Positions 1 to 64,000 of a stretch of DNA of 64,000 nucleotides are shown piece by piece. The notes below the pieces were generated by a model. It saw only the letters and a program-made list of their open reading frames with translations, was not told where the DNA came from and ran no database searches. Numbering within the stretch: the first letter of the stretch is position 1; every line of letters starts with the position of its first letter. Source of the DNA: Pseudoxanthomonas composti (GTDB taxonomy: Bacteria > Pseudomonadota > Gammaproteobacteria > Xanthomonadales > Xanthomonadaceae); contig NZ_SAWZ01000006.1 of NCBI RefSeq assembly GCF_004122095.1, forward strand, positions 62,001 to 126,000, in the 5' to 3' direction. The translations under genes were made by a program, and so were the position numbers.

Positions 1-1
1 C

Positions 2-607
2 GCCACGCGCCATGACGACGACACCGGCAGCGACGGCGAGCGCATCGCGCAGCTGGAGGACAGCCTGGCCGAGGTGGAGGCCTCGGCCGAGCGCGGCATG
101 ACCATCGTGCGGCGGCTGCTGCGTTTCAGCCGGCGCGAGGCCGAGCATGTCGAGCGTTTCGACGCGGCCGCTGCGGTGGAGGCCTTGCAGCCGATGCTGC
201 GGCAGCTGCTGGAGGCGCGGATCGTGCTGCGTTGCACGCTGCCGGCCGCGCCGGCGCCGATCCGTTTCGAGCGCAGCCAGTTCGACCTGATGCTGCTCAA
301 CCTGGCCTCCAACAGCCGCGATGCCATCGCCGAGCGCGGCCACTTCGACATCGACGTCTCCACGACGGAGCAGGGTGTGGTCATCGAGATCGCCGACGAC
401 GGCCATGGCATGCCGGCCGAGGTGGCCGCGCAGGCGTTCGAACCGTTCTACAGCACCAAGCCGGCCGACCGCGGCACCGGCCTGGGCCTGGCGGTGGTGC
501 GCGACCTGGTGGTGCGCGCCGGCGGGCGCATCCAGGTGCACAGCACGCAGGGGCAGGGCACGCGCTTTCGCATCGTGCTGCCGCACGCCAAGACGGCCCC
601 GGCTTAG
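2..607 (+). CDS. Sensor histidine kinase, C-terminal part (5' end outside window)
   Basis: The reading frame is already open at the window edge, so about 200 C-terminal residues are visible and the sensing part is missing. What is seen is a dimerisation/phosphoacceptor-like helix followed by a complete HATPase_c domain: N box LMLLNLASNSRDAI, G1 box DDGHGMP, F box FEPFYSTKP and G2 box GTGLGLAVV. This supports an ATP-binding kinase core that would phosphorylate a response regulator. The conserved histidine lies outside or at the very edge of the window. It converges with an OmpR-type regulator 45 bp away; the two could form a pair despite opposite strands, but this is inference. The signal sensed is unknown. 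Confidence 0.88.
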   Translation, partial: ATRHDDDTGSDGERIAQLEDSLAEVEASAERGMTIVRRLLRFSRREAEHVERFDAAAAVEALQPMLRQLLEARIVLRCTLPAAPAPIRFERSQFDLMLLNLASNSRDAIAERGHFDIDVSTTEQGVVIEIADDGHGMPAEVAAQAFEPFYSTKPADRGTGLGLAVVRDLVVRAGGRIQVHSTQGQGTRFRIVLPHAKTAPA

Positions 608-652
608 CGCCTGGTCCCTGCCTGGGCGCCGCGACGCGGTGCGCGCTGCACC

Positions 653-1363
653 CTAGGCGGCCGGATCGAAGATGTAGCCCTGGCCGTGCACGGCGGACAG
701 CGGCAGGGGCTCGCCGCAGCGGCGCTGCACCTTGCTGCGCAGGCGGTGCACCATCGAATCCAGGCGGTGCGCATCGAAGTCGTACACGCGCTCGGTCAGC
801 GCCGCGATCAGCGCCTCGCGCGCCACCAGCAGGCCGGGCTGCTCCAGCAGGCGCTGGCACAGGCGGCGTTCGCTGCCGGTCAGCGCCGCGGCGGCGCCGG
901 ACGGGGACAGCAGGCACCAGCCGTCCTCGCTCAGCTGCCAGCGCGCGCGCGTCGGGGGCGCGGGCCGGCGCCCGCTCACGCGTCGGGCCAGGCTGTGCAG
1001 GGTGGCGGCCAGCAGATCCAGTTCCACGGGCTTTGCCAGGTAGGCATCGGCGCCGCCGGTCAGCCCGCGGATGCGATCCTCGGTCTGGCCCAGGCTGGTC
1101 AGCATGACGATGCCGATCTCCGGGTACCGCTGGCGCAGCGTGCCGGCCAGGGTGAAGCCGTCGGTATCGGGCAGGCCCACGTCCAGCACCACGATCTCGG
1201 CGCCCTCGCGTTCGAGCCGTTGTTGCAGTTCCGCGCCGGTGCCGCAGCCGTCGACGGCGAAGCCGAAGCGACGCAGGCCGGGGACCAGGATGCGCTCGCG
1301 CAGGACCGGATCGTCCTCCAGGAGCAACGTGCGCAAAGGGGCGGCAGCGGGATCGGAAGTCAT
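653..1363 (-). CDS. OmpR/PhoB-family response regulator
   Basis: A 236-residue two-domain regulator. The N-terminal receiver has the acidic pair E16/D17-D18, the phosphoacceptor D61 in VVLDVGLPDTDGF, the switch T89 and the conserved K111 in AYLAKPVE. The C-terminal winged helix contains LTGSERRLCQRLL and ends with the family-typical VHGQGYIF strand. Phosphorylation by a histidine kinase would control DNA binding. The neighbouring kinase fragment ends 45 bp away in the opposite orientation, so the pair is convergent rather than co-transcribed. Target genes cannot be inferred. Confidence 0.9.
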   Translation of the reverse strand: MTSDPAAAPLRTLLLEDDPVLRERILVPGLRRFGFAVDGCGTGAELQQRLEREGAEIVVLDVGLPDTDGFTLAGTLRQRYPEIGIVMLTSLGQTEDRIRGLTGGADAYLAKPVELDLLAATLHSLARRVSGRRPAPPTRARWQLSEDGWCLLSPSGAAAALTGSERRLCQRLLEQPGLLVAREALIAALTERVYDFDAHRLDSMVHRLRSKVQRRCGEPLPLSAVHGQGYIFDPAA

Positions 1364-1511
1364 GCGCGGGCGCAGTTTAGCCGCAGGCGGGCGCCCGCGC
1401 CTGCCTGGACGGCGCCATGCGGGCCCGCCCTGGGACGATCCTGCCGGCGGCTCCTTAGCGCCCGGCTTCCACCGGCCTGGTAATGCGTGCCGCTGCCGGG
1501 CCCGGGGTATT

Positions 1512-1520
1512 TGCTAGACT
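1512..1520 (+). promoter_or_regulatory. Putative extended -10 promoter of gmk
   Basis: TGC followed by TAGACT fits an extended -10 element and would start transcription about 47 bp before the gmk ATG. No good -35 box is visible. The same TTGCTARACT arrangement occurs before the YheS-type ABC-F gene at 57.9 kb. Confidence 0.45.
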
Positions 1521-1573
1521 TGCGCGCCTTCTCAAGACCGCCGCGTCCCCGCGCGGCAGCAAAGGCCATCGCC

Positions 1574-2188
1574 ATGCGCGGCACCCTGTACATCGTGGCG
1601 GCCCCGTCGGGCGCCGGCAAAAGCAGCATCGTCAACGCCGTGCTGGCGCGCGATCCGCAGATCAGCCTGTCCATCTCCTTCACCTCGCGCGCCGCGCGGC
1701 CGGGCGAACGCCACGCCCAGCACTACCACTTCGTCAGCGCCGAGGAGTTCCAGCGCATGATCGAGGCGGGCGATTTCTTCGAGCACGCGCTCGTGCACGG
1801 CGACTGGAAGGGCAGCGCCCGGCAGTCGGTGGAGCCGCAGCTGGCGGCCGGCCAGGACGTGCTGCTGGAAATCGACTGGCAGGGCGCGCGCCAGGTGCGC
1901 GCCAAGGTGCCCGATGCGGTCAGCGTGTTCATCCTGCCGCCCTCGCGCGATGCGCTGGAGCAGCGCATGCGCCATCGTGGCCAGGACAGCGACGCGGTCA
2001 TCGCCCAGCGCCTGGCCGCCGCACGCGAGGAGATGTCGCACTACGGCGAGTTCGACTACGTCATCGTCAACGAGGTCTTCGACACCGCGGTGGACGAGAT
2101 GTGCGCCATCTTCACCGCCAGCCGCCTGCGCAAGGAGCGCCAGGTGGCCCGCCACAGCCGTCTGATCACCGCCTTGCTGGTGGAGTAG
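1574..2188 (+). CDS. gmk: Guanylate kinase
   Basis: A 204-residue protein, the usual length for the family. It catalyses ATP-dependent phosphorylation of GMP to GDP, feeding the GTP and (p)ppGpp pools. The P-loop APSGAGKSS lies at the N terminus, followed by the GMP-binding segment with SFTSRAARPGE, and IDWQGARQV and RLAAAREEM in the LID and core regions. The ATG start was chosen because MRGTLYIVAAPSGAGK matches the family N terminus; an upstream in-frame extension has no family sequence. It heads gmk-rpoZ-spoT, an order widespread in gammaproteobacteria. Confidence 0.97.
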   Translation: MRGTLYIVAAPSGAGKSSIVNAVLARDPQISLSISFTSRAARPGERHAQHYHFVSAEEFQRMIEAGDFFEHALVHGDWKGSARQSVEPQLAAGQDVLLEIDWQGARQVRAKVPDAVSVFILPPSRDALEQRMRHRGQDSDAVIAQRLAAAREEMSHYGEFDYVIVNEVFDTAVDEMCAIFTASRLRKERQVARHSRLITALLVE

Positions 2189-2277
2189 CGCGGGTAGCGC
2201 AGCCGGCGGTTCGGTGGCCATCCGGATGCCAGATTCGGCGCCAATCAAGCTTAACCGTTTGATTCGTAAAGGGTGGA

Positions 2278-2306
2278 TTGCAAAGCGTCCCGCCTGGGCC
2301 TAGAAT
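2278..2306 (+). promoter_or_regulatory. Sigma-70 promoter of rpoZ
   Basis: TTGCAA and TAGAAT are separated by exactly 17 bp, close to the sigma-70 consensus, about 70 bp upstream of the rpoZ start. It gives rpoZ transcription independent of gmk. Confidence 0.75.
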
Positions 2307-2374
2307 TGCCGGTCCCATTTTCGCCCGTCACGCGGCCGCACCCGGCCCGCGGTGGCTGGCCGTCAGGAGCCCAC

Positions 2375-2674
2375 ATGGCCCGCATCACCGTAGAAGATTG
2401 CCTGGAAGTCGTCGACAACCGCTTTGAGCTGGTCATCATGGCCTCCAAGCGCGCCCGCCAGCTGGCCAACGGCGTGCAGCCGACCATCGACAACAGCGAG
2501 GACGACGACAAGCCGACCGTGCTGGCGCTGCGCGAAATCGCCGCCCGCAAGATCGACAACGCGCTGATCGACCAGGTCGAGAAGGCCGAGCGCGAGCGCG
2601 CCGAGCGCGAAGCCCTGGAGTGGGCCGCGGCCGAAGTGGTGGCCGACGAGGACATGTCCAAGGGCGACGACTGA
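2375..2674 (+). CDS. rpoZ: DNA-directed RNA polymerase omega subunit
   Basis: A 99-residue protein beginning [20 protein letters not shown], the hallmark of bacterial omega. Omega helps fold and assemble the beta' subunit and forms part of a ppGpp-binding site in proteobacterial RNA polymerase. The conserved segments RARQLANG and [10 protein letters not shown] are present, followed by a charged, helix-prone acidic tail. The ATG has a good CAGGAG ribosome-binding site. It sits between gmk and spoT and has its own promoter; a strong hairpin follows, so spoT may be only partly co-transcribed. Confidence 0.97.
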
Positions 2675-2746
2675 TCCATCGATCGTCCCCGCCGCGTCGC
2701 GCCGCCGTGGATCGGCGTGCGTGCACGGCCACAAGGATGCACCTGT

Positions 2747-2774
2747 AGACAGCCCGCGACCTCGCGGGCTGTCT
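2747..2774 (+). terminator. Hairpin terminator between rpoZ and spoT
   Basis: A perfect 13-bp stem (AGACAGCCCGCGA pairing with its complement) with a two-base minimal loop, followed by GCGTTTG. The stem is very stable but the U-tract is short, so it may attenuate rather than fully stop transcription into spoT. Confidence 0.65.
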
Positions 2775-2802
2775 GCGTTTGCACCGACCGTACACCGGCG
2801 CA

Positions 2803-2831
2803 TTGCCGCGCGCAGGTGGCGGCAGTAGGCT
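2803..2831 (+). promoter_or_regulatory. Possible spoT promoter giving a leaderless mRNA
   Basis: TTGCCG, a 17-bp spacer and TAGGCT lie so close to the gene that the expected start point, about 7 bp after the -10 box, coincides with the A of the spoT ATG at 2838. There is no convincing ribosome-binding site. The promoter boxes are imperfect. Confidence 0.4.
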
Positions 2832-2837
2832 TTGGCA

Positions 2838-5006
2838 ATGACATCCGCTTCGTCCGCCAATGTCCTGCATGCCGCGCCCTCGGCCGATTCGATCGCGCCC
2901 GACTACGTGCTGCAGTTCGAAGCCAATGCGGCCTACCTGCCGCCGGAGCAGCTGCCGTTGCTGCGCCGCGCCTGGGAAGTGGGCGCCGCGGCGCATCGCG
3001 GGCAGACGCGCAAGTCCGGTGAGCCCTACATCACCCACCCGGTGGCCGTGGCGGGGGTGCTGGCGGACCTGAAGATGGACGCCGAGACGCTGATCGCGGC
3101 GATCCTGCACGACACCATCGAGGACACGCCGCTGACGCGCGCGGAGATCGCCGCCGAGTTCGGCGAGCCGGTGGCCGAGCTGGTCGATGGCGTGACCAAG
3201 CTGGACAAGCTGAAGTTCCGCGACCGCAAGGAGGCGGCGGCCGAGTCATTCCGCAAGATGCTGCTGGCCATGTCGCGCGACCTGCGCGTGATCATGATCA
3301 AGCTGGCCGACCGCCTGCACAACATGCGCACGCTGGGCGCACAGAGCGCCGAGGCGCGCGGCCGCATTGCCCGCGAGACGCTGGACATCTATGCGCCCAT
3401 CGCCCAGCGCCTGGGCATGAGCCTGGTCAAGTCCGAGCTGCAGGACCTGTCCTTCCGCGCGATGTATCCCTGGCGCCACGCCATCATCCAGAAGCACATC
3501 CGCAGCCAGCCGGTGATGCGCCGCGAGTCGATGGCGCAGATCGAGGCGCAGATCTCGCAGAAGCTCACCCGCGACGGCATCGCCCACCGCCTGGTCAGCC
3601 GGGTCAAGACGCCGTGGAGCATCTACACCAAGATGCGCTCGGAGGGGAAAAGCTTCGACCAGGTGATGGACGTGTTCGGCTTCCGCGTGGTGGTCGAGTC
3701 GGTGCCGGCCTGTTACCTGGCGCTGGGCACGGCGCACTCGCAGTACAAGCCGCTGGACGGACGCTTCCGCGACTTCGTGGCCATCCCCAAGGCCAATGGC
3801 TATCAGTCGCTGCACACGGTGCTGTTCGGCCCGTATGGTTCGCCGATCGAGGTGCAGATCCGCACCGAGGAGATGGACCTGGTGGCCGAGCGCGGCATCG
3901 CCGCGCACTGGACCTACAAGTTCGGCAGCGACTCGCCCAACAGCGCGCAGAGCCGCGCGCAGACCTGGATCAGCGAGCTGATCGAGAACCAGCGCTCGGC
4001 CGGCTCCTCGCTGGAGTTCCTGGACAACGTCAAGGTCGACCTGTTCCCGGACGAGGTCTACGTGTTCACGCCCAAGGGCAAGATCCTGTCGCTGCCGCGC
4101 AATTCCACCGCGTTGGATTTCGCCTATGCGGTGCATACCGACGTGGGCAACCAGGCCGTGGCCTCGCGTGTGGACCGCAAGCTCTCGCCGCTGCGCACCA
4201 AGCTCACCAGCGGGCAGACGCTGGAGATCATCACCGCCAAGTCGGCCATGCCCAAGCCGCAATGGCTGGAGTTCGTGGTCACCAGCAAGGCGCGCACCGC
4301 CATCCGCCACCAGCTCAAGCAGCTGGAGCACGAGGACGCTGTGCAGCTGGGCCACCGCATGCTCGACCGCGCGCTGGAGGACCTCAACAGCTCGCTGGAG
4401 CGCCTGCCGACGCAGCGCCTGGAAGCGTTCCTGATCGAGCACAAGTATCCGCGCCTGGAAGCCCTGCTGGCCGATGTGGCCCTGGGCAACTGGATGCCGG
4501 CGCAGGCGGCCAAGGCGCTGATGGCCTTCGCCGAGCTGCGCAGCGGCGCGGCCTCCAAGCATTCGCACGAGAAGATCCTGATCACTGGGCACGAGCGCGG
4601 GGTGATCAGCTTCGCCAACTGCTGCCTGCCGATCCCGGGCGACGACATCATGGGCTTCCACACCGCCGGCAAGGGCGTGGTGGTGCACCGCCTGGACTGT
4701 CCCAACGTGGCCGAGTTCCGCAAGTCGCCCGACCGCTGGATCCCGATCGACTGGGACAGCCAGGTCACCGGCGACTACGACGCGGCGCTGCTCATCGACG
4801 TGGAAAACCGTACCGGCGTGCTGGCGCAGGTGGCCGCGGCGATCGCGCAGAGCCAGTCCAACATCGAGCGCGTGGAGTACCTGGAGCGCGACATCAACGC
4901 GGCGGTCATGCGCTTTTCCATCCAGGTCCGCGACCGCACGCACCTGGCCGAGGTGATGCGTCGCCTGCGCCGGGTCAGTTCGGTGCTGGCGGTTCGCCGG
5001 CAGTAG
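2838..5006 (+). CDS. spoT: Bifunctional (p)ppGpp synthetase/hydrolase SpoT
   Basis: A 722-residue long RelA/SpoT homologue controlling the stringent response. The N-terminal HD hydrolase is intact by motif: H53, H67, H91-D92 and E95-D96 in LHDTIEDT. The synthetase domain carries AIPKANGYQSLHT and EVQIRTEEMD. At 309-312 it has RFRD where bifunctional enzymes usually have RxKD and monofunctional RelA has ExDD, so a bifunctional enzyme is expected. TGS (PDEVYVFTPKGKI), the zinc-finger/conserved-cysteine region (FANCCLPIPGDDI) and a C-terminal ACT/RRM domain follow. The ATG is preferred to a TTG two codons upstream. Adjacent gmk and rpoZ are functionally linked through GTP and polymerase binding of ppGpp. 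Confidence 0.96.
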   Translation: MTSASSANVLHAAPSADSIAPDYVLQFEANAAYLPPEQLPLLRRAWEVGAAAHRGQTRKSGEPYITHPVAVAGVLADLKMDAETLIAAILHDTIEDTPLTRAEIAAEFGEPVAELVDGVTKLDKLKFRDRKEAAAESFRKMLLAMSRDLRVIMIKLADRLHNMRTLGAQSAEARGRIARETLDIYAPIAQRLGMSLVKSELQDLSFRAMYPWRHAIIQKHIRSQPVMRRESMAQIEAQISQKLTRDGIAHRLVSRVKTPWSIYTKMRSEGKSFDQVMDVFGFRVVVESVPACYLALGTAHSQYKPLDGRFRDFVAIPKANGYQSLHTVLFGPYGSPIEVQIRTEEMDLVAERGIAAHWTYKFGSDSPNSAQSRAQTWISELIENQRSAGSSLEFLDNVKVDLFPDEVYVFTPKGKILSLPRNSTALDFAYAVHTDVGNQAVASRVDRKLSPLRTKLTSGQTLEIITAKSAMPKPQWLEFVVTSKARTAIRHQLKQLEHEDAVQLGHRMLDRALEDLNSSLERLPTQRLEAFLIEHKYPRLEALLADVALGNWMPAQAAKALMAFAELRSGAASKHSHEKILITGHERGVISFANCCLPIPGDDIMGFHTAGKGVVVHRLDCPNVAEFRKSPDRWIPIDWDSQVTGDYDAALLIDVENRTGVLAQVAAAIAQSQSNIERVEYLERDINAAVMRFSIQVRDRTHLAEVMRRLRRVSSVLAVRRQ

Positions 5007-5032
5007 GGCCTGCCCGCGGGAAGGCGAGCGCC

Positions 5033-5038
5033 TACAAT
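5033..5038 (+). promoter_or_regulatory. Possible -10 box of ridA
   Basis: TACAAT lies 31 bp before the ridA ATG in the spoT-ridA gap. No recognisable -35 hexamer is present at the right distance, so this is tentative. Confidence 0.3.
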
Positions 5039-5069
5039 TGGCCGCTTCCCTTCGACCCATGGATCGCAC

Positions 5070-5450
5070 ATGACCCGCCAGATCATCCAGACCGACACCG
5101 CGCCGGCCGCCATCGGCCCGTACTCGCAGGCCGTGCGTGCCGGCAACACCGTGTATTTCTCCGGCCAGATTCCGCTGGACCCGGCCACCGGCAATCTGGT
5201 GGAAGGCGACATCGAGGCCCAGGCCGTGCGCGCCTTCGACAACCTCAAGGCCGTGGCCGAAGCCGCAGGCGGCTCGCTGGACAAGATGGTCCGCCTGGGC
5301 CTGTACCTGACCGACCTGGGGCAGTTCGCCAAGGTCAACGAGGTGATGCAGCGCTATTTCTCCGCGCCGTTCCCGGCCCGTTCGACCATCGAGGTCTCGG
5401 CCCTGCCCAAGGGCGCGCTGTTCGAGGTCGACGCGGTGATGGTCGACTGA
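5070..5450 (+). CDS. ridA: RidA family reactive intermediate (enamine/imine) deaminase
   Basis: A 126-residue YjgF/YER057c/UK114 protein. RidA trimers hydrolyse reactive 2-aminoacrylate and related enamines formed by PLP enzymes such as threonine dehydratase (an ilvA lies at 38.3 kb). The family fingerprint is complete: [20 protein letters not shown] near the N terminus and a C-terminal [21 protein letters not shown], in which the arginine of PxRS/T contacts the substrate carboxylate. It follows spoT by 63 bp and precedes recG. Confidence 0.95.
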
Positions 5451-5544
5451 TCCGCATCGCGCGGGCGCGCGGGGTGTTTTTCCGACGCAGCGATGGCCGT
5501 TGCGCCGCTGGCGCGCGGCGGCCGCGGCGCGCACGCTGACTGCC

Positions 5545-7647
5545 ATGGCGCTCGCACCATCCGGCAACGCTCCCGTGTTTCAGCAACCCATCGCCGGCCG
5601 CCTGGCCGGCGTGGGCCCGCGCGTGGCCGAGAAACTCGCTGCCCGGGGCCTGGTGACCTTCCAGGACCTGTGGCTGCACCTGCCGCTGCGTTACGAGGAC
5701 CGCACCAGCCTGACCCCGCTGTTCGCCCTGCAACCCGGGCAGACCGCCCAGGTCGAAGGGCGCGTGGAAGCGGTCGAGCGCGGCTTCCGCTATCGCCCGC
5801 TGCTGCGCGTGGCGCTGGGCGATGGCTCGCCGGTGACCCTGACCCTGCGCTTTTTCCATTTCCGCGCCGCGCAGGTCGCGCAGTTCGCCATCGGGGCGCG
5901 GGTGCGGGCCTACGGCACCGCGCGCGCCGGCCAGCAGGGGCTGGAGATGGTCCACCCCAGCTATCGGCTGCTGGAGGGCGAGGAGGAGGCGCTACAGGAG
6001 GCGCTGGATCCCATCTATCCAGCCGTGGAGGGCGTCGGCCCGGCCAGCCTGCGCAAGTTCGTGCTGCAGGCCCTGGCCCAGTTGCCCGAAGCGCACGCGC
6101 TGGAGCTGCTGCCGCCGGACTGGCTCAGCGACCTGGGCCTGCCGTCGCTGCGTGAGGCGCTGCTGACCATGCATACCCCAGCGCCAGGGGCGGACCTGGC
6201 CGGCCTGGCGGCAGGGCGCCATCCGGCCCAGCAGCGCCTGGCGCTTGAGGAACTGCTGGCGCATCACCTCAGCCTGCAACGGCAGCGCCTGGTGATCCGT
6301 CGGCATCGCGCGCACCGGCTGGAGGCCGGGCGCGCCCTGGCCGCGCGCCTGACCGAGCAACTGCCGTTCAAGCTGACCGGCGCCCAGCAGCGCGTCTTCG
6401 AGGAAATCCAGCGCGACCTGTGCAGCGGCGAGCCCATGCTGCGGCTGGTGCAGGGCGATGTCGGCAGCGGCAAGACCGTGGTCGCGGCGATGGCGGCGAT
6501 GCTGGCCGTGGGCAGCGGCAAGCAGGCCGCGCTGGCCGCACCGACCGAGCTGCTGGCCGAGCAGCATTACCGCAACCTCCGTCATTGGCTGGCGCCACTG
6601 GGCGTGGAGGTGGCGTGGCTAGCCGGCAAGGTCACCGGCAAGGCGCGGGCCCGTGCGCTGGAGGCCATCGCCAACGGCCAGGCCCAGGTCGTGGTGGGCA
6701 CGCATGCGCTGATGCAGGAGCAGGTGCGCTTCCAGGACCTGGGGCTGGCGATCGTCGACGAACAGCATCGCTTCGGCGTGCACCAGCGCCTGGCCCTGCG
6801 CGACAAGGGCCGGGGCGGGCAGTGGATGCCGCACCAGCTGGTGATGACCGCCACGCCGATCCCGCGCACCCTGGCCATGGCCGCCTATGCCGATCTGGAC
6901 GTATCGGCGATCGACGAGCTGCCGCCGGGCCGCACGCCGGTGCAGACCGTGGCGCTCAGTGGCGAGCGGCGTCCCGAGCTGATCGAGCGCATCCGCGCGG
7001 CCTGCGCCGAAGGCCGGCAGGCGTACTGGGTCTGCACCCTGATCGACGACAGCGACGAGGTCATCGCCCAGGCCGCGCAGAGCACCTACGAGGCGCTGGC
7101 CGCGGCCCTGCCGGACACGCGCGTGGCCCTGGTGCACGGGCGAATGAAGGCCGCCGAGAAGCAGGCGACGATGCAGGCCTTCAAGGACGGACAGGTCGGC
7201 CTGCTGGTGGCGACCACAGTGATCGAGGTCGGGGTCGACGTGCCCAATGCCTCGCTGATGATCATCGAGAACGCCGAGCGCCTGGGCCTGTCGCAGCTGC
7301 ACCAGTTGCGCGGGCGGGTGGGGCGCGGCGCGGCCGCTTCCACCTGCGTGCTGCTGTACCAGCCGCCGCTGTCGATGATGGCCAAGCAGCGGCTGGCGAC
7401 CCTGCGCGAGACCAACGATGGCTTCGTCATCGCCGAAAAGGACCTGTCGCTGCGCGGACCGGGCGAATTGCTGGGCACGCGCCAGACCGGCCTGGCCAGC
7501 TTCCGCGTGGCCGACCTGGCCCGCGATGCCGGCCTGTTGCCCCAGGTCCACGCCCTGGCCGAGCGCCTGCTGCGCGAGGCCCCCGAGCGCGCCGACCAGG
7601 TGATCGCCCGCTGGATCGGCAGCGCGGACCGGTATGCGAATGCTTGA
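5545..7647 (+). CDS. recG: ATP-dependent DNA helicase RecG
   Basis: A 700-residue helicase that remodels stalled replication forks and branched recombination intermediates. The N-terminal wedge/OB region (PIAGRLAGVGPRVAEKLAARG, then RYEDRTSL) is followed by the helicase core: Walker A GDVGSGKT, motif II DEQH, motif III TATPIPRT, then motifs V and VI with GVDVPNASLM and QLRGRVGRG. The C-terminal TRG-type region LRGPGELLGTRQTG is present. The ATG was chosen where the RecG N terminus begins; an upstream alternative would add about 15 alanine/arginine-rich residues. A heptamer-repeat hairpin element begins immediately after its stop codon. Confidence 0.96.
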   Translation: MALAPSGNAPVFQQPIAGRLAGVGPRVAEKLAARGLVTFQDLWLHLPLRYEDRTSLTPLFALQPGQTAQVEGRVEAVERGFRYRPLLRVALGDGSPVTLTLRFFHFRAAQVAQFAIGARVRAYGTARAGQQGLEMVHPSYRLLEGEEEALQEALDPIYPAVEGVGPASLRKFVLQALAQLPEAHALELLPPDWLSDLGLPSLREALLTMHTPAPGADLAGLAAGRHPAQQRLALEELLAHHLSLQRQRLVIRRHRAHRLEAGRALAARLTEQLPFKLTGAQQRVFEEIQRDLCSGEPMLRLVQGDVGSGKTVVAAMAAMLAVGSGKQAALAAPTELLAEQHYRNLRHWLAPLGVEVAWLAGKVTGKARARALEAIANGQAQVVVGTHALMQEQVRFQDLGLAIVDEQHRFGVHQRLALRDKGRGGQWMPHQLVMTATPIPRTLAMAAYADLDVSAIDELPPGRTPVQTVALSGERRPELIERIRAACAEGRQAYWVCTLIDDSDEVIAQAAQSTYEALAAALPDTRVALVHGRMKAAEKQATMQAFKDGQVGLLVATTVIEVGVDVPNASLMIIENAERLGLSQLHQLRGRVGRGAAASTCVLLYQPPLSMMAKQRLATLRETNDGFVIAEKDLSLRGPGELLGTRQTGLASFRVADLARDAGLLPQVHALAERLLREAPERADQVIARWIGSADRYANA

Positions 7648-7648
7648 A

Positions 7649-7747
7649 GGCAAGAAACGAGTGGAGAGGAACGAGGAACGAGAGGAGCTGGGCGCCATGA
7701 CTGCCGGGGCCTTACTCGTTCCTCGTTCCTCATCTCTCGTTCCTGCC
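7649..7747 (+). repeat. Inverted heptamer-array element 1 (unit GGAACGA)
   Basis: The left arm reads GAAACGA, GTGGAGA, GGAACGA, GGAACGA, GAGGAGC in exact 7-bp register. After a short core, the right arm is the reverse complement of GGAACGA, GAGATGA, GGAACGA, GGAACGA and ends in CCTGCC. The whole can fold into a long imperfect hairpin. It starts directly after the recG stop codon and fills the gap to the nucleoside hydrolase gene. It shares its skeleton, but not its unit sequence, with the element at 18.3-18.45 kb. Confidence 0.85.
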
Positions 7748-7788
7748 TATGGCAGACTCGGCGGCCGTTCCATCAAGGCCCGCCGGGC

Positions 7789-8724
7789 ATGACCGACAAG
7801 ATCCCGCTTCTCATCGATACCGATCCCGGCGTGGATGACGCCCTGGCGCTGCTGATGGCCCTGCATTGCCCGCAGCACGAGGTGGTGGGGCTGACCATCG
7901 CCGCCGGCAACGTCGGGCTGCGCTACACCGTGCGCAATGCGCTCAAGCTGTGCGAAGTGGCCGGCCGTCCGGACATCCCGGTGTTCGCCGGCTGCGCCGA
8001 ACCGCTGCTGCATCCCTCGCCGGATGCGGCCGAGGTCCACGGGCAGGATGGCTTCGGCGATGTCGGATTCCCCGAAGCCCGCACCCAGGTCCAGGACGAA
8101 CATGCCGCCCTGGCGCTGCTGCGGCTCTCGCACCAGTACGCCGGCGAGCTGGTGCTGGTGACCCTGGGCCCGCTGACCAATGTCGCCCTGGCGCTCAAGC
8201 TGGACCCCACGCTGCCCACCCGCATCAAGCGCCTGGTGGTGATGGCCGGCGCGGTGAGCGCGCACGGCAACATCACCCCGGCAGCGGAGTTCAACGTGGC
8301 CTTCGACCCTGAGGCCGCGCACCTGGTGCTGCGCGCCTTTCCGAAGTTCGACCTGGCCGACTGGGAGGCCACGCTTGCCCACGGCTTCCTGCATCGGGAA
8401 GTGGAGCAGTGGCTCCAGGCCGCCAGCGAGCGCGCCCGCTTCTACGAGGCCATCTCCCGCAACACCCGGCTGTGGTCCGAGGACCGGCGTGGCGACCATT
8501 GGCACAGCGCCGACTCGCTGGCCATGGCCTTCGCCCTGGACCCGGAAGGGGCCCTGGAGATCGCCGAGCGCCCGCTGGGCGTGGAGCTGGCCGGCACCCT
8601 GACCCGCGGCGCGACCGTGACCGACTGGAACCGGCAGACCGGGGCGCCCGACAATGCGCGGATCCTGCTGCGTTACGATCAGGCAAGGTTCGAGGCGCGG
8701 GTGCGGGCGGCATTGGCGGCCTGA
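7789..8724 (+). CDS. Nucleoside hydrolase (IunH/Rih family)
   Basis: A 311-residue cytoplasmic enzyme predicted to cleave the N-glycosidic bond of ribonucleosides for purine/pyrimidine salvage. The Ca-binding signature DTDPGVDDALALL is at the N terminus, and later family segments LVTLGPLTNVALAL, MAGAVSAHGNITPAAEFN and the catalytic-region histidine in a C-terminal HSADSLAMAFALDP are present. Substrate preference (inosine-uridine or pyrimidine-specific) cannot be assigned from sequence alone. It stands alone between an intergenic repeat element and the rpmE2 promoter. Confidence 0.92.
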   Translation: MTDKIPLLIDTDPGVDDALALLMALHCPQHEVVGLTIAAGNVGLRYTVRNALKLCEVAGRPDIPVFAGCAEPLLHPSPDAAEVHGQDGFGDVGFPEARTQVQDEHAALALLRLSHQYAGELVLVTLGPLTNVALALKLDPTLPTRIKRLVVMAGAVSAHGNITPAAEFNVAFDPEAAHLVLRAFPKFDLADWEATLAHGFLHREVEQWLQAASERARFYEAISRNTRLWSEDRRGDHWHSADSLAMAFALDPEGALEIAERPLGVELAGTLTRGATVTDWNRQTGAPDNARILLRYDQARFEARVRAALAA

Positions 8725-8744
8725 GCCGGGTAGGCGTAGGTGGC

Positions 8745-8774
8745 TTGCGCCGGCCGGGGTAGGGCCGTTATAAT
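8745..8774 (+). promoter_or_regulatory. Sigma-70 promoter of rpmE2
   Basis: TTGCGC, an 18-bp spacer and a perfect TATAAT, about 35 bp upstream of the rpmE2 start. This is one of the few consensus -10 boxes in the window, fitting a highly expressed ribosomal protein gene. Confidence 0.75.
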
Positions 8775-8809
8775 GCGCGGCTCACCTGCCTGTCACTAAT
8801 GGTTCCCTC

Positions 8810-9052
8810 ATGAAGGCCGACATCCACCCCCAGTACCGCGACGTCGTCTTCCACGATGTCACCTCCGATTTCAAGATCCTGACCCGCTCGACCCTTGCCA
8901 GCAAGGAAACGATCAAGTGGGAAGACGGCAACGAATACCCGCTGCTGAAGGTGGAAATCTCCTCGGCCTCGCACCCGTTCTACACGGGCAAGCACAAGGT
9001 CGTGGACACCGGCGGCCGCATCGACAAGTTCCAGAAGCGTTACCAGAAGTAA
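8810..9052 (+). CDS. rpmE2: 50S ribosomal protein L31 type B (zinc-independent)
   Basis: An 80-residue L31 paralogue with the family start [16 protein letters not shown] and the segment [20 protein letters not shown]. It has no CxxC pair and contains no cysteine, so it is the C-minus type that does not bind zinc. In bacteria with both forms, this type replaces the zinc form under zinc limitation; whether this genome also encodes the zinc form cannot be seen here. It is a single-gene unit with its own consensus promoter and terminator. No Zur-like operator was recognised. Confidence 0.96.
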
Positions 9053-9080
9053 GCGGCCCTGCCGCAGTAACGTTTGCATG

Positions 9081-9105
9081 AAACGGCCGCGCAAGCGGCC
9101 GTTTT
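9081..9105 (+). terminator. Rho-independent terminator after rpmE2
   Basis: A 10-bp perfect stem AAACGGCCGC / GCGGCCGTTT with a GCAA tetraloop, running into TTTTCATTT. Confidence 0.85.
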
Positions 9106-9222
9106 CATTTGCGCGTGGTGAAGGGGCGCGATGACACCCCGGACAGGTCCTGCCCAGGCGCGCAGGGTCTCATCCTTTGGTCTGGTGCGTTGCAGCAGCC
9201 AGGGGTCGGATTTGGGTGGCTG

Positions 9223-9231
9223 TGCGATAAT
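9223..9231 (+). promoter_or_regulatory. Putative extended -10 promoter of gltA
   Basis: TGC directly precedes GATAAT, about 88 bp before the gltA GTG. No clear -35 hexamer is seen, as expected for an extended -10 promoter. Confidence 0.5.
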
Positions 9232-9318
9232 TTGGGGATTCTTCGGCAATCGCCGCGGATGTCCCACAACGCAATCCCGGATCGCTCCGGGAGAAGCACC
9301 CCACGTAAGGAGCGCACT

Positions 9319-10599
9319 GTGTCCGAACTTGACAAGGTCACGCTGAACGCCGGCGACAAAGCCGTCGCCCTGCCTGTCTTGAAACCGACGCTTGGCAACG
9401 ACTGTGTCGACATTTCCAAGCTGACCAAGGAAACCGGTCTCTTCACCTACGACCCGGGCTTCGGCGCCACCGCCAGCTGCAAGTCGGCCATCACCTACAT
9501 CGATGGCGACCAGGGCGTGCTGCTGTATCGCGGCTACCCGATCGACCAGCTGGCCGAGAAGTCCAGCTTCACCGAAGTCTCCTACCTGCTGATGAACGGC
9601 GAGCTGCCCAGCGCCGCCGAGCTGGCCAAGTTCGAGGACGAGGTGACGCATCACACGATGATGCACGAGTCGCTCAAGGCCTTCCTGCAGGGCTTCCGCC
9701 ACGACGCGCACCCGATGGCCATGCTGGCCGCCTCGGTGGCCTCGATGTCGGCGTTCTACCATGACACCCTGGACCTGCAGGACCCCGAGCAGCGCCGCCT
9801 GGCCGCGATCCGCCTGATCGCCAAGATGCCCACGCTGGCCGCTGCCGCCTATCGCTATTCGATCGGCCACCCGATCCGCTACCCGCGCAACAGCCTGGGC
9901 TACACTGAGCGCTTCCTGCACATGATGTTCGAAGTGCCCAGCGAGGAACTCGAGCTGAGCCCGGTGATCGCCAAGGCGATGGATCTGCTGTTCATCCTGC
10001 ACGCCGATCACGAGCAGAACGCCTCCACCTCCACCGTGCGCCTGGTCGGCTCCACCGGTGCCAACCCCTACGCCTCGGTCGCCGCCGGCATCACCGCGCT
10101 GTGGGGTCCGGCCCATGGCGGCGCCAACGAGGCCGTGCTCAAGCAGCTGGCCGAGATCGGCGATGCCAAGAACGTGGCCAAGGCCGTCGAACGCGCCAAG
10201 GACAAGAACGACCCGTTCCGCCTGATGGGCTTCGGCCACCGCGTCTACAAGAACTTCGACCCGCGCGCCAAGATCATCCGCGAGATGACCCACAAGGTGC
10301 TCGGCGAGCTGGGCGTGAACGACCCGCTGCTGGATGTGGCGATGAAGCTGGAAGAGTTCGCGCTGAAGGACGACTACTTCGTCGAGCGCAAGCTGTATCC
10401 GAACGTGGATTTCTACAGCGGCATCATCTACAAGGCGCTGAAGATCCCGACCGAGATGTTCACGGTGCTGTTCGCCATCGGTCGCACCCCGGGCTGGGTG
10501 TCGCATTGGCTGGAACAGCAGGTCGACCCGGACGCCCGCATCGGCCGTCCGCGCCAGATCTACACCGGCTCGCCCAAGCGCGACTACGCCAAGGCCTGA
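9319..10599 (+). CDS. gltA: Citrate synthase (type II)
   Basis: A 426-residue enzyme condensing acetyl-CoA and oxaloacetate to citrate, the entry step of the TCA cycle. Catalytic-region motifs include [25 protein letters not shown] and [14 protein letters not shown]. The length and N terminus match the hexameric, NADH-sensitive type of Gram-negative bacteria. The GTG start was chosen because it has a TAAGGAG ribosome-binding site and the protein then begins VSELDKVTL as in relatives; the upstream in-frame extension is non-conserved. It is a single-gene unit with its own promoter and terminator. Confidence 0.97.
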
Positions 10600-10623
10600 G
10601 CCTTCGCGCCTGCGCAGTCCTGG

Positions 10624-10650
10624 ACGCCCCGCCTCGCGCGGGGCGTTCGC
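10624..10650 (+). terminator. Terminator after gltA
   Basis: A 9-bp stem ACGCCCCGC / GCGGGGCGT with a 5-base loop, followed by TCGCGTTT. GC-rich with a short U-tract. Confidence 0.7.
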
Positions 10651-10758
10651 GTTTGACGCCCCGCGGGCGGCTTGCGGGCATGACCATCGACGGATACCGG
10701 ACAGGCCATCAGCCGCGCTATCGTCGCCGCACCTATCGATGGGGAAGGGAGTCTTGCC

Positions 10759-12147
10759 ATGCGTGTGTTCCGACTGGCCGTGCTGGCCGCCGGGCTGAGC
10801 CTTGCCGTGTCCGCCACGGCCGCAACACCGGACCGCTGGGAACTCCCGGTGGCGACCAAGCAGCTATCCAACGGACTGACCGTGGTGGTCTCCGAAGACC
10901 ACAGCGCACCGGTGGTCGGCATCAGCGTGGTCTACCACGTGGGCATGCGGCTGGAGCCGCGCAACCGCACCGGCTTCGCGCACCTGTTCGAGCACCTGAT
11001 GTTCCAGGGCACGCCGGAGTCGAAGAAGGGCGTGTTCGACAGCGTCATCACCGGCGGCGGCGGCCGCAACAACGGTTCCACGCGCGCGGACTTCACCAAC
11101 TACATCGAGACCGCGCCCAGATCGGCGCTGGAGCCGATGCTGTGGCTGGAAGCGGACCGCATGAAGACTCTGGACTTCAACCCGACCACGCTGAAGAACC
11201 AGCAGGACGTGGTGAAGGAGGAGATCCGCAACAACGTGAAGAACCAGCCCTATGGCGGCTTCATGTGGATCGACATCGGCCAGCAGGCCTTCCAGAAATG
11301 GGAGAACAACCACGACGGCTACGGCAGCTTCCAGGACCTGGAGAACGCCAGCCTGGAGGACGTGCGCGCCTTCCATCGCGATTACTACGGCCCCAACAAC
11401 GCGGTGCTGGCCATCGCCGGCGACGTCACCCCGGAGCAGGGTTTCGCCCTGGCGCAGAAGTACTTCGGCGCGATCCCCGCGCGCGAGACGCCGGCCAAGC
11501 CCGATTACCGCGAGGGCCTGAACACCGCCGAGAAGCGCGTCGTGCAGTCCGATGCGCTGGCGCAGGTGCCGGCGATCGCCGCGGCCTGGAAGATGCCCGA
11601 CCGCGGCAGCAAGGACCAGGCGCCGATGGCGGTGCTGGGCGCGCTGCTGGCCGGCGGCGATGCCTCGCGGCTGTACCAGGGGCTGGTCAAGGGCCGCGAG
11701 TTGGCGCTGAACGTGGACAGCCTCTATGGTTTGACCAGCGCCTGGGAATACGACGGCCCGACCTTGTTCACCGTGTTCGCGCTGTACAAGCCCGATAGCA
11801 GCGCCGAGGCGGTGCTCAAGGGCATCGACGAAGAAGTGGCCAGGATCGCCAGCGAGGGCGTGGACGCGCCGACCCTGGCGCGGGTCAAGACCCAGCTGCT
11901 GGCCGAGTGGTACGACGGCATGGAGATGTTCCTGGACCGCGCCGATACGCTGGCCAAGCTGCAGACGCTGTGGGGCGATGCCAAGGTCGCCAACCAGATC
12001 CCGGGCTGGATCGAGCAGGTCACCGCCGCCGACGTGCAGCGCGTGGCCAAGACCTACCTGACCCAGGCCAACCGCACGGTCATCGACCGCAAGCCGGCGG
12101 CCATGTTGCAGCCATCCACCGCGCCCGCCGCCAAGACCCAGCCCTGA
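10759..12147 (+). CDS. Secreted M16 family zinc peptidase, catalytic subunit
   Basis: A 462-residue protein with a Sec signal peptide (hydrophobic residues about 6-20, cleavage near ATAA). The inverted zinc motif HLFEH is intact at 75-79, with a downstream glutamate in the VVKEEIRNN segment as third-ligand candidate. It is therefore the catalytic half of a bacterial pitrilysin/insulinase-like M16B pair, acting in the periplasm or membrane on short peptides. The next gene, 11 bp downstream, encodes an M16 protein without the metal site; such pairs form heterodimers. A GGAAGGGA ribosome-binding site precedes the ATG. Confidence 0.93.
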   Translation: MRVFRLAVLAAGLSLAVSATAATPDRWELPVATKQLSNGLTVVVSEDHSAPVVGISVVYHVGMRLEPRNRTGFAHLFEHLMFQGTPESKKGVFDSVITGGGGRNNGSTRADFTNYIETAPRSALEPMLWLEADRMKTLDFNPTTLKNQQDVVKEEIRNNVKNQPYGGFMWIDIGQQAFQKWENNHDGYGSFQDLENASLEDVRAFHRDYYGPNNAVLAIAGDVTPEQGFALAQKYFGAIPARETPAKPDYREGLNTAEKRVVQSDALAQVPAIAAAWKMPDRGSKDQAPMAVLGALLAGGDASRLYQGLVKGRELALNVDSLYGLTSAWEYDGPTLFTVFALYKPDSSAEAVLKGIDEEVARIASEGVDAPTLARVKTQLLAEWYDGMEMFLDRADTLAKLQTLWGDAKVANQIPGWIEQVTAADVQRVAKTYLTQANRTVIDRKPAAMLQPSTAPAAKTQP

Positions 12148-12158
12148 AGGAGCACGCC

Positions 12159-13577
12159 ATGAGCATGATGCGCATCATTCCCTTGTCGCTGGCCCTTGCC
12201 CTGGCCTTGAGCCCCGGCCTGCACGCCGCCGAAAAGGCCGCCTTGCCGGCCGCGCTGCCGGCCTACGGCGCCGACAAACCGCTGCCGGTCCCGGCGATCG
12301 AGAAGAAGACCCTCGCCAACGGCCTGGAGGTCTGGGTCGTGCCGCGCCAGGGCGTTCCGCGCGTGGACTACGTGCTGGCGCTGCGCGAAGCCGGCCTGGC
12401 CGCCGACCCGGCCAATGCGCCGGGCTTTGCCAGCCTGTTCGCCGGCCTGCTGACCGAGGGCACCGGGCAGCACGATGCCCGCCAGATTGCCGAGCTGGCG
12501 CAGGGCATGGGCGGCGGCCTGTCGGCCACGGCCAGCAACGATGCGGTGTTCCTCAGCGCCCATGCGCTGGCCTCGCACGGCACGCCGATGCTGCAGTTGC
12601 TGGCCGAAGTCGCCCGCCAGCCGACCTTTCCGGAAAACGAGGTGCGCCTGGCGCAGGCCAACGCCGCCCAGCAGCTGAAGGCCTCCGAGTCGCAGCCCTC
12701 GTTCCGGGCTTCGCGCGCGCTGCTCAAGGCGGTCTATGGCGAGCACCCATACGCGCGTACGCAACTGGCCGAATCCACCATCCCGGCCCTGACCCATGGC
12801 GCGCTGGAAGCTGCCCACCAGGCGCGCTTCCAGCCCAAGCGTGCGCTGCTGGTGATCACCGGGCGGGTGACGCCGGCCCAGGCCTTTGCCGAGGCCGAAC
12901 GTGCCTTCGGCGACTGGAAAGCCGAGGGCAAGGCCGTGGCCGCCACGCCGAAGGCGCTGTCCGACGTGGCGCCCACGCGCGTGGTGCTGCAGCGCGATGG
13001 CAGTGTGCAATCCACCTTCCGCATCGGTCGCCCGGCCATTGCCGCTACAGATGTCGACTACGTGCCGATGCAGCTGGCCAGCACCGTGCTCGGCAGCGGC
13101 ATCAGCAGCCGCCTCAACCAGAACCTGCGCGAGGAAAAGGGCTACACCTATGGCGCCGGCGCGGGACTGGCCGCCGCGCGCGAAGGCGGCAACGTCATCG
13201 CCCAGGCCGATGTGCGCAACGAGGTCACCGGCGCCTCGCTCAAGGAGTTCTTCCACGAGTTCCAGCGGCTGGGGCAGGAGCCGGTGCCGGCGAAGGAACT
13301 GGATGCGGTCAAGCGCTATGTCGCTGGCGGTTATCTGATCACCAACCAGTTGCAGGGATCGGTGGCCCTGAGCCTGGCGCGCAACTGGGCGGTGGGACTG
13401 CCGGCGGAATTCCTGGGCCAGTACGTGCCCAAGATCCGCCAGGTCGATGCGGCCACCCTGCAGCAGGTGGCCAAGCGTTACTGGGACCCGGCCCAGCAGA
13501 GCGTGGTGGTGGTGGGCGATGCGGCGCAGGTGGCCGAGCAGCTCAAGCCGTTCGGGACGTTCAAGATCGAGCGCTGA
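12159..13577 (+). CDS. Secreted M16 family protein, non-catalytic partner
   Basis: A 472-residue protein with a signal peptide ending near LHAA. At the place of the HxxEH motif it has SLFAG at 92-96, so both histidines and the catalytic glutamate are gone. It keeps the RxxxGxxY-type motif of the inactive subunit in LREEKGYTYGAGAGL, which contributes substrate-binding residues in M16 heterodimers. With the preceding gene it should form an active/inactive pair. The 11-bp spacing with an AAGGAG site implies co-transcription. A shared bidirectional hairpin follows. Confidence 0.92.
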   Translation: MSMMRIIPLSLALALALSPGLHAAEKAALPAALPAYGADKPLPVPAIEKKTLANGLEVWVVPRQGVPRVDYVLALREAGLAADPANAPGFASLFAGLLTEGTGQHDARQIAELAQGMGGGLSATASNDAVFLSAHALASHGTPMLQLLAEVARQPTFPENEVRLAQANAAQQLKASESQPSFRASRALLKAVYGEHPYARTQLAESTIPALTHGALEAAHQARFQPKRALLVITGRVTPAQAFAEAERAFGDWKAEGKAVAATPKALSDVAPTRVVLQRDGSVQSTFRIGRPAIAATDVDYVPMQLASTVLGSGISSRLNQNLREEKGYTYGAGAGLAAAREGGNVIAQADVRNEVTGASLKEFFHEFQRLGQEPVPAKELDAVKRYVAGGYLITNQLQGSVALSLARNWAVGLPAEFLGQYVPKIRQVDAATLQQVAKRYWDPAQQSVVVVGDAAQVAEQLKPFGTFKIER

Positions 13578-13610
13578 GCGCAGGCGCGGACCTGGCGCCT
13601 GCTCGAACAC

Positions 13611-13636
13611 GAACGCCCCGCTCAGCGGGGCGTTCG
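13611..13636. terminator. Bidirectional terminator between M16 pair and efflux operon
   Basis: An 11-bp perfect stem GAACGCCCCGC / GCGGGGCGTTC with a 3-base loop between two convergent units, so it can serve both strands. U-tracts are short on both sides. Confidence 0.65.
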
Positions 13637-13655
13637 CGTCTGGCGCTGCAGCAGA

Positions 13656-14660
13656 TCAACCGCGCTTGCGTGGATGCACGGTGATCGAGGCGGTCATGCC
13701 CGCGGCCAGCACCGTATCGGCCGGCACGCTGGCCGGATCGATGCGCACGCGCACCGGGACGCGCTGGGCCAAGCGGATCCAGTTGAAGGTGGGGCTGACG
13801 TCGGCCAGCAGGTCCTGGCTGCTGGTGGGGTTGTCGGCATCGGTGATGCCGTGGGCGATGCCTTCCACGGTCCCACGCAGGACCCGGCCGCCGCTCATCA
13901 GGCGGATGTCGGCGGCATCGCCGGGGTGGATCATCGGCAACTTGGTTTCCTCGAAGTAGCCGTAGATCCACAGGCTGTCGTTGCGCACCAGGGCCATGCG
14001 CGCGGCGCCGGCGCTGGCGTAGTCGCCCACGCGGACATCCAGATTGGTGATGTAGCCGGCGGCGGTGGCGCGCACGGTGGCGCGCTCCAGGTTGAGCCGG
14101 GCCAGGTCGAGCGCGGCCTGGGCCTGCTCGACGGCGGCCAGCGCCTGCGCCTGCGAGGCCGTGGCCGCGCTGCGATTGGCCTGGGCCTGGCGCACGGCCG
14201 CCTGCGCGGCGCGCGCGGTGGCCACCGCATCGGCGCGGGCTTCGGCCGAGATCACCGCGGCCGCGCGCTGCCGGCGCTCGGACTGCGACGCGTACTTCTG
14301 GTAATCCGCCTCGCTGGCCGCGGTGCCGGCGTTGGCCGCGGAGATGCTGGCGCCGGCCGCGCGCGCCGCGGCCTGCGCGGCGGACAGGTCGGCCTGCGCC
14401 TGCGCCACGGCCAGCTCGAAACGGCGCGCGTCGATGCGGAACAGCACATCGCCCGCCTTCACCTGCTGGTTGTCGCGCACCTCCACCGCGCCGACCAGTC
14501 CGGACACATCCGGGGCGACGCGGACGATCTCCGCACGCACCCGGCCATCGCGTGTCCAGGGCGAATACATGGAATGGCGCCACAGCGCATGGGCGATGAG
14601 CGCGGCGGCCAGCACGACCACGACAGTCAGGCTGGCGCGGATCAGGGATTGGGTCTTCAT
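13656..14660 (-). CDS. HlyD-family periplasmic adaptor (AaeA/EmrA-like)
   Basis: A 334-residue membrane-fusion protein: one N-terminal membrane helix (about residues 10-28), a lipoyl half-motif (VRDNQQVKAGDVLFRID), a long alanine-rich coiled coil (about 85-190), the second lipoyl half and a beta-barrel (VGDYASAGAARMALV, then GYFEETKL). It would bridge an inner-membrane pump to an outer-membrane channel. Gene order with DUF1656 and FUSC proteins matches the aaeXAB p-hydroxybenzoate efflux system, so hydroxylated aromatic acids are plausible substrates; this is inference. It is the last gene of the minus-strand operon. Confidence 0.93.
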   Translation of the reverse strand: MKTQSLIRASLTVVVVLAAALIAHALWRHSMYSPWTRDGRVRAEIVRVAPDVSGLVGAVEVRDNQQVKAGDVLFRIDARRFELAVAQAQADLSAAQAAARAAGASISAANAGTAASEADYQKYASQSERRQRAAAVISAEARADAVATARAAQAAVRQAQANRSAATASQAQALAAVEQAQAALDLARLNLERATVRATAAGYITNLDVRVGDYASAGAARMALVRNDSLWIYGYFEETKLPMIHPGDAADIRLMSGGRVLRGTVEGIAHGITDADNPTSSQDLLADVSPTFNWIRLAQRVPVRVRIDPASVPADTVLAAGMTASITVHPRKRG

Positions 14661-14668
14661 GGCGATTC

Positions 14669-14872
14669 TCAGTTCAACAGGGCCAGGCCCATCAGTCCGA
14701 ACACGCAGACGTACAGGCCAAGGCGGAAAAGCGGCGGGTGCCAGGCGTAGCGGTACAGGCCGAGCCGGCCGGCCAGGCCGTCGAGCAGCCAGAACAGCAC
14801 GAACAGGCCGGCGGCCAGCACCAGCAGGCCGGGCACGTAGACGCCACCGAGGGAGATTTCAGCGGGCAGCAT
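14669..14872 (-). CDS. DUF1656 small membrane protein (AaeX-like)
   Basis: A 67-residue protein with two predicted membrane helices (about residues 10-30 and 45-65) and the family start PAEISLGGVYVPGLL. DUF1656 proteins occur between FUSC/AaeB and HlyD/AaeA genes; their role in efflux is not well established. The ATG is preferred over an in-frame TTG two codons upstream. It overlaps the end of the FUSC gene by 14 bp, consistent with translational coupling. Confidence 0.88.
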   Translation of the reverse strand: MLPAEISLGGVYVPGLLVLAAGLFVLFWLLDGLAGRLGLYRYAWHPPLFRLGLYVCVFGLMGLALLN

Positions 14873-17018
14873 GGTCAAGGGCTCCGGGCGGGGAGGGCAG
14901 GTCTGAGTCGGTCATGGCCAGCACCGAGTCGGCATCGCGCAGGGCGCTTCGCAGCAGGTGCAGGTGCTGGCGCACCGGTTGCAGCGTGCTCGGCACCGCA
15001 CCGTCGCCGCCGGTCAGCGCCAGCGCCGCGTCCAGGTGCGAAAGCGCGCGGGCATGCTCGGCCGGGGAGGGCGCCTCGTAGAGTCGCGCAATGGCCGCAG
15101 CGGCCGCATCGATGTGCGCCTCCAGCGTCGGTGGCAGCGCCGCATCCACGCTGTCGTGGCGCAGTTCGATCAGGGTGCGCCCGGTCTCGTGCACCGACAG
15201 CGCCCAGGCCAGCAGCAGGCGCGATTCGTCGCTGTTGGGTTCGGTGTGATTGATGACCTGCAGGAACAGGTCGCGGCTGACACTCTCGAAGCGCGGCGCC
15301 AGCCCCTCCAGCGGCGCCTTGGCGGCCAGGGTCACCTGGCGGCGCAGCTCGCGCTGCAGGCGTTGGCGTTGCCAGCGCGTGCCGATCACCGATGGGATCA
15401 GCTGGAAGGCCAGCAGCGCCAGGATGGCGCCGATCACGAAGGCCACGGCGTTGTTGAGGAAGCTGGCGATATCGAAGCTCGGCGACAGCCCGAGGCTCAT
15501 CGGCACCAGCGTGCCCAGGCACATGCCCAGGCTGAGCCCGAACAGCGGCGGCCGGGTGGACAGGTACACCGGCACCATCAGGAAGGGCAGGGTGCCGGCC
15601 ACCAGCATCAGGTAGCCGTTCAACTGCGGCATTACCAGGGCCACGCAGACGAAGGCCTGCAGGGCGCCGAGCGCAAAGCCCTTGGTGATCTGGGCCGCCG
15701 TCACCGCGGGGTTGGGGATGGCCGCGAGGATGGCGGTGAAGGCGATCACGTTGGCCATGGCGCCGGCACCGCTGACCCAGCCGCTCTGCAGCCAGGCCAG
15801 GCCCAGCCCCAGGGAGACCAGGAAGCTGCGCAACACGGTCACCGCCACGGCGGCGCGGTCGGTGGCGTAGCGGAAACTCACTCGCTCGTCCGCGCGCGCC
15901 AGCTTGCCGCCGATGCCCGGCTGCTGCATGGCGGCCGCGGTATGGCAGAGGTCGCGCAGTTCCTCGATGAAGCGCTGCAGCAGCGAGGCGCCACTGTCGA
16001 AATCCTCCCAACGCTCGCTCGGCAGGCTGGCGCGCAAGGCCGCGCCACGCGCCGGCAGTTGCTCCAGCACGCGATCCAGGTGCCGGGTCATGCCCTCGAA
16101 CTGCCCAGCCGCGCGCTGGGCCAGGGCCTGTCCCAAAGGCGCATACAGCTGGATCAGCGCCTGGGCCACGGCGTCGTCCTGGCGCTCGCGCAGCAGGCGA
16201 TTGATCAGGTGATGCAGCGACTGGAAGCGCGTGGAGCTGGCCATGAAGCGCTGGTTGAGCAGGCGCATGCGCCGGCTGCGCACGCGCGCTTCCGGGTCCT
16301 CGAACACCACCGAGGCACGCAGGTCCTCCAGCGCCATGCTCTGGCGCACAAAGCGCAGGTGCGCCTGCTCCATGGCCTTGCGTGGCAATGCGCCGCGGGT
16401 GCCGTCGCGGACGAAGTCCAGGAAGCCATCGAGCAGCGCCGTGGCCGCCGTGCGCAGGCTGGCGCGCAGGCGCACCGGGAACACCACGTCGAATACCGCC
16501 GTGCTGACCAGCAGGCCCAGCATCACCTCGGTCACGCGCGCCACGGCCAGGTCGAACAGCAGCGTCGGTGTGTTGATCGCCGGCAGCGCGATGATCGCCA
16601 CCGTGTACCCGGACAGGACGAAGCCGTAGGAGCGGAAGTTGCGGAACATCAGCGCGCCGCCGGCGCACAGCCCCACCCACAGCGAGAGCACCAGCAGGAA
16701 GGGCAGCGGCTGCTGCGGGAACAGCGCCACCATGGTCACCGCGGCGATGCTGCCCACGCCGGTACCGAGCGCGCGGTAGAAGGCCTTGGCCAGCACCATG
16801 CCGCTTTGGCGGTGCATCACCACGAACACGGTAATCATCGCCGTGGATGGCGAGGCCAGCCCCAGCCGCATGGCGATCATGCCGGCCAGGTAGACCGACA
16901 GCAGCACCTTGAACACGAACAGCCAGGCGCTGCCTTCCCCGCGCAGGCTCTCGCGCACCAGCGCCCAGGCGGCTTGCGCGCGGCTGGGCGCTGGCGAAGT
17001 GGCGGCCGGGACGGACAT
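14859..17018 (-). CDS. FUSC-family aromatic-acid exporter (AaeB-like)
   Basis: A 719-residue inner-membrane protein with two blocks of membrane helices, each followed by a cytoplasmic helical domain, as in FUSC/AaeB pumps (helices from about residue 30, and again after about 360). With the HlyD-type adaptor and DUF1656 protein downstream it should form an export system for aromatic carboxylates or related toxic compounds. The ATG overlaps the MarR stop codon as ATGA, indicating coupling to the regulator. Enterobacterial aaeXAB is controlled by the LysR-type AaeR, whereas here a MarR-type gene heads the operon. Confidence 0.92.
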   Translation of the reverse strand: MSVPAATSPAPSRAQAAWALVRESLRGEGSAWLFVFKVLLSVYLAGMIAMRLGLASPSTAMITVFVVMHRQSGMVLAKAFYRALGTGVGSIAAVTMVALFPQQPLPFLLVLSLWVGLCAGGALMFRNFRSYGFVLSGYTVAIIALPAINTPTLLFDLAVARVTEVMLGLLVSTAVFDVVFPVRLRASLRTAATALLDGFLDFVRDGTRGALPRKAMEQAHLRFVRQSMALEDLRASVVFEDPEARVRSRRMRLLNQRFMASSTRFQSLHHLINRLLRERQDDAVAQALIQLYAPLGQALAQRAAGQFEGMTRHLDRVLEQLPARGAALRASLPSERWEDFDSGASLLQRFIEELRDLCHTAAAMQQPGIGGKLARADERVSFRYATDRAAVAVTVLRSFLVSLGLGLAWLQSGWVSGAGAMANVIAFTAILAAIPNPAVTAAQITKGFALGALQAFVCVALVMPQLNGYLMLVAGTLPFLMVPVYLSTRPPLFGLSLGMCLGTLVPMSLGLSPSFDIASFLNNAVAFVIGAILALLAFQLIPSVIGTRWQRQRLQRELRRQVTLAAKAPLEGLAPRFESVSRDLFLQVINHTEPNSDESRLLLAWALSVHETGRTLIELRHDSVDAALPPTLEAHIDAAAAAIARLYEAPSPAEHARALSHLDAALALTGGDGAVPSTLQPVRQHLHLLRSALRDADSVLAMTDSDLPSPPGALDHAAR

Positions 17019-17515
17019 CAGGCGGACTGTTCCACGCCGGCCAGCAGGCGCTTGAGCAGGGACAGCAGCTGCGCCTGCTCGCCCGCATCCAGCGCGCTGG
17101 CATAGCCGGCCAGCTGTGCGCTGATCTCCGGCATAAAGCTGGCGATCAGCGCCTGGCCCTTGGGGGTGAGCCGCAGCCGCCACATCCGCCGGTCCTGCGC
17201 GCTGGGCGCGCGCTCGATCAGCTGCTTGTCCACCAGTTGCGTGGTCAGCCGGGTGATGTTGGCCGACTTCTCGGCGATGGCATCGCCCAGCTGCGAGGGG
17301 CTGAGCACGCCATCGCTGCTGGCGCTGAGCATCATCAGCGCGTTGTACTCGGGATAGGTCAGCCCATAGCGGCGCAGCAGCTCGTTGCCCTGGTCTTGGG
17401 TCAGCTTGTGGAGCAGCTTGACCATGCGCACGATCGCGCTGGCCTGCGGCGGAAACTGCGGGTGCTGCCTGGCCATGGCCGCGAGCAGCGCTTCAGTGGC
17501 TTGGAATCGACTCAC
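17018..17515 (-). CDS. MarR-family transcriptional regulator
   Basis: A 165-residue winged-helix protein. The recognition region SPSQLGDAIAEKSANITRLTTQLVDKQLIERAPSAQDRRMW... shows the MarR helix-turn-helix and the D-x-R wing (QDRRMWRLRLTPKG). MarR proteins often repress efflux operons and release DNA on binding phenolic ligands, which suits the co-transcribed efflux genes. The start is GTG. An AT-rich, partly palindromic stretch lies directly upstream and is the likely autoregulatory operator. Confidence 0.92.
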   Translation of the reverse strand: MSRFQATEALLAAMARQHPQFPPQASAIVRMVKLLHKLTQDQGNELLRRYGLTYPEYNALMMLSASSDGVLSPSQLGDAIAEKSANITRLTTQLVDKQLIERAPSAQDRRMWRLRLTPKGQALIASFMPEISAQLAGYASALDAGEQAQLLSLLKRLLAGVEQSA

Positions 17516-17529
17516 GGTTATGCGCCTTT

Positions 17530-17560
17530 ATTTCAGATGCGTATATTACATTAATGAAAT
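17530..17560 (-). promoter_or_regulatory. Candidate MarR operator/promoter
   Basis: ATTTCA and TGAAAT form inverted half-sites with a 19-bp spacer in a sharply AT-rich patch. On the minus strand it contains TAATAT as a possible -10 box. Its place directly before the marR-type GTG fits an autoregulated promoter. Confidence 0.45.
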
Positions 17561-17604
17561 AAATGGCATCGAAACAGCGCTTCACGACCTTGAATGGCGC
17601 TAGC

Positions 17605-18249
17605 TCATAGGGCGGCGAACAGGTCCAGGTCGTCTTCCAGCAGGAGCTGCTGGAGCTGGGAGCTAGAGGCGCGACGCATGGGCTTTTCGTCCACCGCCGC
17701 CAGCGGGGCCTGCCGCAGCAGGTCAAACGGCAGGACAGTCAGTTCGAACGCCACTTCCTCGGCCACGAACGACCAGCCTGGGTACTCCTGGGTCAGGTGG
17801 CGATCGCGCCGCAGCCGCCGGGTGCGCGGCACCGCCGGGATCCCGTGCTGCTCCAGGAATCGGGTGAGCTCATCGGCATCGTCGCAGTGCAGGTGCAATT
17901 GCACCGGGCTGCTGTGATCGGCCGTACCCTCCAGGACCGGCCCCACCAGGCGCGGCTCGAACACCGCGAAAAACTTCATGGCCTGCAGCGCGCCTTCGCG
18001 ACGTGCCCGCAGCGCGGCGGGTTGCTGGTCGCGGTCGAACAGCCGCTGGTACTCGCGCAGCGCGTCCTCGATCTCACGGTTGCGCGGCAGCGAGGCATCG
18101 TCGTGGATCCCCAACCGCGCGGCCGCCTTGAGCTTGGCCTGGTGGTAGTCGCGGAACCCGCCTTCGGCGATAAGCCGGGCGGCCTCATGCGCCAGGCGTC
18201 GTCGGCGCTCGCGGGTCCTGGTCTCGGCGTGCTGACGGGCGTGGTGCAT
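17605..18249 (-). CDS. Conserved protein of unknown function
   Basis: A 214-residue soluble protein, no signal peptide or membrane segment. The N terminus is strongly basic and helical, with RLAHEAARLIAEGG and DYHQAKLKAAARLG, which looks like a conserved nucleic-acid or partner-binding helix pair. The rest is mixed alpha/beta with LHLHCDDADELTRFLEQHG. The C terminus is rich in leucine and aspartate. The pattern is coding (clear codon-position GC bias). I do not recognise a characterised family. It is followed by the MarR-efflux operon and preceded by a heptamer-array element. Confidence 0.75.
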   Translation of the reverse strand: MHHARQHAETRTRERRRRLAHEAARLIAEGGFRDYHQAKLKAAARLGIHDDASLPRNREIEDALREYQRLFDRDQQPAALRARREGALQAMKFFAVFEPRLVGPVLEGTADHSSPVQLHLHCDDADELTRFLEQHGIPAVPRTRRLRRDRHLTQEYPGWSFVAEEVAFELTVLPFDLLRQAPLAAVDEKPMRRASSSQLQQLLLEDDLDLFAAL

Positions 18250-18285
18250 GGCAGACCTCCGCGAGAGTCGCCCAGGACTTTATAC

Positions 18286-18453
18286 GAGGGGTGAGTGAAG
18301 AGGAGTGAGGAGTGAGCGAAGGCGAGGAGTGAGTGGAGAGGAGTGAGGAGTGAGCAAAAGCGCTAGAGCGCAGTCGGATTGCGGCGGGCCTCTGGGTTTC
18401 GCTCTTGCCCTTACTCACTTCTCACTTCTCACTTCTCACTCCTCACTCCTGCC
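18286..18453 (-). repeat. Inverted heptamer-array element 2 (unit GGAGTGA)
   Basis: The left part has GGAGTGA twice, a 10-bp break, then GGAGTGA, GTGGAGA, GGAGTGA, GGAGTGA in perfect 7-bp register. The right arm, read on minus, is GGAGTGA twice then GAAGTGA three times. The GTGGAGA interruption and the terminal TTACTC and CCTGCC segments match element 1 although the unit differs. It abuts the PBP1A stop codon on the minus strand. On minus the core contains AGGGCAAGAG, resembling AGGGCAACAG in element 3. Confidence 0.85.
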
Positions 18454-20871
18454 TTAAAAGATATCGAACGCCGCCTCGTTGCCGGCCGAATCCTCAGGTC
18501 CGTACAGGTCCTCGCTCTGCAGCTTGTCCAGGTCCTCGACCTTGACCCACTCGGTGGCGCCGTTGAGCGTGGCCTGCACCATGCCTTCAGGCGGATCGTT
18601 GGCCGCGATCGGCTGGTCCTTCAGTGCCACGCGCATGTAGTCGATCCAGATCGGCAGGGCGGCCTTGCCGCCGTACTCGCGATAGCCGAGGGAGCGGAAG
18701 TCATCGCGGCCGACCCAGACGGTGGTGACGGTGTTGCCGCCGAAGCCGGAGAACCAGGCATCGCGATGGTCGTTGGTCGAGCCGGTCTTGCCGCCCACAT
18801 CCTCCCGGCCCAGCACCTTGGCCGCCGTGCCGGTGCCGCGCTGGACCACGTCGCGCATCATCGACACCAGCTGATAGGCGGTGCGCGGGTCGATCGCGCG
18901 CGGTGCGTTGAGCACATCGGCCGGCGGCGCCTCGGCGGCCTTGGCCTGTTCCTCGGGCTTGGGCTGCGCGGCTGCCTGCGCGGCCTGCGCCGGGCCGAAG
19001 TTGAAGCCATCGACCACGTTGTTCACGGGGCCGCCCTGTCCGGAGGTGCCGATGCAGCTGCGGCAGGCCGTGGCCGGCTTTTCCTTGTAGATCACATTGC
19101 CCTGGCGGTCCTTGACCTCGTCGATGAACCAGGGCGTCACCAGCGAGCCGCCGTTGACGAAGGTTGCATAGCCGCGCGCCACGGACAGCGGCGTCAGCGA
19201 GGCGGTGCCCAGAGACATGGACAGGTTGGGCGGCAGCTCGGATTCATTGAAGCCGAACTGGCTGATGTACTTGCGCGCGTAGTCCACGCCAATGCTGTCC
19301 AACAGGCGCACCGAGACCAGGTTCTTGGACTTCACCAAGGCTTCGCGCAGACGCATCGGGCCGGCGAAGCCGCCGCCGTCGTTCTGCGGGCGCCACATGT
19401 GGCCGCGGCGGTCGCGGAACACCACCGGCGCATCCAGCACGATCGAGGCCGGGTTGAAGCCGCGGTCGAACGCGGCCGAGTACAGGAAGGGCTTGAAGCT
19501 CGAGCCCGGCTGGCGACGCGCCTGGGTGGCGCGGTTGAACTTATTGGCCGCGAAGCTGTAGCCGCCGATGATCGCCTTGATCGCACCGGTACTGGCGTCC
19601 AGCGAGACCAGCGCCGACTGCGCGCGCGGCAGCTGGTCGACCTCGTAGGCGTCCTTGTCGTTGACGCTCAGCCGGACCAGATCGCCGGGCTGGAAAAGCT
19701 TGGCCGGCGGCCGCCCGACCCATTTGCTGGCCGAGGCCGGCAGCACGATGCTGCGTCCATCGGCAGCGATGACCGTGGCCCCGCCATCGGATTCGGCCTT
19801 GAGCATGACCGTCGGGATCAGGCCGCCCTGGGCGACCTTGCCGCGCAGGAACTTGGCGATGGCCTGCGGATCGGTCTCGGTGCCGATCTCGAAATGGTCC
19901 TCGGCCCCGCGCCATCCGTGGCGGCGGTCGTACAGGCTCAGGCCATCGCGCACGGCCTTGTCGGCCGCGGCCTGCATCTGCCCATCGACGGTGGTGGTGA
20001 CGTGGTAGCCCTTGGTCAGCACGTCGCCACCGAAGCGGGCGATCATTTCCTGGCGCACCATTTCCGCCACGTAGGGCGCATAGACCTCCACCGGGCGCTC
20101 GTGCGGCGTGGCATGCATCTGCTCGGACTTGGCGGCCGCCCCGGCCTGCGCCGACAGGTAGCCTTCCTCCACCATGCGGTCGATGACATAGCCGCTGCGC
20201 TGCTTGTTGCGCTCGGGATTGCTGATGGGATTGCCGCTGGAGGGAAACTTGACCGTGCTGACCAGGGTCGCCGTCTCCAGCAGGCTCAGCTCCTTGAGCG
20301 GCTTGCCGTAGTAGTACTCGGCGGCGGCCGCGATCCCGTAGGAGCGATTGCCGAAGAAGCTCTTGTTGAGATACAGCTCCAGGATCTCGTCCTTGGACAG
20401 CATCTTCTCGATGCGCAGCGCCAGCATCATCTCGGCCAGCTTGCGGGTATAGCTGTATTCCGAACTCAGGAAGAATTGGCGCGCCACCTGCTGGGTGATG
20501 GTGCTGCCGCCGGCCACGCGGCCTTCCTTGGTCAGGGTCTGCCAGACCGCACGGCTGATGCCGGTGGGGTCGATGCCGTTGTGCTTGTAGAAGCTGGCGT
20601 CCTCGGCCGAGACGAAGGCCTCCTTCACCTGTTGCGGCACCGCGGCAATATTGACCGGATAGCGCCGGGTCTCACCGAACAGGCCGATCAGGCGGCCGTC
20701 GCTGGAGTACACGTAGAGCGGCTCCTGCATCTCGATGTTGCGCAGGGAGCTGATGTCGGGCAGCTTGGCCGAAACCGAGCGGTACAGGACGCCCAAGCCA
20801 ACGGCGGCCACGACCGCGAGGGCCAGGCCAAGGACGATCGCCCAGCGCAGAAGACGGCGGAAAAGTGGCAT
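18454..20871 (-). CDS. mrcA: Penicillin-binding protein 1A (class A, bifunctional)
   Basis: An 805-residue peptidoglycan synthase with an N-terminal membrane anchor (about residues 8-30). The GT51 glycosyltransferase has the catalytic glutamate in [13 protein letters not shown] and GGSTITQQ; the transpeptidase has the serine motif SSFK, the SxN motif SKN and KTGS in [15 protein letters not shown]. An OB-like insertion characteristic of PBP1A lies between the domains. The ATG is preferred because an upstream in-frame start would be TTG and would leave almost no leader after a TATACT box. It is divergent from pilMNOPQ, the usual arrangement in this lineage. Confidence 0.96.
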
Positions 20872-20908
20872 CCAGTTCAAATTCCGATTGCACAAATTCT
20901 GGCGCAGG

Positions 20909-20914
20909 AGTATA
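20909..20914 (-). promoter_or_regulatory. Probable -10 box of mrcA
   Basis: On the minus strand TATACT lies 38 bp upstream of the chosen mrcA ATG. A matching -35 box is not clear. Confidence 0.4.
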
Positions 20915-21020
20915 GATGCAACCGCCTTGAGGGGTGTTTTCTGTCGCCGAAACAGTGGCTTGGGGGAAATCTTTCGCGGAAAGTGACGACTCGATCACGC
21001 CGCGTGAGACGGGTCACGTA

Positions 21021-21028
21021 TGTAAAAT
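21021..21028 (+). promoter_or_regulatory. Probable -10 box of pilMNOPQ
   Basis: TGTAAAAT within an AT-rich stretch 72 bp before the pilM GTG. The -35 region is not recognisable. Confidence 0.35.
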
Positions 21029-21030
21029 GA

Positions 21031-22157
<1,127 letters not shown>

Positions 22158-22158
<1 letters not shown>

Positions 22159-22865
22159 TGGCAAAGATCAATCTTCTGCCCTGGCGCGCGGAACGCCGCG
22201 CCCAGCGCCAGAAAGAGTTCTACGGGATGCTCGGCGTGGCCGCCGCCATCGCTGTGGGCCTGTCGGTGCTGATTTACATGTATTACGGCGCCCAGATCGA
22301 CGGACAGCAGGAGCGCAACACCTTTTTGCAGGGCCAGATCCAGGAGGTCGAGGCGCAGATCACCCAGATCGATGAGCTGGACAAGCAGCGCGATCGGCTG
22401 CTGGCCCGCAAGAAGGTGATCGAGGAGCTGCAGGCCAACCGCTCGCAGATGGTCCATCTGTTCGATTCGCTGGTGCGCACGATTCCCGACGGCGTGATCC
22501 TGACCAGCATCAAGCAGGACGGCAACATCCTGACCCTGCAGGGACGCTCCCAGTCCAATGCCCGCGTCAGCACCTACATGCGCAACCTGGAAGGCTCGGG
22601 CTGGATGAGCAAACCGGACCTGTCCATCATCGAGGCCAAGCAGGCCGATGATGCCGCCGGCGCCCCCAAGCCGGTCGTGCCGACCTCGCGCGCCTTGCCG
22701 TACGCGTTCACCCTGACCGTGCAGCTGGCCGAGCCAGGTGCGTCTTCGCCCGAGGCAACGCCTGTAGATGGCGCCGCGCCGGCCGCTAATCCTCCTGCGG
22801 CGGCCCCCGCCGCGCCGTCGCCACCGGCTGCACAGCCCGCGCCCCAGGGGACCCCGGCGTCATGA
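22158..22865 (+). CDS. pilN: Type IV pilus inner-membrane protein PilN
   Basis: A 235-residue bitopic protein. The short cytoplasmic tail carries INLLPWRAERR, the segment that docks into PilM; one membrane helix follows (about 24-44), then a periplasmic coiled coil and a ferredoxin-like domain (VILTSIKQDGNILTLQGRS). The C terminus has about 40 extra residues rich in proline and alanine (from about residue 195), longer than usual and probably disordered. The start overlaps the pilM stop (TGATG), and the end overlaps pilO. Confidence 0.95.
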
Positions 22866-23530
22866 GCAAGAAAGTCAAACTCAACGAGCTGGACTTCAAC
22901 AACATCGGCGGCTGGCCGCAGAACGCCAAAATCGGCTTCTGCGTGCTGGTGGGCGTGCTGATCCTGCTGCTGGCCTGGTTCCTGATGATCAGCGGCCGCA
23001 AGGAGGAACTGGAGGGCCTGGAAAGTCAGGAATCCCAGCTGCGCGCGGATTTCGAGACCAAGGCCGGCCGCGCCGCCAACCTGGAGCCGCTGCGCCAGCA
23101 GTTGAAGCAGATGGAGCAGGTGCTCCAGCAGATGCTGCGCCAGCTGCCCAGCAAAACCGAAATGCCGGACCTGATCGTGGACATCTCGCAGACCGCGCTG
23201 TCCAGCGGCCTGTCCAACGAGCTGTTCCAGCCCGGACCAGAGTCGCCCAAGGAGTTCTACGCCGAGAAGCCGATCGCCCTGCGTATGGTGGGCAGTTACC
23301 ACCAGTTCGGCGCCTTTGTCAGCGGCGTGGCCTCGCTGCCGCGCGTGGTCATCCTGACCATGCACGACATTTCCCTGCAGCCCAAGCCGGGTGCCAACGG
23401 CATCAGCAGCGGCGCCCTGGAGCTGTCCGGCACGGTGCGGACCTACCGCTACCTGGACGAAGAAGAAACCGCGGAGCAGGAGAAGAAGGCGGCTGAGGCG
23501 GCCAAGGCGGCCACGGCGGGGGGGCAGTGA
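22862..23530 (+). CDS. pilO: Type IV pilus inner-membrane protein PilO
   Basis: A 222-residue partner of PilN: short cytoplasmic segment (KVKLNELDFNNIGGWP), one membrane helix (about 22-42), a periplasmic coiled coil (REELEGLESQESQLR region) and a pseudopilin-like alpha/beta domain with RMVGSYHQFGAFVSGVASLPRVV. PilN and PilO form heterodimers that link PilM to the PilP/PilQ outer-membrane part. The ATG overlaps the pilN stop by 4 bp and the C-terminal tail is short, charged and alanine-rich. Confidence 0.96.
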   Translation: MSKKVKLNELDFNNIGGWPQNAKIGFCVLVGVLILLLAWFLMISGRKEELEGLESQESQLRADFETKAGRAANLEPLRQQLKQMEQVLQQMLRQLPSKTEMPDLIVDISQTALSSGLSNELFQPGPESPKEFYAEKPIALRMVGSYHQFGAFVSGVASLPRVVILTMHDISLQPKPGANGISSGALELSGTVRTYRYLDEEETAEQEKKAAEAAKAATAGGQ

Positions 23531-24069
23531 TGGCACGTTTCATGCTTGTTGTTTCTCGGGCCATGGTGGCCGCTGTCGCCATGCTGGCGCTGGCCGGTTG
23601 CGGGCGCAGCATCACCAGCACGCCGGGCGATGCACCGAATCTGGAAAAGTGGGTCAACGATGTGCGGGCGCGTCCGGCACCGCCGCTGGAGCCGTTGCCG
23701 GTGATGCAGCAGTTCGAGACGTTCGAGTACTCGGCGCAGGGCTTGCGCGATCCCTTCAGCGACGCCTGGGCGGTGAGCGATGCCGGCGGCCTGCGGCCCG
23801 ACCCGAACCGGCGCAAGGAAACGCTGGAGCAGTATCCGCTGGACAGCCTGGACATGGTGGGCACGATCGGCAGCGGCGCAGGCTTGGTCGCGCTGGTCAT
23901 GGCGCCGGACAAGGTGACCTACCGGGTGAGGGTGGGGGCGTATGTGGGGCAGAGCGACGGTCGCATCACTGGCATCAGCCAGGACCGCATCGAGCTGGTG
24001 GAGCTGGTTCCGGACGGTGCGGGTGGCTGGTTGGAACGGCCCGCGGCGATCGCGCTGAATGAACAATGA
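23530..24069 (+). CDS. pilP: Type IV pilus lipoprotein PilP
   Basis: A 179-residue lipoprotein with lipobox LAGC at about residues 22-25, so it is inner-membrane anchored and periplasmic. The extended N-terminal part binds PilN/PilO and the C-terminal HR domain, with DPFSDAWAV and GTIGSGAGLVALVMAPDKVTYRVRVG, contacts the PilQ secretin. The ATG overlaps the pilO stop; a GTG one codon upstream is also possible. It belongs to the pilMNOPQ operon. Confidence 0.95.
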   Translation: MARFMLVVSRAMVAAVAMLALAGCGRSITSTPGDAPNLEKWVNDVRARPAPPLEPLPVMQQFETFEYSAQGLRDPFSDAWAVSDAGGLRPDPNRRKETLEQYPLDSLDMVGTIGSGAGLVALVMAPDKVTYRVRVGAYVGQSDGRITGISQDRIELVELVPDGAGGWLERPAAIALNEQ

Positions 24070-24083
24070 TTAGGGGATACACG

Positions 24084-25958
24084 ATGAGTGTTTTCAAAGT
24101 GCGCGCTTCGCACCCTGCCATGCGGCAGAACTACGTCCGCGCCTGCCTGCTGGGACTGGCGATCGCCGTGTCCATGGGCAGCGCGATGGCTTCGCCCGCG
24201 GCCGGGGACAAGGCTGCGGTTGTCTCGACCGTCCAGGTGTCCAAGGTCGATTTCAAGCGCGGCACCGATGGCGCGGGCCGCCTTGTGCTGCAGTTCGATG
24301 GCCAGGGCGCCGTGCCTGACCTGAAGAACAACGGCAATCAGGTGATCGTGGACGTGGGCAATGCCTCGTTGCCGGCCAACCTGCAGCGCCCGCTCAACGT
24401 GGTGGATTTCGCCACCCCGGTCCAGCGCGTGGATGCGCACGCGCTGGGGCGCGGCACGCAGTTCGTGCTGGAGACCAAGGGCGAGTTCGAATCGCTGGCA
24501 TACCAGACCGGCAACGAGTACGTCGTCGAAATCGCGCCACGCAGCGCCAAGGCGGCGACCGGCGCGGCACAGGCCAGACCGGCCTCCTCTACGGCAGCCG
24601 CCGGTGCCAAGACCTATGGCGGTCGCCCGGTGACCTTCAACTTCCAGGACGTGCCGGTGCGCACCGTCCTGCAGCTGATCGCCGAGGAATCCAACCTCAA
24701 CATCGTCGCCTCGGACACCGTGCAGGGCAATGTGACCCTGCGCCTGGTCAACGTGCCCTGGGATCAGGCGCTGGAGATCGTGCTGCGCGCCAAGGGCCTG
24801 GACAAGCGCCGCGACGGCGCGGTGATCTGGGTCGCCCCGCAGTCCGAGCTGGCCAAGTACGAGCAGGACAAGGAAGACGCGCGTATAGCCATCGAGAACC
24901 GCGAGGACACGATCACCGATTACGTGCAGATCAACTATCACAGCGCTTCGGCCATCTACAAGGCGCTGACGGAGGCCAAGGGGATCGGTGGCGCGGGGGG
25001 CGGTGGTGGTGGCGGCGCGGGTGGTACTGCGCAGAACGACAGCGGGTTTCTGTCACCCAGGGGGCGCCTGGTGGCCGATGAGCGCACCAACACGCTGATG
25101 ATCAGCGATATCCCCAAGAAGGTCGCGCAGATGCGCGAGCTGATCAACGTGATCGACAAGCCAGTCGATCAGGTGTTGATCGAAGGGCGCGTCGTTGTAG
25201 CCACTGACACCTTTGCACGCGATCTAGGCGCCCGGTTCGGCCTGCAGGGGCGTCGCCTCGGGAACAACACCGGAGCGATCAGCGGCACCTTGGCCGGTAA
25301 CCAGTCCATCATCAACGATGCCGAAGTCACCATCCCAGGCGGCCTCAACGTGGATCTGGCTGCGGGCACTTACACCGATGCGACACCCGGCTCGCTGGCC
25401 TACACCTTGCTGGGCGCCAATTTCGCGATCGATCTGGAACTGTCCGCGATGCAGGAAGAGGGGCGCGGCGAGGTCCTGTCCAACCCCCGCCTGATCACCT
25501 CCAACCAGCGCGAGGCGTTCATCCGCCAGGGCCAGGAGATCGGTTACGTCACCATCACTGGCGGCACAGGCGGTGCCGCCGCCACGCCGAACGTGCAGTT
25601 CAAGGAAGCGCTGCTGGAGCTGAAGGTCACCCCGACCATCACCGACGACGGTCGCGTGTTCCTCAACCTCAACGTCAAGAAGGATGAGGTGCAGGAGTAC
25701 ATCACCCTGGCCGGCTATGGCTCGGTGCCGATCCTGGCCAAGCGCGAGATCAATACCGCCGTGCTGGTCGACGACGGCCAGACCGTCGTGATCGGTGGCG
25801 TGTACGAGTTCACCGACCGCGAGAGCGTGGCCAAGGTTCCGTTCCTGGGCGACATTCCGTTCCTGGGCAATCTGTTCAAGCAGCGTGGTCGCCAGAAGAA
25901 CAAGGCCGAACTGCTGATCTTCGTCACCCCCAAGGTGATGGCCGTGCCCAAGCGCTGA
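24084..25958 (+). CDS. pilQ: Type IV pilus secretin PilQ
   Basis: A 624-residue outer-membrane secretin through which the pilus passes. After a signal peptide (cleavage near AMAS) there is one clear AMIN domain (about 45-150), N0/STN (FNFQDVPVRTVLQLIAEESN), an N1 domain and the C-terminal secretin core ending with VPFLGDIPFLGNLFKQR. A glycine-rich loop (about 303-315) interrupts the N1 region. The ATG with AGGGGA upstream is preferred over an ATG six codons earlier. About 250 bp near 25.17-25.42 kb use codons rare elsewhere (CTA, GTA, CCA, ACA, GGA), hinting at local sequence exchange. Confidence 0.96.
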   Translation: MSVFKVRASHPAMRQNYVRACLLGLAIAVSMGSAMASPAAGDKAAVVSTVQVSKVDFKRGTDGAGRLVLQFDGQGAVPDLKNNGNQVIVDVGNASLPANLQRPLNVVDFATPVQRVDAHALGRGTQFVLETKGEFESLAYQTGNEYVVEIAPRSAKAATGAAQARPASSTAAAGAKTYGGRPVTFNFQDVPVRTVLQLIAEESNLNIVASDTVQGNVTLRLVNVPWDQALEIVLRAKGLDKRRDGAVIWVAPQSELAKYEQDKEDARIAIENREDTITDYVQINYHSASAIYKALTEAKGIGGAGGGGGGGAGGTAQNDSGFLSPRGRLVADERTNTLMISDIPKKVAQMRELINVIDKPVDQVLIEGRVVVATDTFARDLGARFGLQGRRLGNNTGAISGTLAGNQSIINDAEVTIPGGLNVDLAAGTYTDATPGSLAYTLLGANFAIDLELSAMQEEGRGEVLSNPRLITSNQREAFIRQGQEIGYVTITGGTGGAAATPNVQFKEALLELKVTPTITDDGRVFLNLNVKKDEVQEYITLAGYGSVPILAKREINTAVLVDDGQTVVIGGVYEFTDRESVAKVPFLGDIPFLGNLFKQRGRQKNKAELLIFVTPKVMAVPKR

Positions 25959-25980
25959 GTCGTCGGCTGGGGCTGTCATG

Positions 25981-26010
25981 CAACAGGCCACCTCCGGGTG
26001 GCCTGTTTGC
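25981..26010 (+). terminator. Rho-independent terminator after pilQ
   Basis: An 11-bp perfect stem AACAGGCCACC / GGTGGCCTGTT with a TCCG loop, followed by TGCATTTG. It closes the pilMNOPQ operon. Confidence 0.8.
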
Positions 26011-26093
26011 ATTTGAAGCAATGGTGAATTGCTGTCTGAACCAATTCAGCCGGGATCGGTCAGAATCGGGGCGAGTTCACCATCGGATCCCCC

Positions 26094-27098
26094 ATGACCG
26101 CATCGTTGGAGACGCAGCCGCCCGAAGTGGCGCGGTTGCATGCCGATATCCAGGCCTTGAGGCAGGGCCTGGGTGAGGCCATCGTCGGACAGGAAGCCCT
26201 GATCGAGCGTCTGTTGATCGCCCTGTTGGCCGATGGCCATCTGCTGGTGGAGGGGGCTCCTGGCCTTGCCAAGACCACGGCGATCCGGGCCCTGGCCTCG
26301 CGTCTGCAGGCCGATTTCGCGCGTGTGCAGTTCACTCCTGACCTGCTCCCCGCCGATTTGACCGGGACCGAGGTCTGGCGCCCGCAGGATGGTCGCTTCG
26401 AATTCCAGGCCGGGCCGATCTTCCACCCCATCCTGCTGGCCGATGAAATCAATCGCGCCCCCGCCAAGGTGCAATCGGCGCTGCTGGAAGCCATGGGCGA
26501 GCGCCAGGTGACGGTGGGCCGGCACACCTATCCATTGCCGGCGCTGTTCCTGGTGATGGCCACGCAGAACCCGATCGAGCAGGAAGGCACCTTCCCGCTG
26601 CCCGAGGCGCAGCTGGACCGGTTCTTGATGCATGTGCGCATCGGTTACCCGCAGGCGGACGCGGAGGCCGAGATCCTGCGGCTGGCGCGCGAGCGCGCAC
26701 GTAGCGCGCTACAGGTCGAGGCCGCCCCCGCAGCGCGCATGCCGATCGAGGATGTCCTGGCCGCTCGGCAGTCGGTGCTGGACGTGCACGTCTCGCCCAG
26801 CCTGGAGCGTTACCTGATCGAGCTGGTGCTGGCTTCGCGCGATGCCGGGCGCTACGACGCCGAGCTGGCCCGGCGCATCGCCTGGGGCGCCAGCCCGCGC
26901 GGCTCGATCGCACTGGAACGCTGCGCCCGCGCCCGGGCGTGGCTGGCCGGACGCGACTACGTGACGCCCGAGGACGTGCAGGCCGTGGCCCCGGATGTCC
27001 TGCGTCACCGCGTGCTGCCCAGTTACGAGGCAACCGCCGAGGGCTGGGACGGCGATCGGCTGGTCAAGGCGCTCCTGGAGCGGGTGCCGCTGCCGTGA
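26094..27098 (+). CDS. MoxR-family AAA+ ATPase
   Basis: A 334-residue ATPase with Walker A GAPGLAKTT, Walker B/MIDAS-helper segment LLADEINRAPAKVQSALLEAM, and sensor-1 ATQNPIEQEGTFPLPEAQLDRF, all diagnostic of MoxR. MoxR ATPases act as chaperones, typically with VWA-domain partners encoded alongside, here BatA-like and BatB-like proteins. It is the first gene of a six-gene operon in which each following gene starts at or just beside the previous stop. Its stop overlaps an in-frame GTG of the DUF58 gene as GTGA. Confidence 0.95.
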   Translation: MTASLETQPPEVARLHADIQALRQGLGEAIVGQEALIERLLIALLADGHLLVEGAPGLAKTTAIRALASRLQADFARVQFTPDLLPADLTGTEVWRPQDGRFEFQAGPIFHPILLADEINRAPAKVQSALLEAMGERQVTVGRHTYPLPALFLVMATQNPIEQEGTFPLPEAQLDRFLMHVRIGYPQADAEAEILRLARERARSALQVEAAPAARMPIEDVLAARQSVLDVHVSPSLERYLIELVLASRDAGRYDAELARRIAWGASPRGSIALERCARARAWLAGRDYVTPEDVQAVAPDVLRHRVLPSYEATAEGWDGDRLVKALLERVPLP

Positions 27099-28153
27099 AG
27101 CCGGGACCAGGGACCGGGGACCGGGGACCCGGGGAAGCTCCGCGAGCGGAGGGCAACAGAGTCAGCCCTTCTCGGCGTGCGTCCAGCGCGGAAGCCCGTC
27201 TACATGCCGCTGGCTTCCCGGGTCCCGGGTCCCCGGTCCCCGGTCCCGGCATCGTCCCCAGCCCCGGCATCGTCCCCGATCTCGCCGACCTGGTGGCCCT
27301 GCGCGGCCTCGCGCAGCGTCGCGCCACGGCCAAGGTCGGCCGCGTCGGCATGAGTGGGCCGGCCCCCTCGACCCTGCGCGGGCGCGGCATGGAGTACGCC
27401 GAGTCGCGCGAATACGTGACCGGCGATGATGCCCGGCATATCGACTGGCGGCTGACCGCGCGCAGTGGCCGCACGCATACCAAGCTCTTCCAGGCCGAGC
27501 GCGAGCGGCTGACCCTGCTGGTGGCCGATACCTCGCCGCACGTGTACTTCGGCACCCGGGCGCGCTTCAAGTCGGTGCAGGCCGCGCGCGCGGCCGCAGT
27601 CATGGCCTGGGCGGCGGTGGCCGAGGGAGACCGGGTCGCGGCCTTGCGCGGCAGCGCCGCCGAGGCGCCGGTGCCGCCGGCACAGGGCGCGCGCGGCGCA
27701 TTGCGGGTGCTGGATGCCTTGCGCCGCTGGTATTCCGGGCCGCCTTCTGACGACACTGGCCTCGGGCTGGCGATGGATCGGGCGTTCCGCATGTTGCGGC
27801 CCGGCGGGCGTCTGCTGGTCCTGGCCGATGCGGGCAGTCTCGACCAGGTCAGCCAGGCGCGCTGGGACGCGCTGGCTGCCTATCACCAGGTCGGGCTGGT
27901 GCTGTTGACCGATGCACTGGAACAGCAGCCGCCCAGGTCCAGTTTGCCGTTCTGGAACGGGCGCGCGGCGGTGGACGTCGATCTGGACAGCGCCGGTCCA
28001 CGCCAGCAGTGGCGCGCACGGTTTGCAGCGCCGGTGGCGCAAGCGCTTGAGCACCTGCCGCGGCGTGGCATCGCCACGATGGCCCTGGCGACGGATGCGC
28101 CAGTCGAGCAATGCCTGTCGGTGTTGGGGCGGGCCCCGGTGCGCGCGGCATGA
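27095..28153 (+). CDS. DUF58 protein with repeat-encoded N-terminal extension
   Basis: A 352-residue soluble DUF58 protein. The family core is intact: GRGMEYAESREYVTGDDARHIDW and a VWA-like fold from about residue 130 with LLVADTSPHVYFGTR. The proposed GTG overlaps the MoxR stop (GTGA), matching the coupling in the rest of the operon. From this start, residues about 4-52 (many Gly, Pro, Arg) are encoded by heptamer-array element 3, and recognisable family sequence starts near IVPDLADLVALRGLA. PGIVP is duplicated by an 18-bp direct repeat at the junction. A downstream start such as the GTG at VALRG would remove conserved residues, so the extended form is favoured but unproven. Confidence 0.85.
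   Translation: MKPGPGTGDRGPGEAPRAEGNRVSPSRRASSAEARLHAAGFPGPGSPVPGPGIVPSPGIVPDLADLVALRGLAQRRATAKVGRVGMSGPAPSTLRGRGMEYAESREYVTGDDARHIDWRLTARSGRTHTKLFQAERERLTLLVADTSPHVYFGTRARFKSVQAARAAAVMAWAAVAEGDRVAALRGSAAEAPVPPAQGARGALRVLDALRRWYSGPPSDDTGLGLAMDRAFRMLRPGGRLLVLADAGSLDQVSQARWDALAAYHQVGLVLLTDALEQQPPRSSLPFWNGRAAVDVDLDSAGPRQQWRARFAAPVAQALEHLPRRGIATMALATDAPVEQCLSVLGRAPVRAA
27103..27248 (+). repeat. Inverted heptamer-array element 3 (unit GGGACCG), inside a gene
   Basis: The left arm is GGGACCA, GGGACCG, GGGACCG, GGGACCC, GGGGAAG without a break in register. The right arm is CTTCCCG, GGTCCCG, GGTCCCC, GGTCCCC, GGTCCCG, the mirror image. A core of about 75 bp includes AGGGCAACAG. Unlike elements 1 and 2, which are intergenic, this one lies just after the moxR stop codon but within the reading frame of the DUF58 gene. 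Confidence 0.85.
27245..27280 (+). repeat. 18-bp tandem duplication at the edge of element 3
   Basis: CCCGGCATCGTCCCC occurs twice with an 18-bp period, encoding PGIVPS-PGIVPD. It borders element 3 and could reflect the insertion or a later slippage event. Confidence 0.8.
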
Positions 28154-28608
28154 GTCCTGCGGCCGACACGCTGGTCCTGCGCGACGTCCACGTCCCGGCC
28201 GCGCCTGGCCTGTGGCCGCCTGCGCCGGGCTGGTGGATCGTGATCGGCGTAGTGGTCGCCGTGCTGCTGTGGAGCTGCGCGCTCGGCGTGCGGCGCCAGC
28301 GCCGGCAGGCAAGCTGGCGCCGCCTGTTCGATGAAGCCGCGGCGCAGCCCACGCCCGCCGAGCAGGTGGCCGCGGTGTCCTCGCTGCTGCGCCGGGCCGC
28401 GCGCCGGCTCGACCCGCAGGCCGATCGCCTGAGCGGACAGGCCTGGCTGCGCTGGCTTGACGGCCGCAAGGGCACACAGTTCACGCAGGGCCCCGGGCGC
28501 CTGCTATTGGAAGGGGCGTTCGCCCGTTCGGTGGATCCGCAGGCGGTGGCCCAGCTGCTGCCCGTGGCACGCGCGCGCTTCCTGCAATTGATGGCGGGGC
28601 GCAAGTGA
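28150..28608 (+). CDS. DUF4381 membrane protein of the Bat/MoxR operon
   Basis: A 152-residue protein with one membrane helix (about residues 28-50, after LWPPAPGWWIVIG) and a cytoplasmic helical domain (about 55-150) with LLRRAARRLDPQ and LSGQAWLRWLDGR. DUF4381 genes are regular members of MoxR-DUF58-VWA operons in proteobacteria; the function is not established. The ATG overlaps the DUF58 stop (ATGA), and its own stop overlaps the GTG of the following VWA gene. Confidence 0.88.
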   Translation: MSPAADTLVLRDVHVPAAPGLWPPAPGWWIVIGVVVAVLLWSCALGVRRQRRQASWRRLFDEAAAQPTPAEQVAAVSSLLRRAARRLDPQADRLSGQAWLRWLDGRKGTQFTQGPGRLLLEGAFARSVDPQAVAQLLPVARARFLQLMAGRK

Positions 28609-29690
28609 CCACGCTGATCAGCCAATGGTGGCCGAGTTTTGCCGGGTTCGCCTGGCCATGGGCGTTCGCGCTGTTGCCGCTGCCCTGGCTGGCGGCATGG
28701 CTGTTACCGCCGCGACGTGCCGCCACCGCCGCCCTGAAGGTGCCTTTCGCCGATGCATTGCCCGGCCTGGCGCAAGGCGGCCGTGCCGCTGCCTGGCGAA
28801 TGCCGTGGCTGGCGGTGCTGGCCTGGTGGTTGCTGTGTGTCGCGCTGGCGCGTCCGCAGGAACTGGGCGAGGCGGTGGTGCCCCCGCAGAGTGGGCGCAA
28901 CCTGATGCTGGCGCTGGACCTGTCCGGCAGCATGCGTGAGGCCGACATGCAGCTGGGCTCGCGCGTGGTCGATCGCCTCACCGCCGCCAAGGCGGTGCTG
29001 GCCGACTTCCTGGACCGCCGCGAGGGCGACCGCGTCGGCCTGCTGGTGTTCGGGCAGCGCGCCTATGCGCTGTCGCCGCTGACGCAGGACCGCGAGAGCG
29101 TGCGCGAGCAATTGGCCGACACCGTCAGCGGCCTGGCCGGGCAGGAGACCGCCATTGGCGATGCCATCGGCCTTGCGGTGAAGCGGCTGCGCCAGCAGCG
29201 CGAAGGACAACGCGTGCTGATCCTGCTGACCGACGGGGTCAACACGGCCGGCCTGCTGACCCCGGCCAAGGCCGCCGAGCTGGCCGCCGCCGAGCACGTG
29301 CGGGTGCATACGGTCGCCTTTGGCAGCGAGGGCGGCACGCTGTCCTTGTTCGGCCTCAAGCTCCCCAGCGCCGGCAACGAGGACGCCATCGACGAGAAGA
29401 CCCTGCGGGCAATCGCGGAGAAGACCGGCGGACGTTTCTTCCGCGCCCGCGATACCGCCGAGCTGGCCGGCATCTACAGCGAGCTGGACCGCATCGAGCC
29501 GGTGGAGCAGGCCGGCCAGGCCGTGCGCCCGCGCATCGAGCGCTATGCCGACCCGCTGCTGGCCGCGTTGTGCGTTGCGTTGCTGTCCCTGCTGTGGCCG
29601 CGTCGCGTCTTGCAGCGCCTGGCCGCGCGGGCCCTGCATCCGGGCGCGGGCGAACCGCGTCGGTCCAGCGCGGGCGGGGAGGCCGGATGA
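28605..29690 (+). CDS. VWA-domain membrane protein (BatA-like)
   Basis: A 361-residue protein with membrane helices near the N terminus (about 15-35 and 66-82), a periplasmic VWA domain and a C-terminal helix (about 325-342). The metal-ion-dependent adhesion site is intact: DLSGS at 105-109, later threonine and aspartate in LILLTDGVNT. BatA-type proteins work with MoxR ATPases in stress tolerance. The start is a GTG overlapping the previous stop; its own end overlaps the BatB-like gene by 4 bp. Confidence 0.92.
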   Translation: MTTLISQWWPSFAGFAWPWAFALLPLPWLAAWLLPPRRAATAALKVPFADALPGLAQGGRAAAWRMPWLAVLAWWLLCVALARPQELGEAVVPPQSGRNLMLALDLSGSMREADMQLGSRVVDRLTAAKAVLADFLDRREGDRVGLLVFGQRAYALSPLTQDRESVREQLADTVSGLAGQETAIGDAIGLAVKRLRQQREGQRVLILLTDGVNTAGLLTPAKAAELAAAEHVRVHTVAFGSEGGTLSLFGLKLPSAGNEDAIDEKTLRAIAEKTGGRFFRARDTAELAGIYSELDRIEPVEQAGQAVRPRIERYADPLLAALCVALLSLLWPRRVLQRLAARALHPGAGEPRRSSAGGEAG

Positions 29691-31420
29691 GCGCGGATCT
29701 GCTGCCGCATCTGCTGCGCCCACAGGCCCTGTGGCTGCTGCTGGGCATGCCGGTGCTGGCCTGGCTGTGGTGGCGTCGCCGCCGTCGCGCCGATGTCTGG
29801 CGCGGGCTGGTCGATCCGCACCTGCTGCCGCATCTGCTGGTGGGGCGCGGGCGTGGCACAGGCTGGGGGGTGTTGGCCCTGCTGCTGGGATACGGCCTGG
29901 CCGTGTTGGCGCTGGCCGGGCCGAGCTGGCGCAAGGTGGCCCAGCCCACATGGCAGACGCGCGCGCCGCTGGTGGTGGCGCTGGACCTGTCCGACCGTGT
30001 GCTGGCCAGCGATCTGCCGCCTTCGCGTCTGCTGCAGGCGCGCGCCAAGCTGGCCACGCTGCTGCGCGAGCGCCAGGGCGGGCAGGTGGCGCTGCTGGTG
30101 TACGCCGGCGATGCCTTCACCGTGGCGCCGCTGACCCCGGACTCGGCCAATGTCGCCTTGTTCCTGGATGCGCTGTCGCCGGCCATCGTGCCGGTGTCGG
30201 GACAGCGCGCGGACCTGGCCATCGAGCGCGGTGCGGAGCTGCTGCAACAGGCCGGCTTCACGCATGGACAGATCCTGTTGATGAGCGATGAGGCCGATGG
30301 CGCCGCGCAGATGGCCGCAAGCCGCGCCAGGGAACTCGGGTTCCAGGTTTCCGCGCTCGGGCTGGGGACGGCGGCCGGCGCGACCTTCCGCGACGGCACC
30401 GGACGTTTCGAGCGGGCGGCCCTGGATGCAGGCAGCCTGCAGCGCTTGGCGTCCAACGGTGGTGGGCGCTACGCCACGCTCACCCGCGAGACGACGGACC
30501 TGCGCGCGCTGGGCGTGCTGGACCCCGGTCAGGCCGATGCGGGCTCGGTGGATCAGGACGGCACCCGCGACTGGGAGGACCAGGGCTATTGGGCGCTGCC
30601 TGCGGTGATGCTGCTGGCGCTGCTGGTATTCCGCCGCGGCGCGGGTGCGCTGTCGGTGCTGGTGCTCTGCCTGGTGCTGCCGATCCGGCCCGCGCAGGCC
30701 GCCGGCATCGACTGGTGGCAGCGCGCCGACCAGCGCCAGCACGAGCAGCTGAGCGACGGCGCCAAGGCCTACCGTGGCGGCGATTTCGCCGCGGCCGAGC
30801 AGGTCTTCAAGGCGCAGTCCGGGGCTCAGGCGCAGTACAACCTCGGCAACGCGCTGGCCAAGCAGGGCCGCTACGACGAGGCCATCGCCGCCTACGACCG
30901 TGCCTTGCGTCAGTCGCCGGGGATGGAGGACGCCATCGCCAACCGCGCCGCCGTCGAGGCCGCGCGCAAGCGCCAGCAGTCCGGCCAGCAGGACAAGCGC
31001 GGCCAGGGCAACAGCAAGGACGCCTCGCGGCAGGGTCAAGCCGATCCCGGCGACAAGCAGCAGGGACAGTCCGGCCCGCCGCAATATGGCCAGTCACCAC
31101 CGCAGGGCCAGACGCAGGGCGAGCAGGACAAGCCATCGCAGGATCCGCCGCCGGCCGCGTCCGACGCCGAAGCCCAGAAGGCTGCCGACGAGGCGCAGAA
31201 GCAGCGGATGCAACAGGCGATGGCACAGCAGGGCAAGGACGGACAGGACAAGGCGGACCAGCAGCGCCGTGAGCAGGCCATGGCCGCCGAAACGTCTCAG
31301 CAGCGCGAACAACGTCAGGCCGTGGAGGCCTGGCTGCGGCGCGTGCCGGACGATCCGGGAGGCCTGCTGCGGGCCAAGTTCGAACGCGAATACCAGCGCC
31401 GGCAACAAGGGGGACGTTGA
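29687..31420 (+). CDS. VWA-TPR fusion protein (BatB/BatC-like), degenerate metal site
   Basis: A 577-residue protein combining two Bat functions. N-terminal helices (about 10-28 and 60-77) precede a VWA domain whose metal site reads DLSDR at 100-104 in place of DxSxS, so the third ligand is lost. A further helix pair (about 305-345) leads to TPR repeats (AQYNLGNALAKQGRYDEAI) and then a disordered tail rich in Gln, Gly, Lys and Asp (about 430-540). The tail is probably periplasmic. The ATG overlaps the BatA stop. Fusion of BatB and BatC is known in proteobacteria; the metal-site loss suggests a structural rather than metal-binding role. Confidence 0.9.
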   Translation: MSADLLPHLLRPQALWLLLGMPVLAWLWWRRRRRADVWRGLVDPHLLPHLLVGRGRGTGWGVLALLLGYGLAVLALAGPSWRKVAQPTWQTRAPLVVALDLSDRVLASDLPPSRLLQARAKLATLLRERQGGQVALLVYAGDAFTVAPLTPDSANVALFLDALSPAIVPVSGQRADLAIERGAELLQQAGFTHGQILLMSDEADGAAQMAASRARELGFQVSALGLGTAAGATFRDGTGRFERAALDAGSLQRLASNGGGRYATLTRETTDLRALGVLDPGQADAGSVDQDGTRDWEDQGYWALPAVMLLALLVFRRGAGALSVLVLCLVLPIRPAQAAGIDWWQRADQRQHEQLSDGAKAYRGGDFAAAEQVFKAQSGAQAQYNLGNALAKQGRYDEAIAAYDRALRQSPGMEDAIANRAAVEAARKRQQSGQQDKRGQGNSKDASRQGQADPGDKQQGQSGPPQYGQSPPQGQTQGEQDKPSQDPPPAASDAEAQKAADEAQKQRMQQAMAQQGKDGQDKADQQRREQAMAAETSQQREQRQAVEAWLRRVPDDPGGLLRAKFEREYQRRQQGGR

Positions 31421-31422
31421 AC

Positions 31423-33132
31423 ATGCCTGCAAGCCATCGACGGTTCTGGCGACTGCGCCCGCGGGCACTCATGCTGCTGGCGCTGGTGTGCACCGTCGCC
31501 GACGCCCATGCGCTCACGCGCGCCTGGCTGGACCGCCCGCAGGCCACCGTGGGCGAGCCGGTGGTGCTCAACGTGGAGACCGATCAGCGCGGTGCCGAGC
31601 CGGATTTCTCGGCGCTGCAGGGCGATTTCGAGCTGGGCCAGACTTCCAGCAGCCAGCAGATGCAGATGTCCAACGGCAGCGTCAGCCGCCGCAACCTGTT
31701 TGCGGTGACGCTTTCGCCCACGCGCGCCGGGGCGCTGGTGATCCCCGCATTGCAGGTCGGCGGCGAGCGCACCTCGCCCTTGTCCCTGGCCGTGCGCCAG
31801 GCCGCGGCCGCCGTGCCGGGGCAGTCGCCGGCCTTCATCGAAACCGAGGTCGACGACGCCACGCCCTACGTGCAGCAGTCGGTGGGCGTGACGGTGCGGT
31901 TGTTCTATCCGCCCATGGCCACCGGCCGGCTGGAGCAGCCTGCCCCTCAGGCCGGTGCGCTGCAGACCGTGGGCGAGGACACCAGCTACACCCGTGAGGT
32001 GGGCGGGCGCCAGTATTCGGTGGTGGAGCGTCACTACCTGCTGGTGCCGGACCGTAGCGGCACCCTGACCCTGCCCCCGGCGCGCTTCCGCGGCCAAGAC
32101 GTGCGCAACTGGATGAACGACCTGTTCGGCGATGGCCCGCGCAGCCTGCAGGCCAGCGGCACGCCGCAGGTGCTGCAGGTGCAGCCGCAGCCGGCCGACG
32201 CGCCGCAGCCCTGGCTGCCGCTGCGCAGCCTGCGCATGCGCTACAGCGCTGCCCCCTCCAGCGGTCGCGCCGGCGAGGCCGCCACCTTCACCATTGAGGC
32301 CGTGGCCGTCGGCGCCACCGCCGCGCAGCTGCCGGACCTGCCGGTGCCCAGCGTGCCCGGTGCGCAGGTATTTCCCGAGCCGGCCGAAACCACCGAGCGC
32401 TTCGTCGATGGCCAGCCGCAGCTGACGGTCACCCGGCGTTTCTCGCTGGTGCCCGAGGGCGCCGGCAAGCTCACCGTGCCGCGCACCGCCCTGGCCTGGT
32501 GGAACGTGGGCGAGGGACGCGCGGCCGAGGCGGTGCTGCCGGCGCTGACGCTGCAGGTCGCGGCCGGCTCGGGGGGCTTTGCCAACCGCACGCTGCCTGC
32601 ACCGGTGGCCGAGCAGCCCGTGACGGCGCCCGAGACGGCCCCATCCAGCGCCACCGACGCGGCGATTCCGTCGATGGCGGGGCTGGCAGCCGGTGGCCTG
32701 TGGTTCTGGCTGGCGCTGGCGTTCTGCCTGCTGTGGCTGCTGACCCTGGCGCTGTTGCTGGCGCGGCGTCGAGGCGCGGGCGCGACGGGAGCGATTGCGC
32801 CCGCACCGGCGGGGCGGCAGGGGGCGTACCGACCCACGCGAACCCAGGCCGATCTGCGACGCGCGCTGGACACCGGCACCCTGGACGAGGTCGCAGAGAC
32901 CTTGCGCGGCATGGCGCCGACGCCGCTGCGCGATCTCGATGCGGTGGGCGCTGCCCTGGTCGTGCCGGAGCAACAGCAGGCGCTGGACGCGCTGCGGCGC
33001 GCGCGCTGGGCCGATGGCGATGGCACCCAGGCGCGCCAGCGCCTGCGCCAGGCCTTCTCCGGTGGCCCGCAGTGGCGACAGCCGGCGACCGTCGAGGCCC
33101 CGGCGCTGGAGCCGCTGTACCCACACCGCTGA
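31423..33132 (+). CDS. BatD-like protein
   Basis: A 569-residue protein with a signal peptide (hydrophobic about 14-24, cleavage after ADAHA), several beta-sandwich repeats typical of BatD (segments beginning TRAWLDRPQATVGEPVVL and VQQSVGVTVRLFYPP), a single membrane helix near 425-450 (WFWLALAFCLLWLLTLALL) and a cytoplasmic C-terminal domain. It closes the MoxR/Bat operon. An in-frame TTG overlaps the previous stop, but the ATG two codons later has a good GGGGGA spacing and is preferred. Confidence 0.9.
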   Translation: MPASHRRFWRLRPRALMLLALVCTVADAHALTRAWLDRPQATVGEPVVLNVETDQRGAEPDFSALQGDFELGQTSSSQQMQMSNGSVSRRNLFAVTLSPTRAGALVIPALQVGGERTSPLSLAVRQAAAAVPGQSPAFIETEVDDATPYVQQSVGVTVRLFYPPMATGRLEQPAPQAGALQTVGEDTSYTREVGGRQYSVVERHYLLVPDRSGTLTLPPARFRGQDVRNWMNDLFGDGPRSLQASGTPQVLQVQPQPADAPQPWLPLRSLRMRYSAAPSSGRAGEAATFTIEAVAVGATAAQLPDLPVPSVPGAQVFPEPAETTERFVDGQPQLTVTRRFSLVPEGAGKLTVPRTALAWWNVGEGRAAEAVLPALTLQVAAGSGGFANRTLPAPVAEQPVTAPETAPSSATDAAIPSMAGLAAGGLWFWLALAFCLLWLLTLALLLARRRGAGATGAIAPAPAGRQGAYRPTRTQADLRRALDTGTLDEVAETLRGMAPTPLRDLDAVGAALVVPEQQQALDALRRARWADGDGTQARQRLRQAFSGGPQWRQPATVEAPALEPLYPHR

Positions 33133-33222
33133 GGGCGGCCTACCCGCAGCAGGGGTGGGGGGCGCTTCGCCCGCTGGGGTGTAACGGTTAAGCTCGGCGA
33201 CTGACTGTATTGGAAGCGCCGC

Positions 33223-34542
33223 ATGAGCCAGCCCGAAACCTCGTCCCCGTCCAAGAAAATGCCGCTGCACTGGAAAATGGCCATCGGCTTTGCCGCCGGC
33301 CTGATCCTGGGACTCATCGTCCACGGCACGGTCGGGGCCGAGGCGCCTGGGGTGGTGTGGGTCACCAACAACCTCACACAGCCGGCCGGCTCGCTGTTCC
33401 TGCGCCTGATCTTCATGCTGGTGCTGCCGCTGCTGTTCTCGGCGCTGGTGGTGGGCGTGTCGGAGATGGGCGACGTGCGCGCGCTGGGCCGCATCGGCTG
33501 GAAGACCCTGGGCTACACCGTGCTGGTGTCCACGATCGCCGTGGTGATCGGCCTGGTCCTGGTCAACGTGCTCAAGCCCGGGGGCGGCATGGACCAGGGC
33601 GTGGCCCAGCAGATGCTGGCGGCCAGTGCCGACCGCGCGCAGGCCATCGTCAGCCGCAACGCGCAGGCCGAATCGCCCAGCGGGCTTGGCCTGCTGCTGT
33701 CGATGGTGCCGGACAACGTGGTGGGCGCGGCGGCCGAGAACGAGATCCTCGGCGTGATGTTCTTCGCGCTGATGGTCGGGGTGGGCGTGGTGCTGACCCA
33801 GAGCGAGAAGACCGACGTGTTCAAGCGCGCGGTCGAGGGCCTGTTCGAGATTTCCATGACCCTGATCGGGCTGGTGATCCGCCTGGCGCCGTATGCGGTG
33901 TTCTGCTTCATGTTCAACCTGGCCGCGCTGTTCGGCTGGGACCTGCTGGCCAAGCTGGGTGCCTATGTGGGCGTGGTCGTGCTGGCGCTGGGCATCCACA
34001 TGTTCGTGGTGTATTCGGCGGCGGTGAAGTTCGCCGGCTACTCGCCGCTGGCCTGGTTCAAGGGCGTGCAGGAGGTGATGGTGATGTCCTTCTCCACCTC
34101 TTCCAGCAATGCCACGCTGCCGACCTCGCTGCGCGTGGCCGAGGAAAAGCTCAAGCTGCCCAACAAGGTCTCGCGCTTCGTGCTGACCATCGGCGCCACC
34201 GCCAACCAGAACGGCACGGCGTTGTTCGAAGGCGTGACGGTGCTGTTCCTGGCGCAGTTCTTCGGCGTGGAGCTGGACCTGTTGCAGCAGCTGACGGTGA
34301 TGTTCGTGTGCATCCTCGGCGGCGTCGGCACCGCCGGCGTGCCCGGGGGCTCGCTGCCGGTGGTGGCGCTGATCTGCGGCATGGTCGGCGTGCCGCCGGA
34401 AGGCATCGGCATCATCCTGGGCGTGGACCGCTTCCTGGACATGTGCCGCACCACGCTCAACACCACCGGCGACCTGGTGCTGGCCACGCTGGTGTCCAAG
34501 GGCGAGCACGATGCGCCCGATCCGGATGCGCTAGGTACCTGA
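33223..34542 (+). CDS. Dicarboxylate/amino-acid:cation symporter (DAACS, SDF family)
   Basis: A 439-residue inner-membrane transporter of the glutamate/C4-dicarboxylate family. The reentrant-loop serine motif (STSSSNATLP), TM7 motif (ATANQNGTALFEG), the second hairpin (GTAGVPGGSLPVV) and TM8 (DRFLDMCRTTLNTTGD) are all present. The DRFLDMCRTTLN arginine/aspartate context suggests acidic substrates such as dicarboxylates or glutamate/aspartate, but substrate and coupling ion are not resolved. It is a single gene between the Bat operon and transketolase. Confidence 0.94.
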   Translation: MSQPETSSPSKKMPLHWKMAIGFAAGLILGLIVHGTVGAEAPGVVWVTNNLTQPAGSLFLRLIFMLVLPLLFSALVVGVSEMGDVRALGRIGWKTLGYTVLVSTIAVVIGLVLVNVLKPGGGMDQGVAQQMLAASADRAQAIVSRNAQAESPSGLGLLLSMVPDNVVGAAAENEILGVMFFALMVGVGVVLTQSEKTDVFKRAVEGLFEISMTLIGLVIRLAPYAVFCFMFNLAALFGWDLLAKLGAYVGVVVLALGIHMFVVYSAAVKFAGYSPLAWFKGVQEVMVMSFSTSSSNATLPTSLRVAEEKLKLPNKVSRFVLTIGATANQNGTALFEGVTVLFLAQFFGVELDLLQQLTVMFVCILGGVGTAGVPGGSLPVVALICGMVGVPPEGIGIILGVDRFLDMCRTTLNTTGDLVLATLVSKGEHDAPDPDALGT

Positions 34543-34579
34543 TTGGGTTGAAGTTTCCCGCAGGCGTGAACGCCGCGGG

Positions 34580-34608
34580 GCGACAGCGGCAGGGCAGGGT
34601 GGGACAAT
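34580..34608 (+). promoter_or_regulatory. Possible tkt promoter
   Basis: GCGACA, a 17-bp spacer and GACAAT, about 47 bp before the transketolase ATG. Both boxes deviate from the consensus at one or two positions. Confidence 0.45.
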
Positions 34609-34655
34609 AGGCGTCCCGGTGCACGCCGGGCACCTTTCCGCTACCTGCCGATCCC

Positions 34656-36665
34656 ATGTCTACGCCTACCCGCCGTCAGCTCGCCAACGCCATCCGCTTC
34701 CTCGCCGCCGATGCGGTGCAGGCCGCCAACTCCGGTCACCCAGGCATGCCGATGGGCATGGCCGATATCGCCGAAGTGCTGTGGAACGATTTCCTCAGCC
34801 ACAACCCGAACAACCCGGGTTGGTTCAACCGCGACCGTTTCGTGTTGTCCAACGGCCATGGCTCGATGCTGCAGTACGCGCTGCTGCACCTGTCCGGCTA
34901 CGACCTGCCGATCGAGGAGCTGAAGCAGTTCCGTCAGCTGCACTCCAAGACCGCCGGCCACCCGGAGAGCCATCTCACCCCGGGCGTTGAAACCACCACC
35001 GGTCCGCTGGGCCAGGGTTTTGCCAACTCGGTGGGTTTCGCGCTGGCCGAGAAGCTGCTGGCGCAGCGCTACAACCGTCCTGAGTTCGAGGTCGTGGACC
35101 ACCGCACCTGGGTCTTCATGGGCGATGGCTGCATGATGGAAGGCATCTCCCACGAGGCCGCCTCCCTGGCCGGCACGCTGGGCCTGGGCAAGCTGGTCGC
35201 GTTCTGGGACGACAACCGGATTTCCATCGACGGCACCACCACCGGCTGGTTCACCGACGACACCCCGGCGCGCTTCGAGGCCTACGGCTGGCAGGTGATC
35301 CGCAACGTCAACGGCCACGACGCGGTGGAGATCAAGACCGCCATCGAGACCGCGCTGAAGTCCAGCGACAAGCCGACGCTGATCTGCTGCAGGACCGTCA
35401 TCGGCTTCGGTTCGCCGAACAAGGCCGGCAAGGAATCCAGCCACGGCGCCGCGCTGGGCAAGGAAGAGCTGGAAGCCACGCGCAAGGAGCTGGAGTGGAA
35501 CTACGGTCCGTTCGAGATTCCGCAGGAGATCTACGAGGGCTGGCGCGCCAACGGCGCCGGCACCTTGCGCCAGGCCGAGTGGGAACAGCTGTTCGACAAG
35601 TACGCCAAGCAGTATCCGAAGGAAGCGGCCGAGCTGAGCCGCCGCTCGCATGCCGAATTGCCCGAAGGCTTCGAGGCCGCTGCCGATGCCTACGTCGCCA
35701 AGCTGCAGGCCGAGGGCCTGGAGATCGCCTCGCGCAAGGCCTCGCAGAACACCATCGAGGTGTTCGCCCCGCTGCTGCCGGAAATCATCGGCGGCTCGGC
35801 CGACCTGGCCCATTCCAACCTCACCACCTGGAAGAGCAGCAAGACCGCCGTCGGCCACGACCCGGACGCCAACTACGTCTACTACGGCGTGCGCGAGTTC
35901 GGCATGACCGCCATCAGCAACGGTCTGGCGCGCCATGGCGGCTTCATTCCGTTCGATGCCACCTTCCTGGTGTTCAGCGACTACGCCCGCAACGCGGTGC
36001 GCATGAGCGCGCTGATGGGCGCGCACGCCATCCACGTGTATACCCACGACTCCATTGGCCTGGGCGAGGACGGCCCGACCCACCAGCCGGTCGAGCACCT
36101 GGCCTCGCTGCGCTACATCCCGCACAACGACGTGTGGCGCCCCTGCGATGCGGTGGAATCTGCGGCCTCGTGGAAGGCGGCGATCACGCGCCAGGATGGC
36201 CCGAGCTGCCTGATCTTCAGCCGCCAGAACCTCAAGCACCAGGCCCGCACCGCCGAGCAGGTGGCCAACATCTACCGTGGCGGCTACGTGCTGATCGAGG
36301 CCGAGGGCGGCGCGCCGCAGCTGATCCTGATCGCCACCGGCTCGGAAGTCGGCCTGGCCTCGGAAGCGCGCCTGAAACTGCAGGCCGCGGGCATTCCGAC
36401 GCGTCTGGTGTCCATGCCCTGCACCGACGTGTTCGACCGCCAGGACGAGGCCTACCGTGAGTCAGTGCTGCCCAAGGCGCTGCGCGCGCGCGTGGCGGTG
36501 GAAGCGGCGACCAGCGACTTCTGGCTCAAGTATGTCGGCCTGGACGGTGCGGTGGTCGGCATGACCCGCTTCGGCGAATCGGCCCCGGCCGAGAAGCTGT
36601 TCCCGTACTTTGGTTTCACCGTCGAGCACGTGGTCGAGGTGGCGCAGGGCGTGGTCAAGGGCTGA
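34656..36665 (+). CDS. tkt: Transketolase
   Basis: A 669-residue thiamine diphosphate enzyme of the non-oxidative pentose phosphate pathway, moving two-carbon units between sugar phosphates. N-terminal [19 protein letters not shown], the ThDP/Mg motif [18 protein letters not shown], the pyrimidine-domain [19 protein letters not shown] and the catalytic glutamate region ([15 protein letters not shown]) are all seen. Length is normal. Single-gene unit with its own promoter and a strong terminator. Confidence 0.97.
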
Positions 36666-36691
36666 TGGCCCTGCCAGCTTGAGGCGATAAC

Positions 36692-36716
36692 AAGGCCGGG
36701 CATTGCCCGGCCTTTT
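36692..36716 (+). terminator. Rho-independent terminator after tkt
   Basis: A 10-bp stem AAGGCCGGGC / GCCCGGCCTT, ATT loop, followed by TTCACT. Confidence 0.85.
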
Positions 36717-36850
36717 CACTCGTCTTGTCTGCTTCGGCTTTCGTCGGTCGCGAGGTTATTTGCAGGCTTACCCTCAGTCAGGCACCGACCGCCGAGCGCT
36801 TCCTAGGCATAGTGAATGTCGGTTCGGGAGACCACCGAGCGCAACGATGT

Positions 36851-37330
36851 TCATAGCTCCTGCCAGGACAACGCGATCTCATCAGGTCCTTGCTCGATGG
36901 TGAAGCCGAGCGGAAAAGCAGGGGAGGCAAACTCGGAAGCTTCGAGATAAGTCGTTGTGCCGTCCACGCTCCGCACGAGCTTTCCCGATGCCAGTGCAGC
37001 TCGGACGGCGGATGCACGATCAGCAGATCGATAACGTGCGACAGCCGCGATCAGCTGCTCGGTCGTCAAGGGTACGGAGGCGCTGGTGCGGACGACACGA
37101 ACCTCGGCTCCAAGGTCCTCGCATCCGCCCAAAGAGAGCCTGACCTTGTAGGTTGGTGTCTTCCATTCGACCGCGGATTCCCCCGGTAACGCCCGATAGC
37201 CGGGATTGCGGCGTGCGATGCGTTCCAGCTCGGAGGCGACGCCTTTCTGGTCGAAAGTACATGCCTGCACCGAAGCTGGACCCGCAGCGAAGGCAATGAG
37301 GACAGCAACCGGAAATGCGCCGAGCTTCAT
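36851..37330 (-). CDS. Secreted protein of unknown function, lower GC
   Basis: A 159-residue protein with a signal peptide (hydrophobic about 5-20) ending SVQAC; the cysteine might be a weak lipobox or one of two cysteines (C24, C70) able to form a disulfide. The mature part has ELERIARRNPGYRALPG, a beta-rich middle and a C-terminal strand (FTIEQGPDEIALSW). No family recognised. Base composition and codon use are visibly lower in GC than in neighbours, and flanking non-coding DNA is also lower, which suggests recent acquisition. It sits between the tkt terminator and an orphan regulator. Confidence 0.7.
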   Translation of the reverse strand: MKLGAFPVAVLIAFAAGPASVQACTFDQKGVASELERIARRNPGYRALPGESAVEWKTPTYKVRLSLGGCEDLGAEVRVVRTSASVPLTTEQLIAAVARYRSADRASAVRAALASGKLVRSVDGTTTYLEASEFASPAFPLGFTIEQGPDEIALSWQEL

Positions 37331-37461
37331 GAGGCAGCCAGATCCTGATGGCTAGAGATGAGTACAGCAGCCTAGCAATGTGCAGCGACTTGGGTCAGAG
37401 ACGGGGCTGAAAGCGGGTCCGTATCGGCTACACATCCAGCGAAACGGCGGCCGCGCAGGCG

Positions 37462-38157
37462 TTAGTCATCGGCGACAGTCCCCGCAGCCAGCGCCGCCAG
37501 CCGATACCCCACCCGCGGCAGCGTATGGATCAGCTTGGTCTCGAACGGTCCGTCCACGCTGCGTCGCAGCTCGTAGATATGCGAGCGCAGCATGTCGCCG
37601 TCCGGGGGATGGTCGCCCCAGAGCGCCTGTTCGAGCCTTTCGCGGGTGACGGTGGCCGGGCTTGCGCGCATCAGGATCTCCAGCAGCTTGCGGCAGGCCG
37701 GGTAGAGGTGCAGGGGCTTGCCGGCGCGCGTGGCCTCCAGGGTGGACAGGTCCAGGCGCAGGTCCTGGATCTCCAGCACCTTGCGATGGCCGCGGCCGCT
37801 GGCGCGCAGGATCAGCGCGTCCAATCTCACCTCCAGCTCCTGCAGGGCGAAGGGCTTGGTGAGGTAATCGTCCGCGCCGGCACGAAAGCCGGCGATCTTG
37901 TCGGGCAGGTCGTCGCGGGCGGTCAGCATGATCACCGGCAGGTCCGGACGATGTTCGCGCAGCGCCTTCAACACCGAGGGCCCATCCAGGCGCGGCAGCA
38001 TCCAGTCCAGGATCAGTGCGTCGTATTGCTGCGTCACGGCCAGGTGCAGGCCAGTGGCGCCATCGGGCGCGGCATCCAGCGTGTGACCCCGCGCTTCGAA
38101 GTAGCCGAAGAGGTTGGAGACCAGGTCGCGATTGTCTTCGATGACCAGCAGGCGCAT
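37462..38157 (-). CDS. Orphan OmpR/PhoB-family response regulator
   Basis: A 231-residue regulator. Receiver residues E7/D8, the phosphoacceptor D51 (LILDWMLPRLDGPSV), the switch threonine in VIMLTARDD and the lysine of YLTKPFALQELEVR are present; the winged helix ends LIHTLPRVGYRL. There is no adjacent kinase. The frame stays open far upstream over the start of the ilvA end region, but family alignment puts the ATG at MRLLVIEDN. Its relatives act in two-component systems of unknown stimulus in this lineage; the target is unknown. Confidence 0.92.
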   Translation of the reverse strand: MRLLVIEDNRDLVSNLFGYFEARGHTLDAAPDGATGLHLAVTQQYDALILDWMLPRLDGPSVLKALREHRPDLPVIMLTARDDLPDKIAGFRAGADDYLTKPFALQELEVRLDALILRASGRGHRKVLEIQDLRLDLSTLEATRAGKPLHLYPACRKLLEILMRASPATVTRERLEQALWGDHPPDGDMLRSHIYELRRSVDGPFETKLIHTLPRVGYRLAALAAGTVADD

Positions 38158-38270
38158 GGCAGAACGCGTCGGTGGCGGTGCGCGCAGTATCGCCGGTTCG
38201 CGCCCGGAAGGGGCGCACTCGGCGATGACCCGGGTCGCCGTCGTCGTAGGCCTCAGGCGACCGTCGATCC

Positions 38271-39815
38271 CTACTTCTGCAGGAACAGGCGATACACCGG
38301 GTTGTCGGTCTCTTCCACGTAGGGGTAGCCCAGCGTGTCCAGGAACTGCCGGAAGGCCTTGTCGTCCTGCCTGGGCACCTGCAGGCCGACCAGGGTGCGG
38401 CCGTAATCGGCGCCCTGGTTGCGGTAGTGGAACAGGCTGATGTTCCAGGTCGGGCGCATCAGGTTGAGGAACTTGAGCAGCGCGCCGGGCCGCTCGGGAA
38501 ACACGAAGCGCAGCAGGCGCTCGTCCTGGGCCAGGGCCGAATGCCCGCCGACCATGTGGCGCACGTGCTCCTTGGCCAGCTCGTCGTGGGTCAGGTCCAG
38601 CGTGGCGAAGCCCTGGCGGATGAAGTTGGCGGTAATCCTGGCCGACTCGCCCTTGCCATGGGTGGTCAGGCCGACGAAGACATGCGCCTGGTGCGCGTCG
38701 CTGATGCGGTAGTTGAACTCGGTGACGTTGCGGGTGCCGCCGGGCAGGTTGCCGACCAGCTCGCAGAAGCGACGGAAACTGCCGCGCTCTTCGGGAATGG
38801 TGACAGCGAACAGGGCCTCGCGCTCCTCGCCGACCTCTGCCCGCTCGGCCACGAAACGCAGGCGGTCGAAGTTCATGTTCGCCCCGCACAGGATCGCCGC
38901 ATAGGTGGCGCCCTTGGTCTTGTGCGTGGCCACGTATTGCTTGATCGCCGCCACCGCCATCGCTCCGGAGGGCTCGACGATGCTGCGGGTATCGACGAAG
39001 ACATCCTTGATCGCCGCGCACACCGCGTCGGTATCGACGATGATGAAGTCATCCACCAGCCCGCGGGCGATGCGAAAGGTCTCCTGGCCCACCAGCTTGA
39101 CCGCGGTGCCATCGGCGAACAGGCCCACATCGCTCAGCGCCACGCGCTTGCGCGCGGCGATGGAGCGCACCATGGCGTCGGAGTCGGCCATCTGCACGCC
39201 GATCACCTTGACCTCCGGGCGCACGGCCTTGATGTAGTTGGCCACGCCGGAGATCAGCCCGCCACCGCCGATGGCGACGAACACCGCATCCAGCGGCCCC
39301 TGGTGCTGGCGCAGCATCTCCATGGCGATCGTGCCTTGCCCGGCGATCACGTCAGGATCGTCGAAGGGATGCACGAAGGTCAGGCCCTGCTGCTGCTCCA
39401 GCGCCACGGCGTGCTCGTAAGCATCGGAATAGCTCTCGCCGTGCAGCACCACCTGACCGCCCAGAGCCTTGACCGCATCGATCTTCAGCTGTGGCGTGGT
39501 GACCGGCATGACGATGACCGCGCGCGTGCCCAGCTTGTGCGCGCCAAGGGCCACACCCTGCGCGTGGTTGCCGGCCGAGGCGCAGATCACCCCGCGCCTG
39601 AGCTGTTCCTGGCTCAGGTGCGCCATCTTGTTGTAGGCACCGCGCAGCTTGAAGCTGAAGACCGGCTGCTGGTCCTCGCGCTTGAGCAGCACCTTGTTGT
39701 GCAGGCGCTTGCTCAATGTGCGCGCCGGTTCCAGCGGCGACTCCACCGCCACGTCGTAGACGCGCGCGGTGAGGATCTTCTTCAGGTAATCGGCGGGCTT
39801 GAGCGGCTTGGTCAT
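38271..39815 (-). CDS. ilvA: Biosynthetic threonine dehydratase (IlvA)
   Basis: A 514-residue PLP enzyme converting threonine to 2-oxobutyrate for isoleucine synthesis. The PLP lysine lies in SFKLRGAYNKM, the phosphate-binding glycine loop is GGGGLISG, and CASAGNHAQGVALGA is diagnostic of the family. The long C-terminal part holds two ACT-like regulatory repeats (VTIPEERGSFRRFCELVG and FVFPERPGALLKFLNLM), so it is the feedback-inhibited biosynthetic form, not the short catabolic one. The ATG at MTKPLKPADYL fits the family. It produces the 2-aminoacrylate-type intermediates that RidA removes. Confidence 0.96.
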   Translation of the reverse strand: MTKPLKPADYLKKILTARVYDVAVESPLEPARTLSKRLHNKVLLKREDQQPVFSFKLRGAYNKMAHLSQEQLRRGVICASAGNHAQGVALGAHKLGTRAVIVMPVTTPQLKIDAVKALGGQVVLHGESYSDAYEHAVALEQQQGLTFVHPFDDPDVIAGQGTIAMEMLRQHQGPLDAVFVAIGGGGLISGVANYIKAVRPEVKVIGVQMADSDAMVRSIAARKRVALSDVGLFADGTAVKLVGQETFRIARGLVDDFIIVDTDAVCAAIKDVFVDTRSIVEPSGAMAVAAIKQYVATHKTKGATYAAILCGANMNFDRLRFVAERAEVGEEREALFAVTIPEERGSFRRFCELVGNLPGGTRNVTEFNYRISDAHQAHVFVGLTTHGKGESARITANFIRQGFATLDLTHDELAKEHVRHMVGGHSALAQDERLLRFVFPERPGALLKFLNLMRPTWNISLFHYRNQGADYGRTLVGLQVPRQDDKAFRQFLDTLGYPYVEETDNPVYRLFLQK

Positions 39816-39986
39816 GGTGGCGGGAATGCTACACGTCGCTGCCAATGTTTTAACCAGGAAGCCGCGCTTTTATGCGGGTTTTTCCGCTGAAAAAGCGATC
39901 ATTTGCAACCATTGCCCTCGCGCGGGGAACCTGCGCGGATCGCCGTTGTCGGACCTTCTTGTTCCAGATCGAAAAGGATGAGGCAG

Positions 39987-40799
39987 ATGCAGGCAAAGAC
40001 AGCGCGTTGGCCTTGGCTGCTGGTGATCGTGGTGGTCGCCGGCGCCGGCTGGTTCCTGTTCAAGGATCAGTGGCCCCAGGGCCAGGCGCCATCCGGGGCC
40101 TTGCCCGCGAGATCGGCGAGTCCTCAAACCCCGCCTGAAACGCCGCCGCCACAAGCCGCCCAACCCGCACCGGCGATCGCACACCCGGTGGATCAGGACG
40201 CGGCCGACCCGGCATTGCCGGCGCTGGCCGACAGCGATGCGGTGGCCTGGGATGCGCTGGCGGGCGTGGTGGGGCAGGGCGATGCGCTGGCCATCGTGCT
40301 GCGCGATCATCTCATCCAGCGCATCGTGGTGATGGTCGATAACCTCACCAAGCCCAGCATCACTCGCCGCGCGCTGGCCTTGCAGCCGATCCCCGGCAGC
40401 TTCGCCGTCGAGGAGACCGACGGGCACAGCCGGATCGCCGCGGCCAATGCGGACCGCTATGCGCCGTACGTGGCCGCCTTCACCAGCGCCAATGCCGACA
40501 CCCTGGTCGCGGCCTATCGACGCTTCTATCCACTGTTCCAGCAGGCCTATGTGGAACTGGGCTATCCGAACGGCTACTTCAACGATCGGCTGGTGAAGGT
40601 GCTGGACCACCTGTTGCAGGCGCCACAGGCGCCGGCCGCACCCGAGGTGCAGCGCGATGCGCAGGGGCAGTACCGCTTCGTCGACCCGCGGCTGGAAGGC
40701 TTGTCCATTGGGCAGAAGGCGCTGGTGCGTCTTGGGCCGCAGCAGCAACAGCAGGTGATGGCGCAGCTCCGCGACCTGCGTGCGGCGTTGACGCGCTAG
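39987..40799 (+). CDS. DUF3014 membrane-anchored protein
   Basis: A 270-residue protein with an N-terminal signal anchor (about residues 8-24, WPWLLVIVVVAGAGWFLF), a Pro/Ala/Gln-rich linker (about 35-75) and a soluble domain of DUF3014 type with RIVVMVDNLTKPSITRRAL, NADRYAPYVAAFTSAN and RRFYPLFQQAYVELGYPNGYFNDRL. Presumably it lies in the periplasm, tethered to the inner membrane. Function unknown. The start was chosen for its AAGGA site eight bases upstream; an ATG three codons earlier is possible. It converges with the GST gene. Confidence 0.88.
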   Translation: MQAKTARWPWLLVIVVVAGAGWFLFKDQWPQGQAPSGALPARSASPQTPPETPPPQAAQPAPAIAHPVDQDAADPALPALADSDAVAWDALAGVVGQGDALAIVLRDHLIQRIVVMVDNLTKPSITRRALALQPIPGSFAVEETDGHSRIAAANADRYAPYVAAFTSANADTLVAAYRRFYPLFQQAYVELGYPNGYFNDRLVKVLDHLLQAPQAPAAPEVQRDAQGQYRFVDPRLEGLSIGQKALVRLGPQQQQQVMAQLRDLRAALTR

Positions 40800-40807
40800 C
40801 CGCCCGA

Positions 40808-41515
40808 TCAGGCAGCGTCTAGCTCCGGGTAGTGCCGGAAGATACCGTTGGTGTTGAAGGCGACGCGGCGCTCGGAGGCCAGATAGGCCGCGATGTTGGG
40901 GCGTTGGGCGACGCGCTCCTTCAGGCCCTGGAGCAACGGCAGGTCCTTGGAGAGCGTGCGCATGCGCTTGGGGAACATGTACTCCAGGCCGGTCATGACC
41001 TGGAACAGCGACAGATCCACGTAGCTGTGTTCGCGCAGCGGGTGGCGCCCGCCGGCCTGTTCGATCACCTGTTCGAAGTAGCCCAGGAACTTGGGCAGCC
41101 GGTTGGCGCGCAGGTCCTCGGCACGGCGCTTGGCTTCGGCCTGCTGGTCTTCGTAGTACAGCGCGCTGGCCACCGGGTGATGGGTGTCGTGCACTTCCGC
41201 CACCAGATCGGTGAGGGTCATCTGCAGCTGCAGGGCCTGCCAGCGGCGCGATTCGCTCTCGGGCACCAGGGCCAGCGGCGGCCCGAGGTAATGCAGGATG
41301 TTGGCCACCTGCGCAATCACCAGCCGGCCCGCCTTGAGGAAGGGCGGCGCGAAGGGTCGCGCACCTGCCTGCTGGCCCTCGAGAAAGGACTGCATCACCT
41401 CATCGCCCTGTTCCCGGGCGACGTCGGTGTAATCGGCGCCGGCGTCTTCCAGGGCCAGGCGCACGAATTCGCCGCGTCCCTGCAGCCCGGTCCAGTAATA
41501 GAGCTGGTAGTGCAT
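40808..41515 (-). CDS. Glutathione S-transferase family protein
   Basis: A 235-residue two-domain GST. The N-terminal thioredoxin fold has YQLYYWTGLQGRGEFVRLAL and an unusual FAPPFLKAGRLVIAQVANILHYLG where the glutathione-binding cis-proline motif lies. The C-terminal all-helical domain includes HPVASALYYEDQ and YVDLSLFQVMTGLEYMFPK. It probably conjugates glutathione to electrophiles or serves in redox homeostasis; substrate unknown. The ATG at MHYQLYYW matches the domain start. Confidence 0.9.
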   Translation of the reverse strand: MHYQLYYWTGLQGRGEFVRLALEDAGADYTDVAREQGDEVMQSFLEGQQAGARPFAPPFLKAGRLVIAQVANILHYLGPPLALVPESESRRWQALQLQMTLTDLVAEVHDTHHPVASALYYEDQQAEAKRRAEDLRANRLPKFLGYFEQVIEQAGGRHPLREHSYVDLSLFQVMTGLEYMFPKRMRTLSKDLPLLQGLKERVAQRPNIAAYLASERRVAFNTNGIFRHYPELDAA

Positions 41516-41679
41516 GGCCCTCTCCCGCAACGAAAAAGCAAACGCTAGGCTGGAGACCGAAAGGGCGATGTGATGCGGGTACGTCCTGCAGGAGTCATGA
41601 TGGTGCGCGGCATCGCGTCTCGACGCCTGGTGCACGCTGGCGCCGACACACTATCCCCGACCTTGAAGAGATCGCGTCC

Positions 41680-42477
41680 ATGAAAGTGCGTGCTGGCTGT
41701 GAGTTGCTGCTGGAAGCCAGTACGCCTTGTCCGGTCGTGACCATGTTGCAGCCGCGCGAGCACCCATGCGATTGGTGGGTGAACGGAGCGCCGGGCTTCC
41801 CGGCCCAGTTTGGCTTCACTGAGTACCGCGATTCCTTCGGCAACGGCTGCCAGCGCTTCACCGTGCCCCCGGGCAGCACCCGCGTGCGCGTGGAATGCGT
41901 GGCCGAAGTGCCCGAGGCGCTGCCGGTCGACTACTCCGCCGGCCTGATTCCGCCGTGCAGCCTGCTCGCCGAGGCGCTGCAGTTCACCCTGCCGAGCCGC
42001 TACTGCCCCTCCGACCGGCCGGCCCTGCAGACGCAGGCCTTGGCCATCGTCCACGACGCGCCGCCCGGGTACGCGCAGGTGGAGGCGATCGCGACCTGGA
42101 TCCGCCAGAACATCACATACCAGCCCGGCGCCAGCGACACCCACAGCGACGCCATGGATACGCTGGCCCAGCGTGCCGGCATTTGTCGCGACTTCGCCCA
42201 TGTCGGCATCGCCCTGTGCCGCACCCTGGATATCCCGGCGCGCATGGTGGTCGGGTGGCTGCATGGCTTGAAGCCGATGGATCTGCATGCCTGGTTCGAG
42301 GCCTACGTGGGCGATGCCTGGTACGCCTTCGATGCGACGCAGGACCAGCCCAGAGGCGGACGCATCGTGATCGGCCATGGTCGCGACGCGGCCGATGTCG
42401 CCTTCCTGATGAACTACAGCCCGCTGGATTCGCTGACCCTGCAGGTCTGGGTCGGGCGCGAACAGGCATCGGGCTGA
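41680..42477 (+). CDS. Transglutaminase-like cysteine protease family protein
   Basis: A 265-residue protein with an N-terminal transglutaminase-associated beta domain and a papain-like core with the triad C169 (GICRDFAHVGI), H203 (DLHAWFEAYV) and D218 (WYAFDATQ). Such bacterial proteins are predicted cytoplasmic proteases or amidases; the reaction is unknown. It is followed after only 9 bp by a zinc-metallopeptidase gene, so the two are probably one operon and function. ATG has a GAAGAG site. Confidence 0.9.
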   Translation: MKVRAGCELLLEASTPCPVVTMLQPREHPCDWWVNGAPGFPAQFGFTEYRDSFGNGCQRFTVPPGSTRVRVECVAEVPEALPVDYSAGLIPPCSLLAEALQFTLPSRYCPSDRPALQTQALAIVHDAPPGYAQVEAIATWIRQNITYQPGASDTHSDAMDTLAQRAGICRDFAHVGIALCRTLDIPARMVVGWLHGLKPMDLHAWFEAYVGDAWYAFDATQDQPRGGRIVIGHGRDAADVAFLMNYSPLDSLTLQVWVGREQASG

Positions 42478-42486
42478 CGGCACGCC

Positions 42487-43554
42487 ATGAAGCTGTTCAC
42501 GTGCGACGCCTGCGGCCAGGTGATCTATTTCGAGAATTCGCGTTGCCTGCGTTGCAGCGCACGGCTGGGGTTCGACCCGGGCCAGGCGCGGATGGTGGCG
42601 GTGGCCGTGGTGGACGATCAGCGGCTGATCGACCTGCGCGAGGGCACCCGTCGCTTGAAGCTGTGCGCCAATGCCGAGCACGATGCCTGCAACTGGCTGC
42701 TCGATCACGCAGACACCGGCAGCCTGTGCCGGGCCTGTCGGCATAACCGCACGATTCCAGACCTGAGCTACGGCCCGCACCTGGACGCCTGGCGCCGCAT
42801 CGAGGTGGCCAAGAAGCGGCTGTTCTACACCATCCTGCGCTTGCGCCTGCCTGCACCGCCGCCGGGCACCCCGGGCGCCGAAGCGCTGGTGTTCGATTTC
42901 CTGGCCGAGCCGCCGCATGGGCCGAAGGTGATGACCGGCCACGACAAGGGGTTGATCACCCTGTCGCTGGACGAAGCCGACGATGCCAAGCGCGAAAGCA
43001 CGCGCATCCGCCTGGGCGAGCCGTACCGCACCCTGCTGGGCCATTTCCGCCACGAGGTCGGGCACTACTACTGGGCCCGGCTGGTGCGCGATGCCGGCCA
43101 GGAGGAACTCACGCGCTGCCGTGCGCTGTTCGGCGACGAGCGCCGCGATTATGCGCAGGCGCTGCAGGCGTACTACGACCACGGCGCGCCGCAGGACTGG
43201 CAGCGCTGCCACGTCAGTGCCTACGCCACCATGCATCCGTGGGAGGACTGGGCCGAGACCTGGGCGCACTATTTCCACATGGTCGACACCCTGGAGATGG
43301 CCGGCGCGTTCGGCCTGCGGGTAGCGCCGGACCTGGCCGGGGGCGCGATGGAGGCGCAGATCGATTTCGATCCCCATTGCGTGGAGGACATCCACCGCAT
43401 CATCGACGCTTGGTTGCCCCTGACCTACGCGGTCAACAGCATCAACCGCGCGATGGGCCTGCCCGACCTGTATCCCTTCGTGATCACCGCGGCGGTCAAG
43501 GAAAAGCTGGCCTACATCCACGCGCTGGTCAGGCGCGCGGCGGGGGATGCTTGA
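42487..43554 (+). CDS. Putative zinc-binding metallopeptidase with zinc ribbon
   Basis: A 355-residue cytoplasmic protein. The N terminus has a rubredoxin-like zinc ribbon (CDACGQVIYFENSRCLRC, then paired cysteines in LCANAEHDACNWL and SLCRACRHN). The centre carries HExxH in GHFRHEVGHYYW with a later WEDWAETWAHYFHM that may give the third ligand. This is the family usually annotated as putative zinc-binding metallopeptidase; no substrate is known. It is coupled to the preceding transglutaminase-like gene, a pairing seen in many proteobacteria. Confidence 0.88.
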   Translation: MKLFTCDACGQVIYFENSRCLRCSARLGFDPGQARMVAVAVVDDQRLIDLREGTRRLKLCANAEHDACNWLLDHADTGSLCRACRHNRTIPDLSYGPHLDAWRRIEVAKKRLFYTILRLRLPAPPPGTPGAEALVFDFLAEPPHGPKVMTGHDKGLITLSLDEADDAKRESTRIRLGEPYRTLLGHFRHEVGHYYWARLVRDAGQEELTRCRALFGDERRDYAQALQAYYDHGAPQDWQRCHVSAYATMHPWEDWAETWAHYFHMVDTLEMAGAFGLRVAPDLAGGAMEAQIDFDPHCVEDIHRIIDAWLPLTYAVNSINRAMGLPDLYPFVITAAVKEKLAYIHALVRRAAGDA

Positions 43555-43669
43555 GCGTTTGATCCATCGCTCAAATGGCAGATCGGTGGGCGTGGGCTGA
43601 GCGGCGCTCAGGCGTTGCACCGGCGCCGGCTGGTGCAAAATGCCGCGCCCGCTACCGATTGGACGCACC

Positions 43670-43888
43670 ATGGATCTTCAAGCCCTCCTGCAAGACGCCC
43701 TGCGCCAGGCCGGCTACGGCCCGGATGCGATCGGCTCGGCGATGCCGCGGATCCTGCGCATCCTGCAGGCCGAGGACGTACGGATCGAGATCGGCCGCAA
43801 GCTCTCCCGCAAGGAGCGCGAGTACGTGCGCCTGCAGCTGGAGCTGGGGCTCAGCGTGCCCGAGGTCGTGGCCGGCCTGAAGCAGTAG
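43670..43888 (+). CDS. Small conserved protein of unknown function
   Basis: A 72-residue helical protein ([17 protein letters not shown] start; [29 protein letters not shown]-like end), no membrane segment. The C-terminal [19 protein letters not shown] resembles a helix-turn-helix but is too short to assign. An upstream in-frame ATG would add ten residues without a better ribosome-binding site. Its end overlaps the convergent GIY-YIG gene by 38 bp. Confidence 0.65.
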
Positions 43889-44240
43889 GCCCGCGCCCAG
43901 CTGGGCGAGAGGCAAGGCCTGGCCCGTCCGGGCGCGGCGCTGGAGGATCGGCCTGGCTCGGCGGAGCACCTGCGTGGCCCGGTTCCGGCGCCAGCAGCCA
44001 CGGCAGCTTGGACGCCCGCGGCAGCTGCTTGAGCTGCCATTCTGCGCGTGAGGCGGCCGCGCGATCGGCGAAGGCGCGGCTGCCCACTACCCGCAGCGGC
44101 GGATTGGCCCGCGTGTAGCGCGCGCCCCTGCCAGCCACGTGCGCCTCGAAGCGGGCCTGCAGGTCGTTGGTGATGCCGCAGTAGTAGCTGCCGTTGCGGC
44201 ATTCCAGCAGGTACACGAACCAGGGCGAGGCGGCGGGCAT
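43851..44240 (-). CDS. GIY-YIG domain protein (UPF0213-like)
   Basis: A 129-residue protein whose first 85 residues form a complete small GIY-YIG domain: [19 protein letters not shown], then [23 protein letters not shown] and a conserved [10 protein letters not shown]. Single-domain proteins of this type are near 95 residues; the Pro/Gly/Arg-rich C-terminal 40 residues here look like read-out of overlapping GC-rich DNA from the convergent small gene. A nuclease role on structured DNA is inferred, not shown. Confidence 0.8.
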
Positions 44241-44333
44241 GAGGCGATTATGCCGTGGGGCCCCGGTGTGCAGGGCGGGCGCCGCCCGGCCCGAGGGCAG
44301 GCGTTCGCGGCCTGAACCCCCATCTCAGGGGCT

Positions 44334-44361
44334 CTTGAAACACGCGGCTTGAACGCCATCT
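44334..44361 (+). promoter_or_regulatory. Sigma-32 heat-shock promoter of clpB
   Basis: CTTGAAA, a 13-bp spacer and CGCCATCT, matching the sigma-32 consensus (CTTGAAA-N13-17-CCCCATNT) at all but one or two positions. It lies 46 bp before the clpB start. Confidence 0.85.
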
Positions 44362-44407
44362 GATCGACATTGCCGGCCACGCCGGCCACCACTTCGAGGA
44401 CCTCTCC

Positions 44408-46993
44408 ATGCGGATGGACAAGCTCACCTCGCGCTTCCAGCAAGCCCTGGCGGATGCGCAATCGCTGGCCGTGGGCCGCGACCACAACATGATCGAGCCG
44501 GTGCACCTGCTGGTCGCCCTGATGGACCAGTCCGGCGGTTCCACCAAGCCCTTGCTGCAGCAGTCCGGCGTCAACGTGCCGGTGCTGCGCGAGCGCCTGG
44601 GCGAGTCGCTGGAGGCCCTGCCCAAGGTCACCGGCCAGGCCGGCAACCTGTCGGTGGGCAACGACCTCAACCGCCTGCTCAACGTCACCGACAAGCTGGC
44701 CCAGCAGCATGGCGATGCCTTCATCGCCAGCGAGTGGTTCGTGCTGGCCGCGGCCGACGACAGCGGCCCGCTGGGCGTGGCGCTGCGTGCGGCCGGGGGC
44801 GACAAGAAGAAGATCGAGGCCGCCATCGACAAGCTGCGCGGTGGCCAGAGCGTGCAGAGCGAGAACGCCGAGGACCAGCGCCAGGCGCTGGAGAAGTACA
44901 CCATCGACCTGACCGCGCGCGCCGAGAGCGGCAAGCTGGACCCGGTGATTGGCCGCGACGAGGAGGTGCGCCGCACCGTGCAGGTGCTGCAGCGTCGCAC
45001 CAAGAACAACCCGGTGCTGATCGGCGAACCCGGCGTGGGCAAGACCGCCATCGTCGAAGGCCTGGCCCAGCGCATCGTCAATGGCGAGGTGCCGGAGAAC
45101 CTCAAGAACAAGCGCGTGCTGTCGCTGGACATGGGCGCGTTGATCGCCGGCGCCAAGTTCCGCGGCGAGTTCGAGGAGCGCCTGAAGGGCGTGCTCAACG
45201 ACCTGGCCAAGAGCGAGGGTCAGATCATCCTGTTCATCGACGAGCTGCACACCATGGTCGGCGCCGGCAAGGCCGATGGCGCCATGGACGCCGGCAACAT
45301 GCTCAAGCCGGCGCTGGCGCGCGGCGAGCTGCACTGCATCGGCGCCACCACGCTGGATGAGTACCGCAAGTACGTGGAGAAGGACGCCGCGCTGGAGCGT
45401 CGCTTCCAGAAGGTCTATGTCGGCGAGCCCTCGGTGGAGGACACCATCGCCATCCTGCGCGGCCTGAAGGAGCGCTATGCCGTGCATCACGGCGTGGAGA
45501 TCACCGACCCGGCCATCGTCGCGGCCGCCACCCTGTCCAACCGCTACATCGCTGACCGCCAGCTGCCGGACAAGGCCATCGACCTCATGGACGAGGCGGC
45601 CTCGCGCATCCGCATGGAGATCGACTCCAAGCCGGAGGAGCTGGACCGCAAGGAGCGGCGCCTGATCCAGCTCAAGATCCAGCGCGAGATGCTGAAGAAA
45701 GAGAAGGATGCCGAGTCGGCCAAGCGCCTGGCCGACCTGGAGGCCGACATCGCCACCCTGGAACGCGAGTTCTCCGACCTCAACGAAATCTGGAAGTCCG
45801 AGAAGGCCGCGCTGCAGGGCGCGACCAGGATCAAGGAGCAGATCGAGGCGGCGCGGGTGGAGCTGGAAGGCGCGCAGCGTCGCCAGGACTATGCGCGCAT
45901 GAGCGAGATCCAGTACGGCCAGCTGCCGCAGCTGGAAAAGCAGCTGGCCGCCGCGCAGGCCGCTGAGCAGCAGGACTTCCGCCTGGTACAGGACCGCGTG
46001 ACGGCCGAAGAGATCGCCGAAGTGGTCTCGCGCTGGACCGGCATTCCCGTCAACAAGATGCTGGAAGGCGAACGCGAGAAGCTGCTGCAGATGGAGCAGC
46101 AGCTGCACACGCGCGTGGTCGGGCAGGAGGAGGCGATCAAGGTGGTGTCCGATGCGGTGCGCCGCTCGCGCGCCGGCCTGGCGGACCCGAATCGTCCGGG
46201 CGGCTCGTTCCTGTTCCTGGGCCCCACCGGCGTGGGCAAGACCGAGCTGTGCAAGGCGCTGGCCGAGTTCCTGTTCGATTCCAGCGACGCGATGATCCGC
46301 ATCGACATGAGTGAGTTCATGGAGAAGCATTCGGTCGCGCGCCTGATCGGCGCGCCCCCGGGCTATGTCGGCTACGAGGAGGGTGGTTACCTGACCGAGG
46401 CGGTGCGCCGTCGCCCGTACTCGCTGATCCTGCTGGATGAGGTTGAAAAAGCCCACGGCGATGTCTTCAACATCCTGCTGCAGGTGCTGGACGATGGCCG
46501 CCTGACCGATGGCCAGGGCCGCACGGTGGACTTCCGCAACACCGTCATCGTCATGACCTCCAACCTGGGCAGCCAGCTGATCCAGGAGATGAGCGGGGAC
46601 GACTCGCCGGAGGCCTACCTGCAGATGAAGTCCTCGGTAATGGGCGTGGTGCAGGCGCACTTCCGTCCGGAATTCGTCAACCGGCTGGATGACATCGTCG
46701 TCTTTCACCCGCTGGACAAGGCGCAGATCCGGCAGATCGCCAGGATCCAGCTGCGCGGGCTGGAATCGCGCCTGCGCGAGCGCGGCATCGCGCTGGAAGT
46801 GGCCGATGCGGCGTTCGACCTGCTGGGCAATGTCGGCTTCGACCCGGTCTACGGCGCGCGTCCGCTCAAGCGTGCAATCCAGCAGCAGCTGGAGAATCCG
46901 CTGGCGTCCCGGATCCTGTCCGGCGCCTTCGCCAGCGGCGACATGGTCAAGGTCGATGCCGAAGGCGGGCAGTTGGTGTTCGCCAAGGGTTGA
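44408..46993 (+). CDS. clpB: ATP-dependent protein disaggregase ClpB
   Basis: An 861-residue Hsp100 chaperone that, with DnaK/J, extracts proteins from aggregates. Clp N domain ([18 protein letters not shown]), first AAA module (Walker A GEPGVGKT, Walker B DELHTM), the long ClpB-type middle coiled coil ([24 protein letters not shown] region) and second AAA module ([20 protein letters not shown]) are complete. It has no ClpP-binding loop visible. Behind a heat-shock sigma-32 promoter; length and architecture are usual. Confidence 0.97.
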
Positions 46994-47094
46994 TGCCGGT
47001 CGCGCAAGGGACGCGCGAATCGCGCAAGATCGGGCACGCGGCCGGGACTTCCGGTCGCGATGCTGTCGGCACCCACCCGCGCCAGGACGCCGCC

Positions 47095-47970
47095 ATGAAG
47101 CCCGGATCGCAGAACGACTACCAGCAGCGCATCGACCACGTCCTGGCGCACGTCCAGCAGGCCATCGAGTCCGGTGCCGAACCACCGGACCTGCACACGC
47201 TGGCGGCGCTGAGCCACTTCTCGCCGTACCACTTCCATCGCATCTATCGGGCGCTGACCGGGGAGAGCCTGGGGCGCAGCGTGAGTCGCCTGCGACTGTC
47301 GCGTGCGCTGCATCTGCTTGGCGATCCGGCACGCAGCGTGACCGAGGTAGCGATGCAGGCCGGCTTCGGGAGTTCCCAGGCCTTGGCGCGGGTGCTGCGC
47401 GACTGGCTGGGACAGACCGCCAGCGGCCTGCGCGCGGACGGATCGGCGCGGCTGGCGGCCCTGGCGCGCCTGCGCCAGCCCGCAGGCACCGCCGTTGACG
47501 CGGCCGTGGCCCTGCAGGTCAGCGTCGTCAGCCTGGAGCCGTTCGAGGTGATCGCGCTGCGCACGCTCGGCCAGTACGACACGCTGGATACTGTGTACAC
47601 CGAGCTGTTCGGCGTGGCCGCCGAGCGCGGGGCCGTCGAGCGGATCGAAGCGCTGTATGGCATCGCCTGGGACGACCTGCGCGAGGTGCCGCGCGCCGCG
47701 CTGGCCTTCACCAGCGCGATCGCGGTGGCCGGGCTGGACCCGCCCCCACCGATGCAGCGACAGACCTGGCCCGGCGGGCGCCATGCCTGCCTGCGTCACA
47801 CCGGCAGTTTCCTGGGGCTGGAGGACAGCACCGACCAGCTGCTGGCCGGCTGGTTGCCCGGCAGTGGCGAGCAACTGCGCGAGGCGCCGGTGCTGTACCG
47901 CTACCTGGACGACCCCGAACAGGTCCCCGAAGCGCTGCTGCGGACCGACATCCTGGTGCCATTGGCCTGA
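47095..47970 (+). CDS. AraC-family regulator with GyrI-like effector domain
   Basis: A 291-residue regulator with AraC helix-turn-helix repeats at the N terminus (FSPYHFHRIYRALTGESLGR, then SVTEVAMQAGFGSSQALARVLR) and a C-terminal GyrI/BmrR-type ligand domain (about 135-291) with LGQYDTLDTVYTELF and GGRHACLRHTGSF. Such proteins bind small hydrophobic or cationic drugs and often control resistance functions, as in the Rob/SoxS-like group. ATG at MKPGSQNDYQQRI; upstream codons are not conserved. The gene it controls is not evident here. Confidence 0.88.
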   Translation: MKPGSQNDYQQRIDHVLAHVQQAIESGAEPPDLHTLAALSHFSPYHFHRIYRALTGESLGRSVSRLRLSRALHLLGDPARSVTEVAMQAGFGSSQALARVLRDWLGQTASGLRADGSARLAALARLRQPAGTAVDAAVALQVSVVSLEPFEVIALRTLGQYDTLDTVYTELFGVAAERGAVERIEALYGIAWDDLREVPRAALAFTSAIAVAGLDPPPPMQRQTWPGGRHACLRHTGSFLGLEDSTDQLLAGWLPGSGEQLREAPVLYRYLDDPEQVPEALLRTDILVPLA

Positions 47971-48090
47971 CCCGAAACGCGACGCCCTGCACGGGCGTGT
48001 GCGGTTCGCGCGGTGGCCGCGCGCCACGGCGAACATACGCGCGGCTGGCCGCAAGACGCCTCCGCGCCATTGCCTTTGACTTGCGTCGAT

Positions 48091-48388
48091 GGTGGATGGA
48101 ACAGCGCCATCCACCCTACGTAGGGTGGACAACGCGAAGCTTGTCCACCGATGCGTCCGCGGCGGGAGTGCCCGACACGCCGCAGCGCCATGGTGTTTGA
48201 TTCGCGGCGAGTGGTGGATGGAACAGCGCCATCCACCCTACGTAGGGTGGACAACGCGAAGCTTGTCCACCGATGCGTCGGCTGCGACGGTGCCCGACAC
48301 GCCGCAGCGCCATGGTGTTTGATTCGCGGCGATGGTGGATGGAACAGCGCCATCCACCCTACGTAGGACAACGCGAAGCTTGTCCACC
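48091..48388 (+). repeat. Tandem array of a 122-bp palindromic repeat (three units)
   Basis: Each unit has inverted GGTGGATGG / CCATCCACC, the palindrome CCACCCTACGTAGGGTGG, and GGTGGACAA / TTGTCCACC around a CGCGAAGC loop, then a conserved spacer. Units start 122 and 121 bp apart; the third lacks a GTGG. It occupies most of the 515-bp gap after the AraC/GyrI gene; the 97 bp between the array and the antiporter gene hold only a weak GC hairpin. The same repeat, inverted, occurs near 52.5 kb. Confidence 0.9.
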
Positions 48389-48485
48389 AGGACGCCTGCG
48401 ACGGCAGGCCATGCGGAAAGCCAACCGAAAGCTTGCCTCGGACCACCGTCCCTCACCATCAACGCCGGGGCGGTCGCCCCGATCC

Positions 48486-50219
48486 TCAGCGCATCGCCGG
48501 CGTGTCCACGGTCGGCGGTGGCGGCGCGCCGGGGCGCAGGGCGCGATAGGGCGGGGTGGCCATGACCATCTCGGCCAGCGAAAAGGCCAGTTCGCGCTCG
48601 GCCAGCACCGCGCCATCGGCGCCGTGCTCCAGCAGATGCTTGACCTCGGCATCGCTGTGCGCGCGGGCCAGCACGGTGAGCTCGGGGTTGAGCGCGCGCA
48701 GCTTGGCGATGGCTTCGCCGGCTTCCAGCGGCTGCGGGATGGCCAGCACGGCGATCTTGGCCTTGCCCGGCTGCGCCTCGGCCAGCACCGCATCGGCCGC
48801 CGCGCTGCCGCGGATGCCGGAGATGCCGGCCGCATGCGCGCGCTCCACGTGTTCCTTGTTGTCGTCGATGATCACCACCGGGATGCCGCGGTCCTTGAGC
48901 ACCTGGGCCAAGGCGCTGCCGACGCGGCCATAGCCGATAACGATGGCATGGTCGTTGGCGATGAGCGGCGGGCCGGGCAGCGGCTCTTCCACCGGCTTGG
49001 CCTGTTCGGCCTCGGCCGCGCGCGTGCGTCGGTCAAGCCATGCGAACAGGAACGGGTTGGCGACAATGGACAGCAAAGCCCCGGCCAGGATCATGTCGTG
49101 GCCGACCTGCGGCAGGATCTTCAGCTGCCAGCCCAGGCCGGCCAGGATGAAGGAGAACTCGCCGATCTGCGCCAGGCTGGCCGAGATGGTCAGCGCGGTG
49201 TCGCGCGGATGGCCGAAGGCGCGCACGATGGCGAAGGCCGCCAGCGACTTGCCCACCACGATGATCAGGAAAGTCGCCAGCACGTGCAGGGGATACTTCA
49301 TGACGATGCTGGGGTCGAACAACATGCCGACCGAGACGAAGAACAGCACCGCGAAGGCATCGCGCAGTGGCAGCGAATCGTTGGCCGCCTTGTGGCTGAG
49401 CTCGGACTCGTTGAGCAGCATGCCGGCGAAGAAGGCGCCCAGCGCGAAGCTCACGCCGAAGAGCTTGGCCGAACCGAAGGCCACGCCCAGGGCAATGGCC
49501 AGCACCGACAGGGTGAACAGCTCGCGCGAGCCGGTGGCGGCGACCTTCTCCAGCACCCAGGGGATGACGCGGCGGCCGACGATCAGCATCACCGCCACAA
49601 AGGCCACGACCTGCAGCAGGGTGAAGCCGATGGCCTTGGCGATGATCACGCCGGTGGATTCGCCGGTGGTCGCGGTGGCGGCATCGCCCTGGCCCAGCGC
49701 ACCGGCCAGGGCCGGCAGCAGCACCAGCGCCAGCACCATCACCAGGTCTTCCACGATCAGCCAGCCCACCGCGATGCGGCCCTTGCTGGTGTCCAGCATG
49801 CGCCGGTCTTCCATCGCCCGCAGCAGCACCACGGTGCTGGCCACCGACAGCGCCAGGCCGAACACGAAGCCCTCCAGCGGCGTCCAGCCCATGTACCAGG
49901 CCAGCCCCCAGCCCAGCAGTGTGGCCACGGCGATCTGCACGATCGCGCCGGGCACGGCGATGGCCTTGACCTCCATCAGGTCGTCCAGCGAGAAATGCAG
50001 GCCCACGCCGAACATCAGCAGCATCACGCCCAGCTCGGACAGCTGCATCGCCAGATGCTGGTCGGCCACGAAGCCCGGCGTGAACGGCCCGACCAGCACG
50101 CCGGCCACCAGATAGCCCACCAGCGGCGAGAACTTGAGCTTGTTGGCGAGCGCGCCCAGCACGAACGCCAGGGCCAGGCCCACGGCGATGATGTCGATCA
50201 GGCTGGTGTCGTGATGCAT
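48486..50219 (-). CDS. Monovalent cation:proton antiporter with RCK domain (YbaL/KefB-like)
   Basis: A 577-residue CPA2-family transporter: about 12 membrane helices (residues 8-395), the conserved GEFSFILAG motif (about residue 340 region) and a cytoplasmic RCK domain with the nucleotide-binding GYGRVGSALAQVLK. YbaL/Kef-type proteins exchange potassium or sodium for protons, often gated by NAD(H) or glutathione adducts; which cation is not decided here. A proline-rich C-terminal tail ends the protein. ATG at MHHDTSLIDII; the upstream in-frame stretch is unconserved. A weak 6-bp GC hairpin follows the gene. Confidence 0.9.
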   Translation of the reverse strand: MHHDTSLIDIIAVGLALAFVLGALANKLKFSPLVGYLVAGVLVGPFTPGFVADQHLAMQLSELGVMLLMFGVGLHFSLDDLMEVKAIAVPGAIVQIAVATLLGWGLAWYMGWTPLEGFVFGLALSVASTVVLLRAMEDRRMLDTSKGRIAVGWLIVEDLVMVLALVLLPALAGALGQGDAATATTGESTGVIIAKAIGFTLLQVVAFVAVMLIVGRRVIPWVLEKVAATGSRELFTLSVLAIALGVAFGSAKLFGVSFALGAFFAGMLLNESELSHKAANDSLPLRDAFAVLFFVSVGMLFDPSIVMKYPLHVLATFLIIVVGKSLAAFAIVRAFGHPRDTALTISASLAQIGEFSFILAGLGWQLKILPQVGHDMILAGALLSIVANPFLFAWLDRRTRAAEAEQAKPVEEPLPGPPLIANDHAIVIGYGRVGSALAQVLKDRGIPVVIIDDNKEHVERAHAAGISGIRGSAAADAVLAEAQPGKAKIAVLAIPQPLEAGEAIAKLRALNPELTVLARAHSDAEVKHLLEHGADGAVLAERELAFSLAEMVMATPPYRALRPGAPPPPTVDTPAMR

Positions 50220-50443
50220 GGCGTCCTCGTGTTGCGCGCGGTCCTTGCTCAAGTTTCGCCCAGCATGAACAGGCCAGGCAAATCGAAAATGACCGAACGG
50301 TTTATGCAGTCTATCGATTCTGACCGAACCGACAGGCGACGCCCCCACCATACGCCGATCGAACCGCGCGCCTTGTCAGGCGCGTGCGCATGCCCAGGCG
50401 GGACGATGCCACGCGCGTCGACCATGCCCGCCGCACCCGGCTG

Positions 50444-51391
50444 CTAGGCATGCGGCTCGGGGCGGATACGCACGGCAACCAGCACCCCGGCGACCAGGAA
50501 CGCGATCCCGAGCAGGGTGACGCCACCTGGCCAGACGCCTCGCAACAGGAAGGCGTAGAGCAACGCAGCCAGCGTCTCGAACACGATCAGCTGGCCCGCC
50601 AATGCAGTGGGCAGGCGCTGGCTGGCCGCGTTCCAGCACAGGGTTCCGACCCAGGAAGACAGCAGCCCGATGGTCGCCATCAGGCCCAGGAAGGCCCAGG
50701 GCCGTGGGCCCAACGGTGCCACCTCCTGCGCCCACGCCAATCGCCAGGCCAGATAGGCCGCGTAGCCCAACAGCGCCAGCGGCAGGGTCGCCAGGCCCTG
50801 GGCCGTGGCCCAGGCGCGGGCCTTGCGGTTCGGGTTGGCGCGCATCCAGTCGCCGTTGCGCAGGGGATACCAGGTCCAGCAGGCAACAGCGCCGAGGGCC
50901 AGGGCCGCGCCCCAGAAGTGGCCGCTCCGCTGCGCGGCCCCGGCCGGGGGAAGCGCTGCCATTTCGGCTTCATTGACGCAGGCGATGCCGGCTAGGATCA
51001 CCACCAGGGCCGGGCCCAGGCGGTGCCAGGGCAGATGTCCATCGCGCGCCGGATTACGCAGGTTGGCGGCAATGGCGATGACTGCCGGCAACGTGCCGAT
51101 GATCATGGTCGGCAGGGGCGCACCGGCGCGTTGGATCGCGCTGGCGAGGAACAGGTAGTACAGGAAATTGCCCACCATCGAGAGCTTGAGCGCCTCGGTC
51201 CAATCGGCGCGCGTGAGCTTTCGCAGCTCGGCGCGGTCCCACCAGGCCAGTGGCAGCGTGATCATGCCGAAGGCCAGGTAGCGGCCCAGGGTGTGCAGCA
51301 CGGGGGGATACTCGGGCAGCAGCAGCGGCCCCACGAAGACCAAGCCCCACATCAACCCGGCCATCAAGGCCAGTAGTACACCTGCGCCCAT
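50444..51391 (-). CDS. EamA/DMT-superfamily transporter
   Basis: A 315-residue protein with about ten membrane helices in two homologous halves (ALMAGLMWGLVFVGPLLL near the start; ALALGAVACWTWYPLRNG near residue 170), as in drug/metabolite transporters; it best fits the group annotated as multidrug resistance efflux transporter family. Export substrate unknown. ATG at MGAGVLLAL has an ideal AAGGA site seven bases away; a TTG seven codons upstream is less likely. Confidence 0.85.
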   Translation of the reverse strand: MGAGVLLALMAGLMWGLVFVGPLLLPEYPPVLHTLGRYLAFGMITLPLAWWDRAELRKLTRADWTEALKLSMVGNFLYYLFLASAIQRAGAPLPTMIIGTLPAVIAIAANLRNPARDGHLPWHRLGPALVVILAGIACVNEAEMAALPPAGAAQRSGHFWGAALALGAVACWTWYPLRNGDWMRANPNRKARAWATAQGLATLPLALLGYAAYLAWRLAWAQEVAPLGPRPWAFLGLMATIGLLSSWVGTLCWNAASQRLPTALAGQLIVFETLAALLYAFLLRGVWPGGVTLLGIAFLVAGVLVAVRIRPEPHA

Positions 51392-51501
51392 CGGTACGTC
51401 CTTCCCCTGCAATCGGATGCCGTCGTGCCGGCCTGCAGAGTGGCGCCAGGGTGCGGCGGCCGTCTTGTACCAGCTTGCGCTCGCGTGAGGGGCGAGGGGG
51501 C

Positions 51502-52329
51502 TCAGCGCACCTGCCGCTGGTAGCGCGCCGGGGTGGTGCCATATCGGCGCGCGAAGGCACGGGTCAGGTGTGCCTGGTCGGTCAGCCCGGTGGCCGCGGC
51601 CACTTCTGCCGGTCGCATGCCGCGCGCCAGCAACTGCTTGGCCTTGGCCAACCGCAGGGCCATCAGCATCTGGTGGGGTGTGAGGTGGTATTGCGCCTTG
51701 AACTTGCGCAGGAAATGGAACGGGCTCAGCCCGGCCACGGCCGCCAGGTCGGCCAGCACGAGCGGCTCGTGCAGCAAGTCGTGCATGCAGGCGATCACCG
51801 GTTCAAGGCGCGCGGCGGCCCCGTCGCGCAGCTCGCCCGGGGCCGTACGCGCCAGCGGACGCAGGCCTGCGATGAACTCCAGCAACAGCCCATCGGCCTG
51901 CAGGGCATCGACGCATCGCCAGAGCTGGACGTGCAGCCGCACAAGGTGCTGGGCCAGGGCGGGATGGCCCGAGGCCACCACGTCTGCGAACCACCAGTGC
52001 GGCTCACCGCTGAGCGCGCCGACCAGGGCCGGATCCAGATACAGCATGCGGTAGCGCCAGCCGCCGGTGGTTTCCGAGCGCCCGGTGTGCGGCACGTCCG
52101 GATGCATCGTCACGATGGACTGCGGCGTGGCCAGGTGATCGGCGCCACGGTAGCGGAAGCGTTCGACACCGGCTTCGATGATGCCCAGCCCATAGGCCTG
52201 GTGGGTGTGCGGCTCGAAGGCATGCTGCACGATGTGCGCGCGATACAGTTCCGCGCCCGAATGGCCTGCCACGCCGCGAAACTCGGCGTGGTCGGCGGAG
52301 GTCAGCGACGGATCCGGCATCTCTGGCAT
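51502..52329 (-). CDS. AraC-family transcriptional regulator
   Basis: A 275-residue regulator with an N-terminal cupin-type AraC arm (about 15-150, with FEPHTHQAYGLGIIEAG) and two C-terminal helix-turn-helix motifs (ADLAAVAGLSPFHFLRKFKAQY and PAEVAAATGLTDQAHLTRAFARRYGTTPARYQ). It lies 110 bp upstream of, and on the same strand as, the EamA-type transporter and may control it; this arrangement resembles AraC regulators of amino-acid or drug exporters. Ligand unknown. Confidence 0.9.
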   Translation of the reverse strand: MPEMPDPSLTSADHAEFRGVAGHSGAELYRAHIVQHAFEPHTHQAYGLGIIEAGVERFRYRGADHLATPQSIVTMHPDVPHTGRSETTGGWRYRMLYLDPALVGALSGEPHWWFADVVASGHPALAQHLVRLHVQLWRCVDALQADGLLLEFIAGLRPLARTAPGELRDGAAARLEPVIACMHDLLHEPLVLADLAAVAGLSPFHFLRKFKAQYHLTPHQMLMALRLAKAKQLLARGMRPAEVAAATGLTDQAHLTRAFARRYGTTPARYQRQVR

Positions 52330-52403
52330 GCCCCCAGTCTAAGAGCGGCGCGCGCCGCTTTGGCAGTGACCGAACCGGCGCGCCGCAATCCAACGGCCGC
52401 CCC

Positions 52404-52578
52404 GATGGACAAGCTTTGCGTGGTCCACCCTCCGTAGGGTGGATGACGCTCTTCCATCCACCATCGCCGCGGTGGTGACGACATGGGCATGGCGACGGAT
52501 CGGCACGCCGCAGGGTGGGACTCGGTGGACAAGCTTCGCGTTGTCCACCCTACGTGCGGTGGCGCTTTTCCATCCACC
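52404..52578 (-). repeat. Two inverted copies of the 122-bp-type palindromic repeat
   Basis: The same GGTGGACAA / TTGTCCACC and GGATGG / CCATCC modules as at 48.1-48.4 kb, but in the opposite orientation and about 117 bp apart, with shared CACGCCGCAG spacer sequence. They fill about half of the 331-bp gap between the AraC gene and the receptor gene; nothing else recognisable is there. Confidence 0.85.
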
Positions 52579-52660
52579 GCCACCGTGACACGGACAACCC
52601 GGGCGTGGCAGCACCCCGGGGACTGCCCGGGGTGCTGTGGCGGGCATCGTCAGCGCTGGC

Positions 52661-55021
52661 CTACCACTTGAAACCCACGTTCGCGTACATGTACGCGCCG
52701 TTGAACCCGAACGGCGAGTTGGTCGCATACGGCAGGTAGGTGCGCGTGCCCTGGCCGGCCAGCGACTGGTCCGGATACTCGTTGGTCACGTTGTCGCCAC
52801 CGACGGTGAAGCTCCACCGGCCCAGGTTGTAGGTGGCGGCCAGGTCCAGCGTCCACTTCGCATCGAAGGTCTGCTCCACCGGCACGGTGGTCGGCGAGTT
52901 GTAGACCACGAACTCGCCCCACCGGGTGGTGGTGGCACTGAACTGCCAATCGCCCGGGCTCCACAGCGCGCTGAGGTAGAACTTGTCGTTGGGCGCGCCT
53001 TCCTTGATGCGGCTCAGCTCGGCCTGGCCGATGCGCACGGCGGCCGGGTCGATCGCGGCCAGCGCGGCCGGGTTGCCGGCGACCTTGTCGATGTCGGTCT
53101 CGTTGTAGTTGTAGCCGGCGCTCAGGTCCAGGTTGCTGCCGGCCAGTGCCCAGCGGTAGGTGCCCACCAGGTCCACGCCGCGCGTGGTGGTGTCCACCGC
53201 GTTGGTGAAGTAGCGGCCGCCTCCGATGCCCGGGAAGCCGTTGGCCTGCAGGTAGTTGCGCACCGGCGTGGAGGTCAGGTTTTCCGACAGCACCACGCGG
53301 TCCTTGATCTCGATCTGGTACGCATCGAGCGTGACATACAGCCCATCCACCGGCTGCAGCACCAGGCCCAGGCCGTAGTTGGTCGATTCCTCGGCCTTCA
53401 ACGGCTCGGCGCCCAGGGCGATGGCCGCCGGATTGTCGGTGCGGAAGGTGCCGATCTCATACGGCACGCCGCCGATGAAGTTGGTGGCCACCGACTGGAA
53501 GAACTGCTGCGGCAGCGACGGCGCACGGAAGCCGGTGGAGGCGGTGGCACGCAGCGCCACCTTGTCGGTGAAGGCATAGCGCAGCGACAGCTTGCCGTTG
53601 CTGGTGTCGCCGAAGTCGCTGTACTTCTCGTAGCGCCCGGCCACGCCGGCAGAGAACTTGTCGGTGAGATCGGCCTCAAGGTTCACGTAGAACGCGTGGC
53701 TGTTGCGGTCGAACTTGCCCGAGTCGGACGGCTTGAAGCCGGCGAACACCTGCGCGCCCGGCAGCAGCGAGCCATTGGCAGAGGGCACTCCGCCATTGAG
53801 ATAGGACGCCGGCTCACCCGGGGATTGCTCGTAGTCCTCGCCGCGCCACTCCGCCCCGAAGGCCAGGGTGACCGGGTACGCCAGGCCCCAGTCCAGCTGC
53901 TTGTTGAAGTCGGCGTTGAGCACGTACTGGCTCAGCTCCAGCGCACCGGCGTAGAACTCGGTCGGCGAGGCCAGCCCCATGGAGTTGTTGAGCGAATTGC
54001 GCACGTCGAAGCTGAGCTTGTTGCTGCCGTAGTTGGCGCTCAGGTCGATGTTGAGGCCGCCCTCGGTGGAAGTCTTCAGCCCGCCCACCCAGCTGCGGTC
54101 CTCGCTCTCGTTGTAGATCTGCGGCAGGAAGCCGTCCGGATAGATTTCCGGGCGGTTGCGGTTGTCGCCGGACCAGCGGAAGTAGCCGTTGGACAGCACC
54201 TTGCGCTTGCTCGCCATGCCGTAGGAGTAGAACGTCAGGTAGTCGGTGGGGCTGAGTTCGCCGTTGTAGGAAAACGCGCCCTGTTCCACCTCCGGATCGC
54301 CATAGCGCTGTTCCACCACGCCCTGGTAGGGCTTGGCGCGGTCGGTCTGGTTCTGGTGGCCGGCCTGGGCGGCGAAATGCACCTGGCCCGCTTCGCCCAG
54401 GGCCACGCCGGCATCGCCGGAGACCTGGTACTGCTCGCCGTCGCCGGCGCTGTACTGGCCGCCGCGCACGCTCAGGCTGCCGCCCTGGCCACTGCCCTTG
54501 AGCACGATGTTGATCACGCCGGCGATGGCATCGGAACCGTACTGCGCCGCGGCGCCATCTCGCAGCACTTCCACCCGTTCGATGGCGGCGATGGGAATGG
54601 TGTTGAGGTCGGCCGGGGCCGAGCCGCGGCCCTGGCTGCCGTTGAGGTTGACCAGCGCACTGGTGTGGTAGCGCTTGCCGTTGACCAGCACGAGCGTCTG
54701 GTCCGGCGACAGCCCGCGCAGCTGTGCCGGACGCACCGCATCGGTGCCATCGGTGATCGCAGGGCGGGGGAAGTTGAGCGAAGGCACGGCGCGCGCCAGC
54801 GCGGTGGCAAGCTCAGTGGTGCCGGTAGACGACAGCGCTTCGGGGGAGATGATGTCGATCGGCGATTGCGATTCGGCCACGGTGCGGTCGGCCACGCGCG
54901 TCCCGGTGACGATCACGTTGTCCAGCGTGCGTGGTGTATCGGATTGGGCAAGAGTGGCGAAGGAACTGCAAGAAAGCGCAATGGCGACCGAGATCGCCAG
55001 GGGGGTCATGCGTCGTGTCAT
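52661..55021 (-). CDS. TonB-dependent receptor (paralogue 1)
   Basis: A 786-residue outer-membrane receptor: signal peptide ending near TLAQ, TonB box DNVIVTGTR, plug domain (TVAESQSPIDIISPEAL, LRGLSPDQTLVLVNGKR, VEVLRDGAAAQYGSDAIAGV) and a beta-barrel ending in an aromatic residue (ANVGFKW). It would import a ligand too large for porins, energised by TonB-ExbBD. The ligand is unknown. It is a tandem paralogue of the downstream receptor, with nearly identical plug motifs. Upstream on minus there is a TTGACC but no clear -10 box. Confidence 0.93.
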   Translation of the reverse strand: MTRRMTPLAISVAIALSCSSFATLAQSDTPRTLDNVIVTGTRVADRTVAESQSPIDIISPEALSSTGTTELATALARAVPSLNFPRPAITDGTDAVRPAQLRGLSPDQTLVLVNGKRYHTSALVNLNGSQGRGSAPADLNTIPIAAIERVEVLRDGAAAQYGSDAIAGVINIVLKGSGQGGSLSVRGGQYSAGDGEQYQVSGDAGVALGEAGQVHFAAQAGHQNQTDRAKPYQGVVEQRYGDPEVEQGAFSYNGELSPTDYLTFYSYGMASKRKVLSNGYFRWSGDNRNRPEIYPDGFLPQIYNESEDRSWVGGLKTSTEGGLNIDLSANYGSNKLSFDVRNSLNNSMGLASPTEFYAGALELSQYVLNADFNKQLDWGLAYPVTLAFGAEWRGEDYEQSPGEPASYLNGGVPSANGSLLPGAQVFAGFKPSDSGKFDRNSHAFYVNLEADLTDKFSAGVAGRYEKYSDFGDTSNGKLSLRYAFTDKVALRATASTGFRAPSLPQQFFQSVATNFIGGVPYEIGTFRTDNPAAIALGAEPLKAEESTNYGLGLVLQPVDGLYVTLDAYQIEIKDRVVLSENLTSTPVRNYLQANGFPGIGGGRYFTNAVDTTTRGVDLVGTYRWALAGSNLDLSAGYNYNETDIDKVAGNPAALAAIDPAAVRIGQAELSRIKEGAPNDKFYLSALWSPGDWQFSATTTRWGEFVVYNSPTTVPVEQTFDAKWTLDLAATYNLGRWSFTVGGDNVTNEYPDQSLAGQGTRTYLPYATNSPFGFNGAYMYANVGFKW

Positions 55022-55206
55022 GCGGTACGGCTCCAGATGGGTGATGTGCCCGCCGCATCACGCCATGAACGACTCAGGTGGCACTCCATGGCCAATGCTG
55101 CGTGCACGCCTCACCAATGACACAGCGCGCGTGCAAAGGTCAAATTTTCGTTATGCGTCGTTGCGCATGAAACCAGCCGTCCACCTGCGCTGGTGCCGGG
55201 TTCAAA

Positions 55207-55233
55207 ACGAAAAAGCCCCGGAAATCCGGGGCC
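55207..55233 (-). terminator. Rho-independent terminator after TonB-dependent receptor 2
   Basis: Reading on the minus strand: GCCCCGG, ATTT loop, CCGGGGC, then five T residues. It separates the two receptor genes into independent units. Confidence 0.85.
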
Positions 55234-55251
55234 TCTCGTCGATTCCTGGTG

Positions 55252-57657
55252 TTACCAGGTGTAGCGGATGCGTCCGTACACGTAGGCGCCATTGAAGCCG
55301 AACGGCGAGTAATTGCTGTAGGGCAGCATGCCGAAAGTGGAGTTGGTCAGGTTCTCGGTCCGGTCCGGGTACTCGTCCAGCAGGTTGTCCGCGCCCAGTG
55401 ACAGGGTCCAGTTCTCGCTGGGCTTGAAGCTGGCCGAGGCATCGACGATCCACTTGGCATCGTAGGTCTGGTCGCGCGAGGCGCTGGCGGCGTTGCGCAC
55501 GGTGAAGTCGCCGTAGCGCGTGGCGGCCAGGTTGAAGTCCCAGTGCTGCAGCTTCCAGGTCGCGCTCAGGATGGCCTTGTCCTTGGGGAAACTGTCCTCC
55601 AGGCGACCGATCTCATCGCGCCCCAGGATGGTCTGGGTCGAGCCGATGGCAGCCAGGGCGGCAGGCTGGGATACCGCATCGGTGATCTCGGTCTTGGCGT
55701 AGCCATAGCTGGCGGTAAGGTCCAGCGAGCTGGCCGCGAACGGCAGCGTGTAGGTCGCCACCAGATCCACGCCGCGGGTGCGGGTGTCGGCCGAGTTGGC
55801 GAAGTAGCGCACGCTGGTGACGTTGGTGTAGCCCAGCTGCTGCAGGGTCGACAGCACGGCCGCGTCGTTGAGGTTGGACGAGAGCAGGATGCGGTCGTCG
55901 ATCTTGATCTGGTACGCATCCAGGGTGACGTACAGGCGATCCACCGGCTGCAGCACCAGGCCCAGGCTGTAGGACAGCGAGGTCTCGGCCTCCAGCGGCG
56001 TGGCCCCCAGCGCCTGGGCGACACCGCTGCCGACCGGGAAGGTGCCCGACTCGAAGAACGCGCCATTGATGAAGGCGCTGGTCACCGCCTGGTAGCTCTG
56101 CTGGGCCAGCGAAGGCGCGCGGAACCCGTTGGCCACCGTGGCGCGCACGGCGACCGCGTCGGTGAAGGCATAGCGCGCCGACAGCTTGCCCGAGGCCTTG
56201 TCGCCGAAGTCCGAATAGTCCTCGTAACGGCCGGTGATGCCGGCGGAAAACTTGTCGGTGAAGTCCGCTTCGATGCCGGCATAGACCGCGTAGTTGTGGC
56301 GATCGGCGTGCACCGCATTGGCCGGGGTGAAGCCGGCGAACCCCTGCGCGCCGCCCGTGGTGCCGGTGTAGGCGCTGGGCTCGCCCGGCGACTGGTTCCA
56401 CTTCTCCTCACGGTACTCGGCACCGAAGGACAGCGTGGCCGGGTAGGCCAGGCCCCAGTCCAGCGATTGGGTGAAGTCCGCATTGACGATGTTCTGGGTG
56501 TACTCCAGCGCGCCGTCGTAGAAGTTGGACGGGCTGTCCAGCCCCAGGCTGTAGTTGATGCTGTTGCGGGTGTGGAAGTCGATGCGGTTGTAGCCGTAGT
56601 TGTAGCTCACATCCCAGGCAAAGCCACCCTCGGTGGAGCCGCGCAGGCCGGCCACCAGCGAACGGTCCTTCGAATACTGGTTGATCTCCGGCACGTAGCC
56701 ATCCGGATAGACCTGCGCCAGCAGCGCGGCCTGGCCGTTGTGCGCGCGCGAGCGGTAGAAGGCGAAGGAGGTGATGTCGCGGTTGCTGGCGATCGCCGTG
56801 GCATAGCCGCTGAGGGCATCGTTGAACTGGAAGCTGCCGTTGGCCGACACCGCCGTGGCGTCCACCTCCGGGTCGCCGACCACGAAGGTGGTCTGGCCGA
56901 TGGACGGGAAGTTGCCGGTGTTCGGCGCGGTGCCCTGGTAGGGGCCAGCACGATTGGTTTCGTCCTGCTGGCTGATCTGGCCGGCCACGCTAAGCTGGCC
57001 GCGGCCATCGGCGAACTGCAGGCTGGTGTCGCCGGACATCTGGGTCTTGGCGCCATCGCCGGCCGAGTACTGGCCGTAATCCACCGCCAGGCTGCCGCCC
57101 AGGGCGCCGCCGCGGCCGCTGCCCTTGAGCACGATGTTGATCACGCCGGCGATGGCGTCCGAGCCGTACTGCGCCGAGGCGCCGTCGCGCAGCACCTCCA
57201 CGCGCTCGATCGAGGCGATCGGAATGGCGTTGATGTCCACCGCGGAGGAGCCACGGCCGATGCTGCCGTTGACGTTGACCTGGGCCGAGGTGTGTCGGCG
57301 CTTGCCGTTCACCAGCACCAGCACCTGGTCCGGCGACAGGCCTCGCAGCTGCGCCGGGCGCACGCCGCTGGTGCCGTCGGTCAGCGCCGGGCGCGGGAAG
57401 TTCAGCGAGGGCAGGGCGCGCGAGAGCGCGGTGGCCAGCTCGGAGGTGCCGGTGGCCTGCAGGGCCTCCGGGGTGATGATGTCGATCGGCGACTGCGACT
57501 CGGCCACGGTGCGGTCCGAGACGTGGGTGCCGGTGACGATCACCGTGTCCAGGGTGTTGGCCTGGGGGGCGGCCGAGGGAGTGTCCTGGGCCGAGGCGGC
57601 GCTGCTGGACAGGGCAAGAACGATCGCAAGGGCGAGCGCGGACTGCTGGCGGATCAT
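55252..57657 (-). CDS. TonB-dependent receptor (paralogue 2)
   Basis: An 801-residue outer-membrane receptor: signal peptide ending near ASAQ, TonB box DTVIVTGTH, plug (PIDIITPEALQATGTSELATAL region, LRGLSPDQVLVLVNGKRR, VEVLRDGASAQYGSDAIAGV) and a barrel ending YGRIRYTW. It is closely related to the neighbouring receptor, so the pair probably arose by tandem duplication followed by divergence in barrel loops. The ligand is unknown. A hairpin just before its ribosome-binding site and a double GTCATGAC site upstream may be regulatory. The ATG follows GGAG by a suitable distance. Confidence 0.93.
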   Translation of the reverse strand: MIRQQSALALAIVLALSSSAASAQDTPSAAPQANTLDTVIVTGTHVSDRTVAESQSPIDIITPEALQATGTSELATALSRALPSLNFPRPALTDGTSGVRPAQLRGLSPDQVLVLVNGKRRHTSAQVNVNGSIGRGSSAVDINAIPIASIERVEVLRDGASAQYGSDAIAGVINIVLKGSGRGGALGGSLAVDYGQYSAGDGAKTQMSGDTSLQFADGRGQLSVAGQISQQDETNRAGPYQGTAPNTGNFPSIGQTTFVVGDPEVDATAVSANGSFQFNDALSGYATAIASNRDITSFAFYRSRAHNGQAALLAQVYPDGYVPEINQYSKDRSLVAGLRGSTEGGFAWDVSYNYGYNRIDFHTRNSINYSLGLDSPSNFYDGALEYTQNIVNADFTQSLDWGLAYPATLSFGAEYREEKWNQSPGEPSAYTGTTGGAQGFAGFTPANAVHADRHNYAVYAGIEADFTDKFSAGITGRYEDYSDFGDKASGKLSARYAFTDAVAVRATVANGFRAPSLAQQSYQAVTSAFINGAFFESGTFPVGSGVAQALGATPLEAETSLSYSLGLVLQPVDRLYVTLDAYQIKIDDRILLSSNLNDAAVLSTLQQLGYTNVTSVRYFANSADTRTRGVDLVATYTLPFAASSLDLTASYGYAKTEITDAVSQPAALAAIGSTQTILGRDEIGRLEDSFPKDKAILSATWKLQHWDFNLAATRYGDFTVRNAASASRDQTYDAKWIVDASASFKPSENWTLSLGADNLLDEYPDRTENLTNSTFGMLPYSNYSPFGFNGAYVYGRIRYTW

Positions 57658-57676
57658 GACGTCTGGACTCCAAGGA

Positions 57677-57698
57677 CCTGCGCCACGCCCGGCGCAGG
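57677..57698 (-). promoter_or_regulatory. 5'-UTR hairpin of TonB-dependent receptor 2
   Basis: CCTGCGCC / GGCGCAGG stem with a 6-base loop, ending about 10 bp before the GGAG ribosome-binding site of the receptor mRNA. No riboswitch family is recognised. Confidence 0.4.
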
Positions 57699-57760
57699 CC
57701 ATCAATGCAGGGGAATGCTTGAGCGGGCGTTCGCTAAGTATTCGTTAAAGCACGCGGCAA

Positions 57761-57781
57761 GTCATGACTTTGCGTCATGAC
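57761..57781. promoter_or_regulatory. Candidate operator: two GTCATGAC palindromes
   Basis: GTCATGAC, itself a palindrome, is repeated with a 13-bp period in the intergenic region between the divergent receptor 2 and YheS-type genes, about 105-125 bp upstream of the receptor start. It looks like a dimer-binding site for an unidentified regulator. Confidence 0.45.
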
Positions 57782-57895
57782 GTTTGGCTGTTTCGGCCGG
57801 CGCAATCGCCATGAGCCGACCGGCGCAATGGCGTGTTCCAGCCATGCGCGCGCGGACTGGCCCTTGGCGGTTCCCGGCATGGTCCGGGGCCGGGT

Positions 57896-57904
57896 TGCTA
57901 AACT
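57896..57904 (+). promoter_or_regulatory. Putative extended -10 promoter of the YheS-type gene
   Basis: TGC directly followed by TAAACT, the same TTGCTARACT arrangement as before gmk, about 48 bp before the GTG start. Confidence 0.45.
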
Positions 57905-57951
57905 GCGCGACTTGTCCTGCCGCTGCCGCGGCCCCCCACCGGAACGCCTTC

Positions 57952-59838
57952 GTGATCTCCCTGCGCAATTTCGCCCTCCGTCGCGGCGAACGCCTGCTGT
58001 TGTCCAACGTCGACCTGACCATGCACGCGGGGTACCGCGTGGGCGTGGTTGGCCGCAATGGAACCGGCAAGTCCAGCCTGTTCGCCGCGGTCAAGGGCGA
58101 GCTGGAAGCGGACAAGGGCGATGTCGAGCTGCCCGGCAAGGTGCGCACGGCCAGCGTGGCGCAGGAAACTCCGGCCCTGCCGGATGCGGCGCTGGACTTC
58201 GTGCTGGGCGGGGACACCGAGGTGGCCGCCGTGCTCAAGGCCGAGGCCGACGCCATCGCCGCCGAGGACTGGGAAGCGGTGGCCGCCGTGCACATCCGCA
58301 TGGAGGAAGTGGGCGGCTACGACGCCCAGGCGCGCGCCGGCAAGCTGCTGCATGGGCTGGGATTCCCGGCCGATACCCATCAGCGCGCGGTCAAGGACTT
58401 CTCCGGCGGCTGGCGCGTGCGCCTGAACCTGGCGCGCGCGCTGATGATGCCCAGCGACCTGCTGCTGCTGGACGAACCCACCAACCACCTGGATCTGGAC
58501 GCGGTGTTCTGGCTGGAGCAGTGGCTGCTGAAGTACCCGGGCACGCTGCTGCTGATCAGCCACGACCGCGAGTTCCTGGACAACGTGGCCACCCACACCC
58601 TGCACCTGCACGGCGGCGGCGCCAAGCTGTACGTGGGCGGCTACACCGATTTCGAGCGCCAGCGCACCGAACACCTGCGCCAGCAGCAGATCCAGCACGA
58701 GAAGGCCGAGGCCGAGCGCGCGCACCTGCAGAGCTTCATCGACCGCTTCAAGGCCCAGGCCAGCAAGGCCAGCCAGGCGCAGAGCCGCATCAAGCGCCTG
58801 GCCAAGATGGCCGGTACCGAGGCGGTGCGCGCCGAGCGCGAGTTCCGCATCGAGTTCGCCGCACCGGCGCGCCTGCCGTACTCGCTGATCCGCCTCAACC
58901 ACGTCGAGGCCGGCTACGGCGAGGACGCGGTGATCCTGCACGAGGTCGGCTTCGGCCTGGAGGCGGGCGACCGCATCGGCCTGCTGGGGCCCAACGGCGC
59001 GGGCAAGTCCACCCTGGTCAAGACCCTGGTCGGCGAGCTGGCGCCGGTGCGCGGCGAGCGCAGCGCGCACCCGGACCTGTGCATCGGCTACTTCGCCCAG
59101 CACACCGTCGAATCGCTGCACGAGGGCCAGTCGCCCATCGACCACTTCCGCGAGATTTCCCCGGATGCCTCCACGCAGTCCTTCCGCGATTTCCTGGGCA
59201 AGTGGAACTTCCCGGGCGACCGCGCCTTCGAGGTGGTCGATGGCTTTTCCGGCGGCGAGCGCGCGCGCCTGGCGCTGGCGCTGATCGCCTGGCAGCAGCC
59301 CAATGTGCTGCTGCTGGACGAGCCGACCAACCACCTTGACCTGGAGATGCGCGAGGCGCTGGCCGAGGCGCTGAGCATCTTCGAGGGCGCCATCGTCATG
59401 GTCAGCCATGACCGCCACCTGATCGGCCTGGTCTGCGACACCTTCTGGCGCGTGGCCGACGGCGTGGTCGAGCCCTTCGCCGGCGACCTGGACGAATACG
59501 CCGCCTGGCTGCGCACGCGCCCCAACGCGCAGGGCACCAAGCAGAAGATGGCCCAGGCCGCGCCCACCCCGCCGCCGCCGACCAAGCCGCTGGCCCCGCC
59601 CACGCCCAGCAAGCCTGCTGCGGCCAGGAAGCCGGCCAACCCGCACAAGCTGGCGGCCGCGGAAAAGCGCGTGGAGGAGCTGACCGCGGCGCTGGCCGAG
59701 CTGGACCGCCAGCTCGCCGATCCCAAGCACTACAGCGACAAGGCGCGCATGGCCAGCATCACCCGCGACCGCCAGGCCACCGCCGAGCAGCTGGCCAATG
59801 CCGAGCAGACCTGGATGGAGCTGCTGGAAAGCGCCTGA
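57952..59838 (+). CDS. ABC-F family ATPase (YheS-like)
   Basis: A 628-residue soluble protein with two ABC ATPase domains, no membrane segment. Walker A GRNGTGKSS and GPNGAGKST, signature motifs FSGGWRVRLNLARALM and FSGGERARLALALI, and Walker B LLLLDEPTNHLDL in both. A charged linker (about 235-305) joins the domains, and a Pro/Ala linker then coiled coil ends the protein, as in YheS. ABC-F proteins act on the ribosome in translation. The GTG at VISLRNFALRRGERLL corresponds to the family start; in-frame upstream codons are not conserved. Confidence 0.93.
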   Translation: MISLRNFALRRGERLLLSNVDLTMHAGYRVGVVGRNGTGKSSLFAAVKGELEADKGDVELPGKVRTASVAQETPALPDAALDFVLGGDTEVAAVLKAEADAIAAEDWEAVAAVHIRMEEVGGYDAQARAGKLLHGLGFPADTHQRAVKDFSGGWRVRLNLARALMMPSDLLLLDEPTNHLDLDAVFWLEQWLLKYPGTLLLISHDREFLDNVATHTLHLHGGGAKLYVGGYTDFERQRTEHLRQQQIQHEKAEAERAHLQSFIDRFKAQASKASQAQSRIKRLAKMAGTEAVRAEREFRIEFAAPARLPYSLIRLNHVEAGYGEDAVILHEVGFGLEAGDRIGLLGPNGAGKSTLVKTLVGELAPVRGERSAHPDLCIGYFAQHTVESLHEGQSPIDHFREISPDASTQSFRDFLGKWNFPGDRAFEVVDGFSGGERARLALALIAWQQPNVLLLDEPTNHLDLEMREALAEALSIFEGAIVMVSHDRHLIGLVCDTFWRVADGVVEPFAGDLDEYAAWLRTRPNAQGTKQKMAQAAPTPPPPTKPLAPPTPSKPAAARKPANPHKLAAAEKRVEELTAALAELDRQLADPKHYSDKARMASITRDRQATAEQLANAEQTWMELLESA

Positions 59839-59941
59839 GGCGCGCGGCCTGCGCCCGGACGGCGGCGCGCTGAAATGCGTGGCCTAATGGCTAGCGGGGT
59901 CGAACCTGTTCGCAGGAGCGGCTATTCACAGGAGCAGCTTT

Positions 59942-60029
59942 TGTGGGAGCGGCTTCAGCCGCGAAGGGGCTTGCCCGACCAGGTCTGATCAATCGGGAAA
60001 GCCCATTCGCGGCTGAAGCCGCTCCCACA
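59942..60029. repeat. REP-type hairpin (GTGGGAGCGGCTTCAGCCGC family)
   Basis: Perfect 24-bp inverted arms separated by 40 bp, beginning with GTGGGAGCGGCTTC and ending with its complement; the inner flanks are also partly complementary (GGGCTT / AAGCCC). Degenerate pieces of the same motif extend on both sides (AGGAGCGGCT, GACTGAAGCCGC). This family is common in gammaproteobacterial intergenic DNA. It accounts for most of the 314-bp gap after the YheS-type gene. Confidence 0.85.
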
Positions 60030-60152
60030 CTTACTGCCACAACTGTCTTCACAGCTTGCTCCACAGGCTGCGCTTACAGCCGCGCGACTGAAGCCGCACT
60101 TGGGCGATGGTCTGAAAAAGCTGCTTGTCCGATCGCACCTTGAGCGCCCTGG

Positions 60153-61025
60153 TCACTCACCAGCGCACCGCGCCACCAGCCACAGCCGAAACGCACGCAT
60201 CGCCTGAGTCTCGGCCCGCGAACGCAGCCGCGTCAGCCAGTAACGGCCGACATCGACCTGTGCGGCGAATGGGCGCAACAGGCGTCCGCTGGCCAGGTCG
60301 CGCTCGAACATCGCCAAGGGCAGCAGTGCCACCCCGACACCCGCCGCAGTCGCATCGGCCAAAGCCAGCGAGGAATCGAACACATGCCCGCGCGCCTCCA
60401 GCGGGGGAATCCCGGCCGCCGCCGACCAGCGGCGCCATTCGTCCTGCCGGAACGAGCGCAGCAGCACCGCGCCCATCAGGTCGCGCGGATGCTGCAGGCG
60501 CGCGGCCAGGGCTGGCGCGCAGGCGGGCGAAAGCGGGGCGGCGGCCAGCTCGGTGGCTTCCAGCCCGGCCCATTGGCCATCGCCGAAGCGGATGGCCAGC
60601 TCCAGGCCGTCGCCGGCCTGCTCGATGCGATTGTTGTGGGTCTGCACGCGCAGATCGATGCCCGGGTGTGCCAGCGCGAAGTCCTGCAGCCGCGGCAGCA
60701 GGAAGCCGGTGGCAAATGTGCCCACCACGCCCACGGTCAGCGCCTCGCGGAAGCGCCCGCCTTCCACGCGGTCCAGCGCCGCGCTGATGCGGTCGAAGGC
60801 CGCGCTCAGCTCCGGCGCCAGGGCCGCGCCTTCCTCGGTCAGGGCCACGCCGCGCGGCAGGCGTTGGAGCAGCGTCAGGCCCAGGCGCTCTTCCAGCTGG
60901 CGGATCTGGTGACTCAGCGCGGCCTGGCTGACGTGCAGCTCCAGGGCGGCGCGGGTCAGGTTCTGGTGGCGCGCGGCGGCCTCGAAGGCACGCAGGGCAT
61001 TGAGCGGGAGCTGGGTCCGGAGCAT
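60153..61025 (-). CDS. ampR: LysR-family regulator, AmpR-like
   Basis: A 290-residue LysR-type regulator. The N terminus (PLNALRAFEAAARHQNLTRAALELHVSQAALSHQIRQLEERLG) closely follows the AmpR/GcvA subgroup, and the C-terminal part is a periplasmic-binding-like effector domain (about 90-285). AmpR proteins regulate beta-lactamase genes in response to muropeptides. It is divergent, 106 bp away, from a B3 metallo-beta-lactamase gene that is followed by a class A enzyme, which supports the AmpR assignment. The ATG was chosen at MLRTQLPLNALRAF; upstream in-frame codons are not conserved. Control of both genes is inferred. Confidence 0.85.
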   Translation of the reverse strand: MLRTQLPLNALRAFEAAARHQNLTRAALELHVSQAALSHQIRQLEERLGLTLLQRLPRGVALTEEGAALAPELSAAFDRISAALDRVEGGRFREALTVGVVGTFATGFLLPRLQDFALAHPGIDLRVQTHNNRIEQAGDGLELAIRFGDGQWAGLEATELAAAPLSPACAPALAARLQHPRDLMGAVLLRSFRQDEWRRWSAAAGIPPLEARGHVFDSSLALADATAAGVGVALLPLAMFERDLASGRLLRPFAAQVDVGRYWLTRLRSRAETQAMRAFRLWLVARCAGE

Positions 61026-62019
<994 letters not shown>

Positions 62020-62078
62020 ATCACCATCGGTCGGCCAAGCCGATCGATCCGGATCGCCAACAATCTTGAGGAGACGCG

Positions 62079-62999
62079 ATGAAACGACGTGACTTCATGC
62101 GACTGGCCGGGCTGACGCTGGCCGCGCTCGGCAGCGGCGGCAGCTGGGCGGCACTGCCGGCAACGCATGGCCGGCTGGACCAGGCAGGCCTGCGCAAGGC
62201 CCTGAGGCGGATCGAAGCGCAGAGCCAGGGGCGGCTGGGCGTGAGCGTGCTGGACACCGCCAGCGGACAACGCGCCGGCTGGCGTCAGACCGAGCGCTTC
62301 CCGATGTGCAGCACGGTCAAGTTCCCGCTGGCCACGGCGGTGCTGGCGCGCATCGACGCCGGCACCCTCAGGGCCGAACAGCGCATCGTCATCGCGCGAA
62401 AGGACCTGCTGCCGTATTCGCCCTACAGCGAACAACACATCGGCGGGCAGGGCGTGGACGTGCTGACGCTGTGCGAGGCGGCGATGACGCAGAGCGATAA
62501 CGCCGCGGCCAACCTACTGTTCGCGCTGGTCGGCGGCCCGGCCGGCCTGAGCGCCTATCTGCGCGGCATCGGCGACGCCCAGACGCGCTCGGACCGCATC
62601 GAGCCGATGCTCAACACCTGCATCCCCGGCGATGCGCGCGACACCAGCACGCCCGAGGCCATGACCGACACGCTCCAGCGCGTGGCCCTGGGCGACACGC
62701 TCAGCGCCGCCAGCCGTGCGCGGATGCAGGCCTGGCTGCGCGGCTGCAAGACCAACGCCGCGCGCCTGCGGGCTGGGCTGCCCCCGGGCTGGACCGTCGG
62801 CAGCAAGACCGGCAGCAGCAGCGGAACGCCCGATGGCCGCAACGGCACCAGCAACGATGTCGGCATCCTCTGGCCGCGCGATGCCGCGCCGCTGGTGGTC
62901 AGCTGTTTCCTCACCGGCAGCCCGCAGGATGCGGCCGCACGCGATGCGGTCATCGCCAACGTCGGTGCTGCGGTGGCCGAGGCCGTCGGCAGCGCCTGA
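62079..62999 (+). CDS. Class A serine beta-lactamase, L2-like
   Basis: A 306-residue enzyme with a twin-arginine-type signal (KRRDFMRLAGLTLAALG), as in L2 of Stenotrophomonas. Class A motifs: S78 in CSTVK (MCSTVKFPL), SDN at 139-141, E175 in RIEPMLN and KTG at 243-245 (VGSKTGSSSGT). The cysteine before the catalytic serine is kept as in L2. A GAGGAGA site precedes the ATG, 59 bp after the B3 gene with no terminator between, so co-transcription with the metallo-enzyme is likely. Confidence 0.94.
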   Translation: MKRRDFMRLAGLTLAALGSGGSWAALPATHGRLDQAGLRKALRRIEAQSQGRLGVSVLDTASGQRAGWRQTERFPMCSTVKFPLATAVLARIDAGTLRAEQRIVIARKDLLPYSPYSEQHIGGQGVDVLTLCEAAMTQSDNAAANLLFALVGGPAGLSAYLRGIGDAQTRSDRIEPMLNTCIPGDARDTSTPEAMTDTLQRVALGDTLSAASRARMQAWLRGCKTNAARLRAGLPPGWTVGSKTGSSSGTPDGRNGTSNDVGILWPRDAAPLVVSCFLTGSPQDAAARDAVIANVGAAVAEAVGSA

Positions 63000-63034
63000 G
63001 CGCGACGCCGCGCAGGCCAGGGCAGCGCGGCGGG

Positions 63035-63874
63035 CTAGTCCGCCACCTGCGGCGCCGGCGCCGTCTCCAGCACCAGGTGCGAGGAGATCGCCGCCGCCAC
63101 CGCCTGGACCTGCGCGATCACCGCCTCGTCCATCGGCACCGGCTTGGGGTCCAGCGCGCACAGCGAGCCGAACAGCCGTCCATCGCCGAGCATCAGCGGC
63201 ACCGAGATATGGCTCTCGAAGCCGTAGATCTTCGGTGTGTGATGTCGGGCATAAAGCGGATGCGCGCTGGCCTGGCCGAAGGCGGTGGTCTGCCCGGGCC
63301 GCAGCTCGCGGCAGATCGTGGTCTCCAGGATCAGGTCCTGGCCCGGCTGCAGGCCGAAATCCAGCAGGTCGTTCACCGCGCAGGTGGTCCAGCGGTGTTC
63401 GGCCACGCGCGCCACGGCGGCAAAGCGCATGCCGGTGACGCTGCAGACCTTCGCCAGCAGGTCCTGCAGCTGCGGCACGCGTGCGACGGCGCGAACCTCG
63501 TCGTTGCGCACGTCGGCCTGCGCGTGCGCGGCCAGGGCCCGTTCGATCTCGGCAGGCGCTGGCGCTTGCGCGGTGCCGCGCTGTTGCAGGCGCGCCAGCA
63601 GGGCGGCGCGTGACACATCGGCCACCAGCTTCTGCACCGCCGCGGCGGCAAGCCGCAGCCGTGCCGCCGGCCCGACCAGGTGCAGGTGGGTGCCGATCAG
63701 GCGCAGCTGGGTGATTCCCTGCGCCGCCACGAACCGCTTGGACTGGCTCAGCAGCGCCTGTTGCCAGGCCGCATCCGGCACCCGGTCCAGCAAGGCGACC
63801 AGCACCGTTTCCAGCTCAGGGCCAAGCGCGGCGCCAGGCATGTCGAAACCAGACACATAGGGGGAGTTGGACAT
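63035..63874 (-). CDS. GAF-domain protein
   Basis: A 279-residue soluble protein. The C-terminal half is a GAF domain with RVAEHRWTTCAVNDLLDFGL, LETTICRELRPGQTTAFGQ and HTPKIYGFESHISVPLMLGDGRLFGSLCALDP. The N-terminal half (about 15-120) is helical with no recognised family. No output domain (kinase, GGDEF or HTH) is visible, so it is a stand-alone sensor or adaptor; ligand unknown. It converges with the class A beta-lactamase gene 35 bp away. Nothing recognisable is seen from its start to the window end (about 126 bp). Confidence 0.85.
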   Translation of the reverse strand: MSNSPYVSGFDMPGAALGPELETVLVALLDRVPDAAWQQALLSQSKRFVAAQGITQLRLIGTHLHLVGPAARLRLAAAAVQKLVADVSRAALLARLQQRGTAQAPAPAEIERALAAHAQADVRNDEVRAVARVPQLQDLLAKVCSVTGMRFAAVARVAEHRWTTCAVNDLLDFGLQPGQDLILETTICRELRPGQTTAFGQASAHPLYARHHTPKIYGFESHISVPLMLGDGRLFGSLCALDPKPVPMDEAVIAQVQAVAAAISSHLVLETAPAPQVAD

Positions 63875-64000
63875 CTGGCGCTCGTGGGGTGGGCGTCGCA
63901 GGGACAGCGCAGCAGGCGCCCATTGTCACACTTTCGTCGCCGCCGCGACGCTGCGGATGGCGCCGTTCGGGCGTTTGTGCGCCAGGGGCCCAGGCCCGTT

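Follow-up and report, generated by a model that had tools for sequence, protein, structure and literature searches.

Inverted heptamer arrays at gene ends of Pseudoxanthomonas composti and their association with S23 (PF05635) genes

In REPIN-RAYT systems, a single protein gene lies between repeats of which further copies are scattered through the genome; the RAYT is a Y1 transposase and the REPs are palindromic. In diversity-generating retroelements, the protein Avd assists the reverse transcriptase. PF05635 is the family of the 23S-rRNA intervening-sequence protein, S23, a four-helix bundle that is a homopentamer in X. campestris and for which, to our knowledge, no catalytic site has been described. 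The X. campestris protein XCC0516 corresponds to PDB entry 2GSC.

A 2018 survey ranked tandem heptamers above all other intergenic repeats across a broad range of prokaryotes, with no obvious indication of what they do (PMC6344855). In Xanthomonas, GGGAATC repeats form convergent pairs, 70 in one genome and 75 in another, which are intergenic and near stop codons according to the available text of Rehm et al., 2015 (PMC4692102). For the Coxiella 23S rRNA intervening sequence (IVS), tandem GACAGAT heptamers are reported near the 5′ end, and S23/PF05635 proteins are described as having no known function in the excerpts available of that study (PMC4990558). Searches of the PMC literature, which takes in few subscription papers and no bioRxiv-only preprints, turned up no paper connecting S23/PF05635 genes to flanking heptamer arrays or dispersed satellites.

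Three hairpins and a dispersed family

The window analysed here is a stretch of 64,000 nucleotides of Pseudoxanthomonas composti (contig NZ_SAWZ01000006.1, positions 62,001 to 126,000). It carries three elements (Table 1) that an earlier note had described as paired inverted arms of 7-bp units. This architecture was borne out at all three coordinates, as was the adjacency of each element to a stop codon (with element 2 on the minus strand). A AGGGCAANAG core is present in elements 2 and 3, where it may or may not exceed chance. The claim that both arms use the same unit fails for element 2, whose right arm is mostly GAAGTGA, and for element 3, which mixes GGGACCG and GGGACCC, and it holds for 21 of the 22 A-type pairs in the source genome (G000).

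Table 1. Elements of the window, their adjoining genes and the S23 locus of the source genome (positions are those of the window; L177 is numbered as recorded for that locus)
Feature	Position	Strand	Description
Element 1	7649..7747	+	Unit GGAACGA; left arm 7654-7682, 32-nt gap, right arm 7715-7743; directly 3′ of recG-like stop codon
Element 2	18286..18453	-	Left arrays GGAGTGA 18300-18316 and 18338-18354; right arm 18414-18450, GAAGTGA and GGAGTGA; adjoins mrcA-like stop codon
Element 3	27103..27248	+	GGGACCG and GGGACCC units; arrays 27103-27135 and 27216-27249; between moxR-like stop codon and DUF58-like gene
recG-like gene	5500..7647	+	Ends just upstream of element 1; named by reading translation
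mrcA-like gene (penicillin-binding protein 1a)	18454..20895	-	3′ end adjoins element 2; named by reading translation
moxR-like ATPase gene	26094..27098	+	Ends just upstream of element 3; named by reading translation
L177, S23 copy of G000	arms 1369-1888; gene 1483-1836		PF05635 ORF within terminal stem; nrd site, GGAGTGA arms; sole S23 gene of G000

As RNA, all three elements are predicted to fold strongly (element 1, -67 kcal/mol and z -6.6; element 2, z -5.7; element 3, z -8.0, with z -0.73 for a cut piece of element 3 alone). Element 3 has GGG tracts, which the GGAACGA and GGAGTGA units lack, and the three elements are too short to contain an S23 gene. No T run is seen by eye after their arms, and an intrinsic terminator was rejected on this basis. 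The orthologous stretches of 20 relatives contain no inverted heptamer pair, and casual inspection showed no target-site duplication beside the three elements. Judged by eye, relatives carry other hairpins at the same gene ends, and the moxR-DUF58 interval that holds element 3 is a short gap in most of them.

The elements belong to a dispersed family of long hairpins, each composed of two inverted heptamer arrays beside stop codons. In 464 kb of G000 there are 12 perfect period-7 runs of at least 18 bp, versus 0 in one shuffled copy, and periods other than 7 yield 0-3 runs in this sample. Inverted same-unit clusters number 10 in G000 versus 0 in shuffled sequence, and genome-wide there are 156 matches to the GGAACGA dimer and 144 to the GGAGTGA dimer (matches rather than elements). 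As with the repeats of Rehm et al., 2015, these are convergent tandem heptamers that are intergenic and near gene ends, with a median distance to gene 3′ ends of 18 nt by a crude gene call. Of the proposal that these are a non-autonomous repeat family or a structured RNA, the family is real and the folds are strong, which supports the overall reading in part.

The skeleton is less constant than the note had supposed. GTGGAGA is not fixed but a preference, present in 17 of 64 A-type arms at a frequency that leans with the unit. The interiors of the short copies differ from one to the next, with at most a AGCAAAAGC-like core common to some, and a MITE with a conserved interior was rejected for this reason. 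We also rejected a RAYT/Y1 transposase as the mover, as the single Y1_Tnp gene of G000 has no heptamer dimers within 1.5 kb and Y1 counts do not track heptamer counts by inspection. In the relative G036, the arms of convergent pairs agree in only 3/11 cases and disagree in 8/11, with some pairs sharing an arm. Sample stretches were evenly placed in G000 only, and several of those from G036 and G021 were sited on known matches. One long array was observed in G001, with GGGAATC matches from 326875 to 327515 among the matches listed.

Most S23 genes examined are enclosed by heptamer arms

S23 loci were gathered by a protein search that was blind to repeats, and each was then scored for paired inverted heptamer arms, using a cut-off of at least 48 that was chosen after the genus run had been seen. 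Arms enclose the S23 gene at 132 of the 150 loci examined (127/145 minus five duplicates). These comprise 21/23 loci of the genus, 76/80 named loci (the best 80 of at least 576 confirmed, mostly of one S23 type), 22/30 phylum-level loci (drawn from 62 positive genomes among 398) and 13/17 plasmid loci (from 29 records). Four of the 30 phylum loci are on short contigs with approximate coordinates, and these score 0 (L277 and L281), 52 (L279) and 58 (L289). Five further S23 loci carry octamer arms that score 51-64 versus a null maximum of 42.

By the same measure, none of 30 Y1_Tnp control loci has heptamer arms (maximum score 37), and none of 2000 random positions in relatives reaches the cut-off (maximum 43); the maximum among 2000 random positions in G000 is 49. 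The association of S23 genes with arms extends across several phyla, including Pseudomonadota, Cyanobacteriota and Bacteroidota, with octamer arms in Gemmatimonadota.

Within the genus, S23 genes occupy the accB-accC, nrdA-nrdB, carA-carB or dnaK-dnaJ gaps, with one elsewhere and none in an rRNA gene, and the Xanthomonas S23 genes found have arms of GGGAATC or GGGATTC type. The net charge of S23 ranges from -1 to +7 across the genus, such that nucleic-acid binding is not obvious. Of three larger arm-bounded blocks seen at other genes (L141, L143 and L144), only L144 had a recognised ORF. Among 16 annotated plasmid stretches, a putative transposase lies beside S23 in one and a phage integrase in another, and no reverse transcriptase is listed.

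The array unit follows the S23 type

The arm units of S23 genes vary by lineage (GGAACGA, GGGAATC, GTAGGCA, GGGAACA and TTTTAGC) and are usually alike in both arms. An S23 gene's own arms match each other better than mismatched arms do, with values (of 28) of 24.5 versus 17.9 for the genus, 24.4 versus 21.4 for the named loci and 23.3 versus 16.2 for the phylum loci, of which 28/30 were used. Many mismatched arms also pass 48 (271/420, 1473/1500 and 294/462) because units are alike within a lineage. Among acc-type arm pairs, 44 are AAT/AAT, 40 are ATT/ATT and 0 are discordant, in a table of 84 rows of 103 that left out loci below 48 (as did a second unit table), nrd and car rows, L180, L181, L252, L260 and L261, included L227 despite its flanks not being recognised, and holds five named rows that duplicate genus rows. 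A sign test for covariation between arms, run on a tree, had too little power, giving one supported independent pair.

In this genus, the unit of the dispersed repeats tracks the type of S23 that a genome holds. By one-sided Fisher tests, uncorrected for kinship, an S23 gene at the nrd site is associated with GGAACGA (1.7e-5) and GGAGTGA (9e-4) in the genome, at the car site with GGGACYS (1.2e-3) and at the acc site with GGGAWTS (2.9e-3), and four non-cognate pairings give 0.47-0.84. Four of 30 genomes were predicted to carry GTAGGCA, and all four do, with 21, 35, 8 and 4 matches beyond the S23 locus. Among the other 26, five contain it too, with 1-11 matches, and in G088 it adjoins one of that genome's S23 genes. 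Per-genome pattern counts include the S23 element's own arms, which supply 2/5 matches in G002, 2/5 in G014 and 2/16 in G023. In G000, whose single S23 gene has GGAGTGA arms, the GGAACGA, GGGACYS and GGGAWTS repeats have no S23 gene of their type, and some S23-less genomes hold many units (57 GGAGTGA in G012, 53 GGGAWTS in G029 and 31 GTGATTS in G016).

At accB-accC, strains whose flanks are ~98% identical differ in their S23 gene and in the unit of both arms. For example, G015 and G001 are 98.4/98.6% identical in the flanks and 68.2% identical in S23. Such a change is an exchange of the entire cassette, comprising arms, interior and S23, between near-identical strains. The earlier note had envisaged a concerted change of the heptamer; the unit does mostly shift in both arms jointly, but at this site not by unit-by-unit mutation. 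In the ~257 kb that were aligned between G015 and G001, the two strains share four inverted elements. Both arms of each are of AAT type in G015 and of ATT type in G001, with interiors exchanged along with the arms, and an unpaired GGGATTCGGGATTT dimer is identical in the two strains. In G034 and G035 the S23 cassette differs, yet the only dispersed element common to the two strains is ATT in each, and so is a single-arm array at what appears to be the corresponding place.

Interpretation and comparison with known systems

The same kind of ends is found on the dispersed hairpins and around the S23 gene, which suggests a two-part system. We consider it somewhat probable that the window elements are short, S23-less satellites of a family whose full form is a PF05635/S23 gene between two inverted heptamer (rarely octamer) arrays, and that S23 most likely recognises its own array. 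The satellites would consist of arms plus a short interior that varies among copies. Recognition, of either DNA or an RNA stem, would keep arms and dispersed copies of one type and may let copies spread or replace one another. Movement would also call for a cutting or copying agent, which S23 itself, without a known catalytic site, may not provide. S23 is thus a candidate partner protein of heptamer repeats.

The arms could instead work at the RNA level, pairing at gene ends into an extended double-stranded stem that RNase III would cut or that would protect 3′ ends, with S23 as an RNA-binding partner and movement rare and incidental. We regard this as possible but doubtful. It accords with the strong folds of the window elements, their proximity to stop codons, the other hairpins seen by eye at corresponding gene ends of relatives, and the Coxiella IVS, which RNase III cuts and which has an S23 ORF and a terminal stem of 28 bp in the available text (PMC4990558). 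However, the nrd-site S23 genes are antisense to the operon in 7/7 cases, element 3 sits in an interval that is mostly a short gap in relatives (by eye), and a structural role does not require that unit, interior and protein be swapped while the sites stay the same. In a bolder reading, S23 is an evolvable heptamer reader whose types each have a 7-letter code that travels with the protein as one cassette, such that a newly arrived code can overwrite dispersed elements in place as a selfish or regulatory genome-wide switch. This we judge rather unlikely: it draws on the four shared elements of one strain pair and is not seen in the second, and our estimate was lowered because the G034/G035 single-arm array and the G001/G015 unpaired dimer kept their type.

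Neutral, microsatellite-like expansion, with slippage building the arrays, hairpin-templated repair equalising the arms and S23 genes merely using the same tolerant sites, would account for long arrays such as that of G001. It would also suit the rank of heptamers as the most abundant intergenic tandem repeat in 7006 prokaryotic genomes, as stated in the accessible part of that survey (PMC6344855). We find it improbable, given that arms bracket S23 genes across phyla but not Y1 transposase genes, that the unit tracks S23 type, and that interiors were exchanged together with arms in one strain pair. Least credible is a G-quadruplex (G4) function of the kind proposed for GGGNATC-type repeats of Xanthomonas and Nostoc. 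GGGAATC-type oligonucleotides form G4 in vitro in the available text of PMC4692102, and GGG-containing units are present here also, but GGAACGA, GGAGTGA, GTAGGCA, TTTTAGC and AGTCAGA units share the same architecture without a GGG tract. Therefore, G4 formation is refuted as a general role, although some members may adopt it.

If S23 and its arrays do form a two-part element, the function of heptamer repeats and that of S23 may be one question rather than two. Their near-constant physical link, in which the unit varies with the type of protein, supplies both with a partner that can be put to the test. Avd is remotely similar to S23: L177 matches the NCBIfam model DivGenRetAVD with E 1.2e-5, which is under the model's cut-off, and the likeness also appears in the accessible part of PMC10053308. 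However, Avd acts with a reverse transcriptase, and none is listed in the 16 annotated plasmid S23 stretches. The Coxiella IVS resembles the S23 loci here in that a long terminal stem encloses its S23 ORF, but it lies within an rRNA gene, and no dispersed satellites or match of unit to type are described in the excerpts available (PMC4990558).

The Xanthomonas repeats of Rehm et al., 2015 share heptamer arrays, convergent pairs and mostly conserved sites with the present family. They differ in that the available text gives a single consensus unit per lineage studied, proposes G4 and names no partner protein (PMC4692102). Inverted GGGAATC arrays were already known in Xanthomonas, and the present analysis adds their link to S23 genes. 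REPIN-RAYT likewise couples a single protein gene with flanking repeats that are dispersed in the genome. Many Y1_Tnp genes of the genus have REP-like flanks by eye, but 0/30 have heptamer arms. S23 and its heptamers suggest a type of protein-repeat pairing so far known from REPIN-RAYT, but built on an unrelated protein.

Inverted heptamer arms around PF05635 genes

Genes for PF05635 proteins (23S rRNA-intervening sequence proteins, here S23) lie, at most of the loci examined, between inverted arms of tandem heptamers. In the genome carrying the window (G000), the block between the GGAGTGA arms of locus L144 contains such an ORF (TIGR02436 four-helix bundle). The family shows a relationship to XCC0516 (E 1.7e-52; structure 2gsc, with five chains). 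Arms were present at 21 of the 23 PF05635 genes found in 38 genomes of the genus, the exceptions being L180 and L181. Our arm score combines the period-7 agreement of both 28-nt arms with the match between them, and arms were called at scores of at least 48, a cut-off chosen after the genus and control runs. Scores went no higher than 37 among 30 control loci carrying Y1 transposase genes. For random positions, 2000 per set, the maximum was 43 in relatives and 49 in G000, which itself contains dispersed elements.

Among named genomes, 76 of 80 S23 loci scored at least 48 (all except L204, L221, L226 and L258); these are the best 80 of 576 confirmed, mostly from Lysobacterales and mostly of one S23 type. 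The same held for 22 of 30 loci from a phylum set (62 S23-positive genomes among 398), with units very different from each other, and for 13 of 17 plasmid loci (29 S23-bearing plasmid records), where units include GGGAACA (Nostoc), AGGGTGT (Calothrix), AGGTGAC (Anabaena), TTTTAGC (Pseudanabaena) and AGGTTTA/AGGTTCA (Riemerella). In total, 132 of 150 S23 loci carry heptamer arms, or 127 of 145 distinct loci, since five named loci duplicate genus loci. Octamer arms scoring 51-64 occur at five loci (L276, L290, L294, L298 and L305), where the null maximum for an eight-nucleotide period was 42 in 1500 draws.

Three cyanobacterial plasmid loci (L298, L299 and L304) have an S23 gene, flanked by heptamer or octamer arms, between CRISPR-Cas genes (cas10 and a cmr3-family gene once, cas6 and cas4 twice). 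Excerpts of PMC3936711 place PF05635 in cas loci.

Dispersed elements and their sites

The earlier note had described three paired arrays in the window, and reading the sequence at those places bore this out (see table). In elements 2 and 3, tandem-repeat finding detected arrays of period 7; all three elements emerged from a de novo search as inverted same-unit clusters. In 464 kb of G000 (the window plus 20 evenly placed stretches of a 4.33-Mb, 24-contig assembly), there were 12 perfect period-7 runs 18 bp or longer versus 0 in a shuffled copy, 0-3 for each of periods 4-6 and 8-15, and 10 inverted clusters versus none in the shuffle. Genome-wide figures are matches, element counts coming from sampled stretches only: 156 for the GGAACGA dimer, 144 for the GGAGTGA dimer (41 for its reversed control, a rotation of the same repeat), and 42 and 78 for GGGAWTS and GGGACYS 18-mers.

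Coordinates of elements and neighboring features
Feature	Position	Observation
Element 1	window 7649-7747	after recG-like gene; whole-element strand-specific fold z -6.6
Element 2	window 18286-18453	after mrcA-like gene; fold z -5.7
Element 3	window 27103-27248	after moxR-like gene; fold z -8.0
18-bp tandem duplication		overlaps and extends past right end of element 3
DUF58-like ORF	window 26939-28153	stays open through element 3 (27103-27320 region)
122-bp tandem repeat	window 48056-48388	2.8 copies, 91%; inverted core GGATGG...CCATCC
argG-like N-terminus (G036)	L098:2843-2984	right GGGACCG arm in frame, by our reading of name and frame
Discordant element (G036)	L105:12918-13088	left arm GGGACTG/GGGACCG, right arm GAAACGA
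Discordant element (G036)	L102:12793-13031	left arm GGAGTGA, right arm GGAACGA
Long GGGAATC array (G001)	G001:C1:326875-327515	at least 640 bp among matches listed

As placed by a crude gene finder with 77% coverage, 19 G000 clusters occupy tandem (9), convergent (7) and divergent (1) gaps or lie within called genes (2), against a background of 200, 89 and 64 for all gaps of at least 60 bp; their median distance on these calls is 18 nt to 3′ ends and 57 nt to 5′ ends. Gene order is conserved in the orthologous 20-kb stretches of 20 relatives, none of which contains an inverted same-unit heptamer pair. Inspected by eye, most relatives have a different hairpin in the mrcA gap, two (L069 and L070) have a GAGGAGTGAGTGGGAAGTGA remnant there, and some have REP-like repeats in the recG gap.

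Element 3 may supply the N-terminus of the DUF58-like reading frame. Sequence resembling the 122-bp repeat was seen by eye inside L141, also in G000.

Heptamer units, S23 types and cassette exchange

With flanking genes labelled from short motifs, genus S23 genes lie at accB-accC (11), nrdA-nrdB (7, all antisense), carA-carB (3), dnaK-dnaJ (1) and elsewhere (1); 76 of the best 80 of 576 named loci lie at accB-accC and are co-directional. At L182, an nrdA-nrdB gap of genome G021, the right arm of the S23 element appears, by our reading, to be part of the adjoining nrd gene, in frame with its N-terminal coding sequence.

Units track S23 type, as evident by genomes with versus without each type, in counts that ignore kinship and in which the arms of the S23 element itself are included: GGAACGA (6/7 versus 1/31) and GGAGTGA (7/7 versus 9/31) for nrd, GGGACYS (3/3 versus 2/35) for car, and GGGAWTS (10/11 versus 10/27) for acc. 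Four non-cognate pairings showed no association in the 38 genomes. GTAGGCA, predicted for four genomes, was found in all four (34, 44, 17 and 6 matches, of which 21, 35, 8 and 4 lie beyond the S23 locus) and in 5 of 26 others (1-11 matches); one of these five, G088, has it next to one of the S23 genes that it carries. GTGATTS, the S23-arm unit in G023 and partly in G028, matches in 11 of 38 genomes, with G028 first (53), G016, which has no S23, second (31) and G023 third (16). Units likewise occur without S23 in G003, G008, G012 and G029, and G000 carries GGGACYS and GGGAWTS repeats and no S23 of matching type. We infer that S23 reads the heptamer.

Across 864 kb of the G000 genome, 64 arms fit the skeleton of GGAACGA (AC) or GGAGTGA (GT) units with at most four mismatches, versus 0 when shuffled. 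One dinucleotide runs through all three units in 59 (34 AC, 25 GT), and none of the 64 mixes the two. GTGGAGA, proposed earlier as a fixed part of this skeleton, is present in 17 of the 64, and the heptamer at this place leans with the unit (GTGNAGA-like beside AC, GCGNAGA-like beside GT). The 22 convergent pairs comprise 16 AC/AC, 5 GT/GT and 1 AC/GT (Fisher p 2.3e-4). Over all unit types, where one arm may serve in two pairs, both arms share a unit in 19 of 23 G000 pairs (permutation mean 7.9; 0/10,000). In G036, by contrast, only 3 of 11 pairs agree, a number reached by 1740 of 10,000 permutations. The discordant L105 and L102 elements are possibly chimeras of two families.

Among 84 acc-type rows, both arms are GGGAATC-type (AAT) in 44 and GGGATTC-type (ATT) in 40, with none discordant; this character changes three times on the S23 core tree, and independent pairs are few. 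For GGG versus GTG, the counts are 73 and 9, with one discordant and one undetermined. At the accB-accC site, the AAT/ATT concordance arises because S23 cassettes are exchanged, as evident from strain comparisons (eight in all). Flanks are 98.4% and 98.6% identical between G015 (AAT) and G001 (ATT), and their S23 genes 68.2%; the values are 95.8/97.7% and 66.7% for X. arboricola L209/L219, and 92.4/96.8% and 69.5% for G035/G034. Two same-type control pairs have S23 genes 98.1% and 89.0% identical.

Dispersed copies were compared over ~257 kb of G001 and G015 aligned at 95.1%, where only 18 of 5,075 100-bp windows fall to 70% identity or less. Each strain has four paired elements, all at shared sites with flanks 94.6-99.4% identical, and at all four both arms are of ATT type in G001 but of AAT type in G015. 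By eye their interiors are mostly unlike, one site retaining a related terminator-like hairpin; an unpaired dimer, GGGATTCGGGATTT, is identical in both strains. G034 and G035, aligned over 55 kb at 93.3%, have different S23 cassettes, but the sole shared dispersed element, with related interiors, is ATT in both, as is a single-arm array at an apparently matching place. A difference in S23 may thus be accompanied by a difference in the type of the dispersed copies, though it does not have to be. The long GGGAATC array of G001 contrasts with that strain's four sampled ATT elements.

Relation to known systems

Parts of this picture are in print, judging from excerpts of the papers: GGGAATC pairs (PMC4692102), TAACTGA repeats (PMC4679880), abundant heptamers with no clue to role (PMC6344855), the resemblance of PF05635 to Avd (PMC10053308) and IVP ORFs in rRNA insertions of CPR (PMC11270868). 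In the portions of the PMC literature consulted, we found no published link between S23 and heptamer arrays.

Many Y1 transposase genes of the genus (L118-L140) are flanked by TGTAGGAGCGACGTAAGTCGCGA-type REPs, a REPIN-RAYT-like picture within this genus. For S23, the data establish the link between protein and repeat, the symmetry of the arms and the exchange of cassettes. By analogy, S23 and its arms may work like REPIN-RAYT, as a single protein gene with dispersed repeats, whose copies S23 would move or rewrite, acting on either DNA or RNA. The Coxiella IVS, as excerpted from PMC4990558, has an S23 ORF, GACAGAT heptamers and a stem of 28 bp and is excised by RNase III, and rRNA IVSs have the protein and stem in common with S23 elements. 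From REPIN-RAYT and rRNA IVSs alike, the S23-arm elements depart in a defining respect.
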